From Flavobacterium restrictum (lineage in GTDB: Bacteria > Bacteroidota > Bacteroidia > Flavobacteriales > Flavobacteriaceae): a DNA stretch of 64,000 bases. Made by a program: the position numbers and the translations under genes. The notes under the pieces were generated by a model. It ran no database searches. It saw only the letters and a program-made list of their open reading frames with translations, and was not told the DNA's origin. The DNA lies in contig NZ_VJZT01000001.1 in NCBI RefSeq assembly GCF_007097245.1, forward strand, positions 434,001 to 498,000. Direction: 5' to 3'. This document shows, one piece after another, positions 1 through 64,000 of this stretch; within the stretch, counting starts at the first letter, position 1, and every line of letters begins with the position of its first letter.

Positions 1-1707
1 TAAATCTATTAAATCCGCTGCTATTTCAGGATTTTTGGATAGGGTTTCTAATGCCCAATGTACCCCTGCACCAAAGGTAATAATCGTAACATCCGTTCCT
101 TTTTGCAACAAAGCGGCTTTTCCTAGCGGAATCGTGTAATAATCCGTAGGGACTTCCTGCGAAATACTGCGGTACAATTGCTTGTGTTCAAAGTACAAAA
201 CAGGATTTGGATCATTGATTGCGGCATTCAACAACCCTTTGGCATCATACGGAAATGCGGGATAAACAACCTTTAAACCCGGTGTTTTGGTAAACCAAGC
301 TTCATTGGTTTGTGAATGAAAAGGCCCCGCTTGTGTGCCGCCACCGCAAGGCATTCGTACCACTACATCGGCTTTTTCTTGCCAGCGGTAATGGGATTTT
401 GCCAATAAATTAACGATCGGATTAAATCCCGTCGAAACAAAATCGGCAAATTGCATTTCGACAATCGCTTTATACCCATTTATAGACAATCCCATCCCAG
501 CAGATACAACCGCACTCTCACAAATGGGCGTATTCAAGACGCGTTCTTTGCCAAATTGCACTACAAAACCATCCGTAATTTTGAAGGCACCTCCATATTC
601 GGCAATATCTTGCCCCATGATAACCAAGTTTTTATGTCGGGTCATCGATTCTCGCAAACTATTAGAGATAGCATCTATAAACCTAATTTTCTCGGTGGTT
701 GCATTTGGCTTGACCAACTCAAACGAATAAGGTTTGTAAACATCGTTTATTTCGGTTTCAAGAGTGGCTTTAATTTCGGGTTCGGCATTGGCTATGGCCA
801 AACTGTCATCAATATCTTTTTTGATTTCGGTTCGTACTTCCAAGTCAAAAGCTTCGGTTAGAATGCCATTTTCTAGTAAATAATTCCTGTAATTTTCAAC
901 TGGATCCTTAATCGCCCACAGATCCATTAACTCTTGCGGAACGTATTTCGTGCCACTCGCCTCTTCATGTCCACGCATTCTAAAGGTTTTGAATTCCAAT
1001 AAAACGGGACGTGGTTTCTCGATCATCGACGCCTTCAATTGGCTTAACAAATGGTAGACTTCAAGTATATTATTGCCATCAACGATATGACTTTCCATAC
1101 CGTAACCAATGCCTTTATCGGCAAGATTTTCGCATCGGTATTGCTCTTTTGTGGGTGTCGAAAGTCCGTACCCGTTGTTTTCTATGACAAACATTACGGG
1201 CAATTCCCACACCGAAGCAATGTTCAAAGCTTCATGAAAATCGCCCTCGCTTGTTGCTCCTTCACCGGTAAAAACAGCCGTTATTTTGTCATTTTTTTGG
1301 AGTTTATTTGCCAATGCAATTCCATCAGCAACACCCAATTGTGGCCCCAAATGCGAAATCATTCCTATAATATGGTATTGTTGTGTACCAAAATGAAAAC
1401 TGCGATCCCTACCTTTGGTAAACCCATTGGCTTTGCCTTGCCATTGCGAAAATAGGCGGTACAATGGAATATTTCGTCCTGTAAAAACACCTAAATTACG
1501 GTGCATAGGCAAAATATATTCATCAGCATCCAAAACTGCTGTAACGCCTACAGCGATTGCTTCCTGACCAATTCCCGAAAACCATTTGGACACTTTTCCT
1601 TGTCGGATGAGGATGAGCATTTTCTCCTCAATCAATCGGGGTTTAAGTATTCGCTTGTATAAATCTAATAATTTCTCGTCCGAGAGGTTTTTTCGATCAA
1701 AATTCAT
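1..1707 (-). CDS. 2-oxoacid dehydrogenase E1, fused alpha/beta subunits (partial, C-terminus off the left edge)
   Basis: Thiamine-pyrophosphate-dependent E1 component of a 2-oxoacid dehydrogenase complex, probably the branched-chain or pyruvate type; it decarboxylates the 2-oxoacid and acylates the lipoyl group of E2. The visible 569 codons start at the ATG complementary to 1705-1707 ([10 protein letters not shown]). The alpha part carries the TPP/Mg motif [13 protein letters not shown] at about residues 148-160, followed by IENNGYG. After about residue 330 a beta-subunit domain begins ([11 protein letters not shown]) with the segment [13 protein letters not shown]. Alpha-beta fusion of about 650-670 residues is usual in Bacteroidota. 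The reading frame is open through base 1, so the end is missing. The exact 2-oxoacid cannot be told from sequence alone. Confidence 0.93.
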
Positions 1708-1802
1708 GGTGTTTGCTTAATTAGGATGCTTCAAAGATAAAAAAATATAACAGTTTGATTGTTTTTTGTTATATTATTTTAGTTTGAAATCCGATTTTAG
1801 AA

Positions 1803-1831
1803 TTTGTATTTAAAAATATTCGATACATTTG
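1803..1831 (+). promoter_or_regulatory. Bacteroidota-type promoter for the 2OG oxygenase gene
   Basis: A TACATTTG at 1824-1831 matches the Bacteroidota -7 consensus TAnnTTTG exactly. A TTTG at 1803-1806 can serve as the -33 element, with a slightly short spacer of 17 nt. The ATG at 1878 lies 46 nt downstream of the -7 element. This is a sequence match only. Confidence 0.55.
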
Positions 1832-1877
1832 TAGGGAAGATGTAAAACACTTCTAAAAGTACTAAAATTAAAATACT

Positions 1878-2828
1878 ATGCAAAACATTCCTAGTGTTGA
1901 CTTGCGTGATTTCCTTTCGGATGACCCGAAACGCAAACAAAAATTTGTAAATGAAATCGGAAGTGCTTTTGAAGAAATAGGCTTTGTGGCCTTAAAAGGG
2001 CATTTTTTAAACGATCAATTGGTCGAAGAATTGTATGGCGAAATCAGAAACTTTTTTGCTTTGCCAGTAGCAACCAAAAAAAGCTACGAAATCCCTGGAA
2101 TTGGTGGTCAAAGAGGCTATGTTTCGTTTGGAACAGAACACGCCAAAGGGCGAAAAGAAGGCGATTTGAAAGAGTTTTGGCATTTTGGACAATACGTTGC
2201 CAACGATTCTAAATATGCCACCGAATATCCCGAAAATGTAGTGGTAGCCGAGTTACCAAAATTCAATTCGGCGGGGAAAGAAGCGTATCAAATGCTCGAA
2301 AAAACAGGCGTTTATGTCTTAAGAGCCTTGGCATTGCATTTGGGTTTAGGCGAATTTTATTTTGACGAATATGCCAAGGAAGGAAATTCTATTTTAAGAC
2401 CCATACACTACCCTCCTATCACTGCCGAACCTGCTAATGCGATTCGTGCAGCGGCTCACGGCGACATCAACTTGATAACGCTCTTGATGGGAGCTCAAGG
2501 CAAAGGATTACAAGTACAAAACCACGATGGACAATGGATTGATGCCATTGCGCAACCCGACGAATTGGTAATAAATGTTGGCGATATGCTTTCGCGTCAT
2601 ACCAATAATAAACTAAAATCAACGATTCATCAAGTGGTTAACCCGCCTAGGGAATTGTGGGGAACTTCACGCTATTCGATACCGTTTTTTATGCACCCTG
2701 TGAGCGATATGAAACTAGATTGTCTCGAAAATTGCATAGATGCCGAAAACCCGAAAAAATTCGAAGACATCACCGCTGGTACCTATTTGTATGAGCGTTT
2801 AGTCGATTTGGGATTAATCAAAGTATAA
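1878..2828 (+). CDS. 2-oxoglutarate/Fe(II)-dependent oxygenase, isopenicillin N synthase-like
   Basis: Non-haem iron oxygenase of the isopenicillin N synthase/2OG-Fe(II) family, 316 residues, the usual length. The N-terminal DIOX_N-type segment begins PSVDLRDFLSDD. The C-terminal jelly roll shows the iron ligands H-x-D in AAHGDINLITLL and the distal His in STIHQVVNPP, and the co-substrate-binding Arg in SRYSIPFF. Homologues are common single-copy genes in flavobacteria, usually without known substrate. No biosynthetic cluster surrounds it, so calling it an isopenicillin synthase would be wrong. It has its own promoter and stands divergent from the E1 gene. Confidence 0.9.
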   Translation: MQNIPSVDLRDFLSDDPKRKQKFVNEIGSAFEEIGFVALKGHFLNDQLVEELYGEIRNFFALPVATKKSYEIPGIGGQRGYVSFGTEHAKGRKEGDLKEFWHFGQYVANDSKYATEYPENVVVAELPKFNSAGKEAYQMLEKTGVYVLRALALHLGLGEFYFDEYAKEGNSILRPIHYPPITAEPANAIRAAAHGDINLITLLMGAQGKGLQVQNHDGQWIDAIAQPDELVINVGDMLSRHTNNKLKSTIHQVVNPPRELWGTSRYSIPFFMHPVSDMKLDCLENCIDAENPKKFEDITAGTYLYERLVDLGLIKV

Positions 2829-2911
2829 CAGCATAGCCTTTTAATTTTAAAATTCCAATGCTGCATTTTGAGTTTTGGAATTTTAAAATTGGTAATTTTT
2901 TGAATAAAAAT

Positions 2912-3241
2912 ATGGATTTACAAGACCAACTAAAAAACCTTTTTCCCGACCACAAAATTGCTCCCGAAGAAGCAATCGAGCCAATTGCACACGAATTATA
3001 TGTTCAAAAAGAACCCATGATTTGCAAATTCGAAAAACGTAAAGGAAAAGCCACCACCATAATCGAAGGCTACGAAGGCACCGATGAAGATTTTAAAATC
3101 CTTGCCAAAGAAATCAAAACAAAATTGAGTGTTGGCGGGACTTTCAAGGATGATTCCATCATTATTCAAGGCGATTATCGAGATAAAATAATGGTCATTT
3201 TAAAAGAAAAAGGATTCAAAACAAAACGTGTTGGTGGATAG
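2912..3241 (+). CDS. SUI1/eIF1-like translation factor (YciH family)
   Basis: Small protein of 109 residues of the SUI1/eIF1 family, which in bacteria (YciH) binds the ribosome and influences start-site fidelity. The beta-alpha fold is seen in KRKGKATTIIEGYEG, then the GGTFKDDSIIIQGDYRDKI segment typical of SUI1, and the C-terminal KEKGFKTKRVGG. I chose the ATG at 2912 (MDLQDQLKNLF); an in-frame ATG at 2858 would add 18 residues (MLHFEFWNFKIGNFLNKN) that look like translated leader. It lies 83 nt after the oxygenase and may be co-transcribed. Confidence 0.88.
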   Translation: MDLQDQLKNLFPDHKIAPEEAIEPIAHELYVQKEPMICKFEKRKGKATTIIEGYEGTDEDFKILAKEIKTKLSVGGTFKDDSIIIQGDYRDKIMVILKEKGFKTKRVGG

Positions 3242-3255
3242 CGTTTTAAATTAAA

Positions 3256-3401
3256 AAAAATGAGCAAACTTTAACCTTGCGGACTTTGCCTAAAACCCAA
3301 CGAATTTTGCTTTTAAAAACCAACAAAAACTTGGCGAACCTTGCGTAAAACCTTGCGCTCTTTGCGGTTAAAACTAACAAAAACTTGGCTAATAACTCTT
3401 C
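3256..3401. repeat. Flavobacterial TTTGCG-rich intergenic repeat
   Basis: Intergenic sequence of short related units such as CTTTGCGGTTAAA, CCTTGCGTAAAA and CCTTGCGGACTTTGCC, with two near-identical copies of an AAACTAACAAAAACTTGGC-like segment (about 3319 and 3370). Such TTTGCG blocks recur between genes in flavobacterial genomes. No ORF, RNA gene or terminator stands out. Confidence 0.5.
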
Positions 3402-3417
3402 GTTTAAAATATAAAGT

Positions 3418-4296
3418 ATGTCTATCAAACAATCCGAGTTAATTCTCAATCCCGACGGAAGCGTTTATCACTTGAATTTGAAACCGGAACATATCGCTCG
3501 GGATATTATTTTTGTAGGAGATCAAAATCGGGTTGAAAAAATCACGCAATTTTTTGACAACATCGAATTTTCTATTCAAAAAAGAGAATTCAAAACTCAA
3601 ACAGGAACTTTCAAAGGCAAACGAATTACCGTTATGTCAACTGGAATTGGCCCTGATAATATTGATATTGTGCTGAATGAACTCGATGCTTTGGTCAATA
3701 TTGATCTCAAAACTAGAAAACCAAAACCCACACTTACGGCGCTAAACATCATTCGGATTGGAACGTCAGGTTCGCTTCATGCGAGTATTCCTTGCGATAG
3801 TTTTGTGCTATCAAAATTTGGATTGGGTCTCGACAACATGCTCCGCTCCTACTTGATTGACGAAATTTCGAATCATGAAATCGAAAATGCTTTTATAAAA
3901 CACACCAATTGGGACATACGCAAAGGAAAACCATACGTTATTTCTTGCTCGCCACTACTCGAAAAAAGAATCGAAAGTGACCAGATGCACAAAGGAATTA
4001 CAGCTACTGCAGGCGGATTTTATGGCCCACAAGGGCGCATCTTGCGATTGGAAATTCAGGATTCTACCTTAAATTCAAAAATGGATACATTTGCTTTTGA
4101 AGCCACTAAAATCACCAATCTCGAAATGGAAACAGCCGCTATTTATGGACTTTCGGCACTATTAGGGCATCACTCCCTTTCGCTAAATGCCATTATTGCT
4201 AATAGAGCGACGGGAACTTTTAGCGAAGATCCGTTACTAGCCGTCGATGCTTTGATTGCTTATACACTGGATAAATTGAGTACTCCGGCTTTGTAA
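3418..4296 (+). CDS. Nucleoside phosphorylase (uridine phosphorylase-like)
   Basis: PNP/UDP-family phosphorylase of 292 residues that would split a nucleoside to base and ribose-1-phosphate for salvage. The N-terminal phosphate-site segment FVGDQNRVEKI corresponds to the GDPxR loop of the family, here GDQNR. MSTGIGPDNIDI, IRIGTSGSLH and ITNLEMETAAIYGL (the Met-Glu ribose-binding motif) follow in the expected order. Bacteroidota have a long-branch version of about 290 residues with this layout. The base preference (uridine or purine) is not determined. The ATG at 3418 directly follows the TTTGCG repeat. Confidence 0.88.
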   Translation: MSIKQSELILNPDGSVYHLNLKPEHIARDIIFVGDQNRVEKITQFFDNIEFSIQKREFKTQTGTFKGKRITVMSTGIGPDNIDIVLNELDALVNIDLKTRKPKPTLTALNIIRIGTSGSLHASIPCDSFVLSKFGLGLDNMLRSYLIDEISNHEIENAFIKHTNWDIRKGKPYVISCSPLLEKRIESDQMHKGITATAGGFYGPQGRILRLEIQDSTLNSKMDTFAFEATKITNLEMETAAIYGLSALLGHHSLSLNAIIANRATGTFSEDPLLAVDALIAYTLDKLSTPAL

Positions 4297-4369
4297 CAGT
4301 GGTGTCTTTTATAGGTGCTACACTACTTAATTAGTCCCACTTTTTTTAATTTTCCAAAAAAGAAAAAAA

Positions 4370-4891
4370 ATGAATTTAATCCTAGAAACCAACCGCCTCC
4401 TCTTGCGAGAACTCCAACTTACTGATGCCGAAGCTTTTTTTGCAATGGACAGCAATCCTAATGTTCACCAGTATTTATGGAACAAACCCACGCAAAAAAT
4501 AGAAGAAACAATAGCTATAATCGCCTTTGTAAGAGCGCAGTATGTTGAAAACAATATTGGTCGGTTTGCTATGATTTCAAAAGAAACAAATGAATTTATT
4601 GGCTGGGCTGGCTTGAAATACAATACGGATGTAGTCAATAACAGAACTCATTTTTATGATATTGGCTACCGTTTAGACGAAAAATTTTGGGGCAAAGGCT
4701 ACGCCAGTGAAGCTAGTTTTGCTTGGCTCAATTATGGTTTCAAGACTATGAATATCAAAACAATGACCGCAGCTGCACATACTAATAATGGGGCTTCAAA
4801 CGCCATTCTTCAAAAAATTGGAATGCAATTTACCCAAAACTATCTCGAAGAAGGGATTTCTTGGAATTGGTATGAACTAGAAAACAAGTAA
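4370..4891 (+). CDS. GNAT-family N-acetyltransferase (RimJ/RimL-like)
   Basis: Acetyl-CoA-dependent N-acetyltransferase of 173 residues, RimJ/RimL subfamily. It starts with the standard LILETNRLLLRELQLTDAE strand, and has the acetyl-CoA pyrophosphate loop in EKFWGKGYASEA and the C-terminal ASNAILQKIGMQF segment. The acceptor (ribosomal protein N-terminus, small molecule or antibiotic) cannot be inferred. The gene stands alone between the phosphorylase and the SDR gene. Confidence 0.88.
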   Translation: MNLILETNRLLLRELQLTDAEAFFAMDSNPNVHQYLWNKPTQKIEETIAIIAFVRAQYVENNIGRFAMISKETNEFIGWAGLKYNTDVVNNRTHFYDIGYRLDEKFWGKGYASEASFAWLNYGFKTMNIKTMTAAAHTNNGASNAILQKIGMQFTQNYLEEGISWNWYELENK

Positions 4892-4938
4892 TTTTTAAGG
4901 AGTTGTTAAAATAAGGAATAACTTCATTTTTTTAAAAC

Positions 4939-4946
4939 TATCTTTG
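4939..4946 (+). promoter_or_regulatory. -7 element upstream of the SDR gene
   Basis: TATCTTTG matches TAnnTTTG exactly, 19 nt before the ATG at 4966. No convincing -33 TTTG is present at the usual distance, so this is a partial match. Confidence 0.4.
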
Positions 4947-4965
4947 TTCGTACAACAAATCAATA

Positions 4966-6090
4966 ATGAAAATACTACTTACAGGTGCAACTGGCGTTTT
5001 AGGTTCTCATATTATGTATGAAATTCTGGAACTTTTTATTACCAAAAACAACAGCGGAAAACTCTTTATAATTACCCGTAACAAGGGCAAAAATTCGGCA
5101 CAAGATCGAATAAACGAATTATTATCCAGCGATTATACCCCAAAAATTCTTGTAGAAAAAGGACTTGAAAAACTACACCAATACATCGAAATCATCGATT
5201 CGGATTTGGCAACAGTAGACGCCTCTTTTTCAGCCAAAATAAAAGACGCTTATTTCATTCATTCTGCTGGATACGTGAATTTATCCACGGATGCCGATCA
5301 AAAAGAAAAGATTTTTGAGGAAAATGCCCAAATTACCAAAACTCTTTTCCATACTTTTCATCCCTTTATCAAGAAATTCATTTACATAGGAACCGCTTTT
5401 TCATCCGGCATTCGCAAAGGATTAATCGACAATAATTTTCATAATTTAGACTTCACACCCGAGCATCGCAATGCCTATGAAGATGCTAAATTTCACTCCG
5501 AAAACTACATAGCACAACAATGCAAACGGTTACATTTGCCATTCCAGATTTTGCGTCCCAGCGTTATTGGTGGCAAAATGCTGGGTAACGAAAGCACGTA
5601 TTTCATCCCAAAATACATGGTTTTTTATCTCTTGGCAAAGTTTTTTCACTTTACATCACAGCGAAAAGGCGAGCAAGAAAACGTCCGTTTTATCATCAAC
5701 AAGGATACTGGTTTGAACATTATTCCAGTCGATTATGTTGCCAAAGTGATTGTAAATACCTTCGAAAGAAATGATATTGAGCAACTCAATATTGTACACA
5801 ACAAAAGCTTTAATATGGCCACTGGACTGCAATTAATCATGCAAGAAGTGGGCTATACCAATTTTACGTTGATACAAAATTCACTCGATTTTAAATACAA
5901 AAATACCATCGAAAAACTGTATTACGAAAGCATTGGCAAACACTTAAGCCCCTATTTTACAACGGCTGCCAATGAATACGACACCACTTTATTGAACACC
6001 ATTCTCGAAATCCCAAAACTAGATTCCGAAGCCTTTACCAATATGATTCGCTACGCAAGATTGAATAATTTTAAAGATATAAATGTGTAA
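4966..6090 (+). CDS. NAD(P)-dependent SDR, thioester-reductase/male-sterility-like
   Basis: Extended short-chain dehydrogenase of 374 residues with the Rossmann motif TGATGVLGSHI at residues 7-17, as in thioester-reductase (NAD_binding_4) proteins that reduce acyl thioesters or act on lipid-linked substrates. The YxxxK pair is visible in AYEDAKFHSENY, and LRPSVIGGKMLG matches the extended-SDR region after it. There is no adenylation or carrier domain, so it is a free-standing reductase of unknown substrate. Its own -7 element lies just upstream. Confidence 0.8.
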   Translation: MKILLTGATGVLGSHIMYEILELFITKNNSGKLFIITRNKGKNSAQDRINELLSSDYTPKILVEKGLEKLHQYIEIIDSDLATVDASFSAKIKDAYFIHSAGYVNLSTDADQKEKIFEENAQITKTLFHTFHPFIKKFIYIGTAFSSGIRKGLIDNNFHNLDFTPEHRNAYEDAKFHSENYIAQQCKRLHLPFQILRPSVIGGKMLGNESTYFIPKYMVFYLLAKFFHFTSQRKGEQENVRFIINKDTGLNIIPVDYVAKVIVNTFERNDIEQLNIVHNKSFNMATGLQLIMQEVGYTNFTLIQNSLDFKYKNTIEKLYYESIGKHLSPYFTTAANEYDTTLLNTILEIPKLDSEAFTNMIRYARLNNFKDINV

Positions 6091-6094
6091 TTTC

Positions 6095-6185
6095 AGGAGC
6101 TATTTCCCGCCATTCGCTGTATCTTTTCCTGGCTAAAGAAGCCAGAAAAAGGATGCCGCTACTGTCGGGGCTAGGGAATCCGTTT
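6095..6185. repeat. Flavobacterial framework repeat with internal hairpin
   Basis: Conserved flanks GGAGCTATTTCCCGC and GTCGGGGCTAGGGAATC enclose a small hairpin (CTGGCT/AGCCAG, about 6129-6146) between a T-rich and an A-rich run. This layout of fixed ends around a variable stem-loop is seen in intergenic flavobacterial repeats and matches the design of the elements at 11447 and 40761, though the framework sequence differs. It may also serve as a terminator for the SDR gene. Confidence 0.6.
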
Positions 6186-6202
6186 TCAAAAAAAAATCAC
6201 GT

Positions 6203-7054
6203 ATGACACCAATAAAAATAGTAGGCGTTCCAGAACATTTCAATTTTCCGTGGCATCTTGCCCTCGAAAAAAAAGCTTTTGAAAACGAAAACATCCATTT
6301 ACAATGGACAGATATTCCCGAAGGAACAGGCAAAATGTGCCAAATGCTTCGGGATGACGAAACCGATATTGCCGTAATCCTAACCGAAGGAATTGTAAAG
6401 GATATTGCTGCTGGAAACCCATCCAAAATCGTGCAAATATATGTAGCAACGCCTTTGATATGGGGGATTCATGTTGCAGCACAATCCCATTACAAAACAC
6501 TTTCGGATTTAGAAAATACCAAAGCCGCCATTTCAAGAGTGGGTTCCGGTTCGCAATTAATGACCTATGTAAATGCTCACAATCAAGGCTGGAAAACGAC
6601 TAACTTGCCATTCGAAATTGTAAATACTATCGATGGCGCCGTCGCTGCTTTGACCCAAGGAACTGCGGATTATTTTATGTGGGAACACTTCATGACACAG
6701 CCGTTAGTCGATCAAGGTATTTTTAGACGCCTTGGAGATTGTCCTACACCTTGGCCTAGTTTTGTAATTGCGGTTCGGGATGAAATTTTAGAAAAACAAC
6801 CTAAAATCATTGCCAAAATTCTTGAAATCATCAATCAAGAAATGCTTTTTTTTAAAGAAATCCCGGCTATTGATTCGGTTTTGGCGAAGCATTTTAATCA
6901 AAAAAAAGCGGCTATTCAAGAGTGGTTAGCAGTAACCGAATGGTCTCAAAAACCACTTTCGGAAGAAATGGTTGATAAAGTTCAAAATCAATTATTTGAG
7001 CTGGGTATTATTGATAAAATAAGTACTTTTGCTACACTCGTAAAAGCCGTATAG
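6203..7054 (+). CDS. Periplasmic-binding-protein-II fold protein without signal peptide
   Basis: Protein of 283 residues resembling substrate-binding proteins of nitrate/sulfonate/thiamine-precursor ABC transporters (NMT1/SsuA-like). Seen: IKIVGVPEHFNFPWHLALEK at the start, DIAVILTEGIVKDIAAGNP, then SRVGSGSQLMTYVNA and the late TADYFMWEHFM segment. It begins directly with the mature-type domain and has no signal peptide or lipobox, so it is predicted cytoplasmic, and no permease or ATPase gene is adjacent. It may be a ligand sensor or an enzyme of unknown reaction. Confidence 0.78.
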   Translation: MTPIKIVGVPEHFNFPWHLALEKKAFENENIHLQWTDIPEGTGKMCQMLRDDETDIAVILTEGIVKDIAAGNPSKIVQIYVATPLIWGIHVAAQSHYKTLSDLENTKAAISRVGSGSQLMTYVNAHNQGWKTTNLPFEIVNTIDGAVAALTQGTADYFMWEHFMTQPLVDQGIFRRLGDCPTPWPSFVIAVRDEILEKQPKIIAKILEIINQEMLFFKEIPAIDSVLAKHFNQKKAAIQEWLAVTEWSQKPLSEEMVDKVQNQLFELGIIDKISTFATLVKAV

Positions 7055-7072
7055 ACCACGCTTTTGTATCCT

Positions 7073-8005
7073 ATGACAACATACGAAAAAATTGATTTAA
7101 AGAAAATAAAAGCCAAACTTCAGGTCAAAAAACCTTGGGATCATATTATCATTTTTTCTTTGAATTTATTAATTACTTTCCCTGTTTTCATCATTTTGCA
7201 CCAAAATTTAATCAATCCCAATTGGCCTTTTCACTTGGATCGTGTTTTTTTATTTCTAGTGCTTTTGGCCGTTATTCATTATGTTTTAATTTCCTTACGC
7301 ACCATTATTATAGTTTGTTTGGCACTTTATTTTTTGGTGTTATTTTATGGAACGGTATTGGGAAATTATGGTTTCAATAACGTTTTTGAAGACTATAATT
7401 CCATGGTGTACACGATGTCTGATAATCCGTATCCGCAAGATATTATCATTGCTAAACTGCTTCCTTTTCCTAACAAATCCAAAATCATTCAAGCCATTGA
7501 ATACGAAAATCCAAAAGTTCGGAATTTTGCCATTATGGCTACTTCAAAACATTTTAAAAACATAAAAGGCTACTCGGATTACCGCACGATAATGCAATGT
7601 TTTGCCGTTTTCAAAGAAATAAATAACCGTTGGAATTACGTAAACGACCCCAAAGAAGGCGATTATATAGCCACAGCAAGCGAGTCGTTGCTTTATTTCT
7701 CGGGAGATTGTGACGATCATTCTATACTCATGGCGGCTTGTGTTAGAGCCATAGGTGGAACCCCGAGATTGATTCATACCAAAGGGCATATTTATCCCGA
7801 AATTTTGATTGGTTCGTTAATCGATTTAGAAAAAGTAAATTTCCTTATCAAAAATGTTTTGTTCGAAAAGGAAAGTCAAAAGCAACAATTGCATTACCAT
7901 ATAGACGAGCGCGGTCAAGTGTGGTTGAATTTGGATTATACGGCTCATTATCCAGGAGGCCCCTTCCTGTCCGAAGAAATTCTGGGAGCTTTAACTTTGA
8001 ATTGA
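7073..8005 (+). CDS. Membrane-anchored transglutaminase-like protein
   Basis: 310 residues. Two or three membrane segments occupy about residues 20-105 (IIIFSLNLLITFPVFIIL, VFLFLVLLAVIHYVLISL, TIIIVCLALYFLVLFYGTVL). A transglutaminase/protease-like domain follows, with the catalytic Cys in YFSGDCDDHSILMAA, His in HTKGHIYPE and Asp in VWLNLDYTAHYPGG. Family members are cysteine proteases or amidases, or inactive scaffolds. I use the ATG at 7073; a TTG at 7064 would add three residues. It starts 18 nt after the binding-protein gene, suggesting co-transcription. Confidence 0.82.
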   Translation: MTTYEKIDLKKIKAKLQVKKPWDHIIIFSLNLLITFPVFIILHQNLINPNWPFHLDRVFLFLVLLAVIHYVLISLRTIIIVCLALYFLVLFYGTVLGNYGFNNVFEDYNSMVYTMSDNPYPQDIIIAKLLPFPNKSKIIQAIEYENPKVRNFAIMATSKHFKNIKGYSDYRTIMQCFAVFKEINNRWNYVNDPKEGDYIATASESLLYFSGDCDDHSILMAACVRAIGGTPRLIHTKGHIYPEILIGSLIDLEKVNFLIKNVLFEKESQKQQLHYHIDERGQVWLNLDYTAHYPGGPFLSEEILGALTLN

Positions 8006-8213
8006 TGGGCTTGTTTTAGTGTTACAACCAACTTTTCGGGTAATTTTTGCACGAAATACAAAGCCCTAGCTTACCCCAAGAAGGCTTTTTAATAGGGAAA
8101 AACAATTTTCCAAACTCTTTTTCTAAATGGTACGAAATGGAATAGTAAGTTAATCCATTAATAAATGTTTTTTTTTGATTTCCAATAGTTTAGGTCAAGA
8201 CCTTCATTTTAAA

Positions 8214-8870
8214 CTATTTGTTCGTATCAACTTCAATGGCTTGTTGAATAATCGTACGAGAATCAGCACTTGACATGGGTCTAACGGTACGATTGGTAAC
8301 TTTCCAACCAGCAGTAGTCCGCACGAGTTTCCATTGGTTGATGGTAAGTTGATAAATAGAAAACCCGGGAGAAGTTCCTTTTCCAGGCAATTTTACGTGT
8401 GAGGCTGTGCTGTCAGGCATTACTATGAGCAAATAACCCGTAGCAACAGCAGTATTGCCCTGTAGTGTGATATGAGGAAGCATTGCTAAATGAGACATTC
8501 CAGCCTGGATTGCCTGCTTCTGCTCGGGTGCATTGACGATTTTCAAGATTTCATCTCTACCTTTATCTTGCTTTGCAGCACCACGATCAAAAGTGGCATC
8601 CTCGGTAAACATTTTTGTCCAATACGATTCGGACGCTACATCGGAACTAAAAGCAGAACCCGCAAGAAGGTTTAGGATTTCGAGGCGGTCTTCGATGGCT
8701 GTAATTCGGGCGAGAAGGTCTTCTGTATTCAAAGTAGTTGTTGAGGTGTGATGCGTTGGGGGGATTGTTTTGTGTTTTGCTCCCACTTTCTGGGCAGCAA
8801 GTAGGGTAGACATTAGTACCAAGGCTGTACACAATACAAATCGCATGGTAAGATTGGTTTGGGTTTTCAT
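8214..8870 (-). CDS. Exported NTF2/SnoaL-like protein
   Basis: 218 residues with a signal peptide (hydrophobic FVLCTALVLMSTLLAA, likely cut near residue 26). It then has a SnoaL-like/NTF2 fold domain with ITAIEDRLEILNLL, YWTKMFTEDATFDRGA and the closing WKLVRTTAGWKVTNRTVRPM. Such domains act as small-molecule enzymes or binding folds. It is the last gene of the leftward catabolic operon that starts at about 13.7 kb, which suggests a role with the same substrate outside the cytoplasm. The function is not recognised. Confidence 0.75.
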   Translation of the reverse strand: MKTQTNLTMRFVLCTALVLMSTLLAAQKVGAKHKTIPPTHHTSTTTLNTEDLLARITAIEDRLEILNLLAGSAFSSDVASESYWTKMFTEDATFDRGAAKQDKGRDEILKIVNAPEQKQAIQAGMSHLAMLPHITLQGNTAVATGYLLIVMPDSTASHVKLPGKGTSPGFSIYQLTINQWKLVRTTAGWKVTNRTVRPMSSADSRTIIQQAIEVDTNK

Positions 8871-8900
8871 TTTTGATAGTTTAAAATTAATTACTAAAAC

Positions 8901-9218
8901 CTAAACCAGATACTCCTCTCGAACGGGGCAAAAGACATCAAATAGTTTGCATTTTGTGAGTGCTTTTCCTCCGTGTACCACGTTAGAGGGTATTACAACT
9001 AGCTGCCCTTTTTTGTAGATTTTTGTTTCCTTGCCAATGGTCATTTCAAATTGTCCTTCCAAAACTTGGGTCACTTGTTCGTGAATATGCGAATGTGCGG
9101 GCAAAATGGCACCTTCCTCAACATCCCAATACCCCAAGGTAAAAGTATCTGCATGAACAAATTGTGCCTTGAAACCGTCTTTAATTTCCTTTTGTGGTAG
9201 TGCCTTTATTTCGATCAT
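8901..9218 (-). CDS. Small cupin-domain protein
   Basis: Single cupin domain of about 105 residues. Both metal-binding cupin motifs are visible: LPAHSHIHEQVTQVLEGQF (G(X)5HXH(X)3-4E-type) and VVIPSNVVHGGKAL. This looks like a one-domain dioxygenase/isomerase or a metabolite-binding protein. The ATG at 9218 is chosen; a GTG at 9221 would add one residue. It lies between the exported NTF2-like gene and the SDR of the CoA-catabolic operon and is probably co-transcribed. Confidence 0.82.
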   Translation of the reverse strand: MIEIKALPQKEIKDGFKAQFVHADTFTLGYWDVEEGAILPAHSHIHEQVTQVLEGQFEMTIGKETKIYKKGQLVVIPSNVVHGGKALTKCKLFDVFCPVREEYLV

Positions 9219-9235
9219 CACTTTAGATTAATTAT

Positions 9236-10042
9236 TTAATGAATATGAATACCACCATTAACATCGATAGTAGCGCCAGTAGTAAACCCCGAAAGATCCG
9301 AAGCTAGAAAAAGACAAGCACCTGCAACCTCAACCGTTTTGCCCACGCGTTGCAATGGGATTCCTGAAACCACATCCTTCAATTGTTGTTCCGAAAGGCC
9401 GTCGAGCATGCTGGTTTCGATCATGGCTGGGCAAATGACATTGGCACGAATGTTTTTGGGAGCAAATTCTCTGGCAATGGCTTTGGTAAGGCTGATAACG
9501 CCCCCTTTGGAAGCCGCATAATGTGTGCCACCTACCAATCCGCCACCGCGTTGTGCAGACAGGGATGATAAATTGACAATAACTCCTGCTTGCTTTTCGG
9601 CAAATATTTTTAGGGCACTTTGGCATATATTAAATGTCCCTTTTAGGTTGACGTCCATTATCAAATCATAGGCTTCCTCGGTGATAGACAACATTCCTTC
9701 CGACTTTACAATGCCTGCACAATTGACCAAGCAATCTATGGTGCCAAAATGTGCTACGGCTTCTGCTATGGCTTTCTCACAATCGGATGTGTTTCGGATG
9801 TCGCATGGAATGCAAATAATTTCAGGTGTATACCCTATTTGTGAAGCGATAGCATTAGTAGCCTCCTTGGCTTTTTCTTCGTTCATGACCAAATCCAAAA
9901 GCACCAATTTGGCTCCGTGTGCTGCAAAAAGTTCGGCCGTAGCATAACCAATACTACGCAATGATCCGCCACCAACAATCACACAAACTTTGTTATCTAA
10001 TAATAGGTGATTGTATTTTTTTTGTTCGTTTACGTTTTTCAT
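9236..10042 (-). CDS. Short-chain dehydrogenase (3-oxoacyl reductase/3-hydroxyacyl-CoA dehydrogenase-like)
   Basis: Classical SDR of 268 residues. The nucleotide loop is VGGGSLRSIGYA (about residues 23-34), a variant of the usual TGxxxGIG. NCAG follows at 107-110, with the catalytic Ser at 159/160 and Tyr175-xxx-Lys179 in THYAASKGG. The closing TTGATIDVNGG is family-typical. In this operon the likely job is oxidation of a 3-hydroxyacyl-CoA before the thiolase, but other alcohols are possible. It starts 6 nt downstream of the thiolase gene. Confidence 0.9.
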   Translation of the reverse strand: MKNVNEQKKYNHLLLDNKVCVIVGGGSLRSIGYATAELFAAHGAKLVLLDLVMNEEKAKEATNAIASQIGYTPEIICIPCDIRNTSDCEKAIAEAVAHFGTIDCLVNCAGIVKSEGMLSITEEAYDLIMDVNLKGTFNICQSALKIFAEKQAGVIVNLSSLSAQRGGGLVGGTHYAASKGGVISLTKAIAREFAPKNIRANVICPAMIETSMLDGLSEQQLKDVVSGIPLQRVGKTVEVAGACLFLASDLSGFTTGATIDVNGGIHIH

Positions 10043-10048
10043 ATCTAA

Positions 10049-11263
10049 TTATATAGTAACATTTTCGATTATTACGGCATAGCCCATTCCTACGCCCACA
10101 CACATGGCGGCAAGAGCATATTTTTTTTGGGTATGAAGCAGTTCATTGGCAGCCGCTTGAATAATTCTGGTGCCCGACATCCCGAGTGGATGCCCCAGTG
10201 CAATGGAGCCTCCGTTTGGGTTTACTCTGGCATCATCGTCGGCAAGGCCTAGATTTCGAGTAACGGCCAGACATTGGGCTGCAAAGGCTTCGTTGAATTC
10301 AAAAACGTCTATTTGGTCGAGTGTTAAACCTGCTTTTTGCAAGGCTTTTTGTGTGGCTCCCACGGGGCCAATGCCCATAATACGGGGTTCGACGCCTACA
10401 ACCGCCGAGGATACAATTCTTGCTTTTGGCATAAAATGATGGTTTTTTATGGCTTCCTCCGAAGCAATCAGCATGGCAGCAGCTCCGTCATTTAAACCAG
10501 ACGAATTTCCTGCCGTTACAGTGCCGCCTTCTTTCTTGAAAATAGGTTTTAATTTGGATAAAACATCAAGGCTTGTGTTGCCTTTTATAAATTCATCGGT
10601 GTTAAAAACGGTTATATTGCCTTTTCTATCTGCCAATTCGATTTTCATGATTTCATTGGCTAGAATGTTATTTTGTTGTGCCAAAAACGCTTTTTGTTGT
10701 GAGTTATAGGCAAACAAATCTTGATCTTCGCGGCTGATGGAATATAGTGTTGCCAAATTTTCGGCGGTTATTCCCATGGCATCGGTGCCGTATTGTTTTT
10801 GCATTTCGGGGTTGATAAAACGCCATCCAAAACTACTGTCGAACATTTGGGCATCGTTGCCAAAGGGTTTTGAAGTTTTAGAAATTACCCAGGGGCCACG
10901 GGTCATGTGCTCCATTCCTCCCGCAATAAAAATATCGCCATCATTGGCTTTGATGGCTCTGTTGGCATGAATAATGGCCGACATTCCGGAGGAACACAAC
11001 CGATTGACGGTTTCGCCCGGAACCGTATGTGGTATTCCGGCTAAAAGTAAAGCCATTCGGGCTACATTGCGATTGTCTTCGCCGGCTTGGTTGTGGCAGC
11101 CCAAAATTACATCATCTATTAATTCTAGGGGCAAATTGGGGTTTCTTTTGAGGAGCTCTTTGATTGGCAAGGCTGCCAAATCATCGGCACGGAGTGAGGA
11201 TAAACCACCACCTAAACTTCCAATTGGAGTACGAACAGCATCAATAATATAGGATTGTTTCAT
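10049..11263 (-). CDS. Acetyl-CoA C-acyltransferase (thiolase, 3-oxoadipyl-CoA thiolase-like)
   Basis: Degradative thiolase of 404 residues that cleaves a 3-oxoacyl-CoA with CoA to acetyl-CoA and a shortened acyl-CoA. The nucleophilic Cys is C90 in VNRLCSSGMSAI. GGSIALGHPLGMSG holds the second catalytic His, and AAMCVGVGMGYAV the general-base Cys. The segment AGEDNRNVARMALLLAG resembles PcaF/PaaJ-type 3-oxoadipyl-CoA thiolases of aromatic-acid degradation. It is upstream of the SDR in the leftward operon, supporting a beta-oxidation-like pathway. The chain specificity is not determined. Confidence 0.93.
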   Translation of the reverse strand: MKQSYIIDAVRTPIGSLGGGLSSLRADDLAALPIKELLKRNPNLPLELIDDVILGCHNQAGEDNRNVARMALLLAGIPHTVPGETVNRLCSSGMSAIIHANRAIKANDGDIFIAGGMEHMTRGPWVISKTSKPFGNDAQMFDSSFGWRFINPEMQKQYGTDAMGITAENLATLYSISREDQDLFAYNSQQKAFLAQQNNILANEIMKIELADRKGNITVFNTDEFIKGNTSLDVLSKLKPIFKKEGGTVTAGNSSGLNDGAAAMLIASEEAIKNHHFMPKARIVSSAVVGVEPRIMGIGPVGATQKALQKAGLTLDQIDVFEFNEAFAAQCLAVTRNLGLADDDARVNPNGGSIALGHPLGMSGTRIIQAAANELLHTQKKYALAAMCVGVGMGYAVIIENVTI

Positions 11264-11446
11264 TGGATTATTTTTTTGTAAATTAAATAAATTAATACCT
11301 TTTTTTGGGTGTAGGTTACAATTACCAATTAAAAATTATAATGATAACCAATATTTTAAGTTTAAATAAGTGCTGGTTATAGTAGCGAAACGACTTATTG
11401 TTTTATTTATAACCATTGTTTTTTATTCTGATTTTCTATTCCAATT

Positions 11447-11597
11447 GCGTGAGGGATAGAAGTGGAGCTCTTTTTTTTGGCATTTGGGCTGGGTTTTTCT
11501 CCCAGCCCAAATGCCAAAAAAAAAGCGGGAACGGATAGCCCGACTCCATGGCTTGGCGAAGAGATAACGGAGCCAAGCCATGGGGGCACGCCCAAAT
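11447..11597 (-). repeat. Framework repeat copy A, carrying two hairpins
   Basis: On the minus strand this reads TTTGGGCGTGCCCC, hairpin 1 (perfect 12-bp arms 11546-11557/11572-11583), CGGGCTATCCGTTCCCGC, a T run, hairpin 2 (perfect 15-bp arms 11479-11493/11501-11515), an A run, GAGCTCCACTTC and TATCCCTCACGC. The same framework in the opposite orientation, with a different hairpin, lies at 40761-40891. It fills most of the 371-nt gap between thiolase and CoA-transferase; the rest (11264-11446) is plain AT-rich sequence in which I see nothing. Confidence 0.85.
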
Positions 11598-11634
11598 AAT
11601 TGTTGACTGTGTTTGAACTGATAATTGGACTTTT

Positions 11635-12855
11635 TTAGGGTTGTTTGTTATTTGGTTTATGGGTATAGGCTGCTTTTTGTGATAAAATTGTTTCTATTTC
11701 TATATCTGAATATCCCAATTCATCCAGAATTTCGTTGGTATCCCAGCCACAAGGAGCTGCTGTAGAACGTGCAACAGGATAATTGCCATCTACTTTTATG
11801 GTCGAACGAATTACGGCTGTTTTTCCTTCGGTGGGATGATTTTCAAAATTAATTAAGGCCACGGCTTTTAGATGCGGGTCGTTGGGCAAGGTTTCTAGCG
11901 TGTGGCAAGGCATTGCAGGCAAATCGGCCTCTCTGAATATTTTAAGCCATTCATCAGTAGTCTTATTATAAAGTGCTGCACCCCGAATTTCAAACCATTC
12001 TGAAACATATTTTGCCCTGCTTGCTACCGTTGAAAATCGTTCGTCAGTAAGTAATTGGGTTCTATTGGTTATTTTTAGGAAAGCTTGTACTTGAGAATCG
12101 GTATTGATGGTGAAGGAAATGTAACCGTCTTTTGTTTTAACAGGTTGATTGTGCGGACTCAAAAGTCGAAGATCACCTGGTGGGCCAACAGGAGGATCGA
12201 AGCTTTGTTGCGCCAAATGTTCTTGCAAGACAAAAGACGCCATAGTTTCGAACATTGGTATTTCTATACTCGAACCAATTCCTGTATTTTGACGTTGCAT
12301 TAGCGCTGCCATAACGGTTCCTACGGTAATTTCGCCCACCACGTGATCGCATAAAAGTAGTGGCACGTAGGCTGGTTTTCCATCACGAGCCATGGTTAGG
12401 CCAGCAATACCCGAGGCGCCTTGCAAAACACTATCGTAGGTTGGCAATCCCGAATACGGCCCATCGGTGCCATAACCGGTTATCATGCAATATATTTTTT
12501 CGGGATATTTTGATCGAATCGTATCTGCGTCTAAACCTAATCTTTGCAAGGCATCAGGTCGCATATTGGCAACAATTACATCAGCCCAAGCTACTAATTT
12601 CTGAACGATTTCTTGACCACTTTGTTTTTTTAAATCAAGACAAATGTTTTTTTTGCCTCGATTAAGATGTAAGTACGTACCCGAATGCTGCCCAGTTGGG
12701 GACATTCCTCCAAGACCACGCATTAAATCGCCTGATGGGTGTTCGACTTTAATAATTTCGGCGCCGTATTGCCCCAATCGCCACGTAGCCACTGGACCAA
12801 CTACTACGGAGGTTAAGTCTAATATTTTGATATTTTTTAGGGGTTCAAATTTCAT
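11635..12855 (-). CDS. CaiB/BaiF-type (class III) CoA-transferase
   Basis: Family III CoA-transferase of 406 residues that moves CoA between carboxylic acids through enzyme-bound anhydride and thioester intermediates. Seen: the N-terminal ILDLTSVVVGPVATWRLGQY, the KVEHPSGD segment, VANMRPDALQRLGL, ITGYGTDGPYSGLPTYD and the catalytic Asp D141 in TYDSVLQGASG. The intertwined-dimer family includes formyl-CoA, carnitine, benzylsuccinate and itaconate transferases; which acid is used here is unknown. With the hydratase that precedes it by 6 nt and the thiolase behind it, it likely performs the activation step of the pathway. Confidence 0.92.
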   Translation of the reverse strand: MKFEPLKNIKILDLTSVVVGPVATWRLGQYGAEIIKVEHPSGDLMRGLGGMSPTGQHSGTYLHLNRGKKNICLDLKKQSGQEIVQKLVAWADVIVANMRPDALQRLGLDADTIRSKYPEKIYCMITGYGTDGPYSGLPTYDSVLQGASGIAGLTMARDGKPAYVPLLLCDHVVGEITVGTVMAALMQRQNTGIGSSIEIPMFETMASFVLQEHLAQQSFDPPVGPPGDLRLLSPHNQPVKTKDGYISFTINTDSQVQAFLKITNRTQLLTDERFSTVASRAKYVSEWFEIRGAALYNKTTDEWLKIFREADLPAMPCHTLETLPNDPHLKAVALINFENHPTEGKTAVIRSTIKVDGNYPVARSTAAPCGWDTNEILDELGYSDIEIETILSQKAAYTHKPNNKQP

Positions 12856-12861
12856 ACTTCA

Positions 12862-13695
12862 TTATTTTACGTTTGTTTCTGCTGCTACCGCTAAATCGTT
12901 ATTATCATCATAAACGGCCAAGTTCCATCCTGTTTCTGTTTTTTGGGCAGTTAGGGTCATGGGCCTGTTGCAATAAAGCGGTGCTAGGTGTTTTACTTTT
13001 AAATCCAAAATTTCGAGTTTTAAATGGGTTCTCATAAATTCGGTTACTAAAAGTGTGGTTAAACCACCATTTACCACCAAATCTGGAAGTCCCTCTATGT
13101 TTTGGGCATAATTTCGATCCAAATGAATTTTGTGAGAGTTAAATCCTAATGCCGAGTATTGGAACAAAAGTGTTTCGTCAGGAATTATTTGTTGCTGGTA
13201 TTTTGATTCTATGGGTTGCGAAAGTGTTTTTGTGGTATCGTTAGAAGCTTTATTTTTGCCCAACAAGATGTAGGTTTGGGTTTCAATAATGGCAGGACTA
13301 GATTCTGTGATGGTTCGCAACTCGTGTTGAAGGGTTACAATGGCCATAGGACCCGAAGGCGTTGTTTTTTCTATGATACTTTTTATAAAACTGGTTTTCT
13401 CGATTTTATATCCTATTATAATATCTCCATTATAGGTTACCGTTCTGCCGCCCAGAAGCAATCTTGGCAAACCAAGATCAGGAATTGACACGCCCAAACC
13501 GGGGAATCCGTCTTGGCGTAATTGGGATTTTGGAGTTTCGCCAGCTAGCATAAAAAAATGCCAGCCTTTTGGCAACAAATTCCCTTCGAAAAAAGAAGCC
13601 GTAGGCAGATCCAACATAGCAGCTACACGACGCACCATCGAGGGACTACACAGTTCAATTGATTGTTTTTTTGACTCTAAAATGTTTTCTTGCAT
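12862..13695 (-). CDS. FAS1-like/MaoC hot-dog dehydratase (enoyl-CoA hydratase-like)
   Basis: 277 residues with two hot-dog-like halves, resembling HTD2/mesaconyl-C4-CoA and itaconyl-CoA hydratases. The N-terminal half contains LPKGWHFFMLAGETP, GLPRLLLGGRTVTYNGDI and EKTTPSGPMAIVTLQHEL. The C-terminal half contains LFQYSALGFNSHKIHLDRNYA, cut here to its core FNSHKIHLD with the catalytic His and neighbouring Asp, then LVVNGGLTTLL. The expected reaction is hydration of an enoyl-CoA. I start at the ATG complementary to 13693-13695 (MQENILESKK); a start at 13743 would add 16 residues that run into the promoter. It is the first gene of the leftward operon. Confidence 0.85.
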   Translation of the reverse strand: MQENILESKKQSIELCSPSMVRRVAAMLDLPTASFFEGNLLPKGWHFFMLAGETPKSQLRQDGFPGLGVSIPDLGLPRLLLGGRTVTYNGDIIIGYKIEKTSFIKSIIEKTTPSGPMAIVTLQHELRTITESSPAIIETQTYILLGKNKASNDTTKTLSQPIESKYQQQIIPDETLLFQYSALGFNSHKIHLDRNYAQNIEGLPDLVVNGGLTTLLVTEFMRTHLKLEILDLKVKHLAPLYCNRPMTLTAQKTETGWNLAVYDDNNDLAVAAETNVK

Positions 13696-13758
13696 AGTAC
13701 TAAATGTTCTCACAAAGAGGTAAATTATTATATATTTCGACAAAAATACGAATTATTT

Positions 13759-13788
13759 TTTCATATTTAAAAATAATGTTTCATATTT
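13759..13788. promoter_or_regulatory. Candidate operator in the divergent catabolic promoter
   Basis: TTTCATATTT occurs at 13759-13768 and again at 13779-13788, exactly 20 bp apart (two helical turns), in the 127-nt gap between the divergent hydratase and VOC genes. A regulator binding one DNA face at both copies could control both directions. The IclR-family regulator encoded at 14310 is the natural candidate. This is inferred from repeat spacing only. Confidence 0.45.
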
Positions 13789-13822
13789 GCAAAACAAATA
13801 ACAATTATTAAATTCGTAAAAC

Positions 13823-14239
13823 ATGAAATTCCAATACCATCACATGAATCTTTGTACAGAAAATGTATCCAGATTATCCAAATTTTACCAAGACATTTTC
13901 GACATGAACCGCATTGAAGATGAAGAACACGGATTGACGACCGAGGACACCGAGAATAGGTACGATGGCCAAGTTGAATTTATAACCGATGGTGCTATAG
14001 AATTTCATATTACCCAAAAAGACCACAATGCGGGACATAGAATGAACCAATGGATCAATCCGATTAAAAACGGTCATTTCTGTTTTAGAACCGATGACAT
14101 CGAGGGATTCAAAAAAAAGTTAGAGGAACAAAATATTCCTTATGCCGATTATGGCAAATGGGCATTGGCGGGTTGGTATCAAATATTTTTTCATGACCCA
14201 GACGGAAACATCATCGAGGTGCATCAAATAGGATTGTAG
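13823..14239 (+). CDS. VOC (glyoxalase/extradiol dioxygenase) superfamily protein
   Basis: 138-residue vicinal-oxygen-chelate protein with two beta-alpha-beta-beta-beta modules. It begins FQYHHMNLCTENVSRLSKFY (first metal-ligand His), followed by KNGHFCFRTDDIEGFKKKL (second-module His) and ends HDPDGNIIEVHQ (terminal Glu ligand). It could be an isomerase, epimerase, lyase or dioxygenase; many CoA pathways carry a VOC-type epimerase. It is divergent from the hydratase and is followed 70 nt later by the IclR regulator. Confidence 0.85.
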   Translation: MKFQYHHMNLCTENVSRLSKFYQDIFDMNRIEDEEHGLTTEDTENRYDGQVEFITDGAIEFHITQKDHNAGHRMNQWINPIKNGHFCFRTDDIEGFKKKLEEQNIPYADYGKWALAGWYQIFFHDPDGNIIEVHQIGL

Positions 14240-14309
14240 TTTGATTTACGGTTTATTTTGCTTAAAATAGCAGATATTTATCTCAAACAAAGCGTAAAAT
14301 AAATCAGAT

Positions 14310-15077
14310 ATGAAAGAGAAAGAAGAAAACGGAGCGTATTCGGCACCTGCATTAGACAAAGGGTTGGACATTCTAGAAGTGCTTTGCAAAAGCGAAAACG
14401 GACTGACACAACAAGAAATTTCGGGACAACTTGGGCGGAAATTAGGAGAAATTTACAGGATGTTGAACTGTTTGGTACAACGAAACTATGTTGCTAATTA
14501 TGGTAATGTGTACACCATAACTTCCAAATTGTTTCAACTGTCGCATTTTCATCCGCCTACATATCGTTTGCTTACCGAGGCACTTCCACTAATGGAAGAA
14601 TTATCACGAGCAGTATCTTTTCCTTGCGATTTGAGGGTTTATAACAATGGTTTTCAGACCGTTGTAGCGTCTATTCAGCCGCCAAACGGATTGGGTTTTA
14701 TGACTCGGGTGGGGTCGGAAATTGAGGTAGCACCTTCGGCATCAGGATTAGTATTGCTGGCTTTTCAAGATCCAGTGATCACCGATATCAGAATTCGAGA
14801 ATGCCTTTTGAATACATCAGAATCCGAAATAGAAACGTTCCGAAAGGGACTAATCGAAGTGGCTTCCAATGGATTTGCCTCTATAAAAAGTAAACAGTAT
14901 GCAGGGCTTCATGCTATTTCATTTCCTATTTTGGACATGAATGGAAATGCAGTAGCCGCCATGACGGTACCCATGCTGGCACGAATTGATGGAACAAACC
15001 AACTTACGCATCAAGAAGTAGCCGAAAAATTAAAATATTGTGTATCTAATTTGAATCAAAAAATTGCCAAATTATAA
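14310..15077 (+). CDS. IclR-family transcriptional regulator
   Basis: 255 residues with the family layout. An N-terminal winged helix-turn-helix (about residues 12-75) contains ALDKGLDILEVLCKSENGLT, QQEISGQLGRKLGEIYRML and QRNYV. A C-terminal GAF-like effector domain follows, with VASIQPPNGLGFMTRVG and GLHAISFPILDMNGN. IclR proteins usually sense an aromatic or other organic acid and control the adjacent degradation genes. The position between the VOC gene and a carboxylate-type symporter fits that. Its possible operator is the paired TTTCATATTT at 13759-13788. Confidence 0.92.
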   Translation: MKEKEENGAYSAPALDKGLDILEVLCKSENGLTQQEISGQLGRKLGEIYRMLNCLVQRNYVANYGNVYTITSKLFQLSHFHPPTYRLLTEALPLMEELSRAVSFPCDLRVYNNGFQTVVASIQPPNGLGFMTRVGSEIEVAPSASGLVLLAFQDPVITDIRIRECLLNTSESEIETFRKGLIEVASNGFASIKSKQYAGLHAISFPILDMNGNAVAAMTVPMLARIDGTNQLTHQEVAEKLKYCVSNLNQKIAKL

Positions 15078-15115
15078 ACAAAAAAACATTTTATAAAACC
15101 AACATTTTACCTATT

Positions 15116-16213
15116 ATGAATAATTTATATAAATTCTTACTTATAAGTTCCGCTATTTTAGGGCTTTTAGCAATAGGAATGTTGTTTTTTGGACGCGGAT
15201 TATTGGCAACTGGTCCTTTTGTTGTTAGCGCACTTGTCTGTTTAGCCTTTGGAGGTCGAAGCATTTCTATTCTAAATCAAATGTCGTTTACCATTTGGGT
15301 ATTGGCGGCCGTTTCGGTTGGGTTCTTTTTTCCACAGTATTTTCAAAAAATTGGCGATTTTAAGTGCACCCGTTTTATTGTACCGCTTATTCAGTTAATC
15401 ATGTTTACAATGGGCACCGAAATGAGTTGGAAAGATTTTGAAAGCGTTATCAAAACACCAAAAGCGGTCTTGATTGGTTTGGTAAGCCATTTTACCATTA
15501 TGCCATTAGTGGGTTTTACCTTGGCCAAAAGTTTTGGATTTGCCCCCGAAATAGCTGCGGGTGTTATATTGATGGGTTCGGTACCAAGTGGCGTAACCTC
15601 CAATGTGTTGGCGTTTATAGCCAAGGCTAATATGCCGCTGTCGGTAACTATTGCGGCGATTTCTACGCTTGCGGCACCGTTTATGACGCCCTTGTTAATG
15701 AAGTCATTGGCTGGACAATACGTTGCTATCGATTTGCAAGCCATGATGTTACACGTTGCCGAAATAATTATTTTGCCCATAGTATCTGGACTGCTTATCA
15801 ATAAATTTTTTAGAAATACGGTTAGAAAAGTTCAATTCCTATTGCCTAAAATATCCATGTTTGGGGTATTGATGATGATGATTGTTATTGTCTCCTCCGG
15901 TAGAGATTCACTGTTAGTAATTGGTCCATTATTATTTTTATCGGCCATTATTCACCACACCATTGGGTATTTATTGGGCTATTGGGCATCGAGATTTATG
16001 GGGCTAGACGAAGCATCGTGCCGAACCATTTCGTTAGAAGTTGGCATGCAAAACGGAGGACTTGCATCGGGTATTGCCCTTCAAATGGGAAAAATAGCAA
16101 CAGTGGGTTTAGCCTCTGTTATAGCCGTGCCTTGGATGACCATATCGGGATCGACGCTTGCCAATTGGTGGTGCAAAAAAGACAACGATACTGCGGATAA
16201 AAGCATTTACTAA
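15116..16213 (+). CDS. Bile acid:sodium symporter (BASS) family transporter
   Basis: 365-residue inner-membrane protein with about ten helices. After two extra N-terminal helices, the BASS/SBF core begins near IVPLIQLIMFTMGTEMSWKDF. It includes VILMGSVPSGVTSNVLAFIAKAN, of which GSVPSGVTSN is the sodium-site crossover motif, and SLEVGMQNGGLASGIALQMG, the second crossover helix. The family takes up organic anions with Na+ (bile acids, pantoate, pyruvate-like acids). Placed 38 nt after the IclR gene, it is the likely importer of the acid degraded by the neighbouring CoA operon. Confidence 0.9.
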   Translation: MNNLYKFLLISSAILGLLAIGMLFFGRGLLATGPFVVSALVCLAFGGRSISILNQMSFTIWVLAAVSVGFFFPQYFQKIGDFKCTRFIVPLIQLIMFTMGTEMSWKDFESVIKTPKAVLIGLVSHFTIMPLVGFTLAKSFGFAPEIAAGVILMGSVPSGVTSNVLAFIAKANMPLSVTIAAISTLAAPFMTPLLMKSLAGQYVAIDLQAMMLHVAEIIILPIVSGLLINKFFRNTVRKVQFLLPKISMFGVLMMMIVIVSSGRDSLLVIGPLLFLSAIIHHTIGYLLGYWASRFMGLDEASCRTISLEVGMQNGGLASGIALQMGKIATVGLASVIAVPWMTISGSTLANWWCKKDNDTADKSIY

Positions 16214-16260
16214 AAACCTGATTTTAGACTGTTGAATGATGATTTCAATAAATTTTACAC

Positions 16261-16341
16261 TCCTGCAAGGTCTTTTTTGACCTTGTAGGTATGATTTTCG
16301 ATACTAAAAATACCTACAAGGTCAAAAAAGACCTTGCAGGA
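16261..16341. repeat. Perfect 32-bp inverted repeat (intergenic palindrome)
   Basis: Arms 16261-16292 and 16310-16341 are exact reverse complements around a 17-nt loop. Each arm is itself a near-palindrome (CTGCAAGGTC ... GACCTTGTAG around a T run). It sits downstream of the symporter gene and can act as a terminator, but its nested symmetry resembles dispersed REP-like palindromes. Confidence 0.85.
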
Positions 16342-16448
16342 AAACTAATAGAAATAAAAATACTGTTAGTCAACAAGTTAAAAAAATAATAATCGAACTA
16401 ACGTTAAAAATAACGGAATCACCAGAAGGATGTAGTACTTATAACTAA

Positions 16449-17318
16449 ATGAAAATTAGTATGGAAATAAAAAAAATAACCGTTATTGGAGCCGGAAATA
16501 TGGGACATCAAATAGCCTTGTGTGCCGCTTTGTCTGGGTTTGAAGTAAAATGTACCGATACCAATCCGGATATTCTGGCAAAAGCAATTGCCTTTGCGAA
16601 CAATTACCTGAACGAAAGGGTTACAAAAGGAAAACTAACCGAGGAAGAAGCGAATAAAACCAAACAAAATTTGGCTTTTGTACCAACAATTCAAGAAGCT
16701 GTTGTTGAAACGGATCTGGTTATTGAAGCCATTATTGAAAAATTAGACGTAAAACGAAAACTATTTGCCGATTTGGATGCCATGTGTCCTGCACATACCA
16801 TTTTGGCCACGAATAGTTCGTACATCGTAAGTTCCAAAATTGCCGATGCTACCAATCGCCCTGATAAAGTATGCAACATGCACTTTTTTAATCCGGCTTT
16901 GGTCATGAAACTGGTCGAAGTCGTTCAAGGATCCCACGTTTCAAACGAAACCGTTGATGCTGTAATGAATGCGGCCAAAAAAATGAATAAAACTCCTGTT
17001 TTACTTCACAAAGAAATATACGGTTTTCTCGTTAACCGCCTTTTGCAAGCCACCAGACAAGAAGCCCTGAAGCTATTAGATATGGGCGTTGCCAGTTTTG
17101 AAGATATAGACACCGCCGCCAAAAACGGACTGGGTTACCCAATGGGGCCTTTTCAGTTATTAGACCTTACGGGTATCGATTTGGCCTATCATGTAGGAAT
17201 GGAAAAATACAAAGAAAGTGGCGATGCAGCCGACAGACCATCGCCCACTGTGGTGGAGAAATTTACCAAAGGAGATTTTGGCAAAAAAGCAGGAAAAGGA
17301 TTTTATGATTATGAGTAA
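16449..17318 (+). CDS. 3-hydroxyacyl-CoA (3-hydroxybutyryl-CoA) dehydrogenase
   Basis: 289-residue NAD-dependent 3-hydroxyacyl-CoA dehydrogenase. The Rossmann fingerprint VIGAGNMGHQIALCAALSG lies near the start. LATNSSYIVSSKIA and the catalytic His in MHFFNPALVMKLVEVV follow, then the C-terminal helical domain with EIYGFLVNRLL and GLGYPMGPFQLLDLTGID. It oxidises a 3-hydroxyacyl-CoA to the 3-oxoacyl-CoA. It is a second candidate for this step beside the SDR at 9236. An internal ATG at 16461 (MEIKKITVIG) is equally plausible as the start. Confidence 0.92.
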   Translation: MKISMEIKKITVIGAGNMGHQIALCAALSGFEVKCTDTNPDILAKAIAFANNYLNERVTKGKLTEEEANKTKQNLAFVPTIQEAVVETDLVIEAIIEKLDVKRKLFADLDAMCPAHTILATNSSYIVSSKIADATNRPDKVCNMHFFNPALVMKLVEVVQGSHVSNETVDAVMNAAKKMNKTPVLLHKEIYGFLVNRLLQATRQEALKLLDMGVASFEDIDTAAKNGLGYPMGPFQLLDLTGIDLAYHVGMEKYKESGDAADRPSPTVVEKFTKGDFGKKAGKGFYDYE

Positions 17319-17439
17319 CGATGTAGTGTAAAAAAAACATCAAATTATGAAATGAGCATGACTCAAAATTGGGTCGCTAACACCAACGATTGTGTGCGAA
17401 ACGAAGTTCGATGACACCAAAAAAAACAAATAGCAACAT

Positions 17440-18963
17440 ATGAAAAACAGCTTCCTCTTACTAATTTTATGCTTTTCGGTTTTTGCAAAAGCACAAAACC
17501 CAATTGTAGCAACCAGCAATGGCAAAATTAAGGGTACAACGAGTATGGATAAAACAGTTCGTGTTTTTAAAGGAATCCCATTTGCGGCAGCACCCATTGG
17601 TAACTTGAGATGGAAAGCCCCGCAAGCATTGCAAAACTGGAAAGGTATAAAACAATGCACTCGCTTTTCGGCAAGCCCAATACAAAACAAACCGGTGCCT
17701 TTTTACTGTTGGTCGGAAGAATTTATTGCACAACCCGAACCCATCAAGGAAGATTGTTTGTACTTGAATGTGTGGACATCTGCAAAAGCAAAATCCAAAA
17801 AACAACCCGTATTTGTATGGATTTATGGAGGAGGCTTGAATAGCGGATCGGCAAATTGTGCTATTTATGATGGCGAAGAAATGGCCAAAAAAGGAGTGGT
17901 TTTTATAAGCATAAATTACAGAGTAGGTGTTTTTGGGTTTATGGCTCACCCAGAATTAAGCAAAGAATCGGGTCATAATACTTCGGGAAACTATGGGTTT
18001 TTAGACCAAATGGCAGCTTTAAAATGGGTGCAAAAAAACGCTGCAGCCTTTGGTGGAGATCCTAATAATGTAACCATTGCAGGGCAATCGGCAGGTGCAT
18101 TTAGCGTAACGGCTCTGATTGCTTCGCCCTTGGCCAAAGGTTTGTTCCACAAAGCTATTGCACAAAGTGGTGGTTTGTTTTCTAATATGTTAATTCAAAA
18201 TTTAGAAAAAGCCGAAAATCAAGGGGTTGTTTTTATGAAAAAAACAAATACCAATTCCATTGCCGAATTGCGAAAAATACCCGCAGAAGCATTGCAACTA
18301 ATAGGCAATAATCCCGAAGTTGGCGGCTTTGGAACTACACTAGACGGTTATGTATTACCCGTTAATTTATTAGAACATTTTAAAAAAGGGTTGCACAATC
18401 AAACGCCTATTTTAACGGGTTGGGTTACTGGCGATGGTAATTTTTTGGGAGATACTAATATGTCTATTGCCGATTATAAAAAAGAAGCTCAAACAAAATA
18501 TGGCGATAAAGCCGATGCGTTTTTGAATATTTTTCCTGCAAATACAGCTGACGAAGTAAAAAGTGTGAAACAAAAATTGACATTATTAGGCTTTGCCGGA
18601 TTACCAGCTCATTTATTGGCAAGTTATAACACTAAAGCAAGCTATGTGTATCAATTTGGTCATGTGGCACCAGATAAACCAAACACGCCTAATTACGGAG
18701 CTTTTCACACTTCGGAAGTGCCGTATGTACTTCATAATTTGCATACTTGGAATCGTCCTTGGCAACCATTAGACACCGAAATAGAAACTATTTTTTCGTC
18801 CTATTGGGTCAATTTTGCCAAAACGGGCAATCCAAATGGAAGCAATTTGCCCGAATGGAAAATGTATGATCAAGAGTCTGGTGCTGTTATGGTTTTAGGC
18901 GACAAAATAGAATCAAAGTCCGGGTTTTTTAAAAAAGAGTTTGCTTTTTTAGAAAAAAATTAA
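17440..18963 (+). CDS. Exported type-B carboxylesterase
   Basis: 507 residues of the carboxylesterase/lipase (COesterase) family, with a signal peptide probably cut after residue 18 (VFAKA/QN). Seen: GIPFAAAPIGNLRWKAPQ, EDCLYLNVWT, the oxyanion-hole segment VWIYGGGLNSGS, the nucleophile elbow GQSAGAF with S217, and GAFHTSEVPYVL with the catalytic His region. It hydrolyses esters in the periplasm or outside the cell; plausible natural substrates are acylated or phenolic esters whose acid would feed the CoA pathway upstream. The hydrolase, TonB receptor and GH3 follow in the same direction. Confidence 0.9.
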   Translation: MKNSFLLLILCFSVFAKAQNPIVATSNGKIKGTTSMDKTVRVFKGIPFAAAPIGNLRWKAPQALQNWKGIKQCTRFSASPIQNKPVPFYCWSEEFIAQPEPIKEDCLYLNVWTSAKAKSKKQPVFVWIYGGGLNSGSANCAIYDGEEMAKKGVVFISINYRVGVFGFMAHPELSKESGHNTSGNYGFLDQMAALKWVQKNAAAFGGDPNNVTIAGQSAGAFSVTALIASPLAKGLFHKAIAQSGGLFSNMLIQNLEKAENQGVVFMKKTNTNSIAELRKIPAEALQLIGNNPEVGGFGTTLDGYVLPVNLLEHFKKGLHNQTPILTGWVTGDGNFLGDTNMSIADYKKEAQTKYGDKADAFLNIFPANTADEVKSVKQKLTLLGFAGLPAHLLASYNTKASYVYQFGHVAPDKPNTPNYGAFHTSEVPYVLHNLHTWNRPWQPLDTEIETIFSSYWVNFAKTGNPNGSNLPEWKMYDQESGAVMVLGDKIESKSGFFKKEFAFLEKN

Positions 18964-19047
18964 AAAACTACAATCTAAACCCACTCCCCTATTTTAAAAA
19001 CAAAACAAGAATCAAAACAATACTATTCACTTAAAAAAAAAAACAAT

Positions 19048-19911
19048 ATGTATTCAAAATTAGTAACCGCTCTCGTTTTACTGTTCTTTATCTCAACTGG
19101 TCAGGCACAGCAAAAAAATTTAAGACGCGCTTTTCAACCCGCCAATGTGGTGAATAAAGTACCATATGGAAATAACCTTAAAGCAGGGCATTATGTTCAG
19201 GCAAATGATGCCAAAATTTATTATGAAGTGTATGGCAAAGGGCAACCTATTGTATTGTTACATGGTGGATTGTTCGGTTCTACTGTAGAAATGGCAGACT
19301 TTATTGACCTATTACAACAAAACTATCAAGTAATAGCCGTTTCTACTCGTGGTCATGGCAAATCTGAATTAGGTACCGAGCCACTTACTTTAGAGCAACG
19401 TGCCCACGACGCTATGGCGGTTATTAATACCGTAACCAAAGATAGTGTTATTGTACTTGGATTTAGCGATGGCGGGTATTCAGCGTATAAATTAGGTGCA
19501 ATGCATCCAGAAAGAGTCAAAAAAATGATTGTCATTGGCGCTGGCGAAGTAAGTCCTGGTGTAAGAGAGTTTAAATTCACTTCTAAAATGGCATTCGAAA
19601 TGGATAAACCCTTCTGGGAACAACAATTAAAATTGATGCCAGAACCCAATAGAATAGAGGATTTATTTACACAAATTTCTAATTGCTATAATAATGTTAC
19701 GGTGGGCAAAGAGTTGTTAAGCACTATTAAATGTCCTGTTCTTGTTATGGCAGGAGACCGTGACACTGGCAATCCTGTAGAACGTGTGGTAAGTGCGGCA
19801 CGGAATATCCCGAAATCGCAAATTGCCATTATTCCAAATGCTACACATGAATGTTTTACCGAAAATTTTAATGCGAGCTGGGCATGTATCGTCTCTTTTT
19901 TGAAAAAATAA
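19048..19911 (+). CDS. Exported alpha/beta hydrolase
   Basis: 287 residues with a signal peptide ending near residue 20 (STGQA/QQ) and one alpha/beta-hydrolase domain. Seen: IVLLHGGLFGS (oxyanion HG), STRGHGKSELG, the nucleophile elbow GFSDGGY with S140, the acid in VMAGDRDTGNPVE, and the catalytic His in IPNATHECFTENF. A second exported esterase-type enzyme directly after the carboxylesterase suggests stepwise hydrolysis of an imported or surface-bound compound. The exact substrate is unknown; peroxidase or dienelactone activity is not excluded. Confidence 0.88.
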   Translation: MYSKLVTALVLLFFISTGQAQQKNLRRAFQPANVVNKVPYGNNLKAGHYVQANDAKIYYEVYGKGQPIVLLHGGLFGSTVEMADFIDLLQQNYQVIAVSTRGHGKSELGTEPLTLEQRAHDAMAVINTVTKDSVIVLGFSDGGYSAYKLGAMHPERVKKMIVIGAGEVSPGVREFKFTSKMAFEMDKPFWEQQLKLMPEPNRIEDLFTQISNCYNNVTVGKELLSTIKCPVLVMAGDRDTGNPVERVVSAARNIPKSQIAIIPNATHECFTENFNASWACIVSFLKK

Positions 19912-20032
19912 TCCGTTAGGAAAATAGAAAAATTTATTTTACAGAGTCTCATTAATTCTCTTCAAAACGTGAAATAAAAGCACCAACAACCCTTTTTAAA
20001 AAACTATCTCTAAATAAAATAGAGACTTATAA

Positions 20033-20068
20033 CTTTTCGAAATTATTCGAATACAGCATAACCTATAT
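20033..20068 (+). promoter_or_regulatory. Candidate operator shared with 25816, upstream of the TonB receptor
   Basis: CTTTTCGAAATTATTC at 20033-20048 matches CTTTTCGAAATAATTC at 25816-25831 in 15 of 16 positions, and a TAAC follows about 26 nt from each start. Here TTCGAA appears twice four bases apart (20036-20051). The rest of the 264-nt gap upstream of the receptor is AT-rich with one weak hairpin (20007-20025). Confidence 0.4.
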
Positions 20069-20175
20069 CTTTTATTTCCTGATAATTAGGAGTAAAGTGC
20101 AATAAAGAAAATTTGCAAAATATTTAAAATTGCAAATCATTATTAAAATAACTATTAACCCAAAAAACAAACAAA

Positions 20176-22818
20176 ATGAAAAAATTACAATTAAAAGACA
20201 AGCTGGAAACATTTTGGCTCCTTTGTCTATTTATTATTTCAAGTGTGGCTCACGCACAAAGTACTGGAAGTATTTCAGGCGTTGTAAAAGACAAAAACGG
20301 TACACTGCTTTCTGAAGTTACTGTTAAATTATCATCCGCAAATGGAACAGATCGAAGTACCAAAGTCGATTCCATGTCTACTTACAATTTTAAAAACGTA
20401 CCCAACGGAAAATACAAAATTCTTTTTACGTTACTCGGACATTTAGCCTCAACCGCCCAAGTTGTTGTTGAAAATAATGATGTCGTGATTAACGGACAAT
20501 TGGTCGAAGATCCTATGCAACTAGACGCTGTAGTGGTTACAGGTGGTCGTCCAAAACGAAAAATCGAATCTAGTGTAGCCATTACCACGATGTCTGCCAA
20601 AGACATTCAACAAAGAGCGCCACTTAATAATATTGATTTAATGAAAGCAATACCAGGTCTTACTGTAGAAAGTAGCGGTGGTGATGGCCCCGGCAATGTA
20701 TGGGTACGTGGTTTTCCTCAAGGAGGTGGTTACACTTATTTAGGAATTTTAGAAGATGGACTAGCTGTATTACCTACTGGATTTAATTCAGCCCCATCTG
20801 CAGATCAATATTATAAAGCCGATCTTACCATTAAAAATGTTGAAGCCATTCGTGGTGGTAATGCGGCTATTGTTTTGGCTAATACGCCTGGTGCTGTTAT
20901 CAATAATATTAGCTATGTAGGGGCAGCTAAAAGCTATGGAGATTTCAAAGTATCGTCTGGGCTTTCTCAAGGTCTATTCAAAGTAGAAGGGAATACAGGG
21001 GGCTCATTAAGCGATAATATTAGGTACAATATTGGTGGATCTTATCGTACTGATAATGGAATCGTATCTCCTCCATATAACGCTGGTAAAGGTGGTCAAT
21101 TGAAAGGAAATATAACGTATCATTTCAAACACAACAAAGGTTACTTTCGTCTTTTAGGAAAATATATAGATGACAAAATATATTGGAGACTACCTAGTTA
21201 TTATTCTTACGATGGATCTGGAAAACCAAAGGCGCTACCAAACTATGACATTTTTACACAATCAATGGAAGTAGTAGATTCAAAATGGGATTATACTAAC
21301 GGTTCAGGAAAAACAACTAGCTATGATTTAGCAGATGGGATGCACACCAAAATGGGGGCAATAGGCTTTCAATTTAATTATACTACTGATAATGAGTGGC
21401 AGATATCTAATAATTTTCGTTACCAAGATAATAAAACAGATATAAATTCAAGTATTCCAGTAGGTGTGGGAGGATATGTTCCTGGAGTTGATTATAAATA
21501 TTTAGACGGAAGTCCTGCGGTATATGGTGCTAACGATTATAATGTTACTACTGCAGCAATTATGTGGCGAAATAAAGATAAGCAATATATCAACAATCTT
21601 GATTTCAAGAAAAAAGTTAATAATCATAGCCTTGGAATGGGATTAGGAATACACCAACATAATGTAAATAATAATCCATATGATACTTTCGTATTCTTTC
21701 AGGAATTGAAAGAAAATCCGCGTCGTTTACTTATTCCAGCTTTTGGTATTGTAGGAAATGGTATTATACCAGCTAGTACAACTCTATATATAGCAAATAC
21801 ACGTATTTTATCGAGTTATATTACTGATGAAATTGCCTTGAGTGCTAAATACAGATTGGATTTGGGTTTCCGTTTGGATAATCATAATATAGATGGCAAA
21901 AGACCTTATTATGGGGTAAACACAGATGGAACACCAAACCCTTCTGCTCCAGCTACTATGACTGTTACTGGCACAACAGATTATTCATATTCAAATACCA
22001 ACTGGGCATTTTCTGCAGGACTTAATGATAAAATAAGCGAAAATGCAGCCATGTTTGCTAGACTTACACGAGCATACAATACCCCAAATTATTTAGACTA
22101 TGGTGTACAGGTTTTCAATGCTGCTTCTATTAAAAAACGTCCCGTATATTTAGCTGAATTAGGATATAAATATGCGAAAAATGGTTGGTCTTTATTTAGC
22201 TCTATGAGTTATTCAGCTATTAAAAATGTCTCTTTAAATATAACGGTTCCCACTAGTGCTGGACTGCAGTCTTTGATAGCTTTTGGTTCTACTGCAACCT
22301 TAAGTGCTGAATATGAAGTAGCTTATAAAGTATCCAATAATTTAGGTTTAAGACTTACAGGTACATTACAAGACTCTAAATATACGGATTATAAAGCATC
22401 TACTAATACCAATCCAGCAGTTTTTGCAGAATTAGGAGATAAAACATATGATTTTTCTGGTAATAGAACTGAAAGAGTTCCAGTATTAAGTACAGAACTA
22501 TCTGCTAATTATGATTACAAAAAATTCACAACCAATTGGGGTATTATCTATACAGGAAGTCGCTATACTTCTCCATCTGACAGCTATAAATTACCAGGAT
22601 ATATTTCTGTGAGAGCTAGTGCAGGTTATAAATTAACAAAAGCAATTGAAGCTAAATTTTGGGTTGATAATTTAACCAATACTAGAGCACTTACCGAAGG
22701 AGATGTGAGAGGAGATCAATTTAGAGATTTTTCAACAATTGCTAAAGGAAGCTTAATGATTGGTAGAACTATTTTACCTCGCAGTTTTTGGGCTTCAATA
22801 TCCTATAGTTTTAAATAA
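20176..22818 (+). CDS. TonB-dependent receptor with carboxypeptidase-regulatory-like domain
   Basis: 880-residue outer-membrane receptor. Signal peptide ends AHA/QS at residue 27. A carboxypeptidase-regulatory-like beta sandwich spans about 30-110 (SISGVVKDKNGTLLSEVTVK), a plug about 125-235 (DLMKAIPGLTVESS, VEAIRGGNAAIVLANTPGAV), and a 22-strand-type barrel runs to the C-terminal SISYSFK, ending in the aromatic-containing signature. It imports a ligand using TonB energy. No susD gene follows, so this is not a standard SusCD pair. Its neighbours (two exported esterases before, GH3 after) suggest uptake of a glycosylated or esterified small molecule. Confidence 0.9.
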   Translation: MKKLQLKDKLETFWLLCLFIISSVAHAQSTGSISGVVKDKNGTLLSEVTVKLSSANGTDRSTKVDSMSTYNFKNVPNGKYKILFTLLGHLASTAQVVVENNDVVINGQLVEDPMQLDAVVVTGGRPKRKIESSVAITTMSAKDIQQRAPLNNIDLMKAIPGLTVESSGGDGPGNVWVRGFPQGGGYTYLGILEDGLAVLPTGFNSAPSADQYYKADLTIKNVEAIRGGNAAIVLANTPGAVINNISYVGAAKSYGDFKVSSGLSQGLFKVEGNTGGSLSDNIRYNIGGSYRTDNGIVSPPYNAGKGGQLKGNITYHFKHNKGYFRLLGKYIDDKIYWRLPSYYSYDGSGKPKALPNYDIFTQSMEVVDSKWDYTNGSGKTTSYDLADGMHTKMGAIGFQFNYTTDNEWQISNNFRYQDNKTDINSSIPVGVGGYVPGVDYKYLDGSPAVYGANDYNVTTAAIMWRNKDKQYINNLDFKKKVNNHSLGMGLGIHQHNVNNNPYDTFVFFQELKENPRRLLIPAFGIVGNGIIPASTTLYIANTRILSSYITDEIALSAKYRLDLGFRLDNHNIDGKRPYYGVNTDGTPNPSAPATMTVTGTTDYSYSNTNWAFSAGLNDKISENAAMFARLTRAYNTPNYLDYGVQVFNAASIKKRPVYLAELGYKYAKNGWSLFSSMSYSAIKNVSLNITVPTSAGLQSLIAFGSTATLSAEYEVAYKVSNNLGLRLTGTLQDSKYTDYKASTNTNPAVFAELGDKTYDFSGNRTERVPVLSTELSANYDYKKFTTNWGIIYTGSRYTSPSDSYKLPGYISVRASAGYKLTKAIEAKFWVDNLTNTRALTEGDVRGDQFRDFSTIAKGSLMIGRTILPRSFWASISYSFK

Positions 22819-22908
22819 AAACGTAATGATGAATCAATATGACTACTCTGATGATTTAATGATTATAATATGAGTAGTGTAAAATAATTGTTTAAACAGG
22901 TTTTTTTT

Positions 22909-22960
22909 AGTTTAAATGAGGTTGCCTTTTATTAAGCGACCTCGTTTAAACTATCTGTTT
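22909..22960 (+). terminator. Hairpin terminator after the TonB receptor gene
   Basis: Arms 22909-22925 and 22936-22952 pair over 17 positions (two G-U pairs in the RNA) around a 10-nt loop, followed by CTGTTTTT. The remainder of the 416-nt gap to the GH3 gene (22961-23234) is very AT-rich. I see no ORF or clear promoter there. Confidence 0.7.
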
Positions 22961-23234
22961 TTAAAATATATTTAATAACTGTTTAAGTTTTATCTAATTA
23001 TTTTTTTATGGATTATTTTCCGCTATTCTTCGTTAAATTTATTCAAAAATAAGCTGATTATTCTTTCAAAATTTGCCTTGACTATCAAAAAATAATCTCA
23101 TAAAAATTCTAATATCAAAAATTTAAACAGTTACTTATGATTTGGTAAATAAAGTCAATCTGTTTTATAAAAAAATCAAAGATAAAAATTTGTGACTATT
23201 CGTTGCAAATATCAATTATCAACAAAAAAATCAC

Positions 23235-25703
23235 ATGAAAAACGTATCTTTTTTAAAAATTGCAAAAACATCGCTCCTTACAATAGTTATAATTTCTGGA
23301 ATCTCTTGGAATAAAAAACCTGAAATCAAAGACACTAATGATAAAACTATAATTACTATCAATGGTTTCACTTTTTCGGACTTAAATCAAAACGGAAAAC
23401 TAGATAAATATGAAGATACTCGCCTTCCGATAAAGGACAGAATCCAAGATCTGATAAGCAAAATGACCGACGATGAAAAAGCAAGTATGCTCACAGGTAT
23501 AGGAATGCCCGGATTTGACTTAACCACATTTAAGTTCACTACCGAGGGATTTCAAGGAAAAGTGCCTGGGGCAGCTGGTGGAACATTTGAAATTAAACGA
23601 CTAGGAATCCCTACAGTTACTGTCTCTGATGGTCCTGCTGGATTGAGAATTAATCCAAAACGAAATAATGACTCAAACAATTATTATGCAACCGCATTTC
23701 CTGTAGGAACTGCGTTGGCATCCACTTGGAACACAGAATTAATCAACAATGTTGGGCAAGCAATGGGTAACGAAGTCAAAGAATATGGCGTAGATGTGTT
23801 GTTAGGACCTGGAATGAACATTCACAGAAATCCATTGTGTGGTAGAAATTACGAATATTATTCTGAAGACCCATTACTTACTGGAAAAATTTCGGCAGCA
23901 ATCGTAAATGGTATTCAATCGAATGGTGTTGGAACCTCCATTAAACATTTTGCCGCAAATAATCAAGAACGCAATCGTACGGGTATAAATGCTCATATAA
24001 GCGAAAGAGCCTTGCGAGAAATTTATTTAAGAGGGTTTGAAATAACTGTAAAAGAAGCACAGCCTTGGACAATTATGTCTTCTTATAATTCTATCAATGG
24101 CACTTTTACTTCAGAAAGAAAGGATTTATTGACAACAGTATTAAGAGACGAATGGGGATTTAAAGGTTTAATAATGAGTGACTGGTTTGGTGGATATATA
24201 AGCTATGCGGCTCCCTTTACACCTAATGTAGTAAGCAATGTTACTGCACAATTATCTGCAGGGAATGATTTATTGATGCCTGGACTGCCATCGCAAAAAC
24301 AAGCGATTTTAGACAATATGAAAAGCGGAAAATTAACAGCATCAGTTGTAAATAGAGATTTAACCCGTATTTTAGAATTGGTTATGAGGTCGCCAGCAAT
24401 GAATAATTATAAATATTCTGACAAACCAAATTTGAAAGCAAATGCTGAAGTGACCAGACAAGCTGCTGCAGAAGGAACTATATTATTAAAAAATGACAGC
24501 AATACATTACCATTCAAATCAAAAAAATCACCATTAGCCATTTTTGGAGTTACTTCATACGATTTCATTTCTGGCGGAACTGGTAGTGGTGATGTTAACG
24601 AAGCGTATACGATTTCATTAATTGACGGCTTGACCAATAATAGATTTGCAATAGATTCAGAATTAGAAGGATTATATAAACCTTATGTTGCAGATCAAAA
24701 GGCAAAAGAAATGGAACGTCGCGATAAAAATGGCGGGTTACTGGCCACACCAAAACGAATTCTTGAATTAGAATTGAATAAGGCGACTATAGAAAGCAAA
24801 GCCAATTCGTCTGAAATTGCCTTGATTACAATAGGCAGAAATGCAGGTGAAGGTGCTGACAGAAATCTTGATGAAGACTTTATTTTGGCCGTTGACGAAG
24901 TAGCTTTAATTAACAATGTTTCGGAGGCATTTCACGCCAAAGGAAAAAAAGTAGTTGTAGTGTTGAATATTGGTGGTGTAATTGAAACTGCAAGTTGGAG
25001 AGATAAAGTAGATGCCATTCTTTTACCATGGCAACCAGGGCAAGAAGGAGGAAATTCTGTAGCAGATGTTTTTTCTGGAAAAGTAAATCCCTCTGGAAAA
25101 TTAACAATGACTTTCCCTATTAAATACGAGGACACACCATCCGCAAAAAACTGGAATGGTACACCTATGGAGAATCCTACAAGTGTAACTTATAATGAAG
25201 GAATTTATGTAGGATATCGATATTACAACACTTTTGGAGTAAAACCTGCCTACGAATTTGGTTATGGTTTATCGTATACCAATTTTGATGTTTCTAACTT
25301 GAAATTAAGTACTAAAACTTTTACCAAAAAAATGACTGCAACTGTAACTATAAAAAACACAGGAAAAACCGCAGGAAAAGAAGTGATTCAATTGTATCTG
25401 TCTGCTCCATCCAAAAATACCGACAAACCAAGTGCTGAATTAAAGGCTTTTACCAAAACAAAATTATTGCAAGCTGGAGAAAGTCAAACCATTATATTAA
25501 CCCTGAATTCTAAAAATTTAGCTTCATTTGTAACTACAAAAAATGCTTGGATTGCAGAAGCCGGTGCTTATAAAATCGCCATCGGAACGTCATCATTAAA
25601 CAGCAAACAAACCGCAGGATTTTCTTTGTCCAAAGAATTGGTGGTCGAAAAAACAAATTCGTCCTTTGCTCCTGACACTAATTTTTCAGATTTAAAAAAC
25701 TAA
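23235..25703 (+). CDS. Exported glycoside hydrolase family 3 (beta-glucosidase-like)
   Basis: 822 residues. A hydrophobic N-terminus (about 7-24) is followed by a short EF-hand-like loop DLNQNGKLDKYED at about 49-61, which may bind calcium. The GH3 N-domain contains KHFAANNQERNRTG and the nucleophile Asp D316 in MSDWFGG; the GH3 C-domain runs from LLKNDSNTLPF; a fibronectin-III-like domain fills the last ~110 residues (ELKAFTKTKLLQAGESQ). GH3 enzymes remove beta-glucosyl or xylosyl units. Its placement suggests deglycosylation of a compound handled by the nearby receptor and esterases. Lacks an obvious lipobox. Confidence 0.92.
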   Translation: MKNVSFLKIAKTSLLTIVIISGISWNKKPEIKDTNDKTIITINGFTFSDLNQNGKLDKYEDTRLPIKDRIQDLISKMTDDEKASMLTGIGMPGFDLTTFKFTTEGFQGKVPGAAGGTFEIKRLGIPTVTVSDGPAGLRINPKRNNDSNNYYATAFPVGTALASTWNTELINNVGQAMGNEVKEYGVDVLLGPGMNIHRNPLCGRNYEYYSEDPLLTGKISAAIVNGIQSNGVGTSIKHFAANNQERNRTGINAHISERALREIYLRGFEITVKEAQPWTIMSSYNSINGTFTSERKDLLTTVLRDEWGFKGLIMSDWFGGYISYAAPFTPNVVSNVTAQLSAGNDLLMPGLPSQKQAILDNMKSGKLTASVVNRDLTRILELVMRSPAMNNYKYSDKPNLKANAEVTRQAAAEGTILLKNDSNTLPFKSKKSPLAIFGVTSYDFISGGTGSGDVNEAYTISLIDGLTNNRFAIDSELEGLYKPYVADQKAKEMERRDKNGGLLATPKRILELELNKATIESKANSSEIALITIGRNAGEGADRNLDEDFILAVDEVALINNVSEAFHAKGKKVVVVLNIGGVIETASWRDKVDAILLPWQPGQEGGNSVADVFSGKVNPSGKLTMTFPIKYEDTPSAKNWNGTPMENPTSVTYNEGIYVGYRYYNTFGVKPAYEFGYGLSYTNFDVSNLKLSTKTFTKKMTATVTIKNTGKTAGKEVIQLYLSAPSKNTDKPSAELKAFTKTKLLQAGESQTIILTLNSKNLASFVTTKNAWIAEAGAYKIAIGTSSLNSKQTAGFSLSKELVVEKTNSSFAPDTNFSDLKN

Positions 25704-25718
25704 TTTTAATATTAAATT

Positions 25719-25752
25719 ATTATAAAAATAAGTTTTGTTTTATTTTTATAAT
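25719..25752 (+). terminator. AT-rich hairpin after GH3
   Basis: Perfect 13-bp arms ATTATAAAAATAA (25719-25731) and TTATTTTTATAAT (25740-25752) directly after the GH3 stop codon. The symmetry suggests it could terminate from either side. Confidence 0.65.
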
Positions 25753-25815
25753 GGTAATATAACAACACTCACCAATTTAAAACACCAACCTATTAAATTA
25801 TTTGAACACCTATCC

Positions 25816-25851
25816 CTTTTCGAAATAATTCAACTAAATGTAACATATCCC
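25816..25851 (+). promoter_or_regulatory. Candidate operator shared with 20033, upstream of the small NTF2-like gene
   Basis: CTTTTCGAAATAATTC repeats the motif upstream of the TonB receptor and is followed by TGTAACATATCC. It lies 81 nt before the ATG at 25897. The match suggests both genes answer to one regulator; this is inference from two sites. Confidence 0.4.
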
Positions 25852-25896
25852 TATAATTGCCCTAAATCAAGTTGAAATAATAGCTAAACAAAAACA

Positions 25897-26238
25897 ATGA
25901 ACACAACAGTAGAACAAATTTTAATGCACCACCTGATTGCCTTTGGCGATAACAATTTAGACGAAATTCTAAAAGATTACACCCCAGAATCCGTTATCAT
26001 GACACCCAACGGAACTGTAAAAGGACTAACAGAAATTCAGGGATTTTTTGAAGATTTTTTTGAAGCAATCCCCACAGGTTCAGCCTTTAGTATGCAACAA
26101 AAAATTATCGAAGGAAACGTAGCCTACATTGCATGGGCAAGCAAATCCAATAGTGTCGAAATCCCTATGGGAACCGATACTTTCGTTTTTGAAGGCGATA
26201 AAATTCAATACCACACCGTTGCCGACTATAGACTATAA
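25897..26238 (+). CDS. Small NTF2/SnoaL-like protein
   Basis: 113 residues with a single SnoaL/NTF2-like domain: the N-terminal helix VEQILMHHLIAFGDNNLDEIL, the strand TPESVIMTPNGTVKGL, IQGFFEDFFEAIP, and a closing KIQYHTVADYRL strand. No signal peptide, so it is cytoplasmic. Such folds are small-molecule isomerases, cyclases or binding proteins. It shares an upstream 16-nt motif with the TonB receptor gene, which ties it loosely to the uptake set. The function is not recognised. Confidence 0.8.
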   Translation: MNTTVEQILMHHLIAFGDNNLDEILKDYTPESVIMTPNGTVKGLTEIQGFFEDFFEAIPTGSAFSMQQKIIEGNVAYIAWASKSNSVEIPMGTDTFVFEGDKIQYHTVADYRL

Positions 26239-26313
26239 AACAAAATTCTATTCAACCTATCAAAAAAATGAATTACCTCCAGCTTTTGCTGGGGATATAG
26301 GTATGAAAATAAA

Positions 26314-26354
26314 TTGACTTTAGCCAAAAAGTACGAATTTTTGGCTAAAGCCAA
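26314..26354. repeat. 17-bp hairpin after the NTF2-like gene
   Basis: TTGACTTTAGCCAAAAA (26314-26330) pairs with TTTTTGGCTAAAGCCAA (26338-26354) with one mismatch and a 7-nt loop. A second small stem, CCAGCTTTTGCTGG, lies at 26279-26292. Both are likely terminators or flavobacterial palindromes between the NTF2-like gene and the AraC-type gene. Confidence 0.65.
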
Positions 26355-26400
26355 TAAAACCTACAAATCTACTCTTACTTTTTTTTTACGAATAAAAAAC

Positions 26401-26466
26401 CTAGGAATTATATAACTTATTCTTCACATTATATAACACTTAATCAATTTAAAACATCATATTTGG
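26401..26466 (+). promoter_or_regulatory. Two-box (TTATATAAC) stress-type promoter, site 1
   Basis: CTAGGAAT is followed by TTATATAAC boxes at 26408-26416 and 26429-26437 (21 nt apart), and by a TATTTG -7-like element at 26460-26465. This is the clearest member of the seven-site family; it matches 30 of 37 positions of the site at 51106. It drives the AraC-type gene. Confidence 0.65.
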
Positions 26467-26488
26467 TAAAAAAATAAATGAACTTATT

Positions 26489-27055
26489 TTGAGAGTTTAT
26501 ATCAAATACATGGTTAGCAATCGCTGCAAACTAGTAGTGCGAGACGAACTCAACAAATTGGGTCTTCATTTTATTGTAGTCGATTTAGGCGAAGTCGAAA
26601 TTATGGAAAACCTCAATTCCGAGAAAAGAGCCTTGCTAAAACAACATTTACTCGAATGCGGTTTGGAATTAATGGATGATAAAAAAGCCATTTTAATCGA
26701 GAAAATCAAAACTATCATCGTCCAAATGGTACACCATTCCGAGGAAACCATCAAAGTCAATTTTTCGGATTATTTGTCCCAAAAACTAGACCACAACTAC
26801 TCCTATCTTGCCAGTATGTTCTCCGAAGTGCAAGGAATGACCATCGAACATTTTATCATTTCCCACAAAATCGAACGCATCAAAGAACTGCTTATTTACG
26901 GCGAATACAACATTACCGAAATCGCTTGGAAAATGGGCTACAGCAGTGTGGCGCATTTGTCGAGTCAATTCAAGAAAACCACAGGATTGTCCCCATCGCA
27001 TTTCAAACAACTCAAAAATAAGCGCAGAACATCGATTGAAGATATTGGTAATTAA
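26489..27055 (+). CDS. AraC-family transcriptional regulator (short flavobacterial type)
   Basis: 188 residues. The C-terminal ~100 residues are an AraC double helix-turn-helix: NYSYLASMFSEVQGMTIEHF, HKIERIKELLIYGEYNITEI, then AWKMGYSSVAHLSSQFKKTT, then GLSPSHFKQ. The N-terminal half (VVDLGEVEI) is a short domain with no recognised ligand fold. The listed start is a TTG at 26489 (MRVYIKYMVSNRCK); the ATG at 26510 gives a 181-residue form. It is controlled by a two-box promoter and sits 10 nt before the hybrid kinase gene, so the two may be one operon. Confidence 0.88.
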   Translation: MRVYIKYMVSNRCKLVVRDELNKLGLHFIVVDLGEVEIMENLNSEKRALLKQHLLECGLELMDDKKAILIEKIKTIIVQMVHHSEETIKVNFSDYLSQKLDHNYSYLASMFSEVQGMTIEHFIISHKIERIKELLIYGEYNITEIAWKMGYSSVAHLSSQFKKTTGLSPSHFKQLKNKRRTSIEDIGN

Positions 27056-27065
27056 TTTTAATAAC

Positions 27066-30029
27066 ATGAGCCCCTCAAAAAAATCAGAAAACACAAACTA
27101 TAAATCCGATGATTTATTTTTTGATATGTTTGAAAACAGTGCTATTGGAATGATTATTACGGTTATTGATACCGAAAAATTTCAATTTGTAAATAAGGCT
27201 TTTCTTAAATCTATGGGCTTTACAAGAAACGAAATTATAGGCAAAACATCTGCAGAAACCGGAATTGTTATCCCAGAATTTCATAAAAAAACAATACTGC
27301 AATTGTTTCAAAAGGACAAAGTAAATACCATAGAAATCGTTCTAAATAATAAAAAAGGCGAACCGTTCTGGTTTTTAGCCTCCATTCAAGCTATACAATT
27401 TCAAGGCAAAAAATGCTCTTTAACGTCATTTATTGATATTTCAAAATCAAAAAAAAATGCCGAAGAATTAAGTAATGCCAATCAAAAATTATCTTTTCAA
27501 AACAATGAAAAAGAAAAACGGGCTAATGAATTATTGATTGCTAATGAGGAATTAGAATATCAAAATACAATCAAAGAAAAACGAGCTGCTGAATTAGTGG
27601 TTGCGAATAAAGAACTGGCTTTTCAGAACGATGAAAAAGAAAAACGAGCCGCCGAGTTGGTAATTGCTAACAAAGAACTGCTGTTTCAAAGGGGCGAAAA
27701 GCAAAATCGTGCTGATGAGTTGGATATTGCCAATATCGAATTGGCGCATCAACAAACGGAAAAACAAAACCGCGCTGACGAGTTGGATATTGCCAATATT
27801 GAATTGGCGCACCAACAATCCGAAAAATCAAATCGTGCCGATGAGTTGGATATTGCCAATATTGAACTGGCGCACCAACAAACGGAAAAGCAAAACCGTG
27901 CCGATGAATTGGATATTGCCAATATTGAATTGGCACACCAACAAGCCGAAAAGTCGAATCGTGCCCTTGAACTCGGAATTGCAAATATCGAATTGGCACA
28001 CCAACAATCCGAAAAACAAAATCGGGTCGATGAACTCAAAATAGCAACTATTGAACTAAATTTTCAAAAAAATCTAGCGCAACAGCAAGCCTATTCTCGC
28101 AGTTTGATTGAGGCCAGCCGCGATCCGTTATTTACGATAAGTCCCCAAGGAAAAATTACCGATGTCAACAAAGCCAGCGTTCGGGTTACAGGAGTTTCAC
28201 AAAACGACTTAATAGGATCTGATTTTATAGGGTATTTTACAGACCCTGAAAAAGCAAAAGACGGTTACGAAACCATTTTCAACGAAGGATTTGTAATCGA
28301 TTTTCCATTGACCATAAAAGACCATAAATTGACCGATGTCCTTTTTAATGGTTCGGTTTATAAAGACCAAAACAATACTGTAATTGGAGCTGTGGCTGTG
28401 GCTCGTGACATTACACTCCAAAAAGCATTAGAAAAAGAACTAACCGAAGCCAAAGTTTTTGCGGAACACGCAACATCCATCGCTGAACGCGCTACCATAG
28501 TTGCAAATGAATCCGTAAAATCAAAACAGCAATTCTTGTCGAATATGAGCCACGAAATTCGTACGCCAATGAACGCCATCATCGGTTTTACAAAAGTGGT
28601 ACTCAAAACAGAGCTTTCTGCCAAACAAAAAGAATACTTGACTGCTATAAAAATGAGTGGCGATGCGCTAATTGTACTCATCAATGACATTCTAGATTTG
28701 GCCAAAGTCGATGCTGGAAAAATGACTTTTGAAAAAACACCTTTCAAACTCAAATTGTCCATAAAAGCGATGTTGCACCTTTTTGAAACCAAAATCCAAG
28801 AGAAAAACCTCCAATTAATAACAAATTACGACGCCAGCATCCCAGAAGTTTTAGTAGGAGATCCAGTAAGGTTACACCAAATAATATTAAATTTAGTAAG
28901 TAATGCAGTGAAATTTACCAATAGAGGAAAAATAACCGTAAGCGTCCTCTTGGTTACGGAAAATGAGCACAAAGCAACCGTAAAATTCTCGGTTGCCGAT
29001 ACTGGAATAGGAATAAAAAACACCAAAATCGAAAAAGTTTTTGAGAATTTTCAGCAAGCCACCAGCGGTACTTCCCGTTTGTTTGGCGGTACTGGATTGG
29101 GACTTGCTATTGTAAAACAACTCGTTGAAGCCCAAAACGGAAAAATAGAAGTTGCCAGTGAGGAGAACAAAGGTTCCGTTTTTAGTTTTAGTTTAGATTT
29201 TAAAAAAACCAATGCCGATGCGGTGCTTGAACCCGAAATTCTAGAATTAAATACCGATATCAAGGACATCAAAATCCTAGTTGCCGAGGATATGGAACTC
29301 AACCAATTACTGATGAAAACGCTTTTGGATGATTTTGGTTTTGAATGCGAAATTGCAGGAAACGGAAAAATTGCCATCGAAAAACTACTTACCAAGACCT
29401 ACGATATTATCTTGATGGATTTGCAAATGCCTGAAATGAATGGTTTTGATGCCACAAAATACATTCGTAAAATACTAAAAATGGACATCCCAATCATTGC
29501 TCTCACAGCGGATGTAACCACCGTTGATGTCGAAAAATGCAAAGAAGTAGGAATGAACGATTACATTTCCAAACCAGTTGATGAACGATTATTGTACAGC
29601 AAACTGATAAGCGTTATCAAAAAACCAGTACTCATTATTGAAGAAAAAAGAAAGGGAAACACCATCATCGAAAAGATGAAATATGTGGATATGAGTTATT
29701 TGTTAAAACTAACCAAATCCAACCCAAAACTAATGACCGAAATGATCCGCGTTTATTTAAAACAAACGCCCCCACTTGTCAGGACGATGAAACAAAGTTT
29801 TCTGGACAAAGATTGGCATTTGCTACAAGCCACCATTCACAAGATGCTCCCGTCGTTTACCATCATGGGAATCAATCCCGAAATTGCCGCCGTTGCTCAT
29901 AAAATTCAAGAATTTGCTCATAAACTCGAAATTTCCGATGACTTGGATCAGCTAGTTGACCAAATCGAAAACGTGTGCAACCAAACTTTTATAGAACTCG
30001 AAATCGAACTTACCAATCTAAATAAATAA
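27066..30029 (+). CDS. Hybrid sensor histidine kinase (PAS, repeats, PAS, HisKA, HATPase, REC, Hpt)
   Basis: 987 residues, no membrane segment. Domains in order: PAS at about 15-125 (MFENSAIGMIITVID); a charged coiled coil of nine 21-residue repeats at 148-336; a second PAS at about 345-465 (LIEASRDPLFTISPQGKITD); HisKA with H496 in MSHEIRTPMNAIIGF; HATPase with GTGLGLAIVKQLVE; a receiver with acceptor D785 in ILMDLQMPEMNGFD; and an Hpt-like C-terminus with H925 in ATIHKMLPSF. It is a cytoplasmic phosphorelay sensor. I start at the ATG at 27066 (MSPSKKSENTN), since upstream codons overlap the AraC gene. The receiver gene at 30034 is its likely partner. Confidence 0.93.
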   Translation: MSPSKKSENTNYKSDDLFFDMFENSAIGMIITVIDTEKFQFVNKAFLKSMGFTRNEIIGKTSAETGIVIPEFHKKTILQLFQKDKVNTIEIVLNNKKGEPFWFLASIQAIQFQGKKCSLTSFIDISKSKKNAEELSNANQKLSFQNNEKEKRANELLIANEELEYQNTIKEKRAAELVVANKELAFQNDEKEKRAAELVIANKELLFQRGEKQNRADELDIANIELAHQQTEKQNRADELDIANIELAHQQSEKSNRADELDIANIELAHQQTEKQNRADELDIANIELAHQQAEKSNRALELGIANIELAHQQSEKQNRVDELKIATIELNFQKNLAQQQAYSRSLIEASRDPLFTISPQGKITDVNKASVRVTGVSQNDLIGSDFIGYFTDPEKAKDGYETIFNEGFVIDFPLTIKDHKLTDVLFNGSVYKDQNNTVIGAVAVARDITLQKALEKELTEAKVFAEHATSIAERATIVANESVKSKQQFLSNMSHEIRTPMNAIIGFTKVVLKTELSAKQKEYLTAIKMSGDALIVLINDILDLAKVDAGKMTFEKTPFKLKLSIKAMLHLFETKIQEKNLQLITNYDASIPEVLVGDPVRLHQIILNLVSNAVKFTNRGKITVSVLLVTENEHKATVKFSVADTGIGIKNTKIEKVFENFQQATSGTSRLFGGTGLGLAIVKQLVEAQNGKIEVASEENKGSVFSFSLDFKKTNADAVLEPEILELNTDIKDIKILVAEDMELNQLLMKTLLDDFGFECEIAGNGKIAIEKLLTKTYDIILMDLQMPEMNGFDATKYIRKILKMDIPIIALTADVTTVDVEKCKEVGMNDYISKPVDERLLYSKLISVIKKPVLIIEEKRKGNTIIEKMKYVDMSYLLKLTKSNPKLMTEMIRVYLKQTPPLVRTMKQSFLDKDWHLLQATIHKMLPSFTIMGINPEIAAVAHKIQEFAHKLEISDDLDQLVDQIENVCNQTFIELEIELTNLNK
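27507..28073 (+). repeat. Nine tandem 63-bp coding repeats in the kinase gene
   Basis: Nine 21-codon units of the form EKQNRADELDIANIELAHQ, residues 148-336 of the kinase. Units 4-8 are nearly identical in DNA; the outer units are diverged (EKEKRANELLIANEELEYQ). They predict a long coiled-coil signalling helix between the PAS domains. The homogeneous middle part is prone to expansion or contraction in steps of 63 bp. Confidence 0.9.
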
Positions 30030-30033
30030 CATC

Positions 30034-30468
30034 GTGCCAAAAGAAAACAAAATAAAATTATTCCTAGTCGATGACGATGCTGTATTTTTGAAATCGCTCG
30101 AAATTCAGTTCCTAGATCACGCAAATTTGGACATAGAAACCTTTGCTACAGGCGAATTATGCCTTGCTAACATCGCTCAAAATCCTGATATTGTAATCCT
30201 GGATTTTCACCTTGACGGAATAGATCGAACCGCTATAAACGGACTAGAAACATTAGACAAAATCAAAGATTTCAATCCTAAAATCCCTGTAATAATGCTC
30301 TCTAGCCAAGACAAAATTGATGTTGCCATCAGTTGTATGCACCACAAAGCATCGGATTATATTGTAAAATCCGAAACCGCATTTGTTCGGCTTCAAAAAG
30401 CTATTGAAACCATTTTTAAATACCAAAAAATGGAAAAAGAATTGAATTGGTACATGGAAAGAATGTAA
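30034..30468 (+). CDS. Single-domain response regulator
   Basis: 144-residue CheY-like receiver with no output domain. Acidic pocket in LFLVDDDAVFLKSLE; acceptor Asp in IVILDFHLDG; Ser/Thr in VIMLSSQDKID; switch Lys in DYIVKSETAF. The start is a GTG at 30034, 4 nt after the kinase stop, so it is translationally coupled to the kinase. As a lone receiver it may act as phosphate shuttle between the kinase Hpt domain and an unknown target, or bind a partner protein. Confidence 0.9.
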   Translation: MPKENKIKLFLVDDDAVFLKSLEIQFLDHANLDIETFATGELCLANIAQNPDIVILDFHLDGIDRTAINGLETLDKIKDFNPKIPVIMLSSQDKIDVAISCMHHKASDYIVKSETAFVRLQKAIETIFKYQKMEKELNWYMERM

Positions 30469-30520
30469 GGATTTTGATTTCAAAGTGCTGAAATTGATTT
30501 TTGAAATTGCCATCATAAAC

Positions 30521-30729
30521 CAGGGCATTCGCTTTTAAAATTTTTCACCACAAATTCCACAAATTTTCACAAATTCAAAGTCTGTTTTTGGTATGTTTGA
30601 GTTAATTATGATGTTATTGACGGGTTCATTTTTGAGTAAATTTGTGTAATTTGTGTAATTTGTGTAATTTGTGTAATTTGTGTAATTTGTGGTTAAAGAA
30701 AATTATGCTTTTTAAAAGCGAATGCCCTG
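30521..30729. repeat. 209-bp intergenic inverted repeat element
   Basis: The ends are perfect 20-bp inverted repeats (30521-30540 and 30710-30729). Further in, the left arm contains CACCACAAATTCCACAAATT and the right arm the complementary TTTGTGTAA tandem array followed by TTTGTGGTTAAA. It thus can fold into one long hairpin and has the look of a small non-autonomous element, but it has no target duplication I can identify. It fills most of the 360-nt gap between the receiver gene and the lipoprotein gene; the rest holds promoter site 2. Confidence 0.7.
30641..30692. repeat. 9-bp tandem repeat (TTTGTGTAA)
   Basis: Five perfect copies of TTTGTGTAA at 30641-30685 followed by TTTGTGG, inside the right arm of the inverted-repeat element. 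A microsatellite-like array whose copy number could vary. Confidence 0.9.
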
Positions 30730-30736
30730 TCATAAA

Positions 30737-30802
30737 ACAGCAATCTTATAACATTTCACAAAAATTCTATAACGGTTTTTATTGTTTTCAAATGCAACTT
30801 TG
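30737..30802 (+). promoter_or_regulatory. Two-box promoter, site 2 (lipoprotein)
   Basis: Boxes TCTTATAAC (30744-30752) and TTCTATAAC (30765-30773), 21 nt apart, and CAACTTTG at 30795-30802 at the same offset as in the other sites. The ATG is 27 nt downstream of the -7 element. Confidence 0.55.
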
Positions 30803-30828
30803 TAAAACAATTTTAAAGTATAGAAAAA

Positions 30829-31245
30829 ATGAACAAAGCAATCGTAATCCTCGCCATAGCAGCAGGAACAATTTTTACTTCTTGCAAATCGGCCAATCAA
30901 AAACAAGCGACAGCCCAACAAAATGCAACAGAAGCCAATCAGGATTTGACAAACACGCAAGCATCCAATGTTGCTGAATGGAAAGCTTTCAAAGCCGAAT
31001 CACAAGCAAAAATTCTCGATAATGAGCAACGAATTGCTAATTTGAAAGAAAAAATGAATAAACCAGGCAGCACTTTCGACGGAATATACCGTACTCGAAT
31101 CGAAAAACTCGAAGCCAAAAACAACGATCTCAAAGCAAAATTAAACAACTACGACGGCAACCAAACCGATTGGCAAACATTCAAAAGCGATTTTAATCGA
31201 GATATGGACGAAATTGGAAACAACATAAAAGATTTGTTTAGATAA
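30829..31245 (+). CDS. Small coiled-coil lipoprotein
   Basis: 138 residues. Type II signal peptide with lipobox TSC (Cys19), followed by a Gln/Ala/Asn-rich linker and two predicted helical segments: WKAFKAESQAKILDNEQRIA, then TRIEKLEAKNNDLKAKLNNY. The end is DMDEIGNNIKDLFR. It is likely anchored in the outer or inner membrane facing the periplasm. Family unrecognised; similar short helical lipoproteins are common in Bacteroidota stress loci. It is driven by a two-box promoter and precedes the P-type ATPase by 62 nt. Confidence 0.75.
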   Translation: MNKAIVILAIAAGTIFTSCKSANQKQATAQQNATEANQDLTNTQASNVAEWKAFKAESQAKILDNEQRIANLKEKMNKPGSTFDGIYRTRIEKLEAKNNDLKAKLNNYDGNQTDWQTFKSDFNRDMDEIGNNIKDLFR

Positions 31246-31307
31246 GATTTTTAATACCATAACCACCAAAGGTAGGATTAATTTCTTGCCTTTTTTTAAT
31301 TAAAGCA

Positions 31308-33818
31308 ATGACAACAAGCCCACATACTATCAAAGGTTTATCGAATGAAGAAGTGCTTTTATCCAGAAAAACACACGGCAGCAATTCGGTGGATTTAAAG
31401 GACGAAAATCCATTTGCAAAATCGGTTTTAAAGTTTGTAAAAGATCCTATGATACTATTGTTGGTGGTGGCGTCAACGATTTATTTTGTGAGCGGAAAAA
31501 CGGTTGACGGCCTGTTTTTGGCATCGGCAATTGTGTTGGTTTCCGTGCTTTCGTCCTATCAAAATGCTCGGAGCAGGAATGCTTTGGATAAACTGAAAGA
31601 TTTTACAAAACCCAAATGCAAAGTTATTAGAAACGGAAAAACGATCGAAATAAAAACGTCAGCATTAGTGGTTGGAGACAGCCTATTGGTCGAGGAAGGA
31701 ACTTCAATATCGGGTGATGGAACAATAGTACATTCGAACGATTTTTCGGTAAACGAAGCTATTTTAACAGGCGAATCGCTATTGGTTTCCAAAGACAAAT
31801 CGAGTAGCGATAACCAGATTTTTCAAGGAACAACAGTGGCAAGCGGATTGGCAATTGCCACTATTACTGCTATTGGTAACCAAACCAAATTGGGAAAAAT
31901 TGGCAAAAGTCTAGAAGCAATTGCCGAAGAAAAAACACCTTTGGAACTACAAATTGGTCATTTTGTGCAGCAAATGGCCATTGCAGGAGCCATCGTTTTT
32001 GGGGTGGTTTGGGGTATCAATTGGTACCATTCCAAGAGTTTTATGGACAGCTTGCTCAAAGCATTGACCTTGGCAATGAGTGTTTTGCCAGAAGAAATCC
32101 CTATTGCCTTTACCACATTTATGGCACTTGGCGCTTGGCGCATGATGAAAAAAGGGATTGTCGTGAAGCAAATGAAAACCGTAGAAACCCTAGGAAGTGC
32201 CACCGTGATTTGCATTGACAAAACGGGTACAATTACAGAAAACACGATGCGTTTGGCAAAAATTTTTACTTTAGAATCCAATAGAATTTTGGATTTAGAA
32301 AATGATTTGTCGGATGCCGAAAACCAATTAATAACAATGGGAATGTGGGCAAGCGAACCCATTCCGTTTGACCCAATGGAAGTAGCATTGCACGAAATGT
32401 ATGCTCAAAAAACAAAAAAAGACGAACGCTTGCTATACAAAATGGTACACGAATATCCGTTGTCTGGCCAACCGCCTATGATGACGCATTTGTTTGAAAA
32501 CAAATCTGGAAACCAAATTATCGCTGCCAAAGGCGGTTCCGAAGCCATAATGGCTATTTCCAAATTATCGGTGAACCAAAAAAAGCAAATTCAGGAAGCC
32601 ATACAAGCATTGGCTACCGAAGGCTACCGAATTTTAGCGGTTGGCGAAGCGGTTTTTAAAGGCAAAAAGTACCCCAAAACCCAACAAGAATTTCAGTTGG
32701 AATTCAAGGGGTTATTAGCGTTTTATGACCCACCAAAAAAGAATATTCGGCTGGTTTTACAGCACTTTTACAGAGCAGGAATTGCCGTAAAAATCATTAC
32801 GGGCGACAATGCCGAAACCACCTCGAGCATTGCCAAACAAATAGGATTTATAGGATTTGACAAAAGTATTTCGGGCGAGGAACTGATGCAATTGACCCAT
32901 TTAGAACTCAAAAAGAAAGTAAAGGAAATCCATTTATTTACCCGAATGTTTCCCGAAGCAAAACTTAAAATCATCGAGGCACTCAAAGCAAATCACGAAA
33001 TTGTAGCCATGACGGGCGATGGCGTAAATGATGGACCAGCACTCAAAGCAGCGCACATAGGCATTGCAATGGGCAAAAAAGGAACCGAAATAGCCAAAGA
33101 AGCCGCCTCGTTAATTATAGTAAACGACGATTTGTCGAAAATGGTTTTTGCCATTTCGATGGGGCGAAAAATATATGCCAACCTCAAAAAAGCCATTCGG
33201 TTTATCATCTCTATACACATTCCTATTATACTTACCGTTTTTATACCACTGGCTTTGGGCTGGAAATATCCAAGTATTTTTTCGCCCTTGCACATTATAT
33301 TTCTCGAATTGATTATGGGACCTACTTGCTCGATTGTGTACGAAAACGAACCGATAGAAAAAAACACAATGTTGCAAAAACCAAGGCTTTTTACAACCAC
33401 TTTTTTCAATTGGAAAGAGCTTTCGACCAGTATTCTTCAGGGTTTGATGATCACAATAGGGTCGTTAGGAATGTATCAATACAGAGTAGCTCTGGGGTAT
33501 AACGAAGCCCATACGAGAACAATGGTTTTTGTGGTTTTGGTTACCGCCAATATCGTTTTAACCTTGGTCAATCGCTCCTTTTATTATTCGGTTTTGACCA
33601 CTTTGGCGTACAAAAACAAGTTGGTTGCTTTGATTGTTGGCATTACAATAGTGGTTATGGGCTTACTGCTTTATGTAGCTCCCTTGTCCAACTTTTTTGA
33701 TTTTGAGTATTTGAACGGCAATCAATTAGGTATGGCAATAGCAATAGGAAGTGTTTCCGTTTTGTGGTACGAACTAGTCAAATTATGGAAACGAAATTTT
33801 AAAAAAACATCAAAATGA
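31308..33818 (+). CDS. Cation-transporting P-type ATPase (P2-like)
   Basis: 836 residues, the length of bacterial Ca2+-ATPase-like pumps. N-terminal cation-ATPase domain GLSNEEVLLSRKTHGSN; actuator motif LTGES (about residue 155); TM4 ion-site segment SVLPEEIPIAFTTFMALGAW, where PEEIP replaces the PEGLP of classical Ca2+ pumps; phosphorylated Asp D304 in CIDKTGTIT; the hinge MTGDGVNDGPALKAAHIG; and a C-terminal block of about six helices. No heavy-metal-binding domain. The ion could be Ca2+, Mn2+ or another cation. Its stop codon overlaps the next gene by 4 nt. Confidence 0.9.
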   Translation: MTTSPHTIKGLSNEEVLLSRKTHGSNSVDLKDENPFAKSVLKFVKDPMILLLVVASTIYFVSGKTVDGLFLASAIVLVSVLSSYQNARSRNALDKLKDFTKPKCKVIRNGKTIEIKTSALVVGDSLLVEEGTSISGDGTIVHSNDFSVNEAILTGESLLVSKDKSSSDNQIFQGTTVASGLAIATITAIGNQTKLGKIGKSLEAIAEEKTPLELQIGHFVQQMAIAGAIVFGVVWGINWYHSKSFMDSLLKALTLAMSVLPEEIPIAFTTFMALGAWRMMKKGIVVKQMKTVETLGSATVICIDKTGTITENTMRLAKIFTLESNRILDLENDLSDAENQLITMGMWASEPIPFDPMEVALHEMYAQKTKKDERLLYKMVHEYPLSGQPPMMTHLFENKSGNQIIAAKGGSEAIMAISKLSVNQKKQIQEAIQALATEGYRILAVGEAVFKGKKYPKTQQEFQLEFKGLLAFYDPPKKNIRLVLQHFYRAGIAVKIITGDNAETTSSIAKQIGFIGFDKSISGEELMQLTHLELKKKVKEIHLFTRMFPEAKLKIIEALKANHEIVAMTGDGVNDGPALKAAHIGIAMGKKGTEIAKEAASLIIVNDDLSKMVFAISMGRKIYANLKKAIRFIISIHIPIILTVFIPLALGWKYPSIFSPLHIIFLELIMGPTCSIVYENEPIEKNTMLQKPRLFTTTFFNWKELSTSILQGLMITIGSLGMYQYRVALGYNEAHTRTMVFVVLVTANIVLTLVNRSFYYSVLTTLAYKNKLVALIVGITIVVMGLLLYVAPLSNFFDFEYLNGNQLGMAIAIGSVSVLWYELVKLWKRNFKKTSK

Positions 33819-34885
33819 CACTATCTTTAACATCAGTTATCAAAAAAATACTTCTTCTTTTTCTATTATTTTTAGGGCTTTATTTTGCCAAAGATTTCTT
33901 GATTCCGTTGTGCATTGGTGGCATTTTGGCTACCTTGTTTTTACCTTTTTGCCATTGGATGGAAAGCAAAAAAGTACCCAAAGGAATCGCCGTTTTTGCT
34001 TGCTTATTGGCGTTTTTACTCTTACTTTTTATTCTGATTTCGCTTTTGGGTTACAAGGTTATGGAACTCATTAGCGACATTGCCACTTTGAAACAAAAAG
34101 CCATCGAAACGGGGACACAAATCCAAAAATACGTTTTTAACCACCTCAATATTTCTATCTCGGAGCAGTTCAAGATTCTTAAAAACGAGCAACCCTCCTA
34201 CTCCAATATGTTGCAAATGATGGTAGGTTCAGTAACTAATTTTTTGTCCAGTTTTATTTTACTACTGGTTTATTTTGCGTTCCTATTGTACTATCGCAGT
34301 CACATTAAAGACTTTTTGGTGCAACTCACTGCCAAATCACAACAAACCGAAATGCAGCAAATTTTGAAAAAAGTAACCGCTGTTTCACAACAATATTTAC
34401 TGGGTTTATTCAAGATGATTTTTCTTTTATGGATAATGTACGGTGTAGGTTTTAGTGTTTTGGGTGTCGAAAACGCTATTTTCTTTGCCATTTTGTGCGG
34501 GTTATTAGAAATCGTTCCGTTTATAGGCAACATCACGGGTACTACATTGACGGTTTTGGTAGCAGCCATTCACGGTAGCAATTTGGGGTTATTGGGCGGA
34601 ATCGTGCTTGTTTATGGCATTGTGCAACTCATTCAGGGTTGGATTTTGGAACCTTTGATTTTGGGACCACAAGTCAAAATAAATTCCCTATTTACCATTA
34701 TAGCCTTGGTTTTGGGCGAATTACTTTGGGGGATTCCAGGCATTATTTTAGCAATTCCGCTCACAGCAATGTTCAAAATTGTTTGTGATCATATCGAATC
34801 CTTAAAGCCTTTTGGTTTTTTGATAGGAGAAATTGAAAGCAGTAAAAAAGAAGTTGGATTTATTGCCAAATTAAAAAAAATATAA
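33815..34885 (+). CDS. AI-2E family membrane protein
   Basis: 356-residue AI-2E/UPF0118 transporter with the usual eight helices: two pairs at the N-terminus (LLLFLLFLGLYFAKDFLIPL), a soluble middle segment, then conserved helices with the GLLEIVPFIGNITG motif and the LVLGELLWGIPGIILAIPLT re-entrant region. The family includes Na+/H+ antiporters and AI-2 exporters. Start ATGA overlaps the ATPase stop, so they are translationally coupled. Confidence 0.9.
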   Translation: MTLSLTSVIKKILLLFLLFLGLYFAKDFLIPLCIGGILATLFLPFCHWMESKKVPKGIAVFACLLAFLLLLFILISLLGYKVMELISDIATLKQKAIETGTQIQKYVFNHLNISISEQFKILKNEQPSYSNMLQMMVGSVTNFLSSFILLLVYFAFLLYYRSHIKDFLVQLTAKSQQTEMQQILKKVTAVSQQYLLGLFKMIFLLWIMYGVGFSVLGVENAIFFAILCGLLEIVPFIGNITGTTLTVLVAAIHGSNLGLLGGIVLVYGIVQLIQGWILEPLILGPQVKINSLFTIIALVLGELLWGIPGIILAIPLTAMFKIVCDHIESLKPFGFLIGEIESSKKEVGFIAKLKKI

Positions 34886-34912
34886 CAATGGGTTAATTAA
34901 ACCAATTTTAAA

Positions 34913-35000
34913 AATGGTACCCAGATGAAACGAATTTAAACCGATAAAAATCGATTCGTATATATCAATCAGCAAAAATCTGTGTCATCTGTGTACCATT
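34913..35000. repeat. Imperfect inverted repeat after the AI-2E gene
   Basis: AATGGTACCCAGATGA from 34913 pairs with TCATCTGTGTACCATT ending at 35000, with mismatches, and the AATCTGTGTCATCTGTG core resembles widespread flavobacterial intergenic repeats. The 169-nt gap holds nothing else I recognise. Confidence 0.6.
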
Positions 35001-35054
35001 ATTGAATTGTTAGTCCTCTTGGCGGACACCCCAAAAAAAAATAAAAACAACCAA

Positions 35055-35966
35055 ATGATACCATTCAAAATTAACGATTTAGGACAACTCTTTAAGGCTA
35101 CTTTCAAAGAATGGCTGGCCAAAGATCCGTTCCGGCAAAGTGCCATTATTGCCTATTATGCCATATTTAGCATTCCAGGATTGCTAGTTTTATGTATTGC
35201 CATTGCTGGATATTTCTTTGGAACTGATGCGGTAAATCAAAACTTGATGCAACAAATATCCGAAACAATTGGATCCCAAACCGCTCTACAAATTCAAGAA
35301 GTTTTATCAAAATCGACCACCGAAAAATCGACCACTTGGGGATCAATCGTTGGAATATCCGTATTGTTAGTAGGCGCTACAGGCGTTTTTGTAGAACTTC
35401 AAAAAACACTAAACTTAATTTGGAATGTAAAAGTAAAACCCCAAAACGGCATTTGGCTCATTGTAAAAGCACGTCTATTTTCGTTTGGATTGATACTGGC
35501 AATTGCGTTCCTATTGACCATCTCGTTAGTCATTTCAACAGCATTAGTAGCTGTAAGCAATTATATTGCGTTCGAAAGCTCACAATTCATGATGCTCCTT
35601 TATGGACTACTCAATTTTATCATTTCGTTAGCGGTTATTTCAGCCTTATTTGCCATGATATTCAAGATTTTACCTGATGCCAAAATCAAATGGAAACACG
35701 TTTGGTTGGGGTCATTGGTTACTGGATTATTGTTTACTCTAGGTAAAATGGGTTTGGCTTATTATTTTGGAAAAGTACAACCAGCCTCCATTTATGGTGC
35801 TGCGGGTTCAGTAATTCTTATTTTGCTTTGGGTTTCGTACTCGTCTATGATTTTATTTTTTGGAGCCGAATTTACTGCCGCTTACGCCAAAATGTATTCT
35901 GGAACTATTGCTCCAACCGCTATTGCAAAAGTGGAAATTCCAACCACATTAGAAAAAACATTGTAA
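35055..35966 (+). CDS. YihY/BrkB-family membrane protein
   Basis: 303 residues with about six helices and the family core RQSAIIAYYAIFSIPGLLVL, VGATGVFVELQKTLNLIWNV and YFGKVQPASIYGAAGSVILI. The family was once called ribonuclease BN but is an inner-membrane transporter-like fold of unknown substrate. I start at the ATG at 35055 (MIPFKINDLG); an in-frame ATG at 35007 would add 16 hydrophilic residues from the end of the preceding repeat region. Its neighbours are AI-2E and other envelope-stress genes. Confidence 0.88.
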   Translation: MIPFKINDLGQLFKATFKEWLAKDPFRQSAIIAYYAIFSIPGLLVLCIAIAGYFFGTDAVNQNLMQQISETIGSQTALQIQEVLSKSTTEKSTTWGSIVGISVLLVGATGVFVELQKTLNLIWNVKVKPQNGIWLIVKARLFSFGLILAIAFLLTISLVISTALVAVSNYIAFESSQFMMLLYGLLNFIISLAVISALFAMIFKILPDAKIKWKHVWLGSLVTGLLFTLGKMGLAYYFGKVQPASIYGAAGSVILILLWVSYSSMILFFGAEFTAAYAKMYSGTIAPTAIAKVEIPTTLEKTL

Positions 35967-36006
35967 ATTTTAGAGACTAGAAACAATAGAAAATAGAAAA
36001 CCAAAA

Positions 36007-36216
36007 ATGAAGGTATTCGCTAAAAAAATTAAAATTATGAAAGCATCGAAACCCAAAAAAAGTACGCCTAAACAAACAAAAATTGCGCAAGTAATGCACA
36101 AATTCAAAGAAAGTAATTTACATTCAGGCAAAACGAACACCATTGTAACCAACCCAAAACAAGCCATTGCCATCGCTTTGAGCGAAGCCGAAGAATTGAA
36201 TGAAAAGAAAAAATAA
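36007..36216 (+). CDS. Small basic DUF6496-like protein
   Basis: 69 residues, Lys-rich N-terminus followed by the DUF6496-type core QVMHKFKESNLHSGK and NPKQAIAIALSEAEELN. Such proteins accompany stress genes and may bind nucleic acid, which is inference from charge. An internal ATG at 36037 (MKASKPKKST) is an alternative start and would omit ten residues. It follows YihY by 40 nt. Confidence 0.72.
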   Translation: MKVFAKKIKIMKASKPKKSTPKQTKIAQVMHKFKESNLHSGKTNTIVTNPKQAIAIALSEAEELNEKKK

Positions 36217-36329
36217 GGCATTGCACCAAAACCTTTATAATCCAAATACACAGAAGTTGTAGCATGGCTAAAGCATTAGAATAGCCCAAAAAACAACTCT
36301 ATTTAATCCGCCAATTTCATAAAAAAGGA

Positions 36330-36360
36330 ATGACTGTCAAAAAAAAGACAGTCATTTTTT
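36330..36360 (+). terminator. Intrinsic terminator
   Basis: AATGACTGTC (36329-36338) pairs with GACAGTCATT (36347-36356) around an A-rich loop and is followed by a T run. It closes the transcript of the P-type ATPase to DUF6496 group. Confidence 0.85.
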
Positions 36361-36380
36361 GTACCGTCAAATCCCTCCAC

Positions 36381-36446
36381 CTAGTAATTTTGTAAGTTAT
36401 ACCCAAAGTTCTACAACACTATAAACTGCAAATAATCAGAATTTTA
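36381..36446 (+). promoter_or_regulatory. Two-box promoter, site 3 (GH130 operon)
   Basis: CTAGTAAT, then degenerate boxes TTTTGTAAG and TTCTACAAC at the same 21-nt spacing, and GAATTTTA at the -7 offset (36439-36446). It matches the site at 51106 in 27 of 37 positions, and a second block at offset 56 (AGAATTTTACAA) is also shared. An extra TAATTTTG at 36465-36472 is an alternative -7 element. Confidence 0.6.
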
Positions 36447-36498
36447 CAAGACAAAATTAGTAGGTAATTTTGATCTTGTAACCGTTAAATAAACTGCC

Positions 36499-37533
36499 AT
36501 GTTAAATGTTAAAAAGGAAGGAATTGTTTTAGAAAAAACAACATTGGATTTTGAAAACGAAGGGGTTCTAAATCCAGCTGCCATTCGGGAGGGGGAATTT
36601 GTGCATTTGTTTTATCGAGCGGTGCAAAAAGGAAATCATTCGACCATAGGCTATTGCAAGTTAGATGGGCCACTGGAAATTGAAGACCGTCATTACAAAC
36701 CCATTTTGATTCCTGAATTCGACTACGAGTCACAAGGTCTTGAGGATCCCAGATTAGTAAAAATTGAGGATACCTACTATTTAACTTATACGGCTTACGA
36801 TGGCGTAAATGCTCTAGGATGCTTGGCAACTTCTACTGATTTGGTTCATTTTGAAAAAAAAGGAATTCTAGTGCCACAAATTACGTATGAAGAATTTCAC
36901 CACTTATCCAAAACAAATTCAAGCATCAATTCTAAATATTTCCGGTACAATCAGCACGAAGGAATTCTGGAAAAAGAAGGTGTAAAAATGCTGGTTTGGG
37001 ACAAAAATATTATTTTTTTTCCAAGAAAAATCAATGGAAAATTCTTTTTCATGCACCGCATCAAACCCGAAATTCAAATTGTGGTTGGGATCGAAAAGCT
37101 AGAAGATTTAACGCTTTCTTTTTGGAAAAATTACTTACTCAATTTTGATGATTATGCCTTGCTTTCGCCAAAATATCCTCACGAAATCAGTTATATCGGC
37201 GGAGGCTGTCCCCCAATTGAAACCCCGCAAGGTTGGTTACTGATTTACCACGGCGTAAAAGACGATGTTAATGGGTATGTCTATTCCGCTTGTGCTGCCC
37301 TATTGGATTTAGAAAATCCCGAAAAAGAAATTGCTCGATTGCCCTACCCCTTGTTCAAACCCGAATATGTATGGGAATTAAAAGGTGAAGTCAACAACGT
37401 GTGTTTTCCTACGGGAGCGGTTGTTTTTGACGATAAATTATACATTTATTACGGAGCCGCCGATGAACGAATTGCTTGTGCATCAGTCGTTTTGTCTGAT
37501 TTAATAACGGAATTAATGCTTAACTTAAAATAA
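36499..37533 (+). CDS. GH130 beta-mannoside phosphorylase-like enzyme
   Basis: 344-residue five-bladed beta-propeller of glycoside hydrolase family 130, whose members phosphorolyse or hydrolyse beta-1,4- or beta-1,2-mannosides. The conserved catalytic-acid segment is LEDPRLVKIED with D83. Also seen: NPAAIREGEFVHLFYRAV, PRKINGKFFFMHRI, GGGCPPIETPQGWLLIYHG and IYYGAADERIACAS. The sugar bond is not determined. It precedes the glycosyltransferase gene by 2 nt, so the two act together, perhaps making and mobilising a mannoside as a compatible solute or capsule. Confidence 0.88.
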   Translation: MLNVKKEGIVLEKTTLDFENEGVLNPAAIREGEFVHLFYRAVQKGNHSTIGYCKLDGPLEIEDRHYKPILIPEFDYESQGLEDPRLVKIEDTYYLTYTAYDGVNALGCLATSTDLVHFEKKGILVPQITYEEFHHLSKTNSSINSKYFRYNQHEGILEKEGVKMLVWDKNIIFFPRKINGKFFFMHRIKPEIQIVVGIEKLEDLTLSFWKNYLLNFDDYALLSPKYPHEISYIGGGCPPIETPQGWLLIYHGVKDDVNGYVYSACAALLDLENPEKEIARLPYPLFKPEYVWELKGEVNNVCFPTGAVVFDDKLYIYYGAADERIACASVVLSDLITELMLNLK

Positions 37534-37535
37534 AT

Positions 37536-39971
37536 ATGAGAACGACACTATCTGCCCATCAAAACACCCTTTTCTCCACTAGAAAAAACCAAAAACACCA
37601 TGCAAAATCTAATACTAATACCATCGAAAATCCAAATAGTTTGCCTGAAATTCTATTTATTACATCATATCCACCTCGCGAATGTGGTATTGCTACTTAT
37701 TCCCAAGATTTAATTTTGGCGTTGAATAACAAATTCCAAAAATCGTTTGACATAAAAATTTGTGCGTTGGAATCGGAATTTGAAAAACAACATTATCCAG
37801 ATGAAGTTAATTACATTTTGGAAACGGACAATCAAAAATCTTATCTCGATTTAGCCGCAAATATCAACGAAAATAACACCATTTCGATGATGGTTATCGA
37901 ACATGAATTTGGGTTATTTAGATCCAATGAAGCGGATTTTATGGCATTTTTACAATCCGTAAACAAACCCATTATTGTTGCTTTTCATACCGTTTTGCCC
38001 AATCCAAATGCTTTGTTGAGAGAAAACGTCCAAAAAATTGACAAAATCGTCCAATCCATAATCGTAATGACACAATCATCGGCTAAATTATTAGTACATG
38101 ATTATGCGATTGCAAAAGATAAAATTGCTGTAATTCCGCACGGAACTCATTTGGTGGAGCATACCAACAAAGATTTTTTGAAAGAAAAATACAACTTTGC
38201 AGGACGAAAAATAATAGCTACTTTTGGATTGTTAAGCTCCGGAAAATCCATCGAAACCTCTATCAACGCATTGCCTACTATTGTCAAAAAACACCCTGAA
38301 GTGTTGTTTTTGGTCATTGGAAAAACACATCCAACAGTTGTAAAAAATGAAGGAGAAAAATACCGTTCCACACTCGAAGCCCAAATAACCGCTTTGAATT
38401 TGAATGCTAATGTGTTGTTCATCAATCAGTATTTGCCTTTAAACGAGCTACTAGAATACCTGCAACTTACTGATATTTATCTATTTACATCCAAAGATAG
38501 GAATCAAGCCGTTTCGGGAACTTTTTCGTATGCCATCAGTTGTGGTTGCCCCATCATCTCCACTCCTATTCCGCATGCTGTCGAGGTTTTGCAAAACGGA
38601 ACAGGCATTATCATCGATTTTGAAAATCCAAAACAATTGGCAAAGCAAGTTACTCTTTTGCTGGATAATGAGTCCCTTCGCAACGAAATATCCTCAAACG
38701 GAATCCATAAATTAGCCCCAACCGCTTGGGAAAACTCGGCGATTGCTCACGCTTTATTATTCGAAAAAATAAGCCATGAAAAAATCGAATTGCATTATAA
38801 AATTCCAGCTATAAACTGGAATCATTTCAAGAAAATGACTACTGATTTTGCCATGATTCAGTTTTCGATTATCAATCAACCGGACTTAAATTCAGGCTAT
38901 ACGCTTGATGATAATGCGCGCGCTTTGGTGGCTATGTGTCAAAATTATGCACTAAAAAAGGAGTCAAACGATTTAAAATACATCCAAAAATATTTGGATT
39001 TTATAGCCTTTTGTCTGCAACCCGAATGTCATTTTTTGAATTATGTAGATACCAATAAAAAATTCACAACACAAAATTCCGAAAACCTAAACGACTCCAA
39101 TGGAAGAGCAATTTGGGCACTAGGATATTTGATTTCTATAAGTGATTTATTGCCTATCGAACTGGAAATAAAAGCCAAAAAAACACTGCAATTAGCCTTG
39201 GTCCAAGTACATAAAATCCATTCGCCGCGAGCCATGGCATTCATTATTAAAGGAATTTATTACAGTAATACCACAAATTATCTTGAGGAAAATACGTTTG
39301 TTCTAAAACAGTTGTCGGATCGATTGGTACAAATGTACAAACACGAAACAGATGAAAATTGGCAATGGTTTGAACCCTATTTGACCTATGGAAATAGCAT
39401 CTTGCCAGAAGCGATGTTGTGTGCCTATCGAGCAACAAACATGGATGTGTATCGAGAAATTGCCAAAACGTCTTTTGATTTTTTGTTGACCAAAATTTTC
39501 AAAAACAACACTATAAAAGTAATTTCAAACAAAGGTTGGCTGCATAATGACAACAAAATACACCCAGATAAAATTGGTGGCGAACAACCCATCGATGTAG
39601 CGTATACGATTTTGGCGTTAAGCAAATTCTACGAAACGTTCCAACAAACGGATTATTTAAACAAAATGGAAGTAGCTTTCGATTGGTTTTTGGGCAAAAA
39701 TCATTTGCATCAAATAGTCTATAATCCCTGTACCGGCGGATGCTACGACGGTTTAGAAGATACCTATATCAACCTTAATCAAGGTGCCGAATCCACCGTA
39801 AGCTACGTAATGGCACGATTAACTATTGAAAAATATTTGGTCAAAAAGAGTCAAAAAATTCCAAACAAAACACCTTTTTCAAAAAAAATAGTAGTGCCTC
39901 AAAAAGTAACGATTGAAAATACCAATCAACCCAAAAAGTGGATTGAATTTGCAGCTATTAATTTGTTGTAA
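37536..39971 (+). CDS. GT4 glycosyltransferase with C-terminal alpha-helical domain
   Basis: 811 residues. The N-terminal ~430 residues are a GT-B glycosyltransferase family 4 module: TSYPPRECGIATYSQDLILA, VIEHEFGLFRSNEADF, IPHGTHLVEH, then FGLLSSGKSIETSINALPTI and the nucleotide-sugar site SGTFSYAISCGCPIISTPIP. From about residue 440 a helical alpha/alpha-barrel-like domain follows (DDNARALVAM, NDSNGRAIWALGYLI, GGEQPIDVAYTILALS), as in six-hairpin glycosidases. The fusion and the paired GH130 gene are a recurring Bacteroidota arrangement. It probably transfers mannose; the acceptor is unknown. No signal peptide; cytoplasmic. Confidence 0.85.
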   Translation: MRTTLSAHQNTLFSTRKNQKHHAKSNTNTIENPNSLPEILFITSYPPRECGIATYSQDLILALNNKFQKSFDIKICALESEFEKQHYPDEVNYILETDNQKSYLDLAANINENNTISMMVIEHEFGLFRSNEADFMAFLQSVNKPIIVAFHTVLPNPNALLRENVQKIDKIVQSIIVMTQSSAKLLVHDYAIAKDKIAVIPHGTHLVEHTNKDFLKEKYNFAGRKIIATFGLLSSGKSIETSINALPTIVKKHPEVLFLVIGKTHPTVVKNEGEKYRSTLEAQITALNLNANVLFINQYLPLNELLEYLQLTDIYLFTSKDRNQAVSGTFSYAISCGCPIISTPIPHAVEVLQNGTGIIIDFENPKQLAKQVTLLLDNESLRNEISSNGIHKLAPTAWENSAIAHALLFEKISHEKIELHYKIPAINWNHFKKMTTDFAMIQFSIINQPDLNSGYTLDDNARALVAMCQNYALKKESNDLKYIQKYLDFIAFCLQPECHFLNYVDTNKKFTTQNSENLNDSNGRAIWALGYLISISDLLPIELEIKAKKTLQLALVQVHKIHSPRAMAFIIKGIYYSNTTNYLEENTFVLKQLSDRLVQMYKHETDENWQWFEPYLTYGNSILPEAMLCAYRATNMDVYREIAKTSFDFLLTKIFKNNTIKVISNKGWLHNDNKIHPDKIGGEQPIDVAYTILALSKFYETFQQTDYLNKMEVAFDWFLGKNHLHQIVYNPCTGGCYDGLEDTYINLNQGAESTVSYVMARLTIEKYLVKKSQKIPNKTPFSKKIVVPQKVTIENTNQPKKWIEFAAINLL

Positions 39972-39974
39972 TAC

Positions 39975-40040
39975 CTATGAATTTTACTAAAAACAGCAAG
40001 AGTTATATAACCTATTGATAATCAATAATGACCAACTTTG
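39975..40040 (+). promoter_or_regulatory. Two-box promoter, site 4 (BON gene)
   Basis: CTATGAAT, degenerate box TTTTACTAA (39982-39990), TTATATAAC (40003-40011) and CAACTTTG at 40033-40040. The palindrome ATTGATAATCAAT lies between box 2 and the -7 element. It starts only 3 nt after the glycosyltransferase stop codon. Confidence 0.65.
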
Positions 40041-40076
40041 TTACACAAAAAAACAGTTCACGATAAATAAGACAAC

Positions 40077-40739
40077 ATGAAAACAAATGAAAGTTTACAA
40101 ATCGATGTGCAAGATGCCATCAAATGGGAACCGCTTTTGCACGCCGCCGAGATTGGTGTAGCCGTAAAAGATGGGGTGGTAACACTAACAGGAACGGTTG
40201 ACAATTACATCAAAAAAACCGAAGCCGAGATTGCTGCCAGAAACGTAAAAGGCGTAAAAGCGGTAGTCGAAAAAATCGAAATCAAATACAACAATTCTTG
40301 GGATATAAAATCAGATTTGGATATTGCTAACGAGGTAATTAGCGCTTTGCGATGGAATTGGAATGTACCAAACGATACCGTAAAAGTCAAAGTCGAAGGC
40401 GGTTGGGTAACCCTAGACGGCGATTTGACTTGGAATTATCAGCGGGAAGCTGCCCGAAATGCCATTCAAAATCTCGAAGGTGTAAAGGGAATTTACAATA
40501 ACATCAAAATCAAATCGGACAATACTGATACTATTGAAAAAGCGGCAATAGAAAAAGCACTTTCTAGAAACTGGAGCATCAACGATAATGACATTGAAGT
40601 CGATGTCAAAGCCAACGAGGTGACCCTAACAGGAGCGGTTACCTCCTATTATCAAAAAGACGAAGCCGAGAGAATTGCTTGGAAAGCACCAGGAGTAAGT
40701 GCTGTCAACAACGAGCTTACCGTGGGTTATTACGAATAG
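40077..40739 (+). CDS. Triple BON-domain protein
   Basis: 220 residues made of three BON domains at about 2-70, 75-145 and 150-220. Each has the LxxAxxxxxxIxVxVxxGxVTLxGxV pattern, for example IGVAVKDGVVTLTGTV, VKVEGGWVTLDGDL and VDVKANEVTLTGAV. BON domains bind phospholipid or membranes and are found in osmotic-stress proteins such as OsmY. No signal peptide is visible, so it is predicted cytoplasmic or exported by another route. It is one of the seven genes with the two-box promoter. Confidence 0.9.
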   Translation: MKTNESLQIDVQDAIKWEPLLHAAEIGVAVKDGVVTLTGTVDNYIKKTEAEIAARNVKGVKAVVEKIEIKYNNSWDIKSDLDIANEVISALRWNWNVPNDTVKVKVEGGWVTLDGDLTWNYQREAARNAIQNLEGVKGIYNNIKIKSDNTDTIEKAAIEKALSRNWSINDNDIEVDVKANEVTLTGAVTSYYQKDEAERIAWKAPGVSAVNNELTVGYYE

Positions 40740-40760
40740 AAAAACTAAAAACGTCTCTTA

Positions 40761-40891
40761 ATTTGGGCGTGCCCCTCCCAAAAAAGGTCGGGTCGGGCTG
40801 TACGTTCCCGCTTTTTTTTTGCCTACCCTGTCAGGGTTTTGAACCCTGACAGGGTAGGCAAAAAAAAGAGCTCCACTACCATCCCTCACGC
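40761..40891 (+). repeat. Framework repeat copy B, carrying the CCCTGTCAGGG hairpin
   Basis: Reads ATTTGGGCGTGCCCC, a short variable stretch, GTCGGGCTGTACGTTCCCGC, a T run, a perfect 18-bp hairpin with loop TTG (40821-40838/40842-40859), an A run, GAGCTCCACTAC and CATCCCTCACGC. The framework equals copy A (11447-11597) but the hairpin is different; its core also stands alone at 53377-53407. The 268-nt gap to 41008 holds nothing else apart from AT-rich sequence. Confidence 0.85.
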
Positions 40892-41007
40892 AAAAAAAAG
40901 AAAAAAGACAAAAACAAAAGACAAAAAAAAGTAACAATAACTCTCGTATCTCGGCTCCCTCATCACCACGGCGAAAGGGCTGAAATGGAGATAAAAAAAG
41001 AAAAATC

Positions 41008-41232
41008 ATGTATTACGACAATTATTATTACGGAATGACAGGCATTTGGTGGGGTTTATGGATAGTTTTATTGTTTTGGATTTTTGTGATTCCGTATGAT
41101 ATTCCGGGGCAAAGAAGCAAAAAAGAGTCGGCTTATTCCATTTTGCAAAAACGCTATGCCGAAGGAAAAATCACTGAATCCGAGTACCAAGACAAGAAAA
41201 AAATCTTGGAAGAAGAATTGCGAAAATCCTAA
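41008..41232 (+). CDS. Small membrane protein with SHOCT domain
   Basis: 74 residues: a Tyr/Trp-rich start, one membrane helix (GIWWGLWIVLLFWIFVIPY), and a C-terminal SHOCT motif (AYSILQKRYAEGKITESEYQ, then KKKILEE). SHOCT domains are oligomerisation or membrane-associated modules. It is the first of a run of closely spaced stress genes; the next starts 11 nt downstream. Confidence 0.82.
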   Translation: MYYDNYYYGMTGIWWGLWIVLLFWIFVIPYDIPGQRSKKESAYSILQKRYAEGKITESEYQDKKKILEEELRKS

Positions 41233-41243
41233 TTTTTTATACC

Positions 41244-41585
41244 ATGAAAAACACAGAAAAATTTCCAAAAGCGCCAAACGAGCAGTTGGAAGACCAAGAT
41301 GGCTATCCAAAATATCCCGAAAACGAGGATATCTACAACAAATTCGACAAAGAATTTGACATCGATCCCGAAAATATTTCGATAAACAAAGAAAGTATCA
41401 AAATCCAAAAAAATCCTACTTGGAACGAGAAAAATTTCGACCAAGATCAATCAGGAGATGACCTAGATATTCCTGGAACGGAACTCGATGACGATCAAGA
41501 AAATATAGGAAGCGAAGACGAAGAAAACAATTCCTACAGCATTGGTGGCGATGATCACAACGATTTGGACGAGGATAATCAATAG
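41244..41585 (+). CDS. Acidic hypothetical protein
   Basis: 113 residues, very rich in Asp, Glu and Asn, with no hydrophobic segment or recognisable domain; likely unstructured. Runs such as YPKYPENEDIYNKFDKEFDI and DLDIPGTELDDDQENIGSED. It sits between the SHOCT gene and the D-2-hydroxyacid dehydrogenase in a tight operon (11 and 27 nt gaps). No function inferred. Confidence 0.65.
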   Translation: MKNTEKFPKAPNEQLEDQDGYPKYPENEDIYNKFDKEFDIDPENISINKESIKIQKNPTWNEKNFDQDQSGDDLDIPGTELDDDQENIGSEDEENNSYSIGGDDHNDLDEDNQ

Positions 41586-41612
41586 CAATAGTGGTTTTAA
41601 AAAATTAAAAAA

Positions 41613-42602
41613 ATGAAAGTAGCCCTATTTGGAACTCAATTTTACGAACGGGAATATTTCACAAAATTTAATGTGGACAACAAGCACGAATTGGTTTTTT
41701 TTAACGAATCACTAAACGCTACAACAAGCCATTTAACCAAAGGATTCCGCGCAGTTTGTGTTTTTGGAACAGATAAAATGGATAAAAGTTGCATCCAGAA
41801 ATTAGCAAAATTAGGAGTACAACTCATCGATTTGCGAAGTGCAGGATACGACAATGTGGATTTAAAATCAGCTAATACAAACAACATCAAAGTCTTGAGA
41901 GTACCCGCCTATTCGCCTCAAGCCGTTGCCGAACACGCTGTTGCCCTAATCATGACCTTGAATAGAAAAACCCACAAAGCCTACAATCAGGTTCGAGAAA
42001 ATAATTTTTCGTTGGAACATTTAATGGGTTTTAATCTATGTAATAAAACCGTTGGTGTGGTGGGAACAGGCAAAATTGGTCGTGCATTTTGTGCCATTAT
42101 GCTGGGTTTTGAATGTAAAATAATCGCTTTTGATGTCAAAGAAAATGAGGATTTAAAACAAAAAGGGGTGCAGTATAAAACCTTTACCGACCTACTTTCT
42201 CAATCGGATATTATATCCATTCATTGCCCATTAACACCAAAAACCACTCATTTATTTGATAAAAAAGCCTTCGGTAAAATAAAAAAAGGTGCAATGATTA
42301 TCAACACCAGCCGTGGCGGAATAATCAACACCAAAGAGGCTATCGAAGCTTTAAAAAACCAACAAATTGGCTATTTAGGAATCGATGTTTACGAAAACGA
42401 AGGCAGCTTGTTTTTCAAAGACCAATCGCAAACCGTCATACAAGACGATGTTTTTGAACGATTATTATCCTTCAACAACGTTTTAATCACACCGCATCAA
42501 GCCTTTTATACCCAAGAAGCCGTTACCGAAATAGCCAAAATATCCATCCAAAACTTCACCGATTTTGAAGAGAATAGAGAACTAAAAAACGAAATTAAAT
42601 AA
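41613..42602 (+). CDS. D-2-hydroxyacid dehydrogenase (D-lactate dehydrogenase-like)
   Basis: 329-residue NAD-dependent D-2-hydroxyacid dehydrogenase, resembling LdhA. Substrate-domain Arg in DLRSAGYDNVDL; the Rossmann fingerprint VGVVGTGKIGRAF; the catalytic Arg in IINTSRGGIINTKEAI; Glu in DVYENEGSLFF; and the His in TPHQAFYTQEAV. Expected to reduce pyruvate to D-lactate, a fermentative or redox-balancing step. It stands 29 nt before the semialdehyde dehydrogenase in the stress operon. Confidence 0.9.
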   Translation: MKVALFGTQFYEREYFTKFNVDNKHELVFFNESLNATTSHLTKGFRAVCVFGTDKMDKSCIQKLAKLGVQLIDLRSAGYDNVDLKSANTNNIKVLRVPAYSPQAVAEHAVALIMTLNRKTHKAYNQVRENNFSLEHLMGFNLCNKTVGVVGTGKIGRAFCAIMLGFECKIIAFDVKENEDLKQKGVQYKTFTDLLSQSDIISIHCPLTPKTTHLFDKKAFGKIKKGAMIINTSRGGIINTKEAIEALKNQQIGYLGIDVYENEGSLFFKDQSQTVIQDDVFERLLSFNNVLITPHQAFYTQEAVTEIAKISIQNFTDFEENRELKNEIK

Positions 42603-42631
42603 AACGTAAAAACAAATAAATTCACAACATC

Positions 42632-44014
42632 ATGTCCATACAAACCGTAAATCCATTTAACAACAAAGTGGTACAATCATTCGAAGAAATGTCCGAAGTA
42701 ACGCTGGACAATCTCGTAGCACAATCGGCCGAAGCATTCGAAAGTTGGAAAAAAACCAGCTACGAACACCGCACCGAAATGCTCATCAAAGTCTCCAAAT
42801 TAATGCGAGAACGAAAAGCAGAACTCGCCAAAACAATTACCCTTGAAATGGGAAAACTCATTGCCCAAGCCGAGGCCGAAATCGATTTGAGTGCCGATAT
42901 TTTTGACTATTATGCCGAGCACGGCCCCACTTTTCTAGCAGATAAATACCTCAATCCAAAATTCGGAAAAGCCTATTACAAACAAAGCCCACTGGGTACC
43001 ATTTTGGGCGTAGAACCTTGGAATTTTCCCTTTTACCAAGTCGCTCGTTTTGCCGCTCCCAACCTCATGATAGGCAACACCGTACTCGTAAAACACGCCT
43101 CGATGGTACCACAATGCGCCATTGCCATCGAAAAATTATTTATAGATGCAGGCGTTCCAGTTGGCGTTTACACCAACCTACTCATCTCCGGAAAACGCGC
43201 ATCGGCACTAGTTTCAGACACTCGTATCAAGGGCGTATCGCTCACCGGTAGCGAGGAAGCAGGATCGAGTATTGCCGAACAAGCAGGAAAATACATCAAA
43301 AAATCGGTGCTCGAATTGGGCGGCAGCGATGCCTATATTGTCCTAGAGGATGCCGATATTGACGAAGCCGTAAAATGGGGAATTATAGGTCGTATAAACA
43401 ACAATGGCGAATGTTGCGTGGCTGCCAAACGGTTTATTGTTGTACAAGAAATTGCAGATGAATTCCTAGAAAAATTTACCCAACAAATGAAAAATTTAGT
43501 CCTCGGCGACCCCATGAACCCCAAAACCCAACTAGGCCCACTTTCCAGCGAAGATGCCGCAGTACACATTGCCGATCAGGTAAAAAAAGCCATCGATGCA
43601 GGCGCAAAACTACTCTTGGGTGGCACTCGAACCAATTGCGAAGGTGCCTTCATGGATCCTACAATCCTAACCGACATCAAACCCGAAAACCCTGTTTATT
43701 ACCAAGAATTATTCGGTCCCGTAGTATCCTACTATGTGGTCAAGGACGAAAATGAAGCCATCAAACTCGCCAACGATTCCAGTTATGGTCTAGGATGTTC
43801 TATTTTTTCGAACAACATAGACAGAGCCAAAAACATCGCTAATCATATCGATGCAGGAATGGTTACTATAAATCACCCCACTTGGACTACCGCCGAATTG
43901 CCCTTTGGAGGTACCAAAAATTCGGGTTATGGCAGGGAACTATCCGAACTCGGCATCCAAGAATTTGTCAACAGAAAACTCGTTCGCATTAGCGAATTTT
44001 CAGACCCAATGTAA
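42632..44014 (+). CDS. gabD: Aldehyde dehydrogenase, succinate-semialdehyde type
   Basis: 460-residue NAD(P)-dependent aldehyde dehydrogenase, the short GabD/SSADH-type form. Seen: GTILGVEPWNFPFYQVARF, the glycine motif SLTGSEEAGSSIAEQ, the base Glu in LELGGSDAYIV, the catalytic Cys in NNGECCVAAKRF and ELFGPVVSYYVV. Oxidises succinate semialdehyde or another small aldehyde; in a stress cluster this may be aldehyde detoxification. The substrate assignment rests on family resemblance. Confidence 0.85.
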   Translation: MSIQTVNPFNNKVVQSFEEMSEVTLDNLVAQSAEAFESWKKTSYEHRTEMLIKVSKLMRERKAELAKTITLEMGKLIAQAEAEIDLSADIFDYYAEHGPTFLADKYLNPKFGKAYYKQSPLGTILGVEPWNFPFYQVARFAAPNLMIGNTVLVKHASMVPQCAIAIEKLFIDAGVPVGVYTNLLISGKRASALVSDTRIKGVSLTGSEEAGSSIAEQAGKYIKKSVLELGGSDAYIVLEDADIDEAVKWGIIGRINNNGECCVAAKRFIVVQEIADEFLEKFTQQMKNLVLGDPMNPKTQLGPLSSEDAAVHIADQVKKAIDAGAKLLLGGTRTNCEGAFMDPTILTDIKPENPVYYQELFGPVVSYYVVKDENEAIKLANDSSYGLGCSIFSNNIDRAKNIANHIDAGMVTINHPTWTTAELPFGGTKNSGYGRELSELGIQEFVNRKLVRISEFSDPM

Positions 44015-44023
44015 AAATAGTTT

Positions 44024-44090
44024 GAAAGTCAAAAGTCGAAGGTCATAAAGTCTTTAAGATTCTGACTTTCGACTGGAAGACTTTACAACG
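44024..44090. repeat. AAAGTCGAAAGTC-type imperfect palindrome
   Basis: GAAAGTCAAAAGTCGAAGGTC is loosely repeated in reverse as GACTTTCGACTGGAAGACTTT. Similar AAGTCGAAAGT sequence recurs at 48242-48256. This is a low-complexity flavobacterial intergenic repeat between the semialdehyde dehydrogenase and OsmC genes. Confidence 0.45.
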
Positions 44091-44121
44091 TTAGGACTAA
44101 ATAACTTTTAAACTAAAAAAA

Positions 44122-44538
44122 ATGATACGAACAGCAAAAGCACATTGGGAGGGAAACCTCAAAGAAGGTACAGGAACACTATCCACACAAAGTGGCGTTC
44201 TCGACAACACCAATTACAGTTTCAAAACCCGTTTTGAAGAAAACCAAAAAGGCACAAACCCAGAAGAATTACTAGCCGCCGCACACGCGGGTTGTTTTAC
44301 AATGGCAGTAACGTCAATGCTCAACGCCAAAGGATTTACACCAACTAAATTAAACACCGAAGCCACCCTAACCATGGAGGGACTCAACATTACAGGAATG
44401 CACTTGAATATTTCGGGTGCAGTACCAGGAATTACCGCCGAGGAATTTTCAACCATTACAAAGGATGCCGAGAAAAATTGCTTGATTTCCAAAGTATTGA
44501 ACATCCCAATAACCTCCGAGGTACATTTTGAAATATAA
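44122..44538 (+). CDS. OsmC-family thiol peroxidase
   Basis: 138-residue OsmC organic-hydroperoxide resistance protein. Peroxidatic Cys in LLAAAHAGCFTMAVTSM and resolving Cys in DAEKNCLISKVL, the usual pair. N-terminal AHWEGNLKEGTGTLSTQSG is the OsmC-type start. It reduces organic hydroperoxides in the cytoplasm, consistent with its stress-gene neighbours. Preceded by a repeat. Confidence 0.92.
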   Translation: MIRTAKAHWEGNLKEGTGTLSTQSGVLDNTNYSFKTRFEENQKGTNPEELLAAAHAGCFTMAVTSMLNAKGFTPTKLNTEATLTMEGLNITGMHLNISGAVPGITAEEFSTITKDAEKNCLISKVLNIPITSEVHFEI

Positions 44539-44726
44539 CCAAAAATAAATTCTGTTTGCCATTTTTTGTTAATTTGATAAGTTGGCGCAACGACATCTAA
44601 AACACTATGGGTTTTCCAATTTTCCGCTAGTGACCAACGAAAAGGTACACGAGTTAGATAATCGTTAATTAACCTAAAAAAATGGTGATTCAGAATTTTA
44701 TTTTTAAAAACTTAATAAAATCGATT

Positions 44727-45236
44727 ATGAATAGTATAGAAAATTTAGACAAAAAAGATGGAATATTAAAACTGATACAAATGGTCGATGGGATTAAATT
44801 CTGTTTTTTTGCTACCGATTTAAAAAACGAAAATGATAGGTCATCAACCGTAATGACAGCTCAATTTGTGGATCAAGAAGGTGCTATTTGGTTTTTTAGT
44901 GGTTTAGATAGCGACAGAAATCGAGATATTACAACCCATAAAAAGGTACACTTGTATTTTTCCTCACCCGAAAAAAATTCCTATTTATCCGTTAGCGGTC
45001 AGGCAACTATAGTTACTGATAAAGATAAAATAGCAAAATTATGGAATCCTTTATTACAAGTTTGGTTTCAAGATGGTGTCGATGATACCAATATTTCTTT
45101 ACTAAAAATAGTTCCCAAAAAGGCTCACTATTGGGATAGCGAAAACCAAAAGATGATCAATTTCTTTAAAGTAATTGCACCTACGATAAAAGGAAACAAT
45201 GCTATTGAAACTACTGAAGGCCAAATTGAAATTTAA
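44727..45236 (+). CDS. Pyridoxamine-5'-phosphate-oxidase-like flavoprotein (general stress protein 26 type)
   Basis: 169 residues with a split-barrel flavin-binding fold as in general stress protein 26. Seen: IKFCFFATDL, VMTAQFVDQEGAIWFFSGLD, VHLYFSSPEKNSYLSVSGQA and the late VPKKAHYWDSENQKM. It binds FMN or a related cofactor; the reaction is unknown. I use the ATG at 44727 (MNSIENLDKKD); an in-frame ATG at 44682 would add 15 residues. Confidence 0.85.
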   Translation: MNSIENLDKKDGILKLIQMVDGIKFCFFATDLKNENDRSSTVMTAQFVDQEGAIWFFSGLDSDRNRDITTHKKVHLYFSSPEKNSYLSVSGQATIVTDKDKIAKLWNPLLQVWFQDGVDDTNISLLKIVPKKAHYWDSENQKMINFFKVIAPTIKGNNAIETTEGQIEI

Positions 45237-45240
45237 AAAA

Positions 45241-45936
45241 ATGAAAATACTAATCGTACTTACATCGCATTGCAAATTAACCAACACCATCAGAAAAATG
45301 GGTTTTTGTATCGAGGAATTTGCCACTCCATATTATCTATTCAAAGCAACTGAAGCCAAAATTACATTGGCATCCCCAAAGGGTGGACAACCGCTTGTAG
45401 ATCCTAGAAGTGACACCCCCGAAAACCAAACCGAGTCTACAATTAGATACAAAACTGACCAAAAATTGTTGCAATTAATGGCCAATACATACAAATTACA
45501 AGAGGTATTTGCCAAGAATTTTGATGCTGTATTTTGTGTTGGAGGACACGGACCATTATGGGATTTGACCATTGATAAAAATTCTATAAAATTAATTGAA
45601 GATTTTTGGGATGCCAAAAAACCAATAGCAGCTGTTTGTTATGCGCCTTCGGTTTTACTAAATGTCAAAGATAAAAATGGTGCTTTTTTGATAAAAGGAA
45701 AAAAAGTTACTGGTTTTTCAAACACCGAAGAAAAAGCAGCACATCTCGACAAAATTGTTCCCTATTCTCTTGAGGATGAACTTAAAAATAAGGGGGGAAT
45801 TTATTCTAAAAACGACGATTGTAAAAGCTATGTAGTGAAAGATGGCTTGCTAATTACGGGGCAAAATCTTGCCTCGGCAGCTGCTGTTGCCAATGAATTG
45901 TTAGCCGTATTAGATTCAAAAAAAGAACAAAATTAA
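45241..45936 (+). CDS. DJ-1/PfpI-family protein (Hsp31-like)
   Basis: 231 residues of the DJ-1/PfpI class I glutamine-amidotransferase-like family. Seen: KILIVLTSHCKLTNTIRKM, LASPKGGQPLVDPRS, DAVFCVGGHGPLWDL (the acidic and GGHG loop) and the nucleophile elbow AAVCYAPSVLL. The residue after Cys is Tyr instead of the usual His or Gly, so the catalytic detail may differ. It probably acts as glyoxalase III, deglycase or chaperone. The start chosen is the ATG at 45241; earlier in-frame codons overlap the preceding gene. Confidence 0.88.
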   Translation: MKILIVLTSHCKLTNTIRKMGFCIEEFATPYYLFKATEAKITLASPKGGQPLVDPRSDTPENQTESTIRYKTDQKLLQLMANTYKLQEVFAKNFDAVFCVGGHGPLWDLTIDKNSIKLIEDFWDAKKPIAAVCYAPSVLLNVKDKNGAFLIKGKKVTGFSNTEEKAAHLDKIVPYSLEDELKNKGGIYSKNDDCKSYVVKDGLLITGQNLASAAAVANELLAVLDSKKEQN

Positions 45937-45948
45937 AATAAAATAGCA

Positions 45949-46947
45949 ATGAAAACCAAACAAATTGTTCTAGCATCAAGACCAAAAGGAACACCAACAA
46001 CTGCCAATTTTAGAACGGAAACCATAACATTATCCGAAATAAAAAACGGTGAAGTGTTGCTAAAACCAAACTATTTTTCGGTAGATCCCTATATGAGAGG
46101 GCGAATGAACGATGCCAAATCGTATGCGGAACCTTTTCAAATTGATAAACCCATAAACGGAGGTGTAACGGCAACTGTTTTGGAAAGTAAATCTAACAAT
46201 TTTAAAAAAGGAGATTGTGTAGTTGGCATGTTGCCGTGGCAAGTACAATCTGTTGTTTCCGAAAAAGGGTTGCGAAAAATCGATACAAAAGTTGTCCCCG
46301 AAAGCTATTATTTAGGCGTTTTAGGAATGACTGGACTCACCGCCTATTTTGGATTGATGCACATTGGAAAACCCAAAAAAGGCAAAACGGTTGTTGTTTC
46401 TGGTGCTGCAGGTGCTGTAGGAATTGTGGTTGGGCAAATTGCCAAAATTCAAGGATGCCGAGTTATTGGTATTGCGGGTTCCGACGAAAAAGGGAATCTT
46501 TTGAAAGAAAAATTCGGTTTTGACGAAGTTATAAATTATAAAACTACTAAAAATCTAGAAAAAGAAATCGCAAAATTTTGTCCCAATGGTGTCGATATTT
46601 ATTATGACAATGTGGGCGGAGCAATTTCTGATGCCGTTATTGCCAATATTAATTTTAAAGCTCGTATTGCTTTGTGCGGACAAATTTCGCTTTACAATAG
46701 CACCGAAACTCCAGTTGGTCCCAGAATTCAACCCATGCTATTAACCCGAAGTGTGTTGATGCAAGGGTTTATCGTAGGCAATTTTAGCACTGATTTTCCC
46801 GAAGGAATCAAGCATTTAAGTGAATGGGTAAAAGACGGAAAATTAAAATTTACCGAAACTATCGAAAATGGTTTTGACAATTTGCCAGCCGCATTAATTG
46901 GATTGTTTAAAGGCGAAAATACTGGAAAAATGATTGTTAAAGTATAA
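45949..46947 (+). CDS. NADP-dependent medium-chain oxidoreductase (CurA/leukotriene-B4-dehydrogenase-like)
   Basis: 332-residue zinc-independent medium-chain dehydrogenase/reductase. N-terminal substrate domain LLKPNYFSVDPYMRGRMND; Rossmann domain VVSGAAGAVGIVVGQIAKIQ; dinucleotide-binding GIAGSDEKGNLLKEKFGFDE; YYDNVGGAISDAVIANI. These enzymes reduce alpha,beta-unsaturated ketones or aldehydes, which are lipid-peroxidation products, with NADPH. The stress-operon setting fits detoxification. It follows the DJ-1 gene by 12 nt. Confidence 0.9.
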   Translation: MKTKQIVLASRPKGTPTTANFRTETITLSEIKNGEVLLKPNYFSVDPYMRGRMNDAKSYAEPFQIDKPINGGVTATVLESKSNNFKKGDCVVGMLPWQVQSVVSEKGLRKIDTKVVPESYYLGVLGMTGLTAYFGLMHIGKPKKGKTVVVSGAAGAVGIVVGQIAKIQGCRVIGIAGSDEKGNLLKEKFGFDEVINYKTTKNLEKEIAKFCPNGVDIYYDNVGGAISDAVIANINFKARIALCGQISLYNSTETPVGPRIQPMLLTRSVLMQGFIVGNFSTDFPEGIKHLSEWVKDGKLKFTETIENGFDNLPAALIGLFKGENTGKMIVKV

Positions 46948-46985
46948 GTTCCTTGTCCTAAAATTTCATTAAATAATTTCAAATC

Positions 46986-47873
46986 GTGGACTATAAAGAC
47001 TACTACAAAATATTAGAAATAGACAAAAAAGCCACACCCGCCGAAGTGAAAAAGGCCTACCGCACCTTGGCCAAAAAATACCATCCCGACAAAAATTTGG
47101 GCGACAAGAAAGCCGAGGAAAATTTTAAACTAGTCAACGAAGCCAATGAAGTTTTGGGCAATCCCGAAAAACGAAAAAAATACGATGACTTGGGCGAAAA
47201 TTGGCAACAAAACCAGCAGGCTCAAAACCAACAACAAGGTCAAAACAGGCAGTATCGCCAACAAAATCAAGGTTTTGGTGGCGGAAATCAAGAAGATTTC
47301 TCTGATTTTTTCGAGCAGTTTTTTGCCCAACAACGAGGCGGCAATCCGCAACAAAACCAATCCCGAAAAGGAGGCGATTACGAAACCGAAATGGAAATTT
47401 CGCTCGAGGAAGCCTACACAGGAACCAGCCGAATTATTCAATTAGAAAACGAAAAACTTCGCGTTACTACCAAGCCTGGAGCGTATACCGATCAACAATT
47501 GCGCATTAAAAACAAAGGAGCCAAAGGCAGTTCGGATGCGAATCGGGGCGATTTGTTTGTTCGGATTCGAGTTATAGATAACCCAAAGTTCATTCGTAAA
47601 GGCGACGATCTGCATCAAACAGCAACTATCAATTTATATGATGCAATTTTAGGAAATGACATAATTATCGAAACAATATCGGGCAAGTTGAAAATCAAAA
47701 TTCCTGCTGGAACGCAAAACGGAAAAACCATTCGATTGAAAGGAAAAGGAATGCCCGTTTATGAAAAAGCAGGCACTTTTGGCGATTTTTATATGTTGAT
47801 TCAAATAGAAATTCCTATTCAATTGACCGACAAACAAAAAGCATTATTTGAAGAACTGAAAGCCATTTCCTAA
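46986..47873 (+). CDS. cbpA: CbpA-type DnaJ co-chaperone
   Basis: 295-residue class II J-protein with GTG start at 46986. J-domain at 3-70 with the HPD motif in KKYHPDKNLG; then a Gln/Asn-rich linker (QQAQNQQQGQNRQYRQQNQ) in place of the usual Gly/Phe region; then two C-terminal beta domains (GGDYETEMEISLEEAYTGTS, LRIKNKGAKGSS, GDFYMLIQIEIP). No zinc finger, as expected for CbpA. It delivers misfolded clients to DnaK. Paired with the small gene 11 nt downstream. Confidence 0.92.
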   Translation: MDYKDYYKILEIDKKATPAEVKKAYRTLAKKYHPDKNLGDKKAEENFKLVNEANEVLGNPEKRKKYDDLGENWQQNQQAQNQQQGQNRQYRQQNQGFGGGNQEDFSDFFEQFFAQQRGGNPQQNQSRKGGDYETEMEISLEEAYTGTSRIIQLENEKLRVTTKPGAYTDQQLRIKNKGAKGSSDANRGDLFVRIRVIDNPKFIRKGDDLHQTATINLYDAILGNDIIIETISGKLKIKIPAGTQNGKTIRLKGKGMPVYEKAGTFGDFYMLIQIEIPIQLTDKQKALFEELKAIS

Positions 47874-47884
47874 ACTATTTTACA

Positions 47885-48241
47885 ATGAAAAAACACGTCC
47901 TTGTTCCGTACGTTACCCAAAATTATTTGGCTTTTTTGACCCCATTAAAAGAGTCTATTTTGCACGCCAACTTGCACTATTCGACTTTTAATTTGAAATT
48001 AATTCAAGAAATAGCCGACGACGAAATGGACGAAGCCATAAAAAACGCCCTCTCGATTTGCTATTTAGTGGGTATCGAAAGCAAACTACACTTCAAGAAA
48101 ATCTATGTATTTGATGCCCAAACCAACACCATCCACACCGATTGGCGCATGAGCAAAAAAGGGTTCAATTTGGTGGCCATGCAGTTTCAAAAACTCAATC
48201 AAAAAAAAGCAATATGGTTGTGGCAACTGGCGGATATATAA
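47885..48241 (+). CDS. Hypothetical protein following cbpA
   Basis: 118 residues with no signal peptide or clear domain. Segments such as VPYVTQNYLAFLTPLKESIL, ALSICYLVGIESKLHFKKIY and TDWRMSKKGFNLVAMQFQKL suggest a compact alpha/beta fold. In enterobacteria cbpA is followed by the modulator cbpM, but this protein does not visibly share the CbpM pattern; a modulator role would be inference from position only. Confidence 0.65.
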   Translation: MKKHVLVPYVTQNYLAFLTPLKESILHANLHYSTFNLKLIQEIADDEMDEAIKNALSICYLVGIESKLHFKKIYVFDAQTNTIHTDWRMSKKGFNLVAMQFQKLNQKKAIWLWQLADI

Positions 48242-48441
48242 GTAAGTCGAAAGTTTAAAAGTGGTAAAGTCAAATGAAGTAATATTGATGTTAATTATTC
48301 AAAATCAGTATATTACTTAATTTTATCTAGTTTTAAAACACGACATTATACGATGATTGCTATTTAGCTTAAAAAAAAATGACTAATTACAGCAAAAATC
48401 AAGAATCACAAAAAAAATATCTAACAATCAAAAATAAAACA

Positions 48442-48837
48442 ATGAAAACACTAAAAAAATTAGGCATTTGGATGGATCATTCGAATGCGCATTTAATCGA
48501 ATTTTCTTCGGAAGTAAAAGAAACTAAAACCATTACTTCCGATTTTACTTTTCAAGACAAAGTAGAAACGTTGCAACGCAGCGAAAGCGAAATGCACAAC
48601 AAAGAACAGCACAAACACGCCACTTTTTATAAAAATTTAGCTGCGGTTATCCAAAATTTCGATGAGGTACTTCTGTTTGGACCAACAGATGCCAAAGTTG
48701 AATTGTTTCATTTTTTGAAAAAAGATCATAAATACGATACAATTATAATCGAAGTAAAAAACGCCGATAAAATGACCGATACCGAGCAGCATCATTTTGT
48801 TCGAGATTATTTTAAACGATTGGAATTTAGACCTTAA
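48442..48837 (+). CDS. Small alpha/beta protein, possibly release-factor-like
   Basis: 131 residues starting LGIWMDHSNAHLIEF, with a Rossmann-like central part (FDEVLLFGPTDAKVELFHFL, YDTIIIEVKNADKM) and a helical end (TEQHHFVRDYFKRLEF). The first strand and FGP segment recall eRF1-type release-factor domains found in bacterial stress loci, but I cannot confirm this. The ATG at 48442 is used; a start at 48379 would add 21 polar residues. A degenerate two-box-like sequence lies at 48303-48367. Confidence 0.62.
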   Translation: MKTLKKLGIWMDHSNAHLIEFSSEVKETKTITSDFTFQDKVETLQRSESEMHNKEQHKHATFYKNLAAVIQNFDEVLLFGPTDAKVELFHFLKKDHKYDTIIIEVKNADKMTDTEQHHFVRDYFKRLEFRP

Positions 48838-48904
48838 TTTCAAAAATAAAATAAAGAGTTCTTTAAAATTTTTCAATCTTTTATATTAAATATTAGAAGT
48901 ATAA

Positions 48905-49510
48905 TTACAAATAATTGACTTGTAAAACCTTCAAATTGGCATCAAAAACATACTTTTTTGGGATACCCGTTGGAATGTTCAAATTTGAAATATGTTCAGG
49001 GCTAATATGCTCTAAATACATCACTAAAGCCCGCAAACTATTGCCGTGAGCCACAATCAAAATGGTTTGATCCAATTTTAATTGTGGCTCAATTGCGTGT
49101 TGATAAAACGGAATCGTTCGCTTGAAAGTGTCTTCTAAACTTTCGCCATTGGGCGGACGAATGGCATAACTTCTTCGCCAAATTTCGACTTGCTTCAATC
49201 CATATTTTGCAATGGTTTCGTCTTTATTCAAACCTTGCAAACTACCGTAATCTCTTTCGTTCAAAGCTTTGTCAAGAATGATGGGAATGTTATTTTGATG
49301 GATTTCCTCCAGAATAATTCGCAAACTTTCCTGCGCTCTTTTCAATGTCGAAGTATAGGCAAAATCAAATGTGTAACCCACCAATTTTTGTCCAGCCCAT
49401 TGCGCTTCTTTTGCGCCCAATGCGGTCAAACCAATGTCCAAACTGCCTGTAAAACGGTTTTCGAGATTGTAAATCGATTGTCCGTGGCGGATTAAAATGA
49501 GTGTTGCCAT
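48905..49510 (-). CDS. gpmA: 2,3-bisphosphoglycerate-dependent phosphoglycerate mutase
   Basis: 201-residue histidine-phosphatase-fold phosphoglycerate mutase. Phospho-His in LIRHGQSIYNLENRFTG, the ERDYGSLQGLNKDE segment, the second His in LIVAHGNSLRALVMYL. It interconverts 3- and 2-phosphoglycerate in glycolysis. It is shorter than the 230-250 of classical GpmA but has all catalytic residues, so a related broad phosphatase is possible. It is divergent from dps with a shared upstream region. Confidence 0.85.
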   Translation of the reverse strand: MATLILIRHGQSIYNLENRFTGSLDIGLTALGAKEAQWAGQKLVGYTFDFAYTSTLKRAQESLRIILEEIHQNNIPIILDKALNERDYGSLQGLNKDETIAKYGLKQVEIWRRSYAIRPPNGESLEDTFKRTIPFYQHAIEPQLKLDQTILIVAHGNSLRALVMYLEHISPEHISNLNIPTGIPKKYVFDANLKVLQVNYL

Positions 49511-49566
49511 ACCTTTTTATTTATTTGATATAAAGATAACTAAACTCCTCATAATCAATTAAAAAA

Positions 49567-49632
49567 CTATGAATTATACAAGATTCCATTCTTTTTGTAT
49601 AACAAAAAAACAGTTTTTGATTGGCAACTTTG
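49567..49632 (+). promoter_or_regulatory. Two-box promoter, site 5 (dps)
   Basis: CTATGAAT, box ATTATACAAG (49573-49582), box TTGTATAAC (49595-49603) and CAACTTTG at 49625-49632, the same offset as the other sites. The ATG of dps is 25 nt downstream. Confidence 0.65.
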
Positions 49633-49656
49633 TGGTTATAAATTAAAAATTTTATT

Positions 49657-50130
49657 ATGAAACCAAACATCGGAATTACAGAAAAAAACACGGAGGCAGT
49701 AGCTAATTATTTGCAGAAATTATTGGCAGATGAATTTGTACTTTATACCAAAACCAAAAACGCACACTGGAATATAGAAGGTGCCGATTTTTATGATGTT
49801 CATAAATTTTTTGAATCACAATTTGGTCAAATTGACGAAATTACGGATAACATTGCCGAGCGAATTCGTGCCATTGGGCATTATACCGCCTCATCATTGA
49901 AAAATTTTTTAAGTTTGACACATCTTTCAGAAGTTACGGAACATCAAAATGATAGTCAAGGTTTTATGCGTGAATTGTTAGAAAGTCACGAAAGTATTAT
50001 CCTTTATATTCGAGAAATTATTACGCCTATTAGCGATGATTTTAAGGATTTAGGCACCGCCGATTTTGTAACTGGACTTATAGTAACCCACGAAAAAATG
50101 GCTTGGTTTTTAAGAGCGCATTTAAAATAA
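49657..50130 (+). CDS. dps: Dps-family DNA-protection ferritin
   Basis: 157-residue Dps protein forming a 12-mer that oxidises Fe2+ with H2O2 and protects DNA. The ferroxidase ligands at the dimer interface are visible in TKNAHWNIEGADFYDVHKFF and QIDEITDNIAERIRAIG. Length and helices fit the family. It is controlled by a two-box promoter and begins a group with the FMN reductase and a membrane protein. Confidence 0.95.
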   Translation: MKPNIGITEKNTEAVANYLQKLLADEFVLYTKTKNAHWNIEGADFYDVHKFFESQFGQIDEITDNIAERIRAIGHYTASSLKNFLSLTHLSEVTEHQNDSQGFMRELLESHESIILYIREIITPISDDFKDLGTADFVTGLIVTHEKMAWFLRAHLK

Positions 50131-50142
50131 AAACTCAAAATC

Positions 50143-50691
50143 ATGCACATTTCAATTCTATCATCAAGTATCAGAACAGGTCGAAAAAGCCACAATATAG
50201 CCCTTTATTTCCAACACTTTTTAAACGAAAATAGGCTAGCAACCGTCGAAATTTTGGATCTGGCATCCTATAATTTTCCACTTTTTGAATCCCCACTAAA
50301 ATACCAACCCAATCCGAGTAGGATTGCATTGGAATTTAAAAGTAAAATTGTTGCTTCGGACGGAATTATCATTGTAACTCCAGAGTACAATGGCAGTATT
50401 CCTGCCAGTTTAAAAAATGCAATCGATTTATTGTACGAAGAATGGCAAGGAAAACCCATTGCTTTTTCGACGGCTTCGTCAGGCGATTTTGGTGGGTTGC
50501 AAGCAATCACCCATTTGCAATTTATATTTTGGAAAATTGGTGCGCTGTGTGTTTCTAAAAACTTTCCAGTATCCAAAGTTCAAGAGAAATTTGACGAATT
50601 TGGTCTTCCAATTGACCCTCAAGAAATGGATGAATTTGCACAAATTTTTATCGATAATTTTTTGAAATGTGTTGAAGTAAGTCAAAAATAA
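50143..50691 (+). CDS. NADPH-dependent FMN reductase-like protein
   Basis: 182-residue flavodoxin-fold protein of the NADPH-FMN reductase family. FMN-phosphate loop near SSSIRTGRKSHNIA; VTPEYNGSIPASLKNAIDLL is the hallmark stretch; STASSGDFGGLQAI follows. It reduces FMN or quinones with NAD(P)H, limiting oxidative damage. It starts 12 nt after dps and its stop overlaps the next start by one base. Confidence 0.9.
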   Translation: MHISILSSSIRTGRKSHNIALYFQHFLNENRLATVEILDLASYNFPLFESPLKYQPNPSRIALEFKSKIVASDGIIIVTPEYNGSIPASLKNAIDLLYEEWQGKPIAFSTASSGDFGGLQAITHLQFIFWKIGALCVSKNFPVSKVQEKFDEFGLPIDPQEMDEFAQIFIDNFLKCVEVSQK

Positions 50692-51077
50692 TGGATTTGG
50701 CTACCCAATTAATCTGGCTTTTTGTACTTGCAATTCCCATTGCCTGTGTGGCTTGGACGGTTACGCACGAGGAAATTTTCAAAGAGCCACGAGATTTTTG
50801 TGTTCGGAAAAGTCAAAATTCCAAAACAATAGTGCAGCGCAAACTATTCTATCTTTTTACTTGCGAATATTGTTTTAGTCATTATGTGAGCTTGTTTTTC
50901 ATCTTTTTCACGGACTTTAAATTGCTTTTAGACGATTGGCGAGGTTATGCCATTGCGCTGTTTTCGTTGGTTTGGATTGCCAATGTTTATATGAGTCTTT
51001 TTGCTTTTATTCGGCAAGATATTAAAAGAGAAAAATGTGAAATTGAAGAAATTCAAAGTCATACAAAAAAATTATAG
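50691..51077 (+). CDS. Small membrane protein with a cysteine pair
   Basis: 128 residues with two or three helices (LIWLFVLAIPIACVAWTV, YVSLFFIFFTDFKLLL, YAIALFSLVWIANVYMSL) and a CEYC motif just before the second helix. No named family recognised. TAATG overlap with the FMN reductase gene implies translational coupling, so it may serve a redox role at the membrane; that is inference. Confidence 0.75.
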   Translation: MDLATQLIWLFVLAIPIACVAWTVTHEEIFKEPRDFCVRKSQNSKTIVQRKLFYLFTCEYCFSHYVSLFFIFFTDFKLLLDDWRGYAIALFSLVWIANVYMSLFAFIRQDIKREKCEIEEIQSHTKKL

Positions 51078-51105
51078 CAAACCCATTCCAAAAAAAATCC
51101 AAAAT

Positions 51106-51171
51106 CTAGGAATATTACAACTTATTCTAAAAGTTATATAACAGTTTAAAACCCTAATATATAGAATTTTA
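51106..51171 (+). promoter_or_regulatory. Two-box promoter, site 6 (PA2169-type gene)
   Basis: CTAGGAAT, degenerate box TATTACAAC (51113-51121), TTATATAAC (51134-51142) and GAATTTTA at 51164-51171. 30 of 37 positions match site 1 at 26401, and 27 of 37 match site 3 at 36381. Confidence 0.68.
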
Positions 51172-51205
51172 CAAAACAAAATAACAAACTTTAAATCATA
51201 TAAAA

Positions 51206-51679
51206 ATGGAAAACGAGAACATAATTGAAGTATTAAACTCCTTAATTATAATCAATAACGACCGAATCGAGGGTTATAAAACCGCCGAAGCAGAGGCCAA
51301 AGAAACCGATTTGAAAATGCTTTTTGGAGATTTGATGGAAACCAGCGTACAAAACCGAAAAGAGTTAGTCGCCGAGGTAACTCGATTGGGAGCAACTCCA
51401 GATGAAGGCACGCGAGTTACCGGAAAATTCTTTAGAGTTTGGATGGATGTCAAAGCCGCTTTTACAGGAAGCGATCGAAAAGCAATTCTGGATTCCTGCG
51501 AATATGGCGAAGATGTAATTCTTGATACCTACAAGAAAATCCTAATTCAAGATCATCAAGAAGTTCGTCCAAGAGAACAAGATATGCTCAACAAACACTA
51601 TGCGTTGCTCAAAGCAGATCACGACAAAGTGAAACAATTGCGTGATATCATTGCCAACGAAAAAAGACTTCAAGAATAG
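51206..51679 (+). CDS. PA2169-family four-helix-bundle protein (DUF2383)
   Basis: 157-residue ferritin-like four-helix bundle of the PA2169/DUF2383 family. Seen: NSLIIINNDRIEGYKTAEAE, the Glu-rich helix ETDLKMLFGDLMETSVQNRK, and KKILIQDHQEVRPREQDML. Members appear in stress and stationary-phase clusters; their biochemical role is unknown. It has one of the clearest two-box promoters. Confidence 0.88.
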   Translation: MENENIIEVLNSLIIINNDRIEGYKTAEAEAKETDLKMLFGDLMETSVQNRKELVAEVTRLGATPDEGTRVTGKFFRVWMDVKAAFTGSDRKAILDSCEYGEDVILDTYKKILIQDHQEVRPREQDMLNKHYALLKADHDKVKQLRDIIANEKRLQE

Positions 51680-51729
51680 TTGGTAATCGTTTTTAACTAA
51701 ATTGTCCATTTTGATTAAAAACGAGTACT

Positions 51730-51796
51730 AAATAGTATTTGTCAAGAGAAGAAGTTGTCACCAAAATAAAAGTTTTGGTACTAACAAATACTATTT
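51730..51796. repeat. Nested hairpin downstream of the PA2169-type gene
   Basis: Outer arms AAATAGTATTTGT (51730-51742) and ACAAATACTATTT (51784-51796) are perfect complements; an inner stem ACCAAAA/TTTTGGT lies at 51760-51779. Possibly part of the terminator of the preceding gene. Confidence 0.7.
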
Positions 51797-51801
51797 TTTT
51801 T

Positions 51802-51834
51802 AACCTACACGTTTTTTTATATCGTGTAGGTTTT
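51802..51834 (+). terminator. Intrinsic terminator
   Basis: AACCTACACG (51802-51811) pairs with CGTGTAGGTT (51823-51832) and runs into TTT. It separates the PA2169-type gene from the mlaE-like operon. Confidence 0.85.
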
Positions 51835-51850
51835 CTTAATAACAGCCATT

Positions 51851-52612
51851 ATGATCCAATCCTACTTTAAAGATATTTGCGAAGAAACTGGAAATTTTGC
51901 CCTTTTTGGGGGACGATTTTTCCGAGAAATTGTCAAACTTCCGTTTCAAATCAACGAGTTTTTTCGGCAATGTTATGCCATTGGCTATAAATCCTTGCCT
52001 TTGGTTTCCATCACTGGTTTTATAATGGGATTGGTTTTGACCATTCAATCCCGTCCTACAATGACCAAGTTTGGAGCCGAAAGTTGGTTGCCCAGCATGG
52101 TTTCGTTATCCTTGATTCGAGAAATTGCCCCCGTGATTACTGCCTTGATTTGTGCTGGCAAAATAGCCTCGGGAATAGGAGCTGAATTGGGCTCGATGAA
52201 AGTTACCGAACAAATAGACGCTATGGAAGTTTCGGCCATAAATCCCTATAAATACTTGGTGGTGACCCGCATTTTAGCAACCACTTTAATGGTACCAATA
52301 TTAGTTATTTATGCCGATTTTGTGGGTGTTTTTGGAGGATATATCGGTTTCAACGTACACGGCGATATGGGATTGTACCGCTATTTTTCGGATGTTTTTG
52401 AGCATTTGGAATTTCTCGATTTGATGCCTGCCGTAATCAAAACCTTTTTCTTTGGTTTTTTTATAGGTTTAATAGGCTGTTACAAAGGATTTAATGCCTC
52501 CAGCGGAACCGCAAGCGTAGGTATTGCTGCCAACGAAGCCGTGGTTTCGGCATCGCTCGCCATCTTTATTATCGATATGATGGCGGTGCAACTAACCGAT
52601 TTGTTTTTTTAG
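51851..52612 (+). CDS. mlaE: MlaE-family ABC transporter permease
   Basis: 253-residue lipid-transport permease of the MlaE family with about five helices. Hallmarks: ALICAGKIASGIGAELGSMK, VTEQIDAMEVSAINPYKYLV and FFIGLIGCYKGFNASSGTAS. In an outer-membrane bacterium it maintains lipid asymmetry by moving phospholipid with the ATPase and MCE protein encoded next. The ATPase gene begins 5 nt downstream. Confidence 0.92.
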   Translation: MIQSYFKDICEETGNFALFGGRFFREIVKLPFQINEFFRQCYAIGYKSLPLVSITGFIMGLVLTIQSRPTMTKFGAESWLPSMVSLSLIREIAPVITALICAGKIASGIGAELGSMKVTEQIDAMEVSAINPYKYLVVTRILATTLMVPILVIYADFVGVFGGYIGFNVHGDMGLYRYFSDVFEHLEFLDLMPAVIKTFFFGFFIGLIGCYKGFNASSGTASVGIAANEAVVSASLAIFIIDMMAVQLTDLFF

Positions 52613-52617
52613 AAATT

Positions 52618-53352
52618 ATGCCAAACGAAACCATCATATCCATCAAAAACCTATGGAAATCATTCGGAAAAAATGACGTCTTAAAAGGCGTAAATCTCAC
52701 TGTAAACAAAGGCGAAGATTTGGTAATTCTAGGACGTTCAGGCTCTGGAAAATCGGTTACTATAAAATGTTTGGTCGGCTTGGTCGAAGCCGATAAAGGC
52801 AAAATAGCAGTTTTTGGAACCGATATTACCAACCTTAAAAACGAAGAATTGAACAAAATCCGAGTTCGAGTAGGATTTATGTTCCAAAACGGCGCCTTGT
52901 ACGACTCCATGTCGGTGCGACAAAATCTGGCTTTTACGCTAAAACACCACACCAAAGATTTATCTGATGAAGAAATCGAAAAAAAAATCATCGAAGCCCT
53001 AGAAAATGTGGGTTTAAAGGAAGCCATCGACACCATGCCAGCCGAATTATCGGGCGGTATGCGCAAGCGAATAGGACTCGCTAGAACGCTCATCATAAAC
53101 CCCGAAATCATTTTGTATGACGAACCAACCTCTGGTTTGGACACCATAACGTCACGAGAAATTAGTGAATTGATTCTTTCGGTACAAAAAAAATACAAAA
53201 CCACATCCATCATCATCACCCACGATATGGCTTGTGCTAAAATGACCGGAAACCGAATTATGATTCTCAAAGACGGCGTAATCAATGCCGAAGGAACCTA
53301 TGATGAATTAGAAAAAAGCGAAGACGAATGGGTGCGGTCGTTTTTTATATAA
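52618..53352 (+). CDS. mlaF: MlaF-family ABC ATPase
   Basis: 244-residue ATP-binding subunit. Walker A GRSGSGKSVT, Q-loop in GFMFQNGALYDSM, signature LSGGMRKR, Walker B IILYDEPTSGLD, switch His in IIITHDMACAKM. It powers the MlaE-type permease. It lies in an operon with the permease and the MCE protein. Confidence 0.93.
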   Translation: MPNETIISIKNLWKSFGKNDVLKGVNLTVNKGEDLVILGRSGSGKSVTIKCLVGLVEADKGKIAVFGTDITNLKNEELNKIRVRVGFMFQNGALYDSMSVRQNLAFTLKHHTKDLSDEEIEKKIIEALENVGLKEAIDTMPAELSGGMRKRIGLARTLIINPEIILYDEPTSGLDTITSREISELILSVQKKYKTTSIIITHDMACAKMTGNRIMILKDGVINAEGTYDELEKSEDEWVRSFFI

Positions 53353-53376
53353 TCCCATCAACCCTTTCAACCCTCA

Positions 53377-53407
53377 ACCCTGTCAGGGTTTTGAACCCTG
53401 ACAGGGT
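53377..53407. repeat. Solo CCCTGTCAGGG palindrome
   Basis: Perfect 14-bp stem (53377-53390/53394-53407) with the same TTG loop and the same sequence as the core of the hairpin inside framework copy B (40821-40859). Sits in the 73-nt gap between the ATPase and MCE genes. Confidence 0.88.
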
Positions 53408-53425
53408 ATTAAACAAATAAAAATT

Positions 53426-54373
53426 ATGAAAAAATCTTCAAATTATACCTGGAAATTAGGAATGTTTGTCCTCTTGGGAATCACATTGTTTACCGTAACA
53501 ATCTATTTTATAGGCAAAAGCAAAAATTTGTTTGGATCCAATTTTCATCTCAAATCACATTTCAAAAACGTCAGCGGACTCAAAGTGGGCAACAATGTCT
53601 TGTTCTCTGGCATCACAGTAGGAACGATTAAAAACATCGAATTTATAACCGATTCGGTCGTGGTGGTGGACTTGATTATAAAGGAAGAAATCCAGCAATT
53701 TATCAAAACCGATGCCATTGCCAGCATAGGATCCGATGGCTTGATGGGCGACAAAGTTTTGACCATTTCGCCCGGAACATCCTCCAACGAAATCGTAAAA
53801 GACAACGCCACCATTGGCTCTACACAAGCTATAGAACTCGAAGATTTGATGAAGGGATTAAAAAAAAGCGTGGATAATGCTCAAATTGTAACGCTACAAT
53901 TATCCGAATTTAGCACCAAAATCAACAAAGGAAAAGGCGCATTGAACAAAGTCTTGACCGACGAAGAATTTGCAAATGGCGTACAAAAAATGATGACCAA
54001 TTTGCAATTAAGCTCCACCGAATTTCTCGTTTTCACCAAAAAAATGAACGACGAAAACGGCACATTATCCAAGTTGATGACCAATCCCGACTATGCCAAT
54101 TCAATCGAAAAAACACTCCACAATCTCGAAAAAAGTTCCAATGAATTCAACGCTTTTACCCAAAAACTAAACTCGGACAAAGGCATTTTGTCTAAATTGG
54201 TTACCAACGAACGTTTAGCAACATCACTGGACTCGTCCTTGACTAACATCGAAAAAGGTTCCAAAGAGTTGCTGGAAATCGAGGAAGCCGCCAAACATAA
54301 TTTCTTGTTGCGAGGTTTTTTTAAGAAAAAGAAAAAAGCCGAGGAACAAAAAAAATTGGTATCTGAAAAGTAA
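53426..54373 (+). CDS. mlaD: MCE/MlaD-family lipid-transport protein
   Basis: 315 residues: an N-terminal membrane helix (LGMFVLLGITLFTVTIYFIG), then an MCE domain at about 40-120 (FKNVSGLKVGNNVLFSGITV, DKVLTISPGT), then a long helical periplasmic region with three related segments (GKGALNKVLTDEEFANG, ENGTLSKLMTNPDYANS, DKGILSKLVTNERLATS), each about 50 residues. It forms a lipid-shuttling ring that docks on MlaE. The C-terminus is Lys-rich. Probably the third gene of the MlaEFD operon. Confidence 0.92.
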   Translation: MKKSSNYTWKLGMFVLLGITLFTVTIYFIGKSKNLFGSNFHLKSHFKNVSGLKVGNNVLFSGITVGTIKNIEFITDSVVVVDLIIKEEIQQFIKTDAIASIGSDGLMGDKVLTISPGTSSNEIVKDNATIGSTQAIELEDLMKGLKKSVDNAQIVTLQLSEFSTKINKGKGALNKVLTDEEFANGVQKMMTNLQLSSTEFLVFTKKMNDENGTLSKLMTNPDYANSIEKTLHNLEKSSNEFNAFTQKLNSDKGILSKLVTNERLATSLDSSLTNIEKGSKELLEIEEAAKHNFLLRGFFKKKKKAEEQKKLVSEK

Positions 54374-54376
54374 AAC

Positions 54377-54442
54377 CTTTACATTATATAAAACCTACAA
54401 ATAACTATATAACAATTATTTAAAATAGTTTAAATAAATTTA
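54377..54442 (+). promoter_or_regulatory. Two-box promoter, site 7 (74-residue protein gene)
   Basis: TTATATAAA (54384-54392) and CTATATAAC (54405-54413), 21 nt apart, then TAAATTTA at 54435-54442, matching TAnnTTTG with one change. The CTATGAAT prefix is not kept. It follows the mlaD stop at once. Confidence 0.6.
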
Positions 54443-54503
54443 CAGGTGTTTTAAAAAATATATAATTCCTAACTACTACCGTTAATTTTTAATCTTTTAT
54501 AAA

Positions 54504-54728
54504 ATGAAAACAGAAGCCGAACTCAACGAAAATATTCTAAAAATCACCACCACCATTCGGAACGAATTTCCAGAATTAATAAAATTTTTGAATGAAATGC
54601 CCGTTACCATTCCTACGGATCAATCCCCAGAAATGAACAACAAAATCTTACAAGAGTATTATGATTCCCTACTGAATTTGCTGCGGAAGTATGCTCCCAA
54701 TCATCCTAGTTGTATGAATAATTTTTGA
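54504..54728 (+). CDS. Small hypothetical helical protein
   Basis: 74 residues with three predicted helices (ELNENILKITTTIRNEFPEL, NNKILQEYYDSLLNLLRKY) and a single Cys near the end (HPSCMNNF). No domain recognised. Expression from a two-box promoter links it to Dps, BON and PA2169-type stress genes. Confidence 0.68.
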   Translation: MKTEAELNENILKITTTIRNEFPELIKFLNEMPVTIPTDQSPEMNNKILQEYYDSLLNLLRKYAPNHPSCMNNF

Positions 54729-54763
54729 TTTTGAAAGGTTTTCAAAACTGATTTAAATAAAAA

Positions 54764-54816
54764 AATCTGCTGCATCCGGTGATATTTTTCACCCAGATTT
54801 AGCAGATTCTTTTTTG
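54764..54816. terminator. Bidirectional terminator
   Basis: AATCTGCT (54764-54771) pairs with AGCAGATT (54801-54808), with T and A runs on either side, between the convergent small gene and the universal-stress gene. Confidence 0.75.
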
Positions 54817-54854
54817 AAGTTTATCTAAAAAAAGAACACTTTTTGCAGCTCTTT

Positions 54855-55688
54855 TTAATTTTCATGCAAAGCCAAAATTGGAATTTCAGAAAAATTAGAT
54901 AATTTCCGAGTCAAACTAGGATGGAACAATTCGACAAAAAAGTTTCTTTTGTAGGTTACCATTGCCAGAATATCGATGCTTTTGTGAGAGACAAAATCTA
55001 AAATAGTGCCCTGAACATCATCCGATGGCAATACCGAAAAATGAATGGGTTCGTGTTCAAACTCTTTTTCCCAAGCTTTAATTGTATCGGCTAACACGTC
55101 CGAATTACTGGTTTTAACATACAAACAACGTACTTCGGCTTTGGTTTTTTTGGCAATTTCCAGTATTCGTTTTAGTGCGTTTTTATCTTTTTCTCGGTAA
55201 CGAGTGGTAAAACCTATTGTTTCTATTTTTTTGAATTTTGCGGCAAGCGGCACACTCAAAACGGGAACCGTAACAGCGGACAATACCGCGCCAGTATTAG
55301 AACCAATAAAAAAAGATTCCCATCCAGTTGCGCCCGAAGTTCCCATGACTACAAAATCTATCGCCTCTTCTTCAATGGCTTTTTTGATGGTATACACTAA
55401 ATCGCCATCCATTAAACGGTGCGTAAATTTTATATCACCCAAATCATTTGCGACCGCTAGAGCCCGAAGTTTTGGAACTTCCTCTTTGAACAAATCAAAT
55501 TGAGCGAGTTGCATCGATTCGAAAATCATATAATAATTATCCGGCGTAAACTGATTGTCAACTATAGGCAGTTCAAACGTATGCAAAAGCACCAATTCGC
55601 CTTGAACCACCTTGGCCAGTTGGAGTGCGTGCACAAAAGCGTTGTTGGCCACGTCAGAAAAATCAGTAGGAAAGAGTATTTTTTTCAT
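54855..55688 (-). CDS. Universal stress protein with two UspA domains
   Basis: 277 residues with two tandem Usp domains. The first starts KILFPTDFSDVANNAFVHAL and has the ATP-site loop FVVMGTSGATGWESFFIGSN; the second (about residues 150-277) is diverged, with DILAMVTYKRNFFVELFHPS in place of the G-x2-G-x9-G(S/T) loop, so one nucleotide site may be lost. It acts in cytoplasmic stress or low-oxygen survival. Its upstream region has a -7 element and an FNR/CRP-like palindrome. Confidence 0.9.
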   Translation of the reverse strand: MKKILFPTDFSDVANNAFVHALQLAKVVQGELVLLHTFELPIVDNQFTPDNYYMIFESMQLAQFDLFKEEVPKLRALAVANDLGDIKFTHRLMDGDLVYTIKKAIEEEAIDFVVMGTSGATGWESFFIGSNTGAVLSAVTVPVLSVPLAAKFKKIETIGFTTRYREKDKNALKRILEIAKKTKAEVRCLYVKTSNSDVLADTIKAWEKEFEHEPIHFSVLPSDDVQGTILDFVSHKSIDILAMVTYKRNFFVELFHPSLTRKLSNFSEIPILALHEN

Positions 55689-55724
55689 GATAAAAATGTT
55701 TAGGGTACTCCCCTATTTATCCTA

Positions 55725-55770
55725 TAAAGTTACGCAAACTTCCTGCTAAAATAACTGATAATTATCAGTT
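55725..55770 (-). promoter_or_regulatory. FNR/CRP-like operator and -7 element of the universal-stress gene
   Basis: AACTGATAATTATCAGTT at 55753-55770 is a perfect 18-bp palindrome containing TGAT-N4-ATCA, the core of FNR/CRP-family sites. TAACTTTA (minus strand, 55732-55725) fits the -7 element. The palindrome centre falls near -42 of a start predicted from that element, the usual place for a class II activator site. It lies between the universal-stress gene and mnmE. Confidence 0.6.
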
Positions 55771-55879
55771 TGGCAGTTATTTAACGTTCCCTTAATTTAT
55801 AAAAATAAGCCCCAATAAAAATAGTAAACTCGGAAAAATGAACCGCCTATTTTACTTACTTTTGCCTAAAATTTTGAGC

Positions 55880-57268
55880 ATGATTCCACACGATTCCATA
55901 GTAGCACTGGCAACTCCATCTGGTGCAGGCGCAATAGCCATAATCCGAATTTCTGGTAACGAGGCCATTACTATTGGCAATTCGGTTTTTAAATCCATCA
56001 AAAACAAAGAACTCACGCAACAAAAAACGCACACCTTGCATTTAGGGCATATTATGGACGGTACTAAAACGCTCGACGAGGTTTTGGTTTCCATTTTCAA
56101 AGGGCCTAATTCCTACACGGGCGAAAATACCATCGAGATTTCCTGCCACGGATCAACTTATATACAGCAACAAATTATTCAGTTATTACTACGTAAAGGC
56201 TGTCGTATGGCGGATCCAGGCGAATTTACCTTACGCGCGTTCCTGAACGGAAAACTCGATTTGAGCCAAGCCGAAGCCGTAGCCGATTTAATTTCATCAG
56301 ACAATGAAGCTTCACACCAAATTGCGATGCAGCAAATGCGAGGCGGTTTCTCGAACGAAATCGCTAAACTACGGGAAGAATTATTGAATTTTGCGTCACT
56401 TATCGAACTCGAATTGGACTTTGCCGAGGAAGATGTGGAGTTTGCGGATAGAACCCAATTTCAGGAGTTGTTGAACCGAATCGAGTTTGTCTTGAAACGA
56501 TTAATTGACTCATTTTCGGTTGGAAACGTCATCAAAAACGGCATTCCTATAGCCATTGTGGGCGAACCCAATGTAGGGAAATCGACTTTGCTAAACGCTT
56601 TGCTGAACGAAGAACGCGCCATAGTATCCGAAATTGCGGGCACCACTCGGGACACAATTGAGGATGAATTGGTAATTGGCGGCATTGGTTTCCGATTCAT
56701 AGATACAGCCGGAATTCGAGAAACACAAGATGTGGTAGAAAGCATAGGAATACGAAAAACGTTCGAAAAAATAGAGCAAGCGCAAGTGATTGTTTATTTG
56801 TTTGACAGTGCAAAATTTAAAGTTTCGAGTTCCGATTTTATTATAGAAATCGAAAAAATAAAGAACCAGTTTCCCCTAAAACCGTTGGTAATTATTGGCA
56901 ATAAAATGGATGTTTTAACCGAAACTGACATCCATACTCTAAAGGCTACAATTCCAAATATCCTGCTTATTTCTGCCAAAAGCAAGCTAGGCATCGATGA
57001 ACTTCAAAACACCTTACTCTCCTTTGTCAATACAGGTGCTTTGCGAAATAACGAAACAATAGTCACTAATACAAGGCACTACGATTCCTTACTAAAAGCT
57101 TTGGACGAAATACAAAAAGTAAAATTTGGAATCGAAACCAATTTATCCAGCGACTTAATGGCACTCGACATCAAGGAAGCCTTGTACCAGTTTGGAATGA
57201 TTACTGGCCAAGTTACGAATGACGAATTGTTAGGAAATATTTTTGCTAATTTTTGTATTGGAAAGTAA
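55880..57268 (+). CDS. mnmE: tRNA-modification GTPase MnmE
   Basis: 462-residue MnmE, which with MnmG makes 5-carboxymethylaminomethyluridine at position 34 of tRNAs. N-terminal formyl-THF-binding domain (SGAGAIAIIRISG, NSYTGENTIEISCHG); helical domain; G domain with P-loop GEPNVGKSTLLNALL, GTTRDT, DTAG in FIDTAGIRET and NKMD; the catalytic C-terminal FCIGK. The start chosen is the ATG at 55880 (MIPHDSIVALA); the ATG at 55838 would add 14 residues. The defence island starts right after it. Confidence 0.97.
   Translation: MIPHDSIVALATPSGAGAIAIIRISGNEAITIGNSVFKSIKNKELTQQKTHTLHLGHIMDGTKTLDEVLVSIFKGPNSYTGENTIEISCHGSTYIQQQIIQLLLRKGCRMADPGEFTLRAFLNGKLDLSQAEAVADLISSDNEASHQIAMQQMRGGFSNEIAKLREELLNFASLIELELDFAEEDVEFADRTQFQELLNRIEFVLKRLIDSFSVGNVIKNGIPIAIVGEPNVGKSTLLNALLNEERAIVSEIAGTTRDTIEDELVIGGIGFRFIDTAGIRETQDVVESIGIRKTFEKIEQAQVIVYLFDSAKFKVSSSDFIIEIEKIKNQFPLKPLVIIGNKMDVLTETDIHTLKATIPNILLISAKSKLGIDELQNTLLSFVNTGALRNNETIVTNTRHYDSLLKALDEIQKVKFGIETNLSSDLMALDIKEALYQFGMITGQVTNDELLGNIFANFCIGK
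57251..57268 (+). other. mnmE 3' end, candidate integration (attB-like) site
   Basis: The last 18 bases of mnmE, TTTTGTATTGGAAAGTAA, encode the conserved FCIGK end. In gammaproteobacteria, Salmonella genomic island 1 integrates at the 3' end of this gene (thdF/trmE), using the equivalent 18 bp. Here accessory defence genes begin directly downstream. No integrase and no second copy are visible in the window. Confidence 0.35.
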
Positions 57269-57477
57269 TCACCGTATTTATTTTTTTGCAATAGGTTTTA
57301 AGAAAATTCCGTTTTTTATTGCGTAGAAATACATACCTATCTTTCTTACTTTTTTTGATTACCATGTCTATCCTTTTTCAATTTCAATCCTTACATTCCG
57401 TTGCTTTTTAGTATGTTTGTAGATTATACGTTTCAACTGCTATCACAACATAATTGTAGCGTTTATTCAAATAACAA

Positions 57478-57513
57478 TTTTGAATTACGAATGCACTGCG
57501 TTCGCAATTCAAA
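57478..57513. repeat. Hairpin in the mnmE to DUF1016 gap
   Basis: TTTGAATTACGAA (57478-57490) pairs with TTCGCAATTCAAA (57501-57513), with one G-T wobble, around a 10-nt loop. The rest of the 288-nt gap is AT-rich; I see no RNA gene in it. Confidence 0.7.
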
Positions 57514-57556
57514 AAAAGTAGATTTTTTATAATACAACAGCAGCATAAGTAATTAT

Positions 57557-58576
57557 ATGGCAGATAAAACCAACAGTTTATCAATTTCAGAAAATGATTT
57601 ATTCATTGAGTTATCACAACTTATTGAGCAAAGCAAACAACAAGTAGCGGTTCAAGCCAATAGTGCTGTTACTATTTTGTTTTGGCAAGTTGGTAATCGC
57701 ATCAATCAAGATATACTACAAAACAAACGTGCCGAATACGGAAAACAAATTGTGCCGACAGTGTCGGCACAATTGGAAAACAAATACGGTAGAAATTTTG
57801 AAGTAAAAAATCTCCGTCGAATGATGCAATTTGCTGAACAGTTTACAGATTTTCAAATTGTCGTGACACTGTCACGACAATTGAGCTGGTCTCATTATTT
57901 AGCCATATTACCAATAAAAACCCACGAAGCCAAAGTGTTTTATGCAAATCAAGTGGGTAATAGTTTTATGAGCGTCAGAGAATTAAGAAGACAAATTGCT
58001 TTAAAAGCTTTCGAAAGAACAAACATTGCCGATGCACAAATTATCGAATCAACGAATATTCCATTCAATACATTCAAAGATCCTTACATTTTAGATTTAT
58101 TTGGTTTGCAAAACACATTTTTAGAAAAAGATTTAGAAGAGGCAATACTATACGATTTAGAAACTTTTATACTCGAATTAGGTAAAGGTTTTACGTTTGT
58201 AGAACGTCAAAAAAGAATGATTATTGACGGCGAAGATTTTAATTTAGATTTGCTTTTCTACCACCGTAAACTAAAACGATTAGTCGCAATAGAATAAAAA
58301 TTAGGTAAATTCCAAGCCAAACACAAAGGGCAAATGGAATTATACCTCAAATGGCTGGACAAATACGAAAAGCAAGAAGGAGAAAATACACCTATCGGTT
58401 TAATACTTTGTGCCGAAAGTAGCAGAGAACAAATTGAATTACTCGAAATGCACAAAGACGGAATAATGGTTGCCGAATATTGGACAGACTTACCTCCAAA
58501 AAGACAGTTTGAAGAAAAAATACATTTGCTAGTTGCCGAAGCCAAAGAAAGAATAGAAAGAAAAAAGTTGATGTGA
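57557..58576 (+). pseudogene. DUF1016/YhcG-type PDDEXK nuclease, interrupted by a nonsense codon
   Basis: The full reading frame gives about 339 residues of the YhcG/DUF1016 family. N-terminal helical domain (YGKQIVPTVSAQLENKYGRN, QLSWSHYLAILPIK) and a C-terminal PDDEXK nuclease-like fold. A TAA at 58295-58297 stops it after residue 246 (LVAIE) and the same frame continues KLGKFQAKHKGQMELYLKW to the next stop at 58576. Related proteins read LVAIELKLGKF, so a Leu codon (TTA) has become TAA. The stop separates the Glu from the Lys of the E-x-K metal-binding motif. A shorter C-terminal piece could start at the ATG at 58334. Sequencing error is the other explanation. Confidence 0.85.
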
Positions 58577-58741
58577 AAATTCGAAAATAAGAAAATTGAA
58601 GAAAGCGAAAAACACGAATAATTATAAAGTAAAAATAAAAGCTTTTTACTATTGGTATAAAGCTTTAAAAATAGAAATAATTACACGTTGAAAAAGTCAA
58701 TAAAGAATACTTAAATATAAAGATTTACAAAAACATAAATA

Positions 58742-60289
58742 ATGACAAGTACAATACAAAGAGCAGAATTACAAGCAAAAATATGGAAAATTGCCAATGA
58801 GGTGCGTGGCTCTGTAGATGGGTGGGATTTCAAACACTTTGTATTAGGTGCGCTTTTCTATCGCTTTATAAGTGAGAATTTCACAAAATATATTGAAGGT
58901 GGTGATGATAGTGTAAACTATGCAAACTACCCTGACAAAGACATTACTCGTGATATAAAAGATGATGCAATTAAAACAAAAGGATATTTCATATTACCAA
59001 GCCAACTTTTTACAAACGTGGTCAATACTGCCAATACCAATCCAAACCTGAATACAGATTTAAAAGCCATTTTTGTATCCATTGAAAGTTCCGCAAATGG
59101 ATATCCATCGGAAGAAGATATAAAAGGCTTATTTGCCGATTTTGACACCACCAGTATGCGACTTGGAAACACCGTTGAAAGCAAAAACAGCCGTTTAGCA
59201 TCGGTTTTAAAAGGTGTTGAAGAACTAAATTTCGGTAATTTTGAAGATAACGAAATAGACCTTTTTGGCGATGCTTATGAATTTCTTATTGGCAATTATG
59301 CAGCCAATGCTGGTAAATCGGGTGGTGAGTTTTTTACTCCTGTGCACGTTTCTAAACTTATTGCGCAATTGGCAATGCACAAACAAGAAAAAGTAAACAA
59401 AATTTATGATCCTGCGGCAGGTTCTGGCTCTTTATTGCTTCAAGCAAAAAAACACTTTGATGCACATATCATTGAAGAAGGATTTTTTGGTCAAGAAATA
59501 AATCATACTACTTATAACTTGGCTCGTATGAATATGTTTTTACACAACATCAACTACGACAAGTTTAATATAGCTTTAGGCGATACACTTCATCATCCTC
59601 ACTTTATTGATGACAAACCGTTTGATGCCATTGTTTCAAACCCACCTTATTCGGTAAAATGGGTTGGAGATGATGACCCAACACTTATAAATGATGACCG
59701 TTTTGCTCCTGCTGGAGTGCTTGCTCCTAAATCAAAAGCCGATTTTGCATTTGTACTGCACGCATTGAGTTATCTTTCCAGTAAAGGACGTGCAGCATTA
59801 GTGTGTTTTCCTGGTATTTTTTATCGCGGTGGTGCCGAACAAAAAATCAGAAAGTACCTAGTAGATAACAATTTTGTAGAAACCATCATTTCTGTAGCAC
59901 CCAATTTGTTTTATGGCACTTCTATAGCAGTAACAATTCTGGTACTTTCAAAACACAAGACAGATAATACAACGCAATTTATTGATGCCAGTGGCGAAGA
60001 TTTCTTCAAGAAGGTGACCAACAACAATATGATGACTGATGCGCATATTGAAAAAATAATGGCCTTATTTGATAGTAAAGAAGATGTAGAACATGTTGCA
60101 AAATCTATTGACAATACTAAAATTGGGGAGAACGATTATAATTTATCAGTTAGTTCTTATGTAGAAGTGAAAAACAACCGTGAGAAAACTAACATCGTTG
60201 AATTGAACGCAGCAGTTGCCAAAACAGTACTAAAAATAAATAAACTACGTGCAGACATTGATGCCATTATAAACGAAATTGAAGCATGA
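58742..60289 (+). CDS. hsdM: Type I restriction-modification methyltransferase subunit M
   Basis: 515-residue HsdM. N-terminal helical domain ([37 protein letters not shown]); AdoMet-binding motif [14 protein letters not shown]; catalytic motif IV NPPY with N300 in [11 protein letters not shown]6-adenine methylase type. With HsdS it methylates the recognition sequence and is part of the HsdR2M2S1 nuclease. Sequence style and the 4-nt overlap (ATGA) with the next gene show an operon. The EcoR124-like (type IC) subfamily is suggested by the HsdS and HsdR sequences. Confidence 0.95.
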
Positions 60290-61296
60290 GCGACGAAAAA
60301 AGAGAAGTAATTATTTACAAAGCAGCTGATGGGCTTTCTGAACTTTCGGTGCAATTAGAAAATGAAACGGTGTGGCTCACTCAAAAACAACTGGTTGAGT
60401 TATATCAAGCCGCTAAATCAACTGTAAGCGAACATATTAAAAATATTTATGAAGACGAGGAGCTTACCGCTGAAGCAACTGTTCGGAAAACCCGAACAGT
60501 TCAAACGGAAGGCAATAGAGAGGTTAGTCGCGAATTAGATTACTATAACCTAGATATGATTATTGCGCTGGGGTATCGAATCAATTCTAAAATTGCAACT
60601 CGCTTTCGTCAATGGGCTACCCAACGTCTTAAAGAGTATATTGTTAAAGGTTTTACCATGGACGATGATCGGCTTAAAAACTTGGGTGGTGGCAACTATT
60701 GGAAAGAGTTATTAGATCGTATTCGAGACATCCGCTCTAGCGAAAAAGTAATGTACCGCCAAGTGCTGGATTTATATGCAACCGCCACAGATTATGACCC
60801 AAGAAGGGATGAAAGTTTACAGTTTTTCAAAATAGTTCAAAACAAATTGCACTATGCAGCACACGGCAACACCGCAAGCGAAGTTCTTTTTTTACGGGTA
60901 GATAGCGATAAACCTTTTGCAGGGTTAACCAACTTTAAAGGCGACCAACCCACGCAAGCAGAGGCCATGGTTGCAAAGAATTTTTTGGAAGAAAAAGAGC
61001 TGAAAATACTGAACAATTTAGTAGCTGCCTATTTTGATTTAGCAGAACTAAACACCATTGAAGAACGCGAAATGTGCATGCAAGATTATGTACGCGAATT
61101 GGATAACATTCTAACCTCTACTGGTCGTAAAGTGCTAACCAACGCAGGTAGCGTTTCTTATGCTCAAGCCGAGCAAAAGGCAAAGCTGGAATACCAAAAA
61201 TATAAAGTAAAAACGCTTAGTACCGTAGAAAACGATTATTTAAAAACCATAGCTGAATTAGAAAAAACAGCAAAAAAACAAAGTCGTAAAAAATGA
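60286..61296 (+). CDS. RhuM-family protein within the type I R-M operon
   Basis: 336 residues of the RhuM (virulence protein RhuM) family. Seen: an N-terminal winged-helix-like segment ([35 protein letters not shown]), the core [38 protein letters not shown], and a long helical C-terminus. The family is common in defence and mobile islands, and its biochemical role is unknown. Both ends overlap neighbours by 4 nt (hsdM stop, hsdS start), so it is expressed with the R-M genes. Confidence 0.9.
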
Positions 61297-62423
61297 GTTT
61301 TCTAGAAAAATTATTAAACGGCGAAGTTGTCGAGTGGAAACCTTTAGATGAGTATGCAGATTATGAGCAGCCGACTAGGTATTTAGTAAATTCAAAAAAT
61401 TATAGTGATAATTTTAAAACACCAGTTTTGACAGCTGGAAAAACGTTTATTCTTGGATATACAGATGAAACTGATGGTATTAATAAAGCATCAGAAAATC
61501 CTGTTATTATTTTTGATGATTTTACTACAGCCAATAAATGGGTTGATTTTGATTTTAAAGCGAAATCATCTGCAATGAAAATGATAATATCAAAAGACGA
61601 GTCAAAAGCATCATTAAAATACATTTACTATTGGTTAAACACTTTACCAAGTGAATTAGTTGATGGCGACCACAAAAGACAATGGATCAGCAATTATACA
61701 AAGAAACTTATACCAATTCCCTGCCCAGATAATCCCAAAAAATTATTAGAAATTCAACAAAAAATAGTTGCAATTCTGGATACATTTATGGAGCTTACAG
61801 CAGAGCTTACAGCAGAGCTTACAGCACGAAAAACGCAATATAGTTATTATAGAGAGAAGTTGCTAACTTTTGATGAAGGTAAAGTTGAATGGAAACGTTT
61901 AGAAGAAGTAGGAGAAATTAAACGTGGAGTGGCATTTACAAAAAAGCAGTCGGTATTTGGCAAATTTCCCGTAGTTGCTAATGCGGCTGAACCTATAAGT
62001 TTTCATAATGAATTTAATAGAAATGGTGAATTTATTGTTGTCTCTAGATCAGGAGCAAATGCTGGACTGGTAAGTTATTGGAATGAAGAATTATTTTTAA
62101 CAGATGCTTTTAGTATTCATCCAAATGGTTCAGTTTTAAATACAAAATTTGCTTTTTATTTTTTAAAAAGAAATCAAAGGGAAATTCATTTAATGAAGGA
62201 AGGAAGTGGCGTACCGCATGTTAGAGCATCTGATTTCGAAGTTTATAAAATTCCCATCCCATCATTACAAGAACAAGAGCGCATTGTTTCCATTCTAGAC
62301 AAATTTGACATTTTAACTAATTCTATCAGCGAAGGTTTGCCCAAAGAAATAGCGTTAAGAAAAAAACAATATGAGTATTACAGAGATTTGTTATTAACAT
62401 TTCCAAAAGATAATTTACAATAA
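61293..62423 (+). CDS. hsdS: Type I restriction-modification specificity subunit S
   Basis: 376-residue HsdS with two target-recognition domains: TRD1 at about 12-155 (TRYLVNSKNYSDNFKTPVLT; NTLPSELVDGDHKRQWISN) and TRD2 at about 205-330 (VEWKRLEEVGEIKRGVAFTK, GSGVPHVRASDF). Each is followed by a conserved helix region (KKQYEYYRDLLLTF, KTQYSYYREKLLTF). Between TRD1 and the central helix is a run of ELTA units (residues 167-178). The two TRDs set the two halves of the bipartite recognition site. Adjacent to RhuM by overlap. Confidence 0.93.
   Translation: MSFLEKLLNGEVVEWKPLDEYADYEQPTRYLVNSKNYSDNFKTPVLTAGKTFILGYTDETDGINKASENPVIIFDDFTTANKWVDFDFKAKSSAMKMIISKDESKASLKYIYYWLNTLPSELVDGDHKRQWISNYTKKLIPIPCPDNPKKLLEIQQKIVAILDTFMELTAELTAELTARKTQYSYYREKLLTFDEGKVEWKRLEEVGEIKRGVAFTKKQSVFGKFPVVANAAEPISFHNEFNRNGEFIVVSRSGANAGLVSYWNEELFLTDAFSIHPNGSVLNTKFAFYFLKRNQREIHLMKEGSGVPHVRASDFEVYKIPIPSLQEQERIVSILDKFDILTNSISEGLPKEIALRKKQYEYYRDLLLTFPKDNLQ
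61791..61826 (+). repeat. Three 12-bp tandem repeats in hsdS (TAEL spacer)
   Basis: Three perfect copies of GAGCTTACAGCA encode ELTA three times. In EcoR124I versus EcoR124II, two against three copies of the same TAEL unit change the spacing of the recognition sequence by one base (established knowledge). This repeat is therefore a likely site of specificity switching. Confidence 0.93.
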
Positions 62424-62431
62424 TAGAAGTT

Positions 62432-62686
62432 ATGCAAAGTGAAATTATCATTTATCAAACAGAAGACGGCACAACTAAAATCCAAACCCGTTTAGAAAAC
62501 GAAACCGTTTGGCTCAATCAAGAGCAAATGGCCGAACTGTTTCAAAGAGATAGAAGCGTAATAACCAAACATATTGGTAATATTTTCAATGAAGGCGAAT
62601 TAGAAGAAAAAAGCAATGTGCAAATTTTGCACATTAGTAGTTCAGACAAACCGGTCAAATTTTACAGTCTTGATGTTATCATTTAA
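62432..62686 (+). pseudogene. Truncated RhuM-family protein
   Basis: 84 residues equal to the N-terminal part of a RhuM protein ([40 protein letters not shown]). It stops at FYSLDVII, where full-length relatives read on into the I(S/A)xGYR core. The missing three quarters have been lost, and a Bro-N-like/Fic gene begins 12 nt later. It could still make a DNA-binding stub. It differs in sequence from the full-length RhuM at 60286. Confidence 0.75.
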
Positions 62687-62698
62687 TAAGGATCCATT

Positions 62699-63574
62699 AT
62701 GTCTAAGGTTTCAATACGTTTTTTTGATGATCGCGAAGTGCGAGCCGTTTGGGACGATGAAAATTCCAAATGGCGGTTCTCGGTATTAGATATTATAGCG
62801 GTATTGCGAAACCAAGATGACTATACTAAAAACCGAAACTATTGGAAATACCTAAAAGCCAAACTTAAAAAAGAAAATAGTGAGTTGGTTAGTAGCACTA
62901 CCCAACTGAAATTAGTAGCCAATGATGGCAAACGCTATTTGACCGATATGCTCGACTACGAAGGCATTATAACCTTAGGAAAAGAATTTCCCAGCAAAAC
63001 TGCCAACCGATTTATAGATTGGTTTACTTATAGCCCAGAAAGCATAGATGGCAAAAGCAAAACCAAGGCGTATGCTTTATTTGAAACCAGTTTTTCAGAT
63101 AGCATCGAAGTAGGCACAGCCAAAGGCTTACAACAAATACATGCCTACATTTTTGGCGGGTTATATGATTTTGCAGGGCAAATAAGAACCAAAAACATTG
63201 CCAAAGGTGGCTATAGATTTGAGTATGCAAACTATCTAAATAGCACTTTGCTACAAATAGACACTATGCCTGAAACCAATTTTGATGAAATTGTAGAAAA
63301 ATATGTAGCGATGAACAAAGCCCATCCATTTATGGAGGGTAACGGCAGAAGTACCCGAATTTGGTTAGACTTGATATTGAAAAAGCAATTAAAAAAATGC
63401 GTAGATTGGAGCAAAATAAGCAAAACCAATTATATGAATGCAATGATAATTAGCTCGGTAGATAGTAGCGTTTTAAATTCATTACTCAAAACAGCACTTA
63501 CCACCGACATTAAAAGCCGAGAAATGTATATGAAAGGAATAGATTATTCATACTATTATGAAGAAAATGAATAA
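62699..63574 (+). CDS. Bro-N-like/Fic fusion protein
   Basis: 291 residues. The N-terminal ~110 residues ([49 protein letters not shown]) look like a Bro-N/antirepressor-type DNA-binding module. A Fic/DOC domain follows, with the complete motif [12 protein letters not shown] (H209), so AMPylation activity is expected. The C-terminus has SYYYEENE, near the class III inhibitory pattern S/TxxxE(G/N), with Glu where Gly or Asn is usual. It sits between the RhuM fragment and hsdR and may be a toxin, regulator or guardian of the R-M system. Confidence 0.85.
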
Positions 63575-63597
63575 ATGATTCCAAATAACAAATAAAC

Positions 63598-64000
63598 ATG
63601 ACACAGTATAAAACCATAGCAGAATCAAACAATTTTATTGTTTTAGATAATTACAATAAACATTCAATTTTAAATGAGCCACCAGCGGTTTATCAAACTG
63701 AGGCAGCTCTTGAGAAAGAATTTATCCAAGATTTAATCAATCAAGGATATGAAAATCCTAATCTAAATACTAATGAAGCCATGTTGGCTAATGTGAGAGT
63801 ACAATTGCAAGCATTGAATTACATGGAATTTTCAGACAGTGAATGGCTTCGTTTTGTAGAAGAATATTTAGATAAGCCAAGTGATAATTTAGTCGAAAAA
63901 ACTAGAAAAATTCATGATAATTACATCTACGATTTTGTTTTTGATGATGGACATATTCAAAATATTTATTTAGTAGACAAAAAAAATGTTGCTCGTAATA
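63598..64000 (+). CDS. hsdR: Type I restriction endonuclease subunit R (partial, right edge)
   Basis: 134 codons from the ATG at 63598 to the window end, in an open frame. [40 protein letters not shown] and [20 protein letters not shown] match the N-terminus of EcoR124-type HsdR; the nuclease and helicase parts lie beyond the edge. It translocates and cuts DNA in complex with HsdM and HsdS. It follows the Fic gene by 23 nt. Confidence 0.88.

Follow-up and report, generated by a model that had tools for sequence, protein, structure and literature searches.

The window, that is, the whole stretch of 64,000 nt from Flavobacterium restrictum that was analysed (positions 434,001 to 498,000 of contig NZ_VJZT01000001.1), contains seven sites on the forward strand, each of which lies upstream of a gene in the same orientation. 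Site 1 (26401..26466), with box 1, box 2 at a period of 21 and the -7 element TATTTG, begins 88 nt upstream of the start of a gene for an AraC-type regulator of 188 aa (26489..27055, TTG start). Site 2 (30737..30802, -7 element CAACTTTG) precedes a gene for a lipoprotein that resembles the sll1863 stress family below the model cut-off (30829..31245), which is followed by cation ATPase, AI-2E-type and BrkB-type genes up to 35966. Site 3 (36381..36446, -7 element GAATTTTA) is located upstream of a GH130 phosphorylase gene (36499..37533), and the next gene encodes a GT4-type glycosyltransferase (37536-39971). The gene downstream of Site 4 (39975..40040, -7 element CAACTTTG) encodes a triple-BON protein (40077..40739), which resembles OsmY, again below the model cut-off, and the same-strand genes after it, up to 48241, include members of the OsmC, DJ-1, DnaJ, and aldehyde dehydrogenase families. 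Site 5 (49567..49632, -7 element CAACTTTG) precedes genes for a Dps-like ferritin (49657..50130) and an FMN reductase (50143-50691), and Site 6 (51106..51171, -7 element GAATTTTA) a gene for a four-helix-bundle protein of the DUF2383/PA2169 family (51206..51679), with MlaE, ABC ATPase, and MlaD genes behind it up to 54373. Site 7 (54377..54442, -7-like AAATTTA) lies upstream of a gene for a small protein of 74 aa (54504..54728), for which the family search gave no match.

The AraC gene is the first of three genes. The second encodes a hybrid histidine kinase (27066..30029, forward strand) with the domain order PAS-PAS-HisKA-HATPase-receiver and a likely HPt end, and the third a stand-alone receiver protein (30034..30468, forward strand, GTG start), in which Pfam reports no DNA-binding domain. 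The listed open reading frame of the kinase, from 26946, begins within the AraC gene, and the ATG at 27066 was used as its start. The end of the kinase aligns with the ArcB model, the HPt model of Pfam is not reported there, and a hydrophobic stretch of the kind that spans membranes was not seen in the protein. Between its PAS domains the kinase has a run of repeats of about 20 residues (ADELDIANIELAHQQ..., window positions 27500-28060), and the length of the kinase differs among relatives. The AraC protein carries HTH_18, the AraC double helix-turn-helix, at its C-terminus, as expected for the AraC/XylS family. Its predicted structure (pLDDT 85.4) shows what appears to be an HMA-like fold at residues 1-64 and the double HTH at about 64-180. 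Within the HMA-like domain, all 29 sequences compared share S10 and C13; the CxxC metal site of HMA-domain proteins is not present, the first Cys being absent (SxxC), and no receiver domain was found in the AraC protein.

This gene order is conserved. Among the 80 AraC loci that were compared (the best 80 of 226 relatives, from named genomes, 71-81% identical), a relative of the hybrid kinase adjoins the AraC gene downstream in 73, and 72 contain a relative of the stand-alone receiver. Most of these loci belong to Flavobacterium, and others come from records labelled Prolixibacteraceae, Chitinophagaceae, Paludibacter, Salinivirgaceae, and further groups, with the proviso that taxon labels of assembled genomes may be wrong. 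AraC is the only protein with a DNA-binding domain in the conserved three-gene module, and none of the three genes encodes a sigma factor. The genome of F. restrictum contains a second AraC-kinase-receiver module on another contig (C12), the proteins of which are 76, 65, and 72% identical, respectively. This second, complete module (L199, G000:C12, about 10186-18797) has Dps and OmpA-type genes of its own, which follow sites of 31-35 bits.

A preliminary description of this DNA had proposed that the seven sites share one promoter architecture, and all seven exist where it had placed them. Sites 26401 and 51106 are identical in 30 of 37 positions and 51106 and 36381 in 27 of 37, as claimed, but the block AGAATTTTACA common to the latter pair lies at offset 57, and not at 56. 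A weight matrix, which had been suggested as a check, was built in leave-one-out fashion: in seven of seven cases, a 38-bp matrix made from six sites ranked the seventh on top when all window positions on both strands were scored and the other six sites were set aside. All seven sites have TT at offsets 62-63. A second matrix was derived from 63 distinct AraC promoters, with letters from other genomes only and with a first round that was seeded with the window matrix. Its top five matches in the window are 51106 (32.8 bits), 26401 (32.6), 36381 (23.4), 49567 (17.2), and 39975 (11.9), compared with 4.9 bits for the best non-site of the window and 7.8 bits for the reversed window. Therefore, random AT-rich DNA, as represented by the reversed controls, does not reach the scores of these five sites, which are clear, and the sites 30737 (5.3 bits) and 54377 (4.3 bits) are weak when taken alone, because they do not score above the reversed window. 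Homologues of the lipoprotein gene at 30829 are found downstream of sites at four places elsewhere (19-32 bits), a homologue of the small protein encoded at 54504 (54% identity, 67 residues) lies downstream of a 31-bit site in another stretch (L209), and Dps homologues follow sites at eight other places, one of them in the same genome.

The search was extended to 101 stretches, comprising the F. restrictum genome, relatives, and the 80 loci with the same AraC gene. At a threshold of >10 bits, 15 matches were found in the own stretches (210,513 bases) versus none in the reversed sequences, 78 versus none in the stretches of relatives (233,646 bases), which had been picked because they hold sites, and 293 versus one in the AraC loci (1,400,240 bases), in total 386 versus one. 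When the weaker of two matches within 25 nt had been dropped, 338 sites in 97 of the 101 stretches were left, 17 of them without a start codon 68-320 nt downstream and three inside a long open reading frame. Some stretches are duplicated (e.g., L207 with L038 and L208 with L034), which was corrected for by counting the sites that are distinct in their first 60 letters. These 325 distinct sites lie upstream of AraC genes (73) and of other gene starts (237, including 233 outside the window), and 15 have no start codon in range; the start codon is located 80-109 nt downstream in 199 of the 310 that have one. At least one site is present in 79 of the 80 AraC loci, at least two in 62, and at least four in 31. 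In the own genome, the exact two-box pattern has seven matches, three in the window and four outside, versus none for the reversed pattern, and six further sites of 18.6-34.8 bits were found on four other contigs. With these six sites and the second module, the regulon is wider than the window. Across genomes, both the shared promoter element and a candidate regulon, previously undescribed and with the AraC gene as a member, are well supported, and the finding is real and larger than originally described. Looser detectors were discarded. The single box CTAKGAATWWTRYAA with one mismatch gave 29 matches in the own genome versus 23 in the control, and a two-box search with up to two mismatches gave 224 versus 110. 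A fourth exact one-box match (G000:C11:414875) has no second box, and the maximum of its stretch is 4.8 bits.

The element can be summarized as GTGTGAATnATRTAACTT-N8-ARTTRTRTAAC, followed by the -7 element AnCTTTG at a fixed place. The consensus of the 325 distinct sites reads gTGTGAATnaTrtAAcTttTtnnnaaArTTrTrTAAca, with AncTTTg at offsets 59-65. The spacing of the two boxes by 21 nt was borne out, as the direct-repeat correlation is 0.69 at 21 and at most 0.28 at the other offsets from 8 to 29. A palindromic operator or a Crp/Fnr-type site was rejected (whole-site reverse-complement correlation 0.06, best inverted centre 0.49). The -7 element lies outside the matrix. T is present at offset 62 in 316 and at offset 63 in 317 of the 325 distinct sites, and TT at offsets 62-63 in 312; at offsets 44-59 the TT count is 2-53 out of 325. 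With one base of slack, the TT is present in 125 of 128 sites from loci with labels other than Flavobacteriaceae. The -7 consensus of Bacteroidota is given as TAnnTTTG in the accessible parts of two reports (PMC10309648; PMC9723704), and the element retains the TTTG of this consensus, its first T (offset 58) not being conserved. No separate -33 element was seen in the sites, the place of which is occupied by box 2. By eye, the two-box element upstream of AraC seems to have a 20-bp period in three loci (L050, L057, and L060).

The AraC gene had been proposed to be itself a member of the regulon, and a site is present upstream of it well beyond F. restrictum: 65 of the 80 other loci have a site of >8 bits 60-135 nt before the AraC start, and in 63 of these the distance is 84-98 nt. 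Of the 15 loci without such a site, a few seem by eye to have a period of 20 bp or a more distant upstream site. Within the genus, 91 genomes including the own were compared, three of which, without a listed best AraC, were entered as 40% identity. The 23 congeners with an AraC of at least 65% identity have a mean of 3.0 exact sites (control 0.13), and two of them have none; the means are 1.0 (control 0.43) for the seven with 55-64% identity and 0.69 (control 0.33) for the 61 with less than 55% or no AraC, 12 of which have at least two sites. A match of >7 bits was found within 500 nt upstream of 22 of 28 AraC copies with at least 65% identity, the remaining six having none, and of 5 of 26 less similar copies. 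Tandem AraC pairs occur in five genomes (G009, G011, G032, G071, and G399), each time without a site for the copy of lower identity (59-65%). Five others (G004, G015, G060, G066, and G079) have exact two-box matches about 420-440 nt upstream of AraC copies with 40-42% identity, and because of these matches paralogues of the HMA-AraC family may share the motif or have related operators.

The promoters of orthologous target genes were also compared, with 29 of 34 GH130 matches and 19 of 27 BON matches tested (one GH130 stretch was too short, and the rest had no locus or were not given). Of 14 genomes with the AraC, 10 have a match of >7 bits before the GH130 orthologue and four have none; of 15 genomes without the AraC, one has such a match, and in this lone case (G148) a 61% identical AraC adjoins the gene. 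In the one pair checked at similar GH130 identity, G031 (74%, AraC present) has the site and G052 (71%, no AraC of at least 65%) lacks it; G014 (GH130 64%, AraC present) has no site. For BON orthologues the site is present in two of two cases with and in 1 of 17 cases without the AraC, numbers that are too small when taken alone. Site counts and the GH130 site follow the presence of this AraC, a co-occurrence that is confounded with relatedness.

Sequence comparison sorted the genes behind the sites into 71 clusters, of which 33 are singletons and 38 are larger, including some spurious open reading frames. They were picked mechanically, as the longest open reading frame starting 68-320 nt past the site, so that some assignments are wrong; proteins of less than 45 aa were excluded from clustering, and clusters were named from one representative each (Pfam) or by similarity to window genes. 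The AraC cluster comprises 75 loci. It is accompanied by ice-binding/Ig-like lipoproteins (34 sites in 22 loci), CsbD-like proteins (24 loci; the single one tested falls below the Pfam cut-off), a small membrane protein (13), OmpA-type proteins (10), GH130 (9), Dps (9), an unnamed KLGIWMDHS family (9), and DUF2383 (6), and further by BON, BrkB, MlaE, and other proteins. In loci not labelled Flavobacteriaceae, ice-binding proteins are found at 10 and CsbD-like proteins at 12 loci, and Dps, DUF2383, and BON are absent behind sites there. Judged by these family names, the targets can be regarded as stress-type.

The conserved direct repeats with a period of 21 bp, fused to an ordinary Bacteroidota-type -7 element, are probably bound by the AraC-type activator that the gene at 26489-27055 encodes; through them, this protein would turn on a stress-type regulon together with its own operon. 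This reading starts from the observed element, with its period, -7 register, orientation, and conservation, and from the module synteny, the co-occurrence, and the target families, and AraC appears to be the best candidate for the protein that binds the element. Class II activation by AraC on tandem sites, combined with positive autoregulation, is the most likely mode of action. Two AraC subunits would sit side by side on one face of the DNA, one per box, and the one farther downstream, in the position of the -33 element, would bring in RNA polymerase carrying the housekeeping sigma factor, in class II style. Through the site before its gene, AraC would positively autoregulate the araC-hybrid kinase-receiver operon. 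The PAS kinase, which looks soluble, would sense an intracellular cue, and phosphate would travel by way of the kinase's own receiver and HPt-like end to the stand-alone receiver. Because AraC itself lacks a receiver domain, the stand-alone receiver would probably control it by protein contact via the HMA-like N-terminal domain with its one invariant Cys. The link between kinase and AraC is a guess.

Alternatively, another regulator, e.g., of the LytTR type or another response regulator, could bind the element, the araC operon being one target among others and AraC using other sites. The period of 21 fits LytTR regulators as well, and the conservation of the receiver protein hints at a role for a phosphorelay. 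However, no LytTR domain was found in the 30 window proteins scanned, the box is unlike the LytTR consensus, and the sites track the presence of this AraC. In addition, AraC-type sites predicted in Bacteroides have nearly the same period, according to the accessible part of that study (PMC3878776). Taken together, we regard a different binder as unlikely.

AraC might also act as a repressor or modulate solely its own operon, and the other genes might have obtained the element by the copying of promoters, which would agree with the clustering of sites near the AraC gene. That the element is found in the same -7 register in front of so many gene clusters and at the six sites on four other contigs, and that box 2 in place of the -33 element suits activation, makes this very unlikely.

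The preliminary description had considered either an activator or an alternative sigma factor as the user of the element. Of the two, the activator is favoured, as the -7 element retains its normal TTTG at a fixed place. For box 2 at the -33 or -35 place, recognition by an alternative (ECF) sigma factor might be envisaged, but the boxes repeat each other, which is needless for a sigma factor, and the module encodes none, so that we consider this extremely unlikely. Chance likeness of AT-rich intergenic DNA, to which the two weak sites, no better than reversed DNA with the matrix from other genomes, and the noise of loose patterns might point, is practically negligible in view of the reversed controls, the leave-one-out ranking, and the fixed -7 register.

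Activation by AraC/XylS proteins on tandem sites is known from E. coli AraC at araI1-I2. The predicted arrangement resembles this case in the period-21 direct repeat, the second box at -35/-33, the class II layout, and the double HTH, but here the N-terminal domain is HMA-like instead of sugar-binding, and the regulon is stress-type and comprises many genes. MarA, SoxS, and Rob bind single marboxes as monomers. These small AraC-family proteins of enterobacteria also control stress genes (PMC10268841, accessible part), and the HTH fold is the same; the two-box element and the linked kinase set the present case apart. Hybrid two-component systems (HTCS) of Bacteroides likewise combine an AraC-type DNA-binding domain and a hybrid kinase with repeats of period 20-21 (PMC3878776; PMC11253607, parts of the text); the predicted motifs are direct repeats of 16+5, 12+9, and 14+6 bp (PMC3878776, same part). 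In HTCS all domains reside in one polypeptide, whereas the kinase and AraC are encoded here by separate genes, AraC has no receiver domain, the kinase looks soluble, and the targets are stress-type instead of polysaccharide loci. Of the promoter classes SM1-SM6 of F. psychrophilum, SM1-3 are TAnnTTTG variants that resemble the -7 element, and the accessible part of the report does not describe a two-box activator element (PMC9723704). Among the papers listed by a literature search, outside of which most subscription journals lay, none describes the regulator, the motif, or the regulon in its title or the beginning of its abstract.

Bacteroidota are not known to have RpoS, SigB, or PhyR-EcfG, and the present results bear on how they organize a broad stress response. 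The RpoS, SigB, and PhyR-NepR-EcfG regulons overlap with the targets found here (Dps, BON/OsmY-like, OsmC, and CsbD-like proteins), but they depend on an alternative sigma factor, in contrast to a predicted activator on housekeeping-type promoters. It is conceivable, although rather doubtful, that a general stress response of scattered Bacteroidota is built from an autoregulated HMA-AraC and a soluble PAS phosphorelay, the receiver of which contacts the HMA-like domain, and that it replaces the logic of these systems, Dps, CsbD-like, BON, ice-binding, and envelope genes being addressed via a class II promoter with two boxes. The odds of this reading are kept low because the AraC is patchy, being present with at least 65% identity in 7 of 296 genomes across the phylum and in 23 of 91 genomes of the genus, the own genome included in both counts; 21 of the 296 have an AraC match at E <= 1e-65. 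Any general stress response run by AraC would therefore cover part of the phylum only.

The analysis yields a candidate regulator, to which a kinase and a receiver are linked, and an exact operator together with the predicted start site; ice-binding and CsbD-like proteins are among the targets listed. The predictions can be tested in Flavobacterium species that are environmental and harmless, and the matrix can be used to annotate regulons in a group with few known activator sites. With regard to the signal, the ice-binding targets are a hint at cold or freezing. The respective cluster (L108:12876-14267, DUF3494-type with Ig-like domains, one representative checked with Pfam) is, by number of sites, the commonest target after AraC itself.
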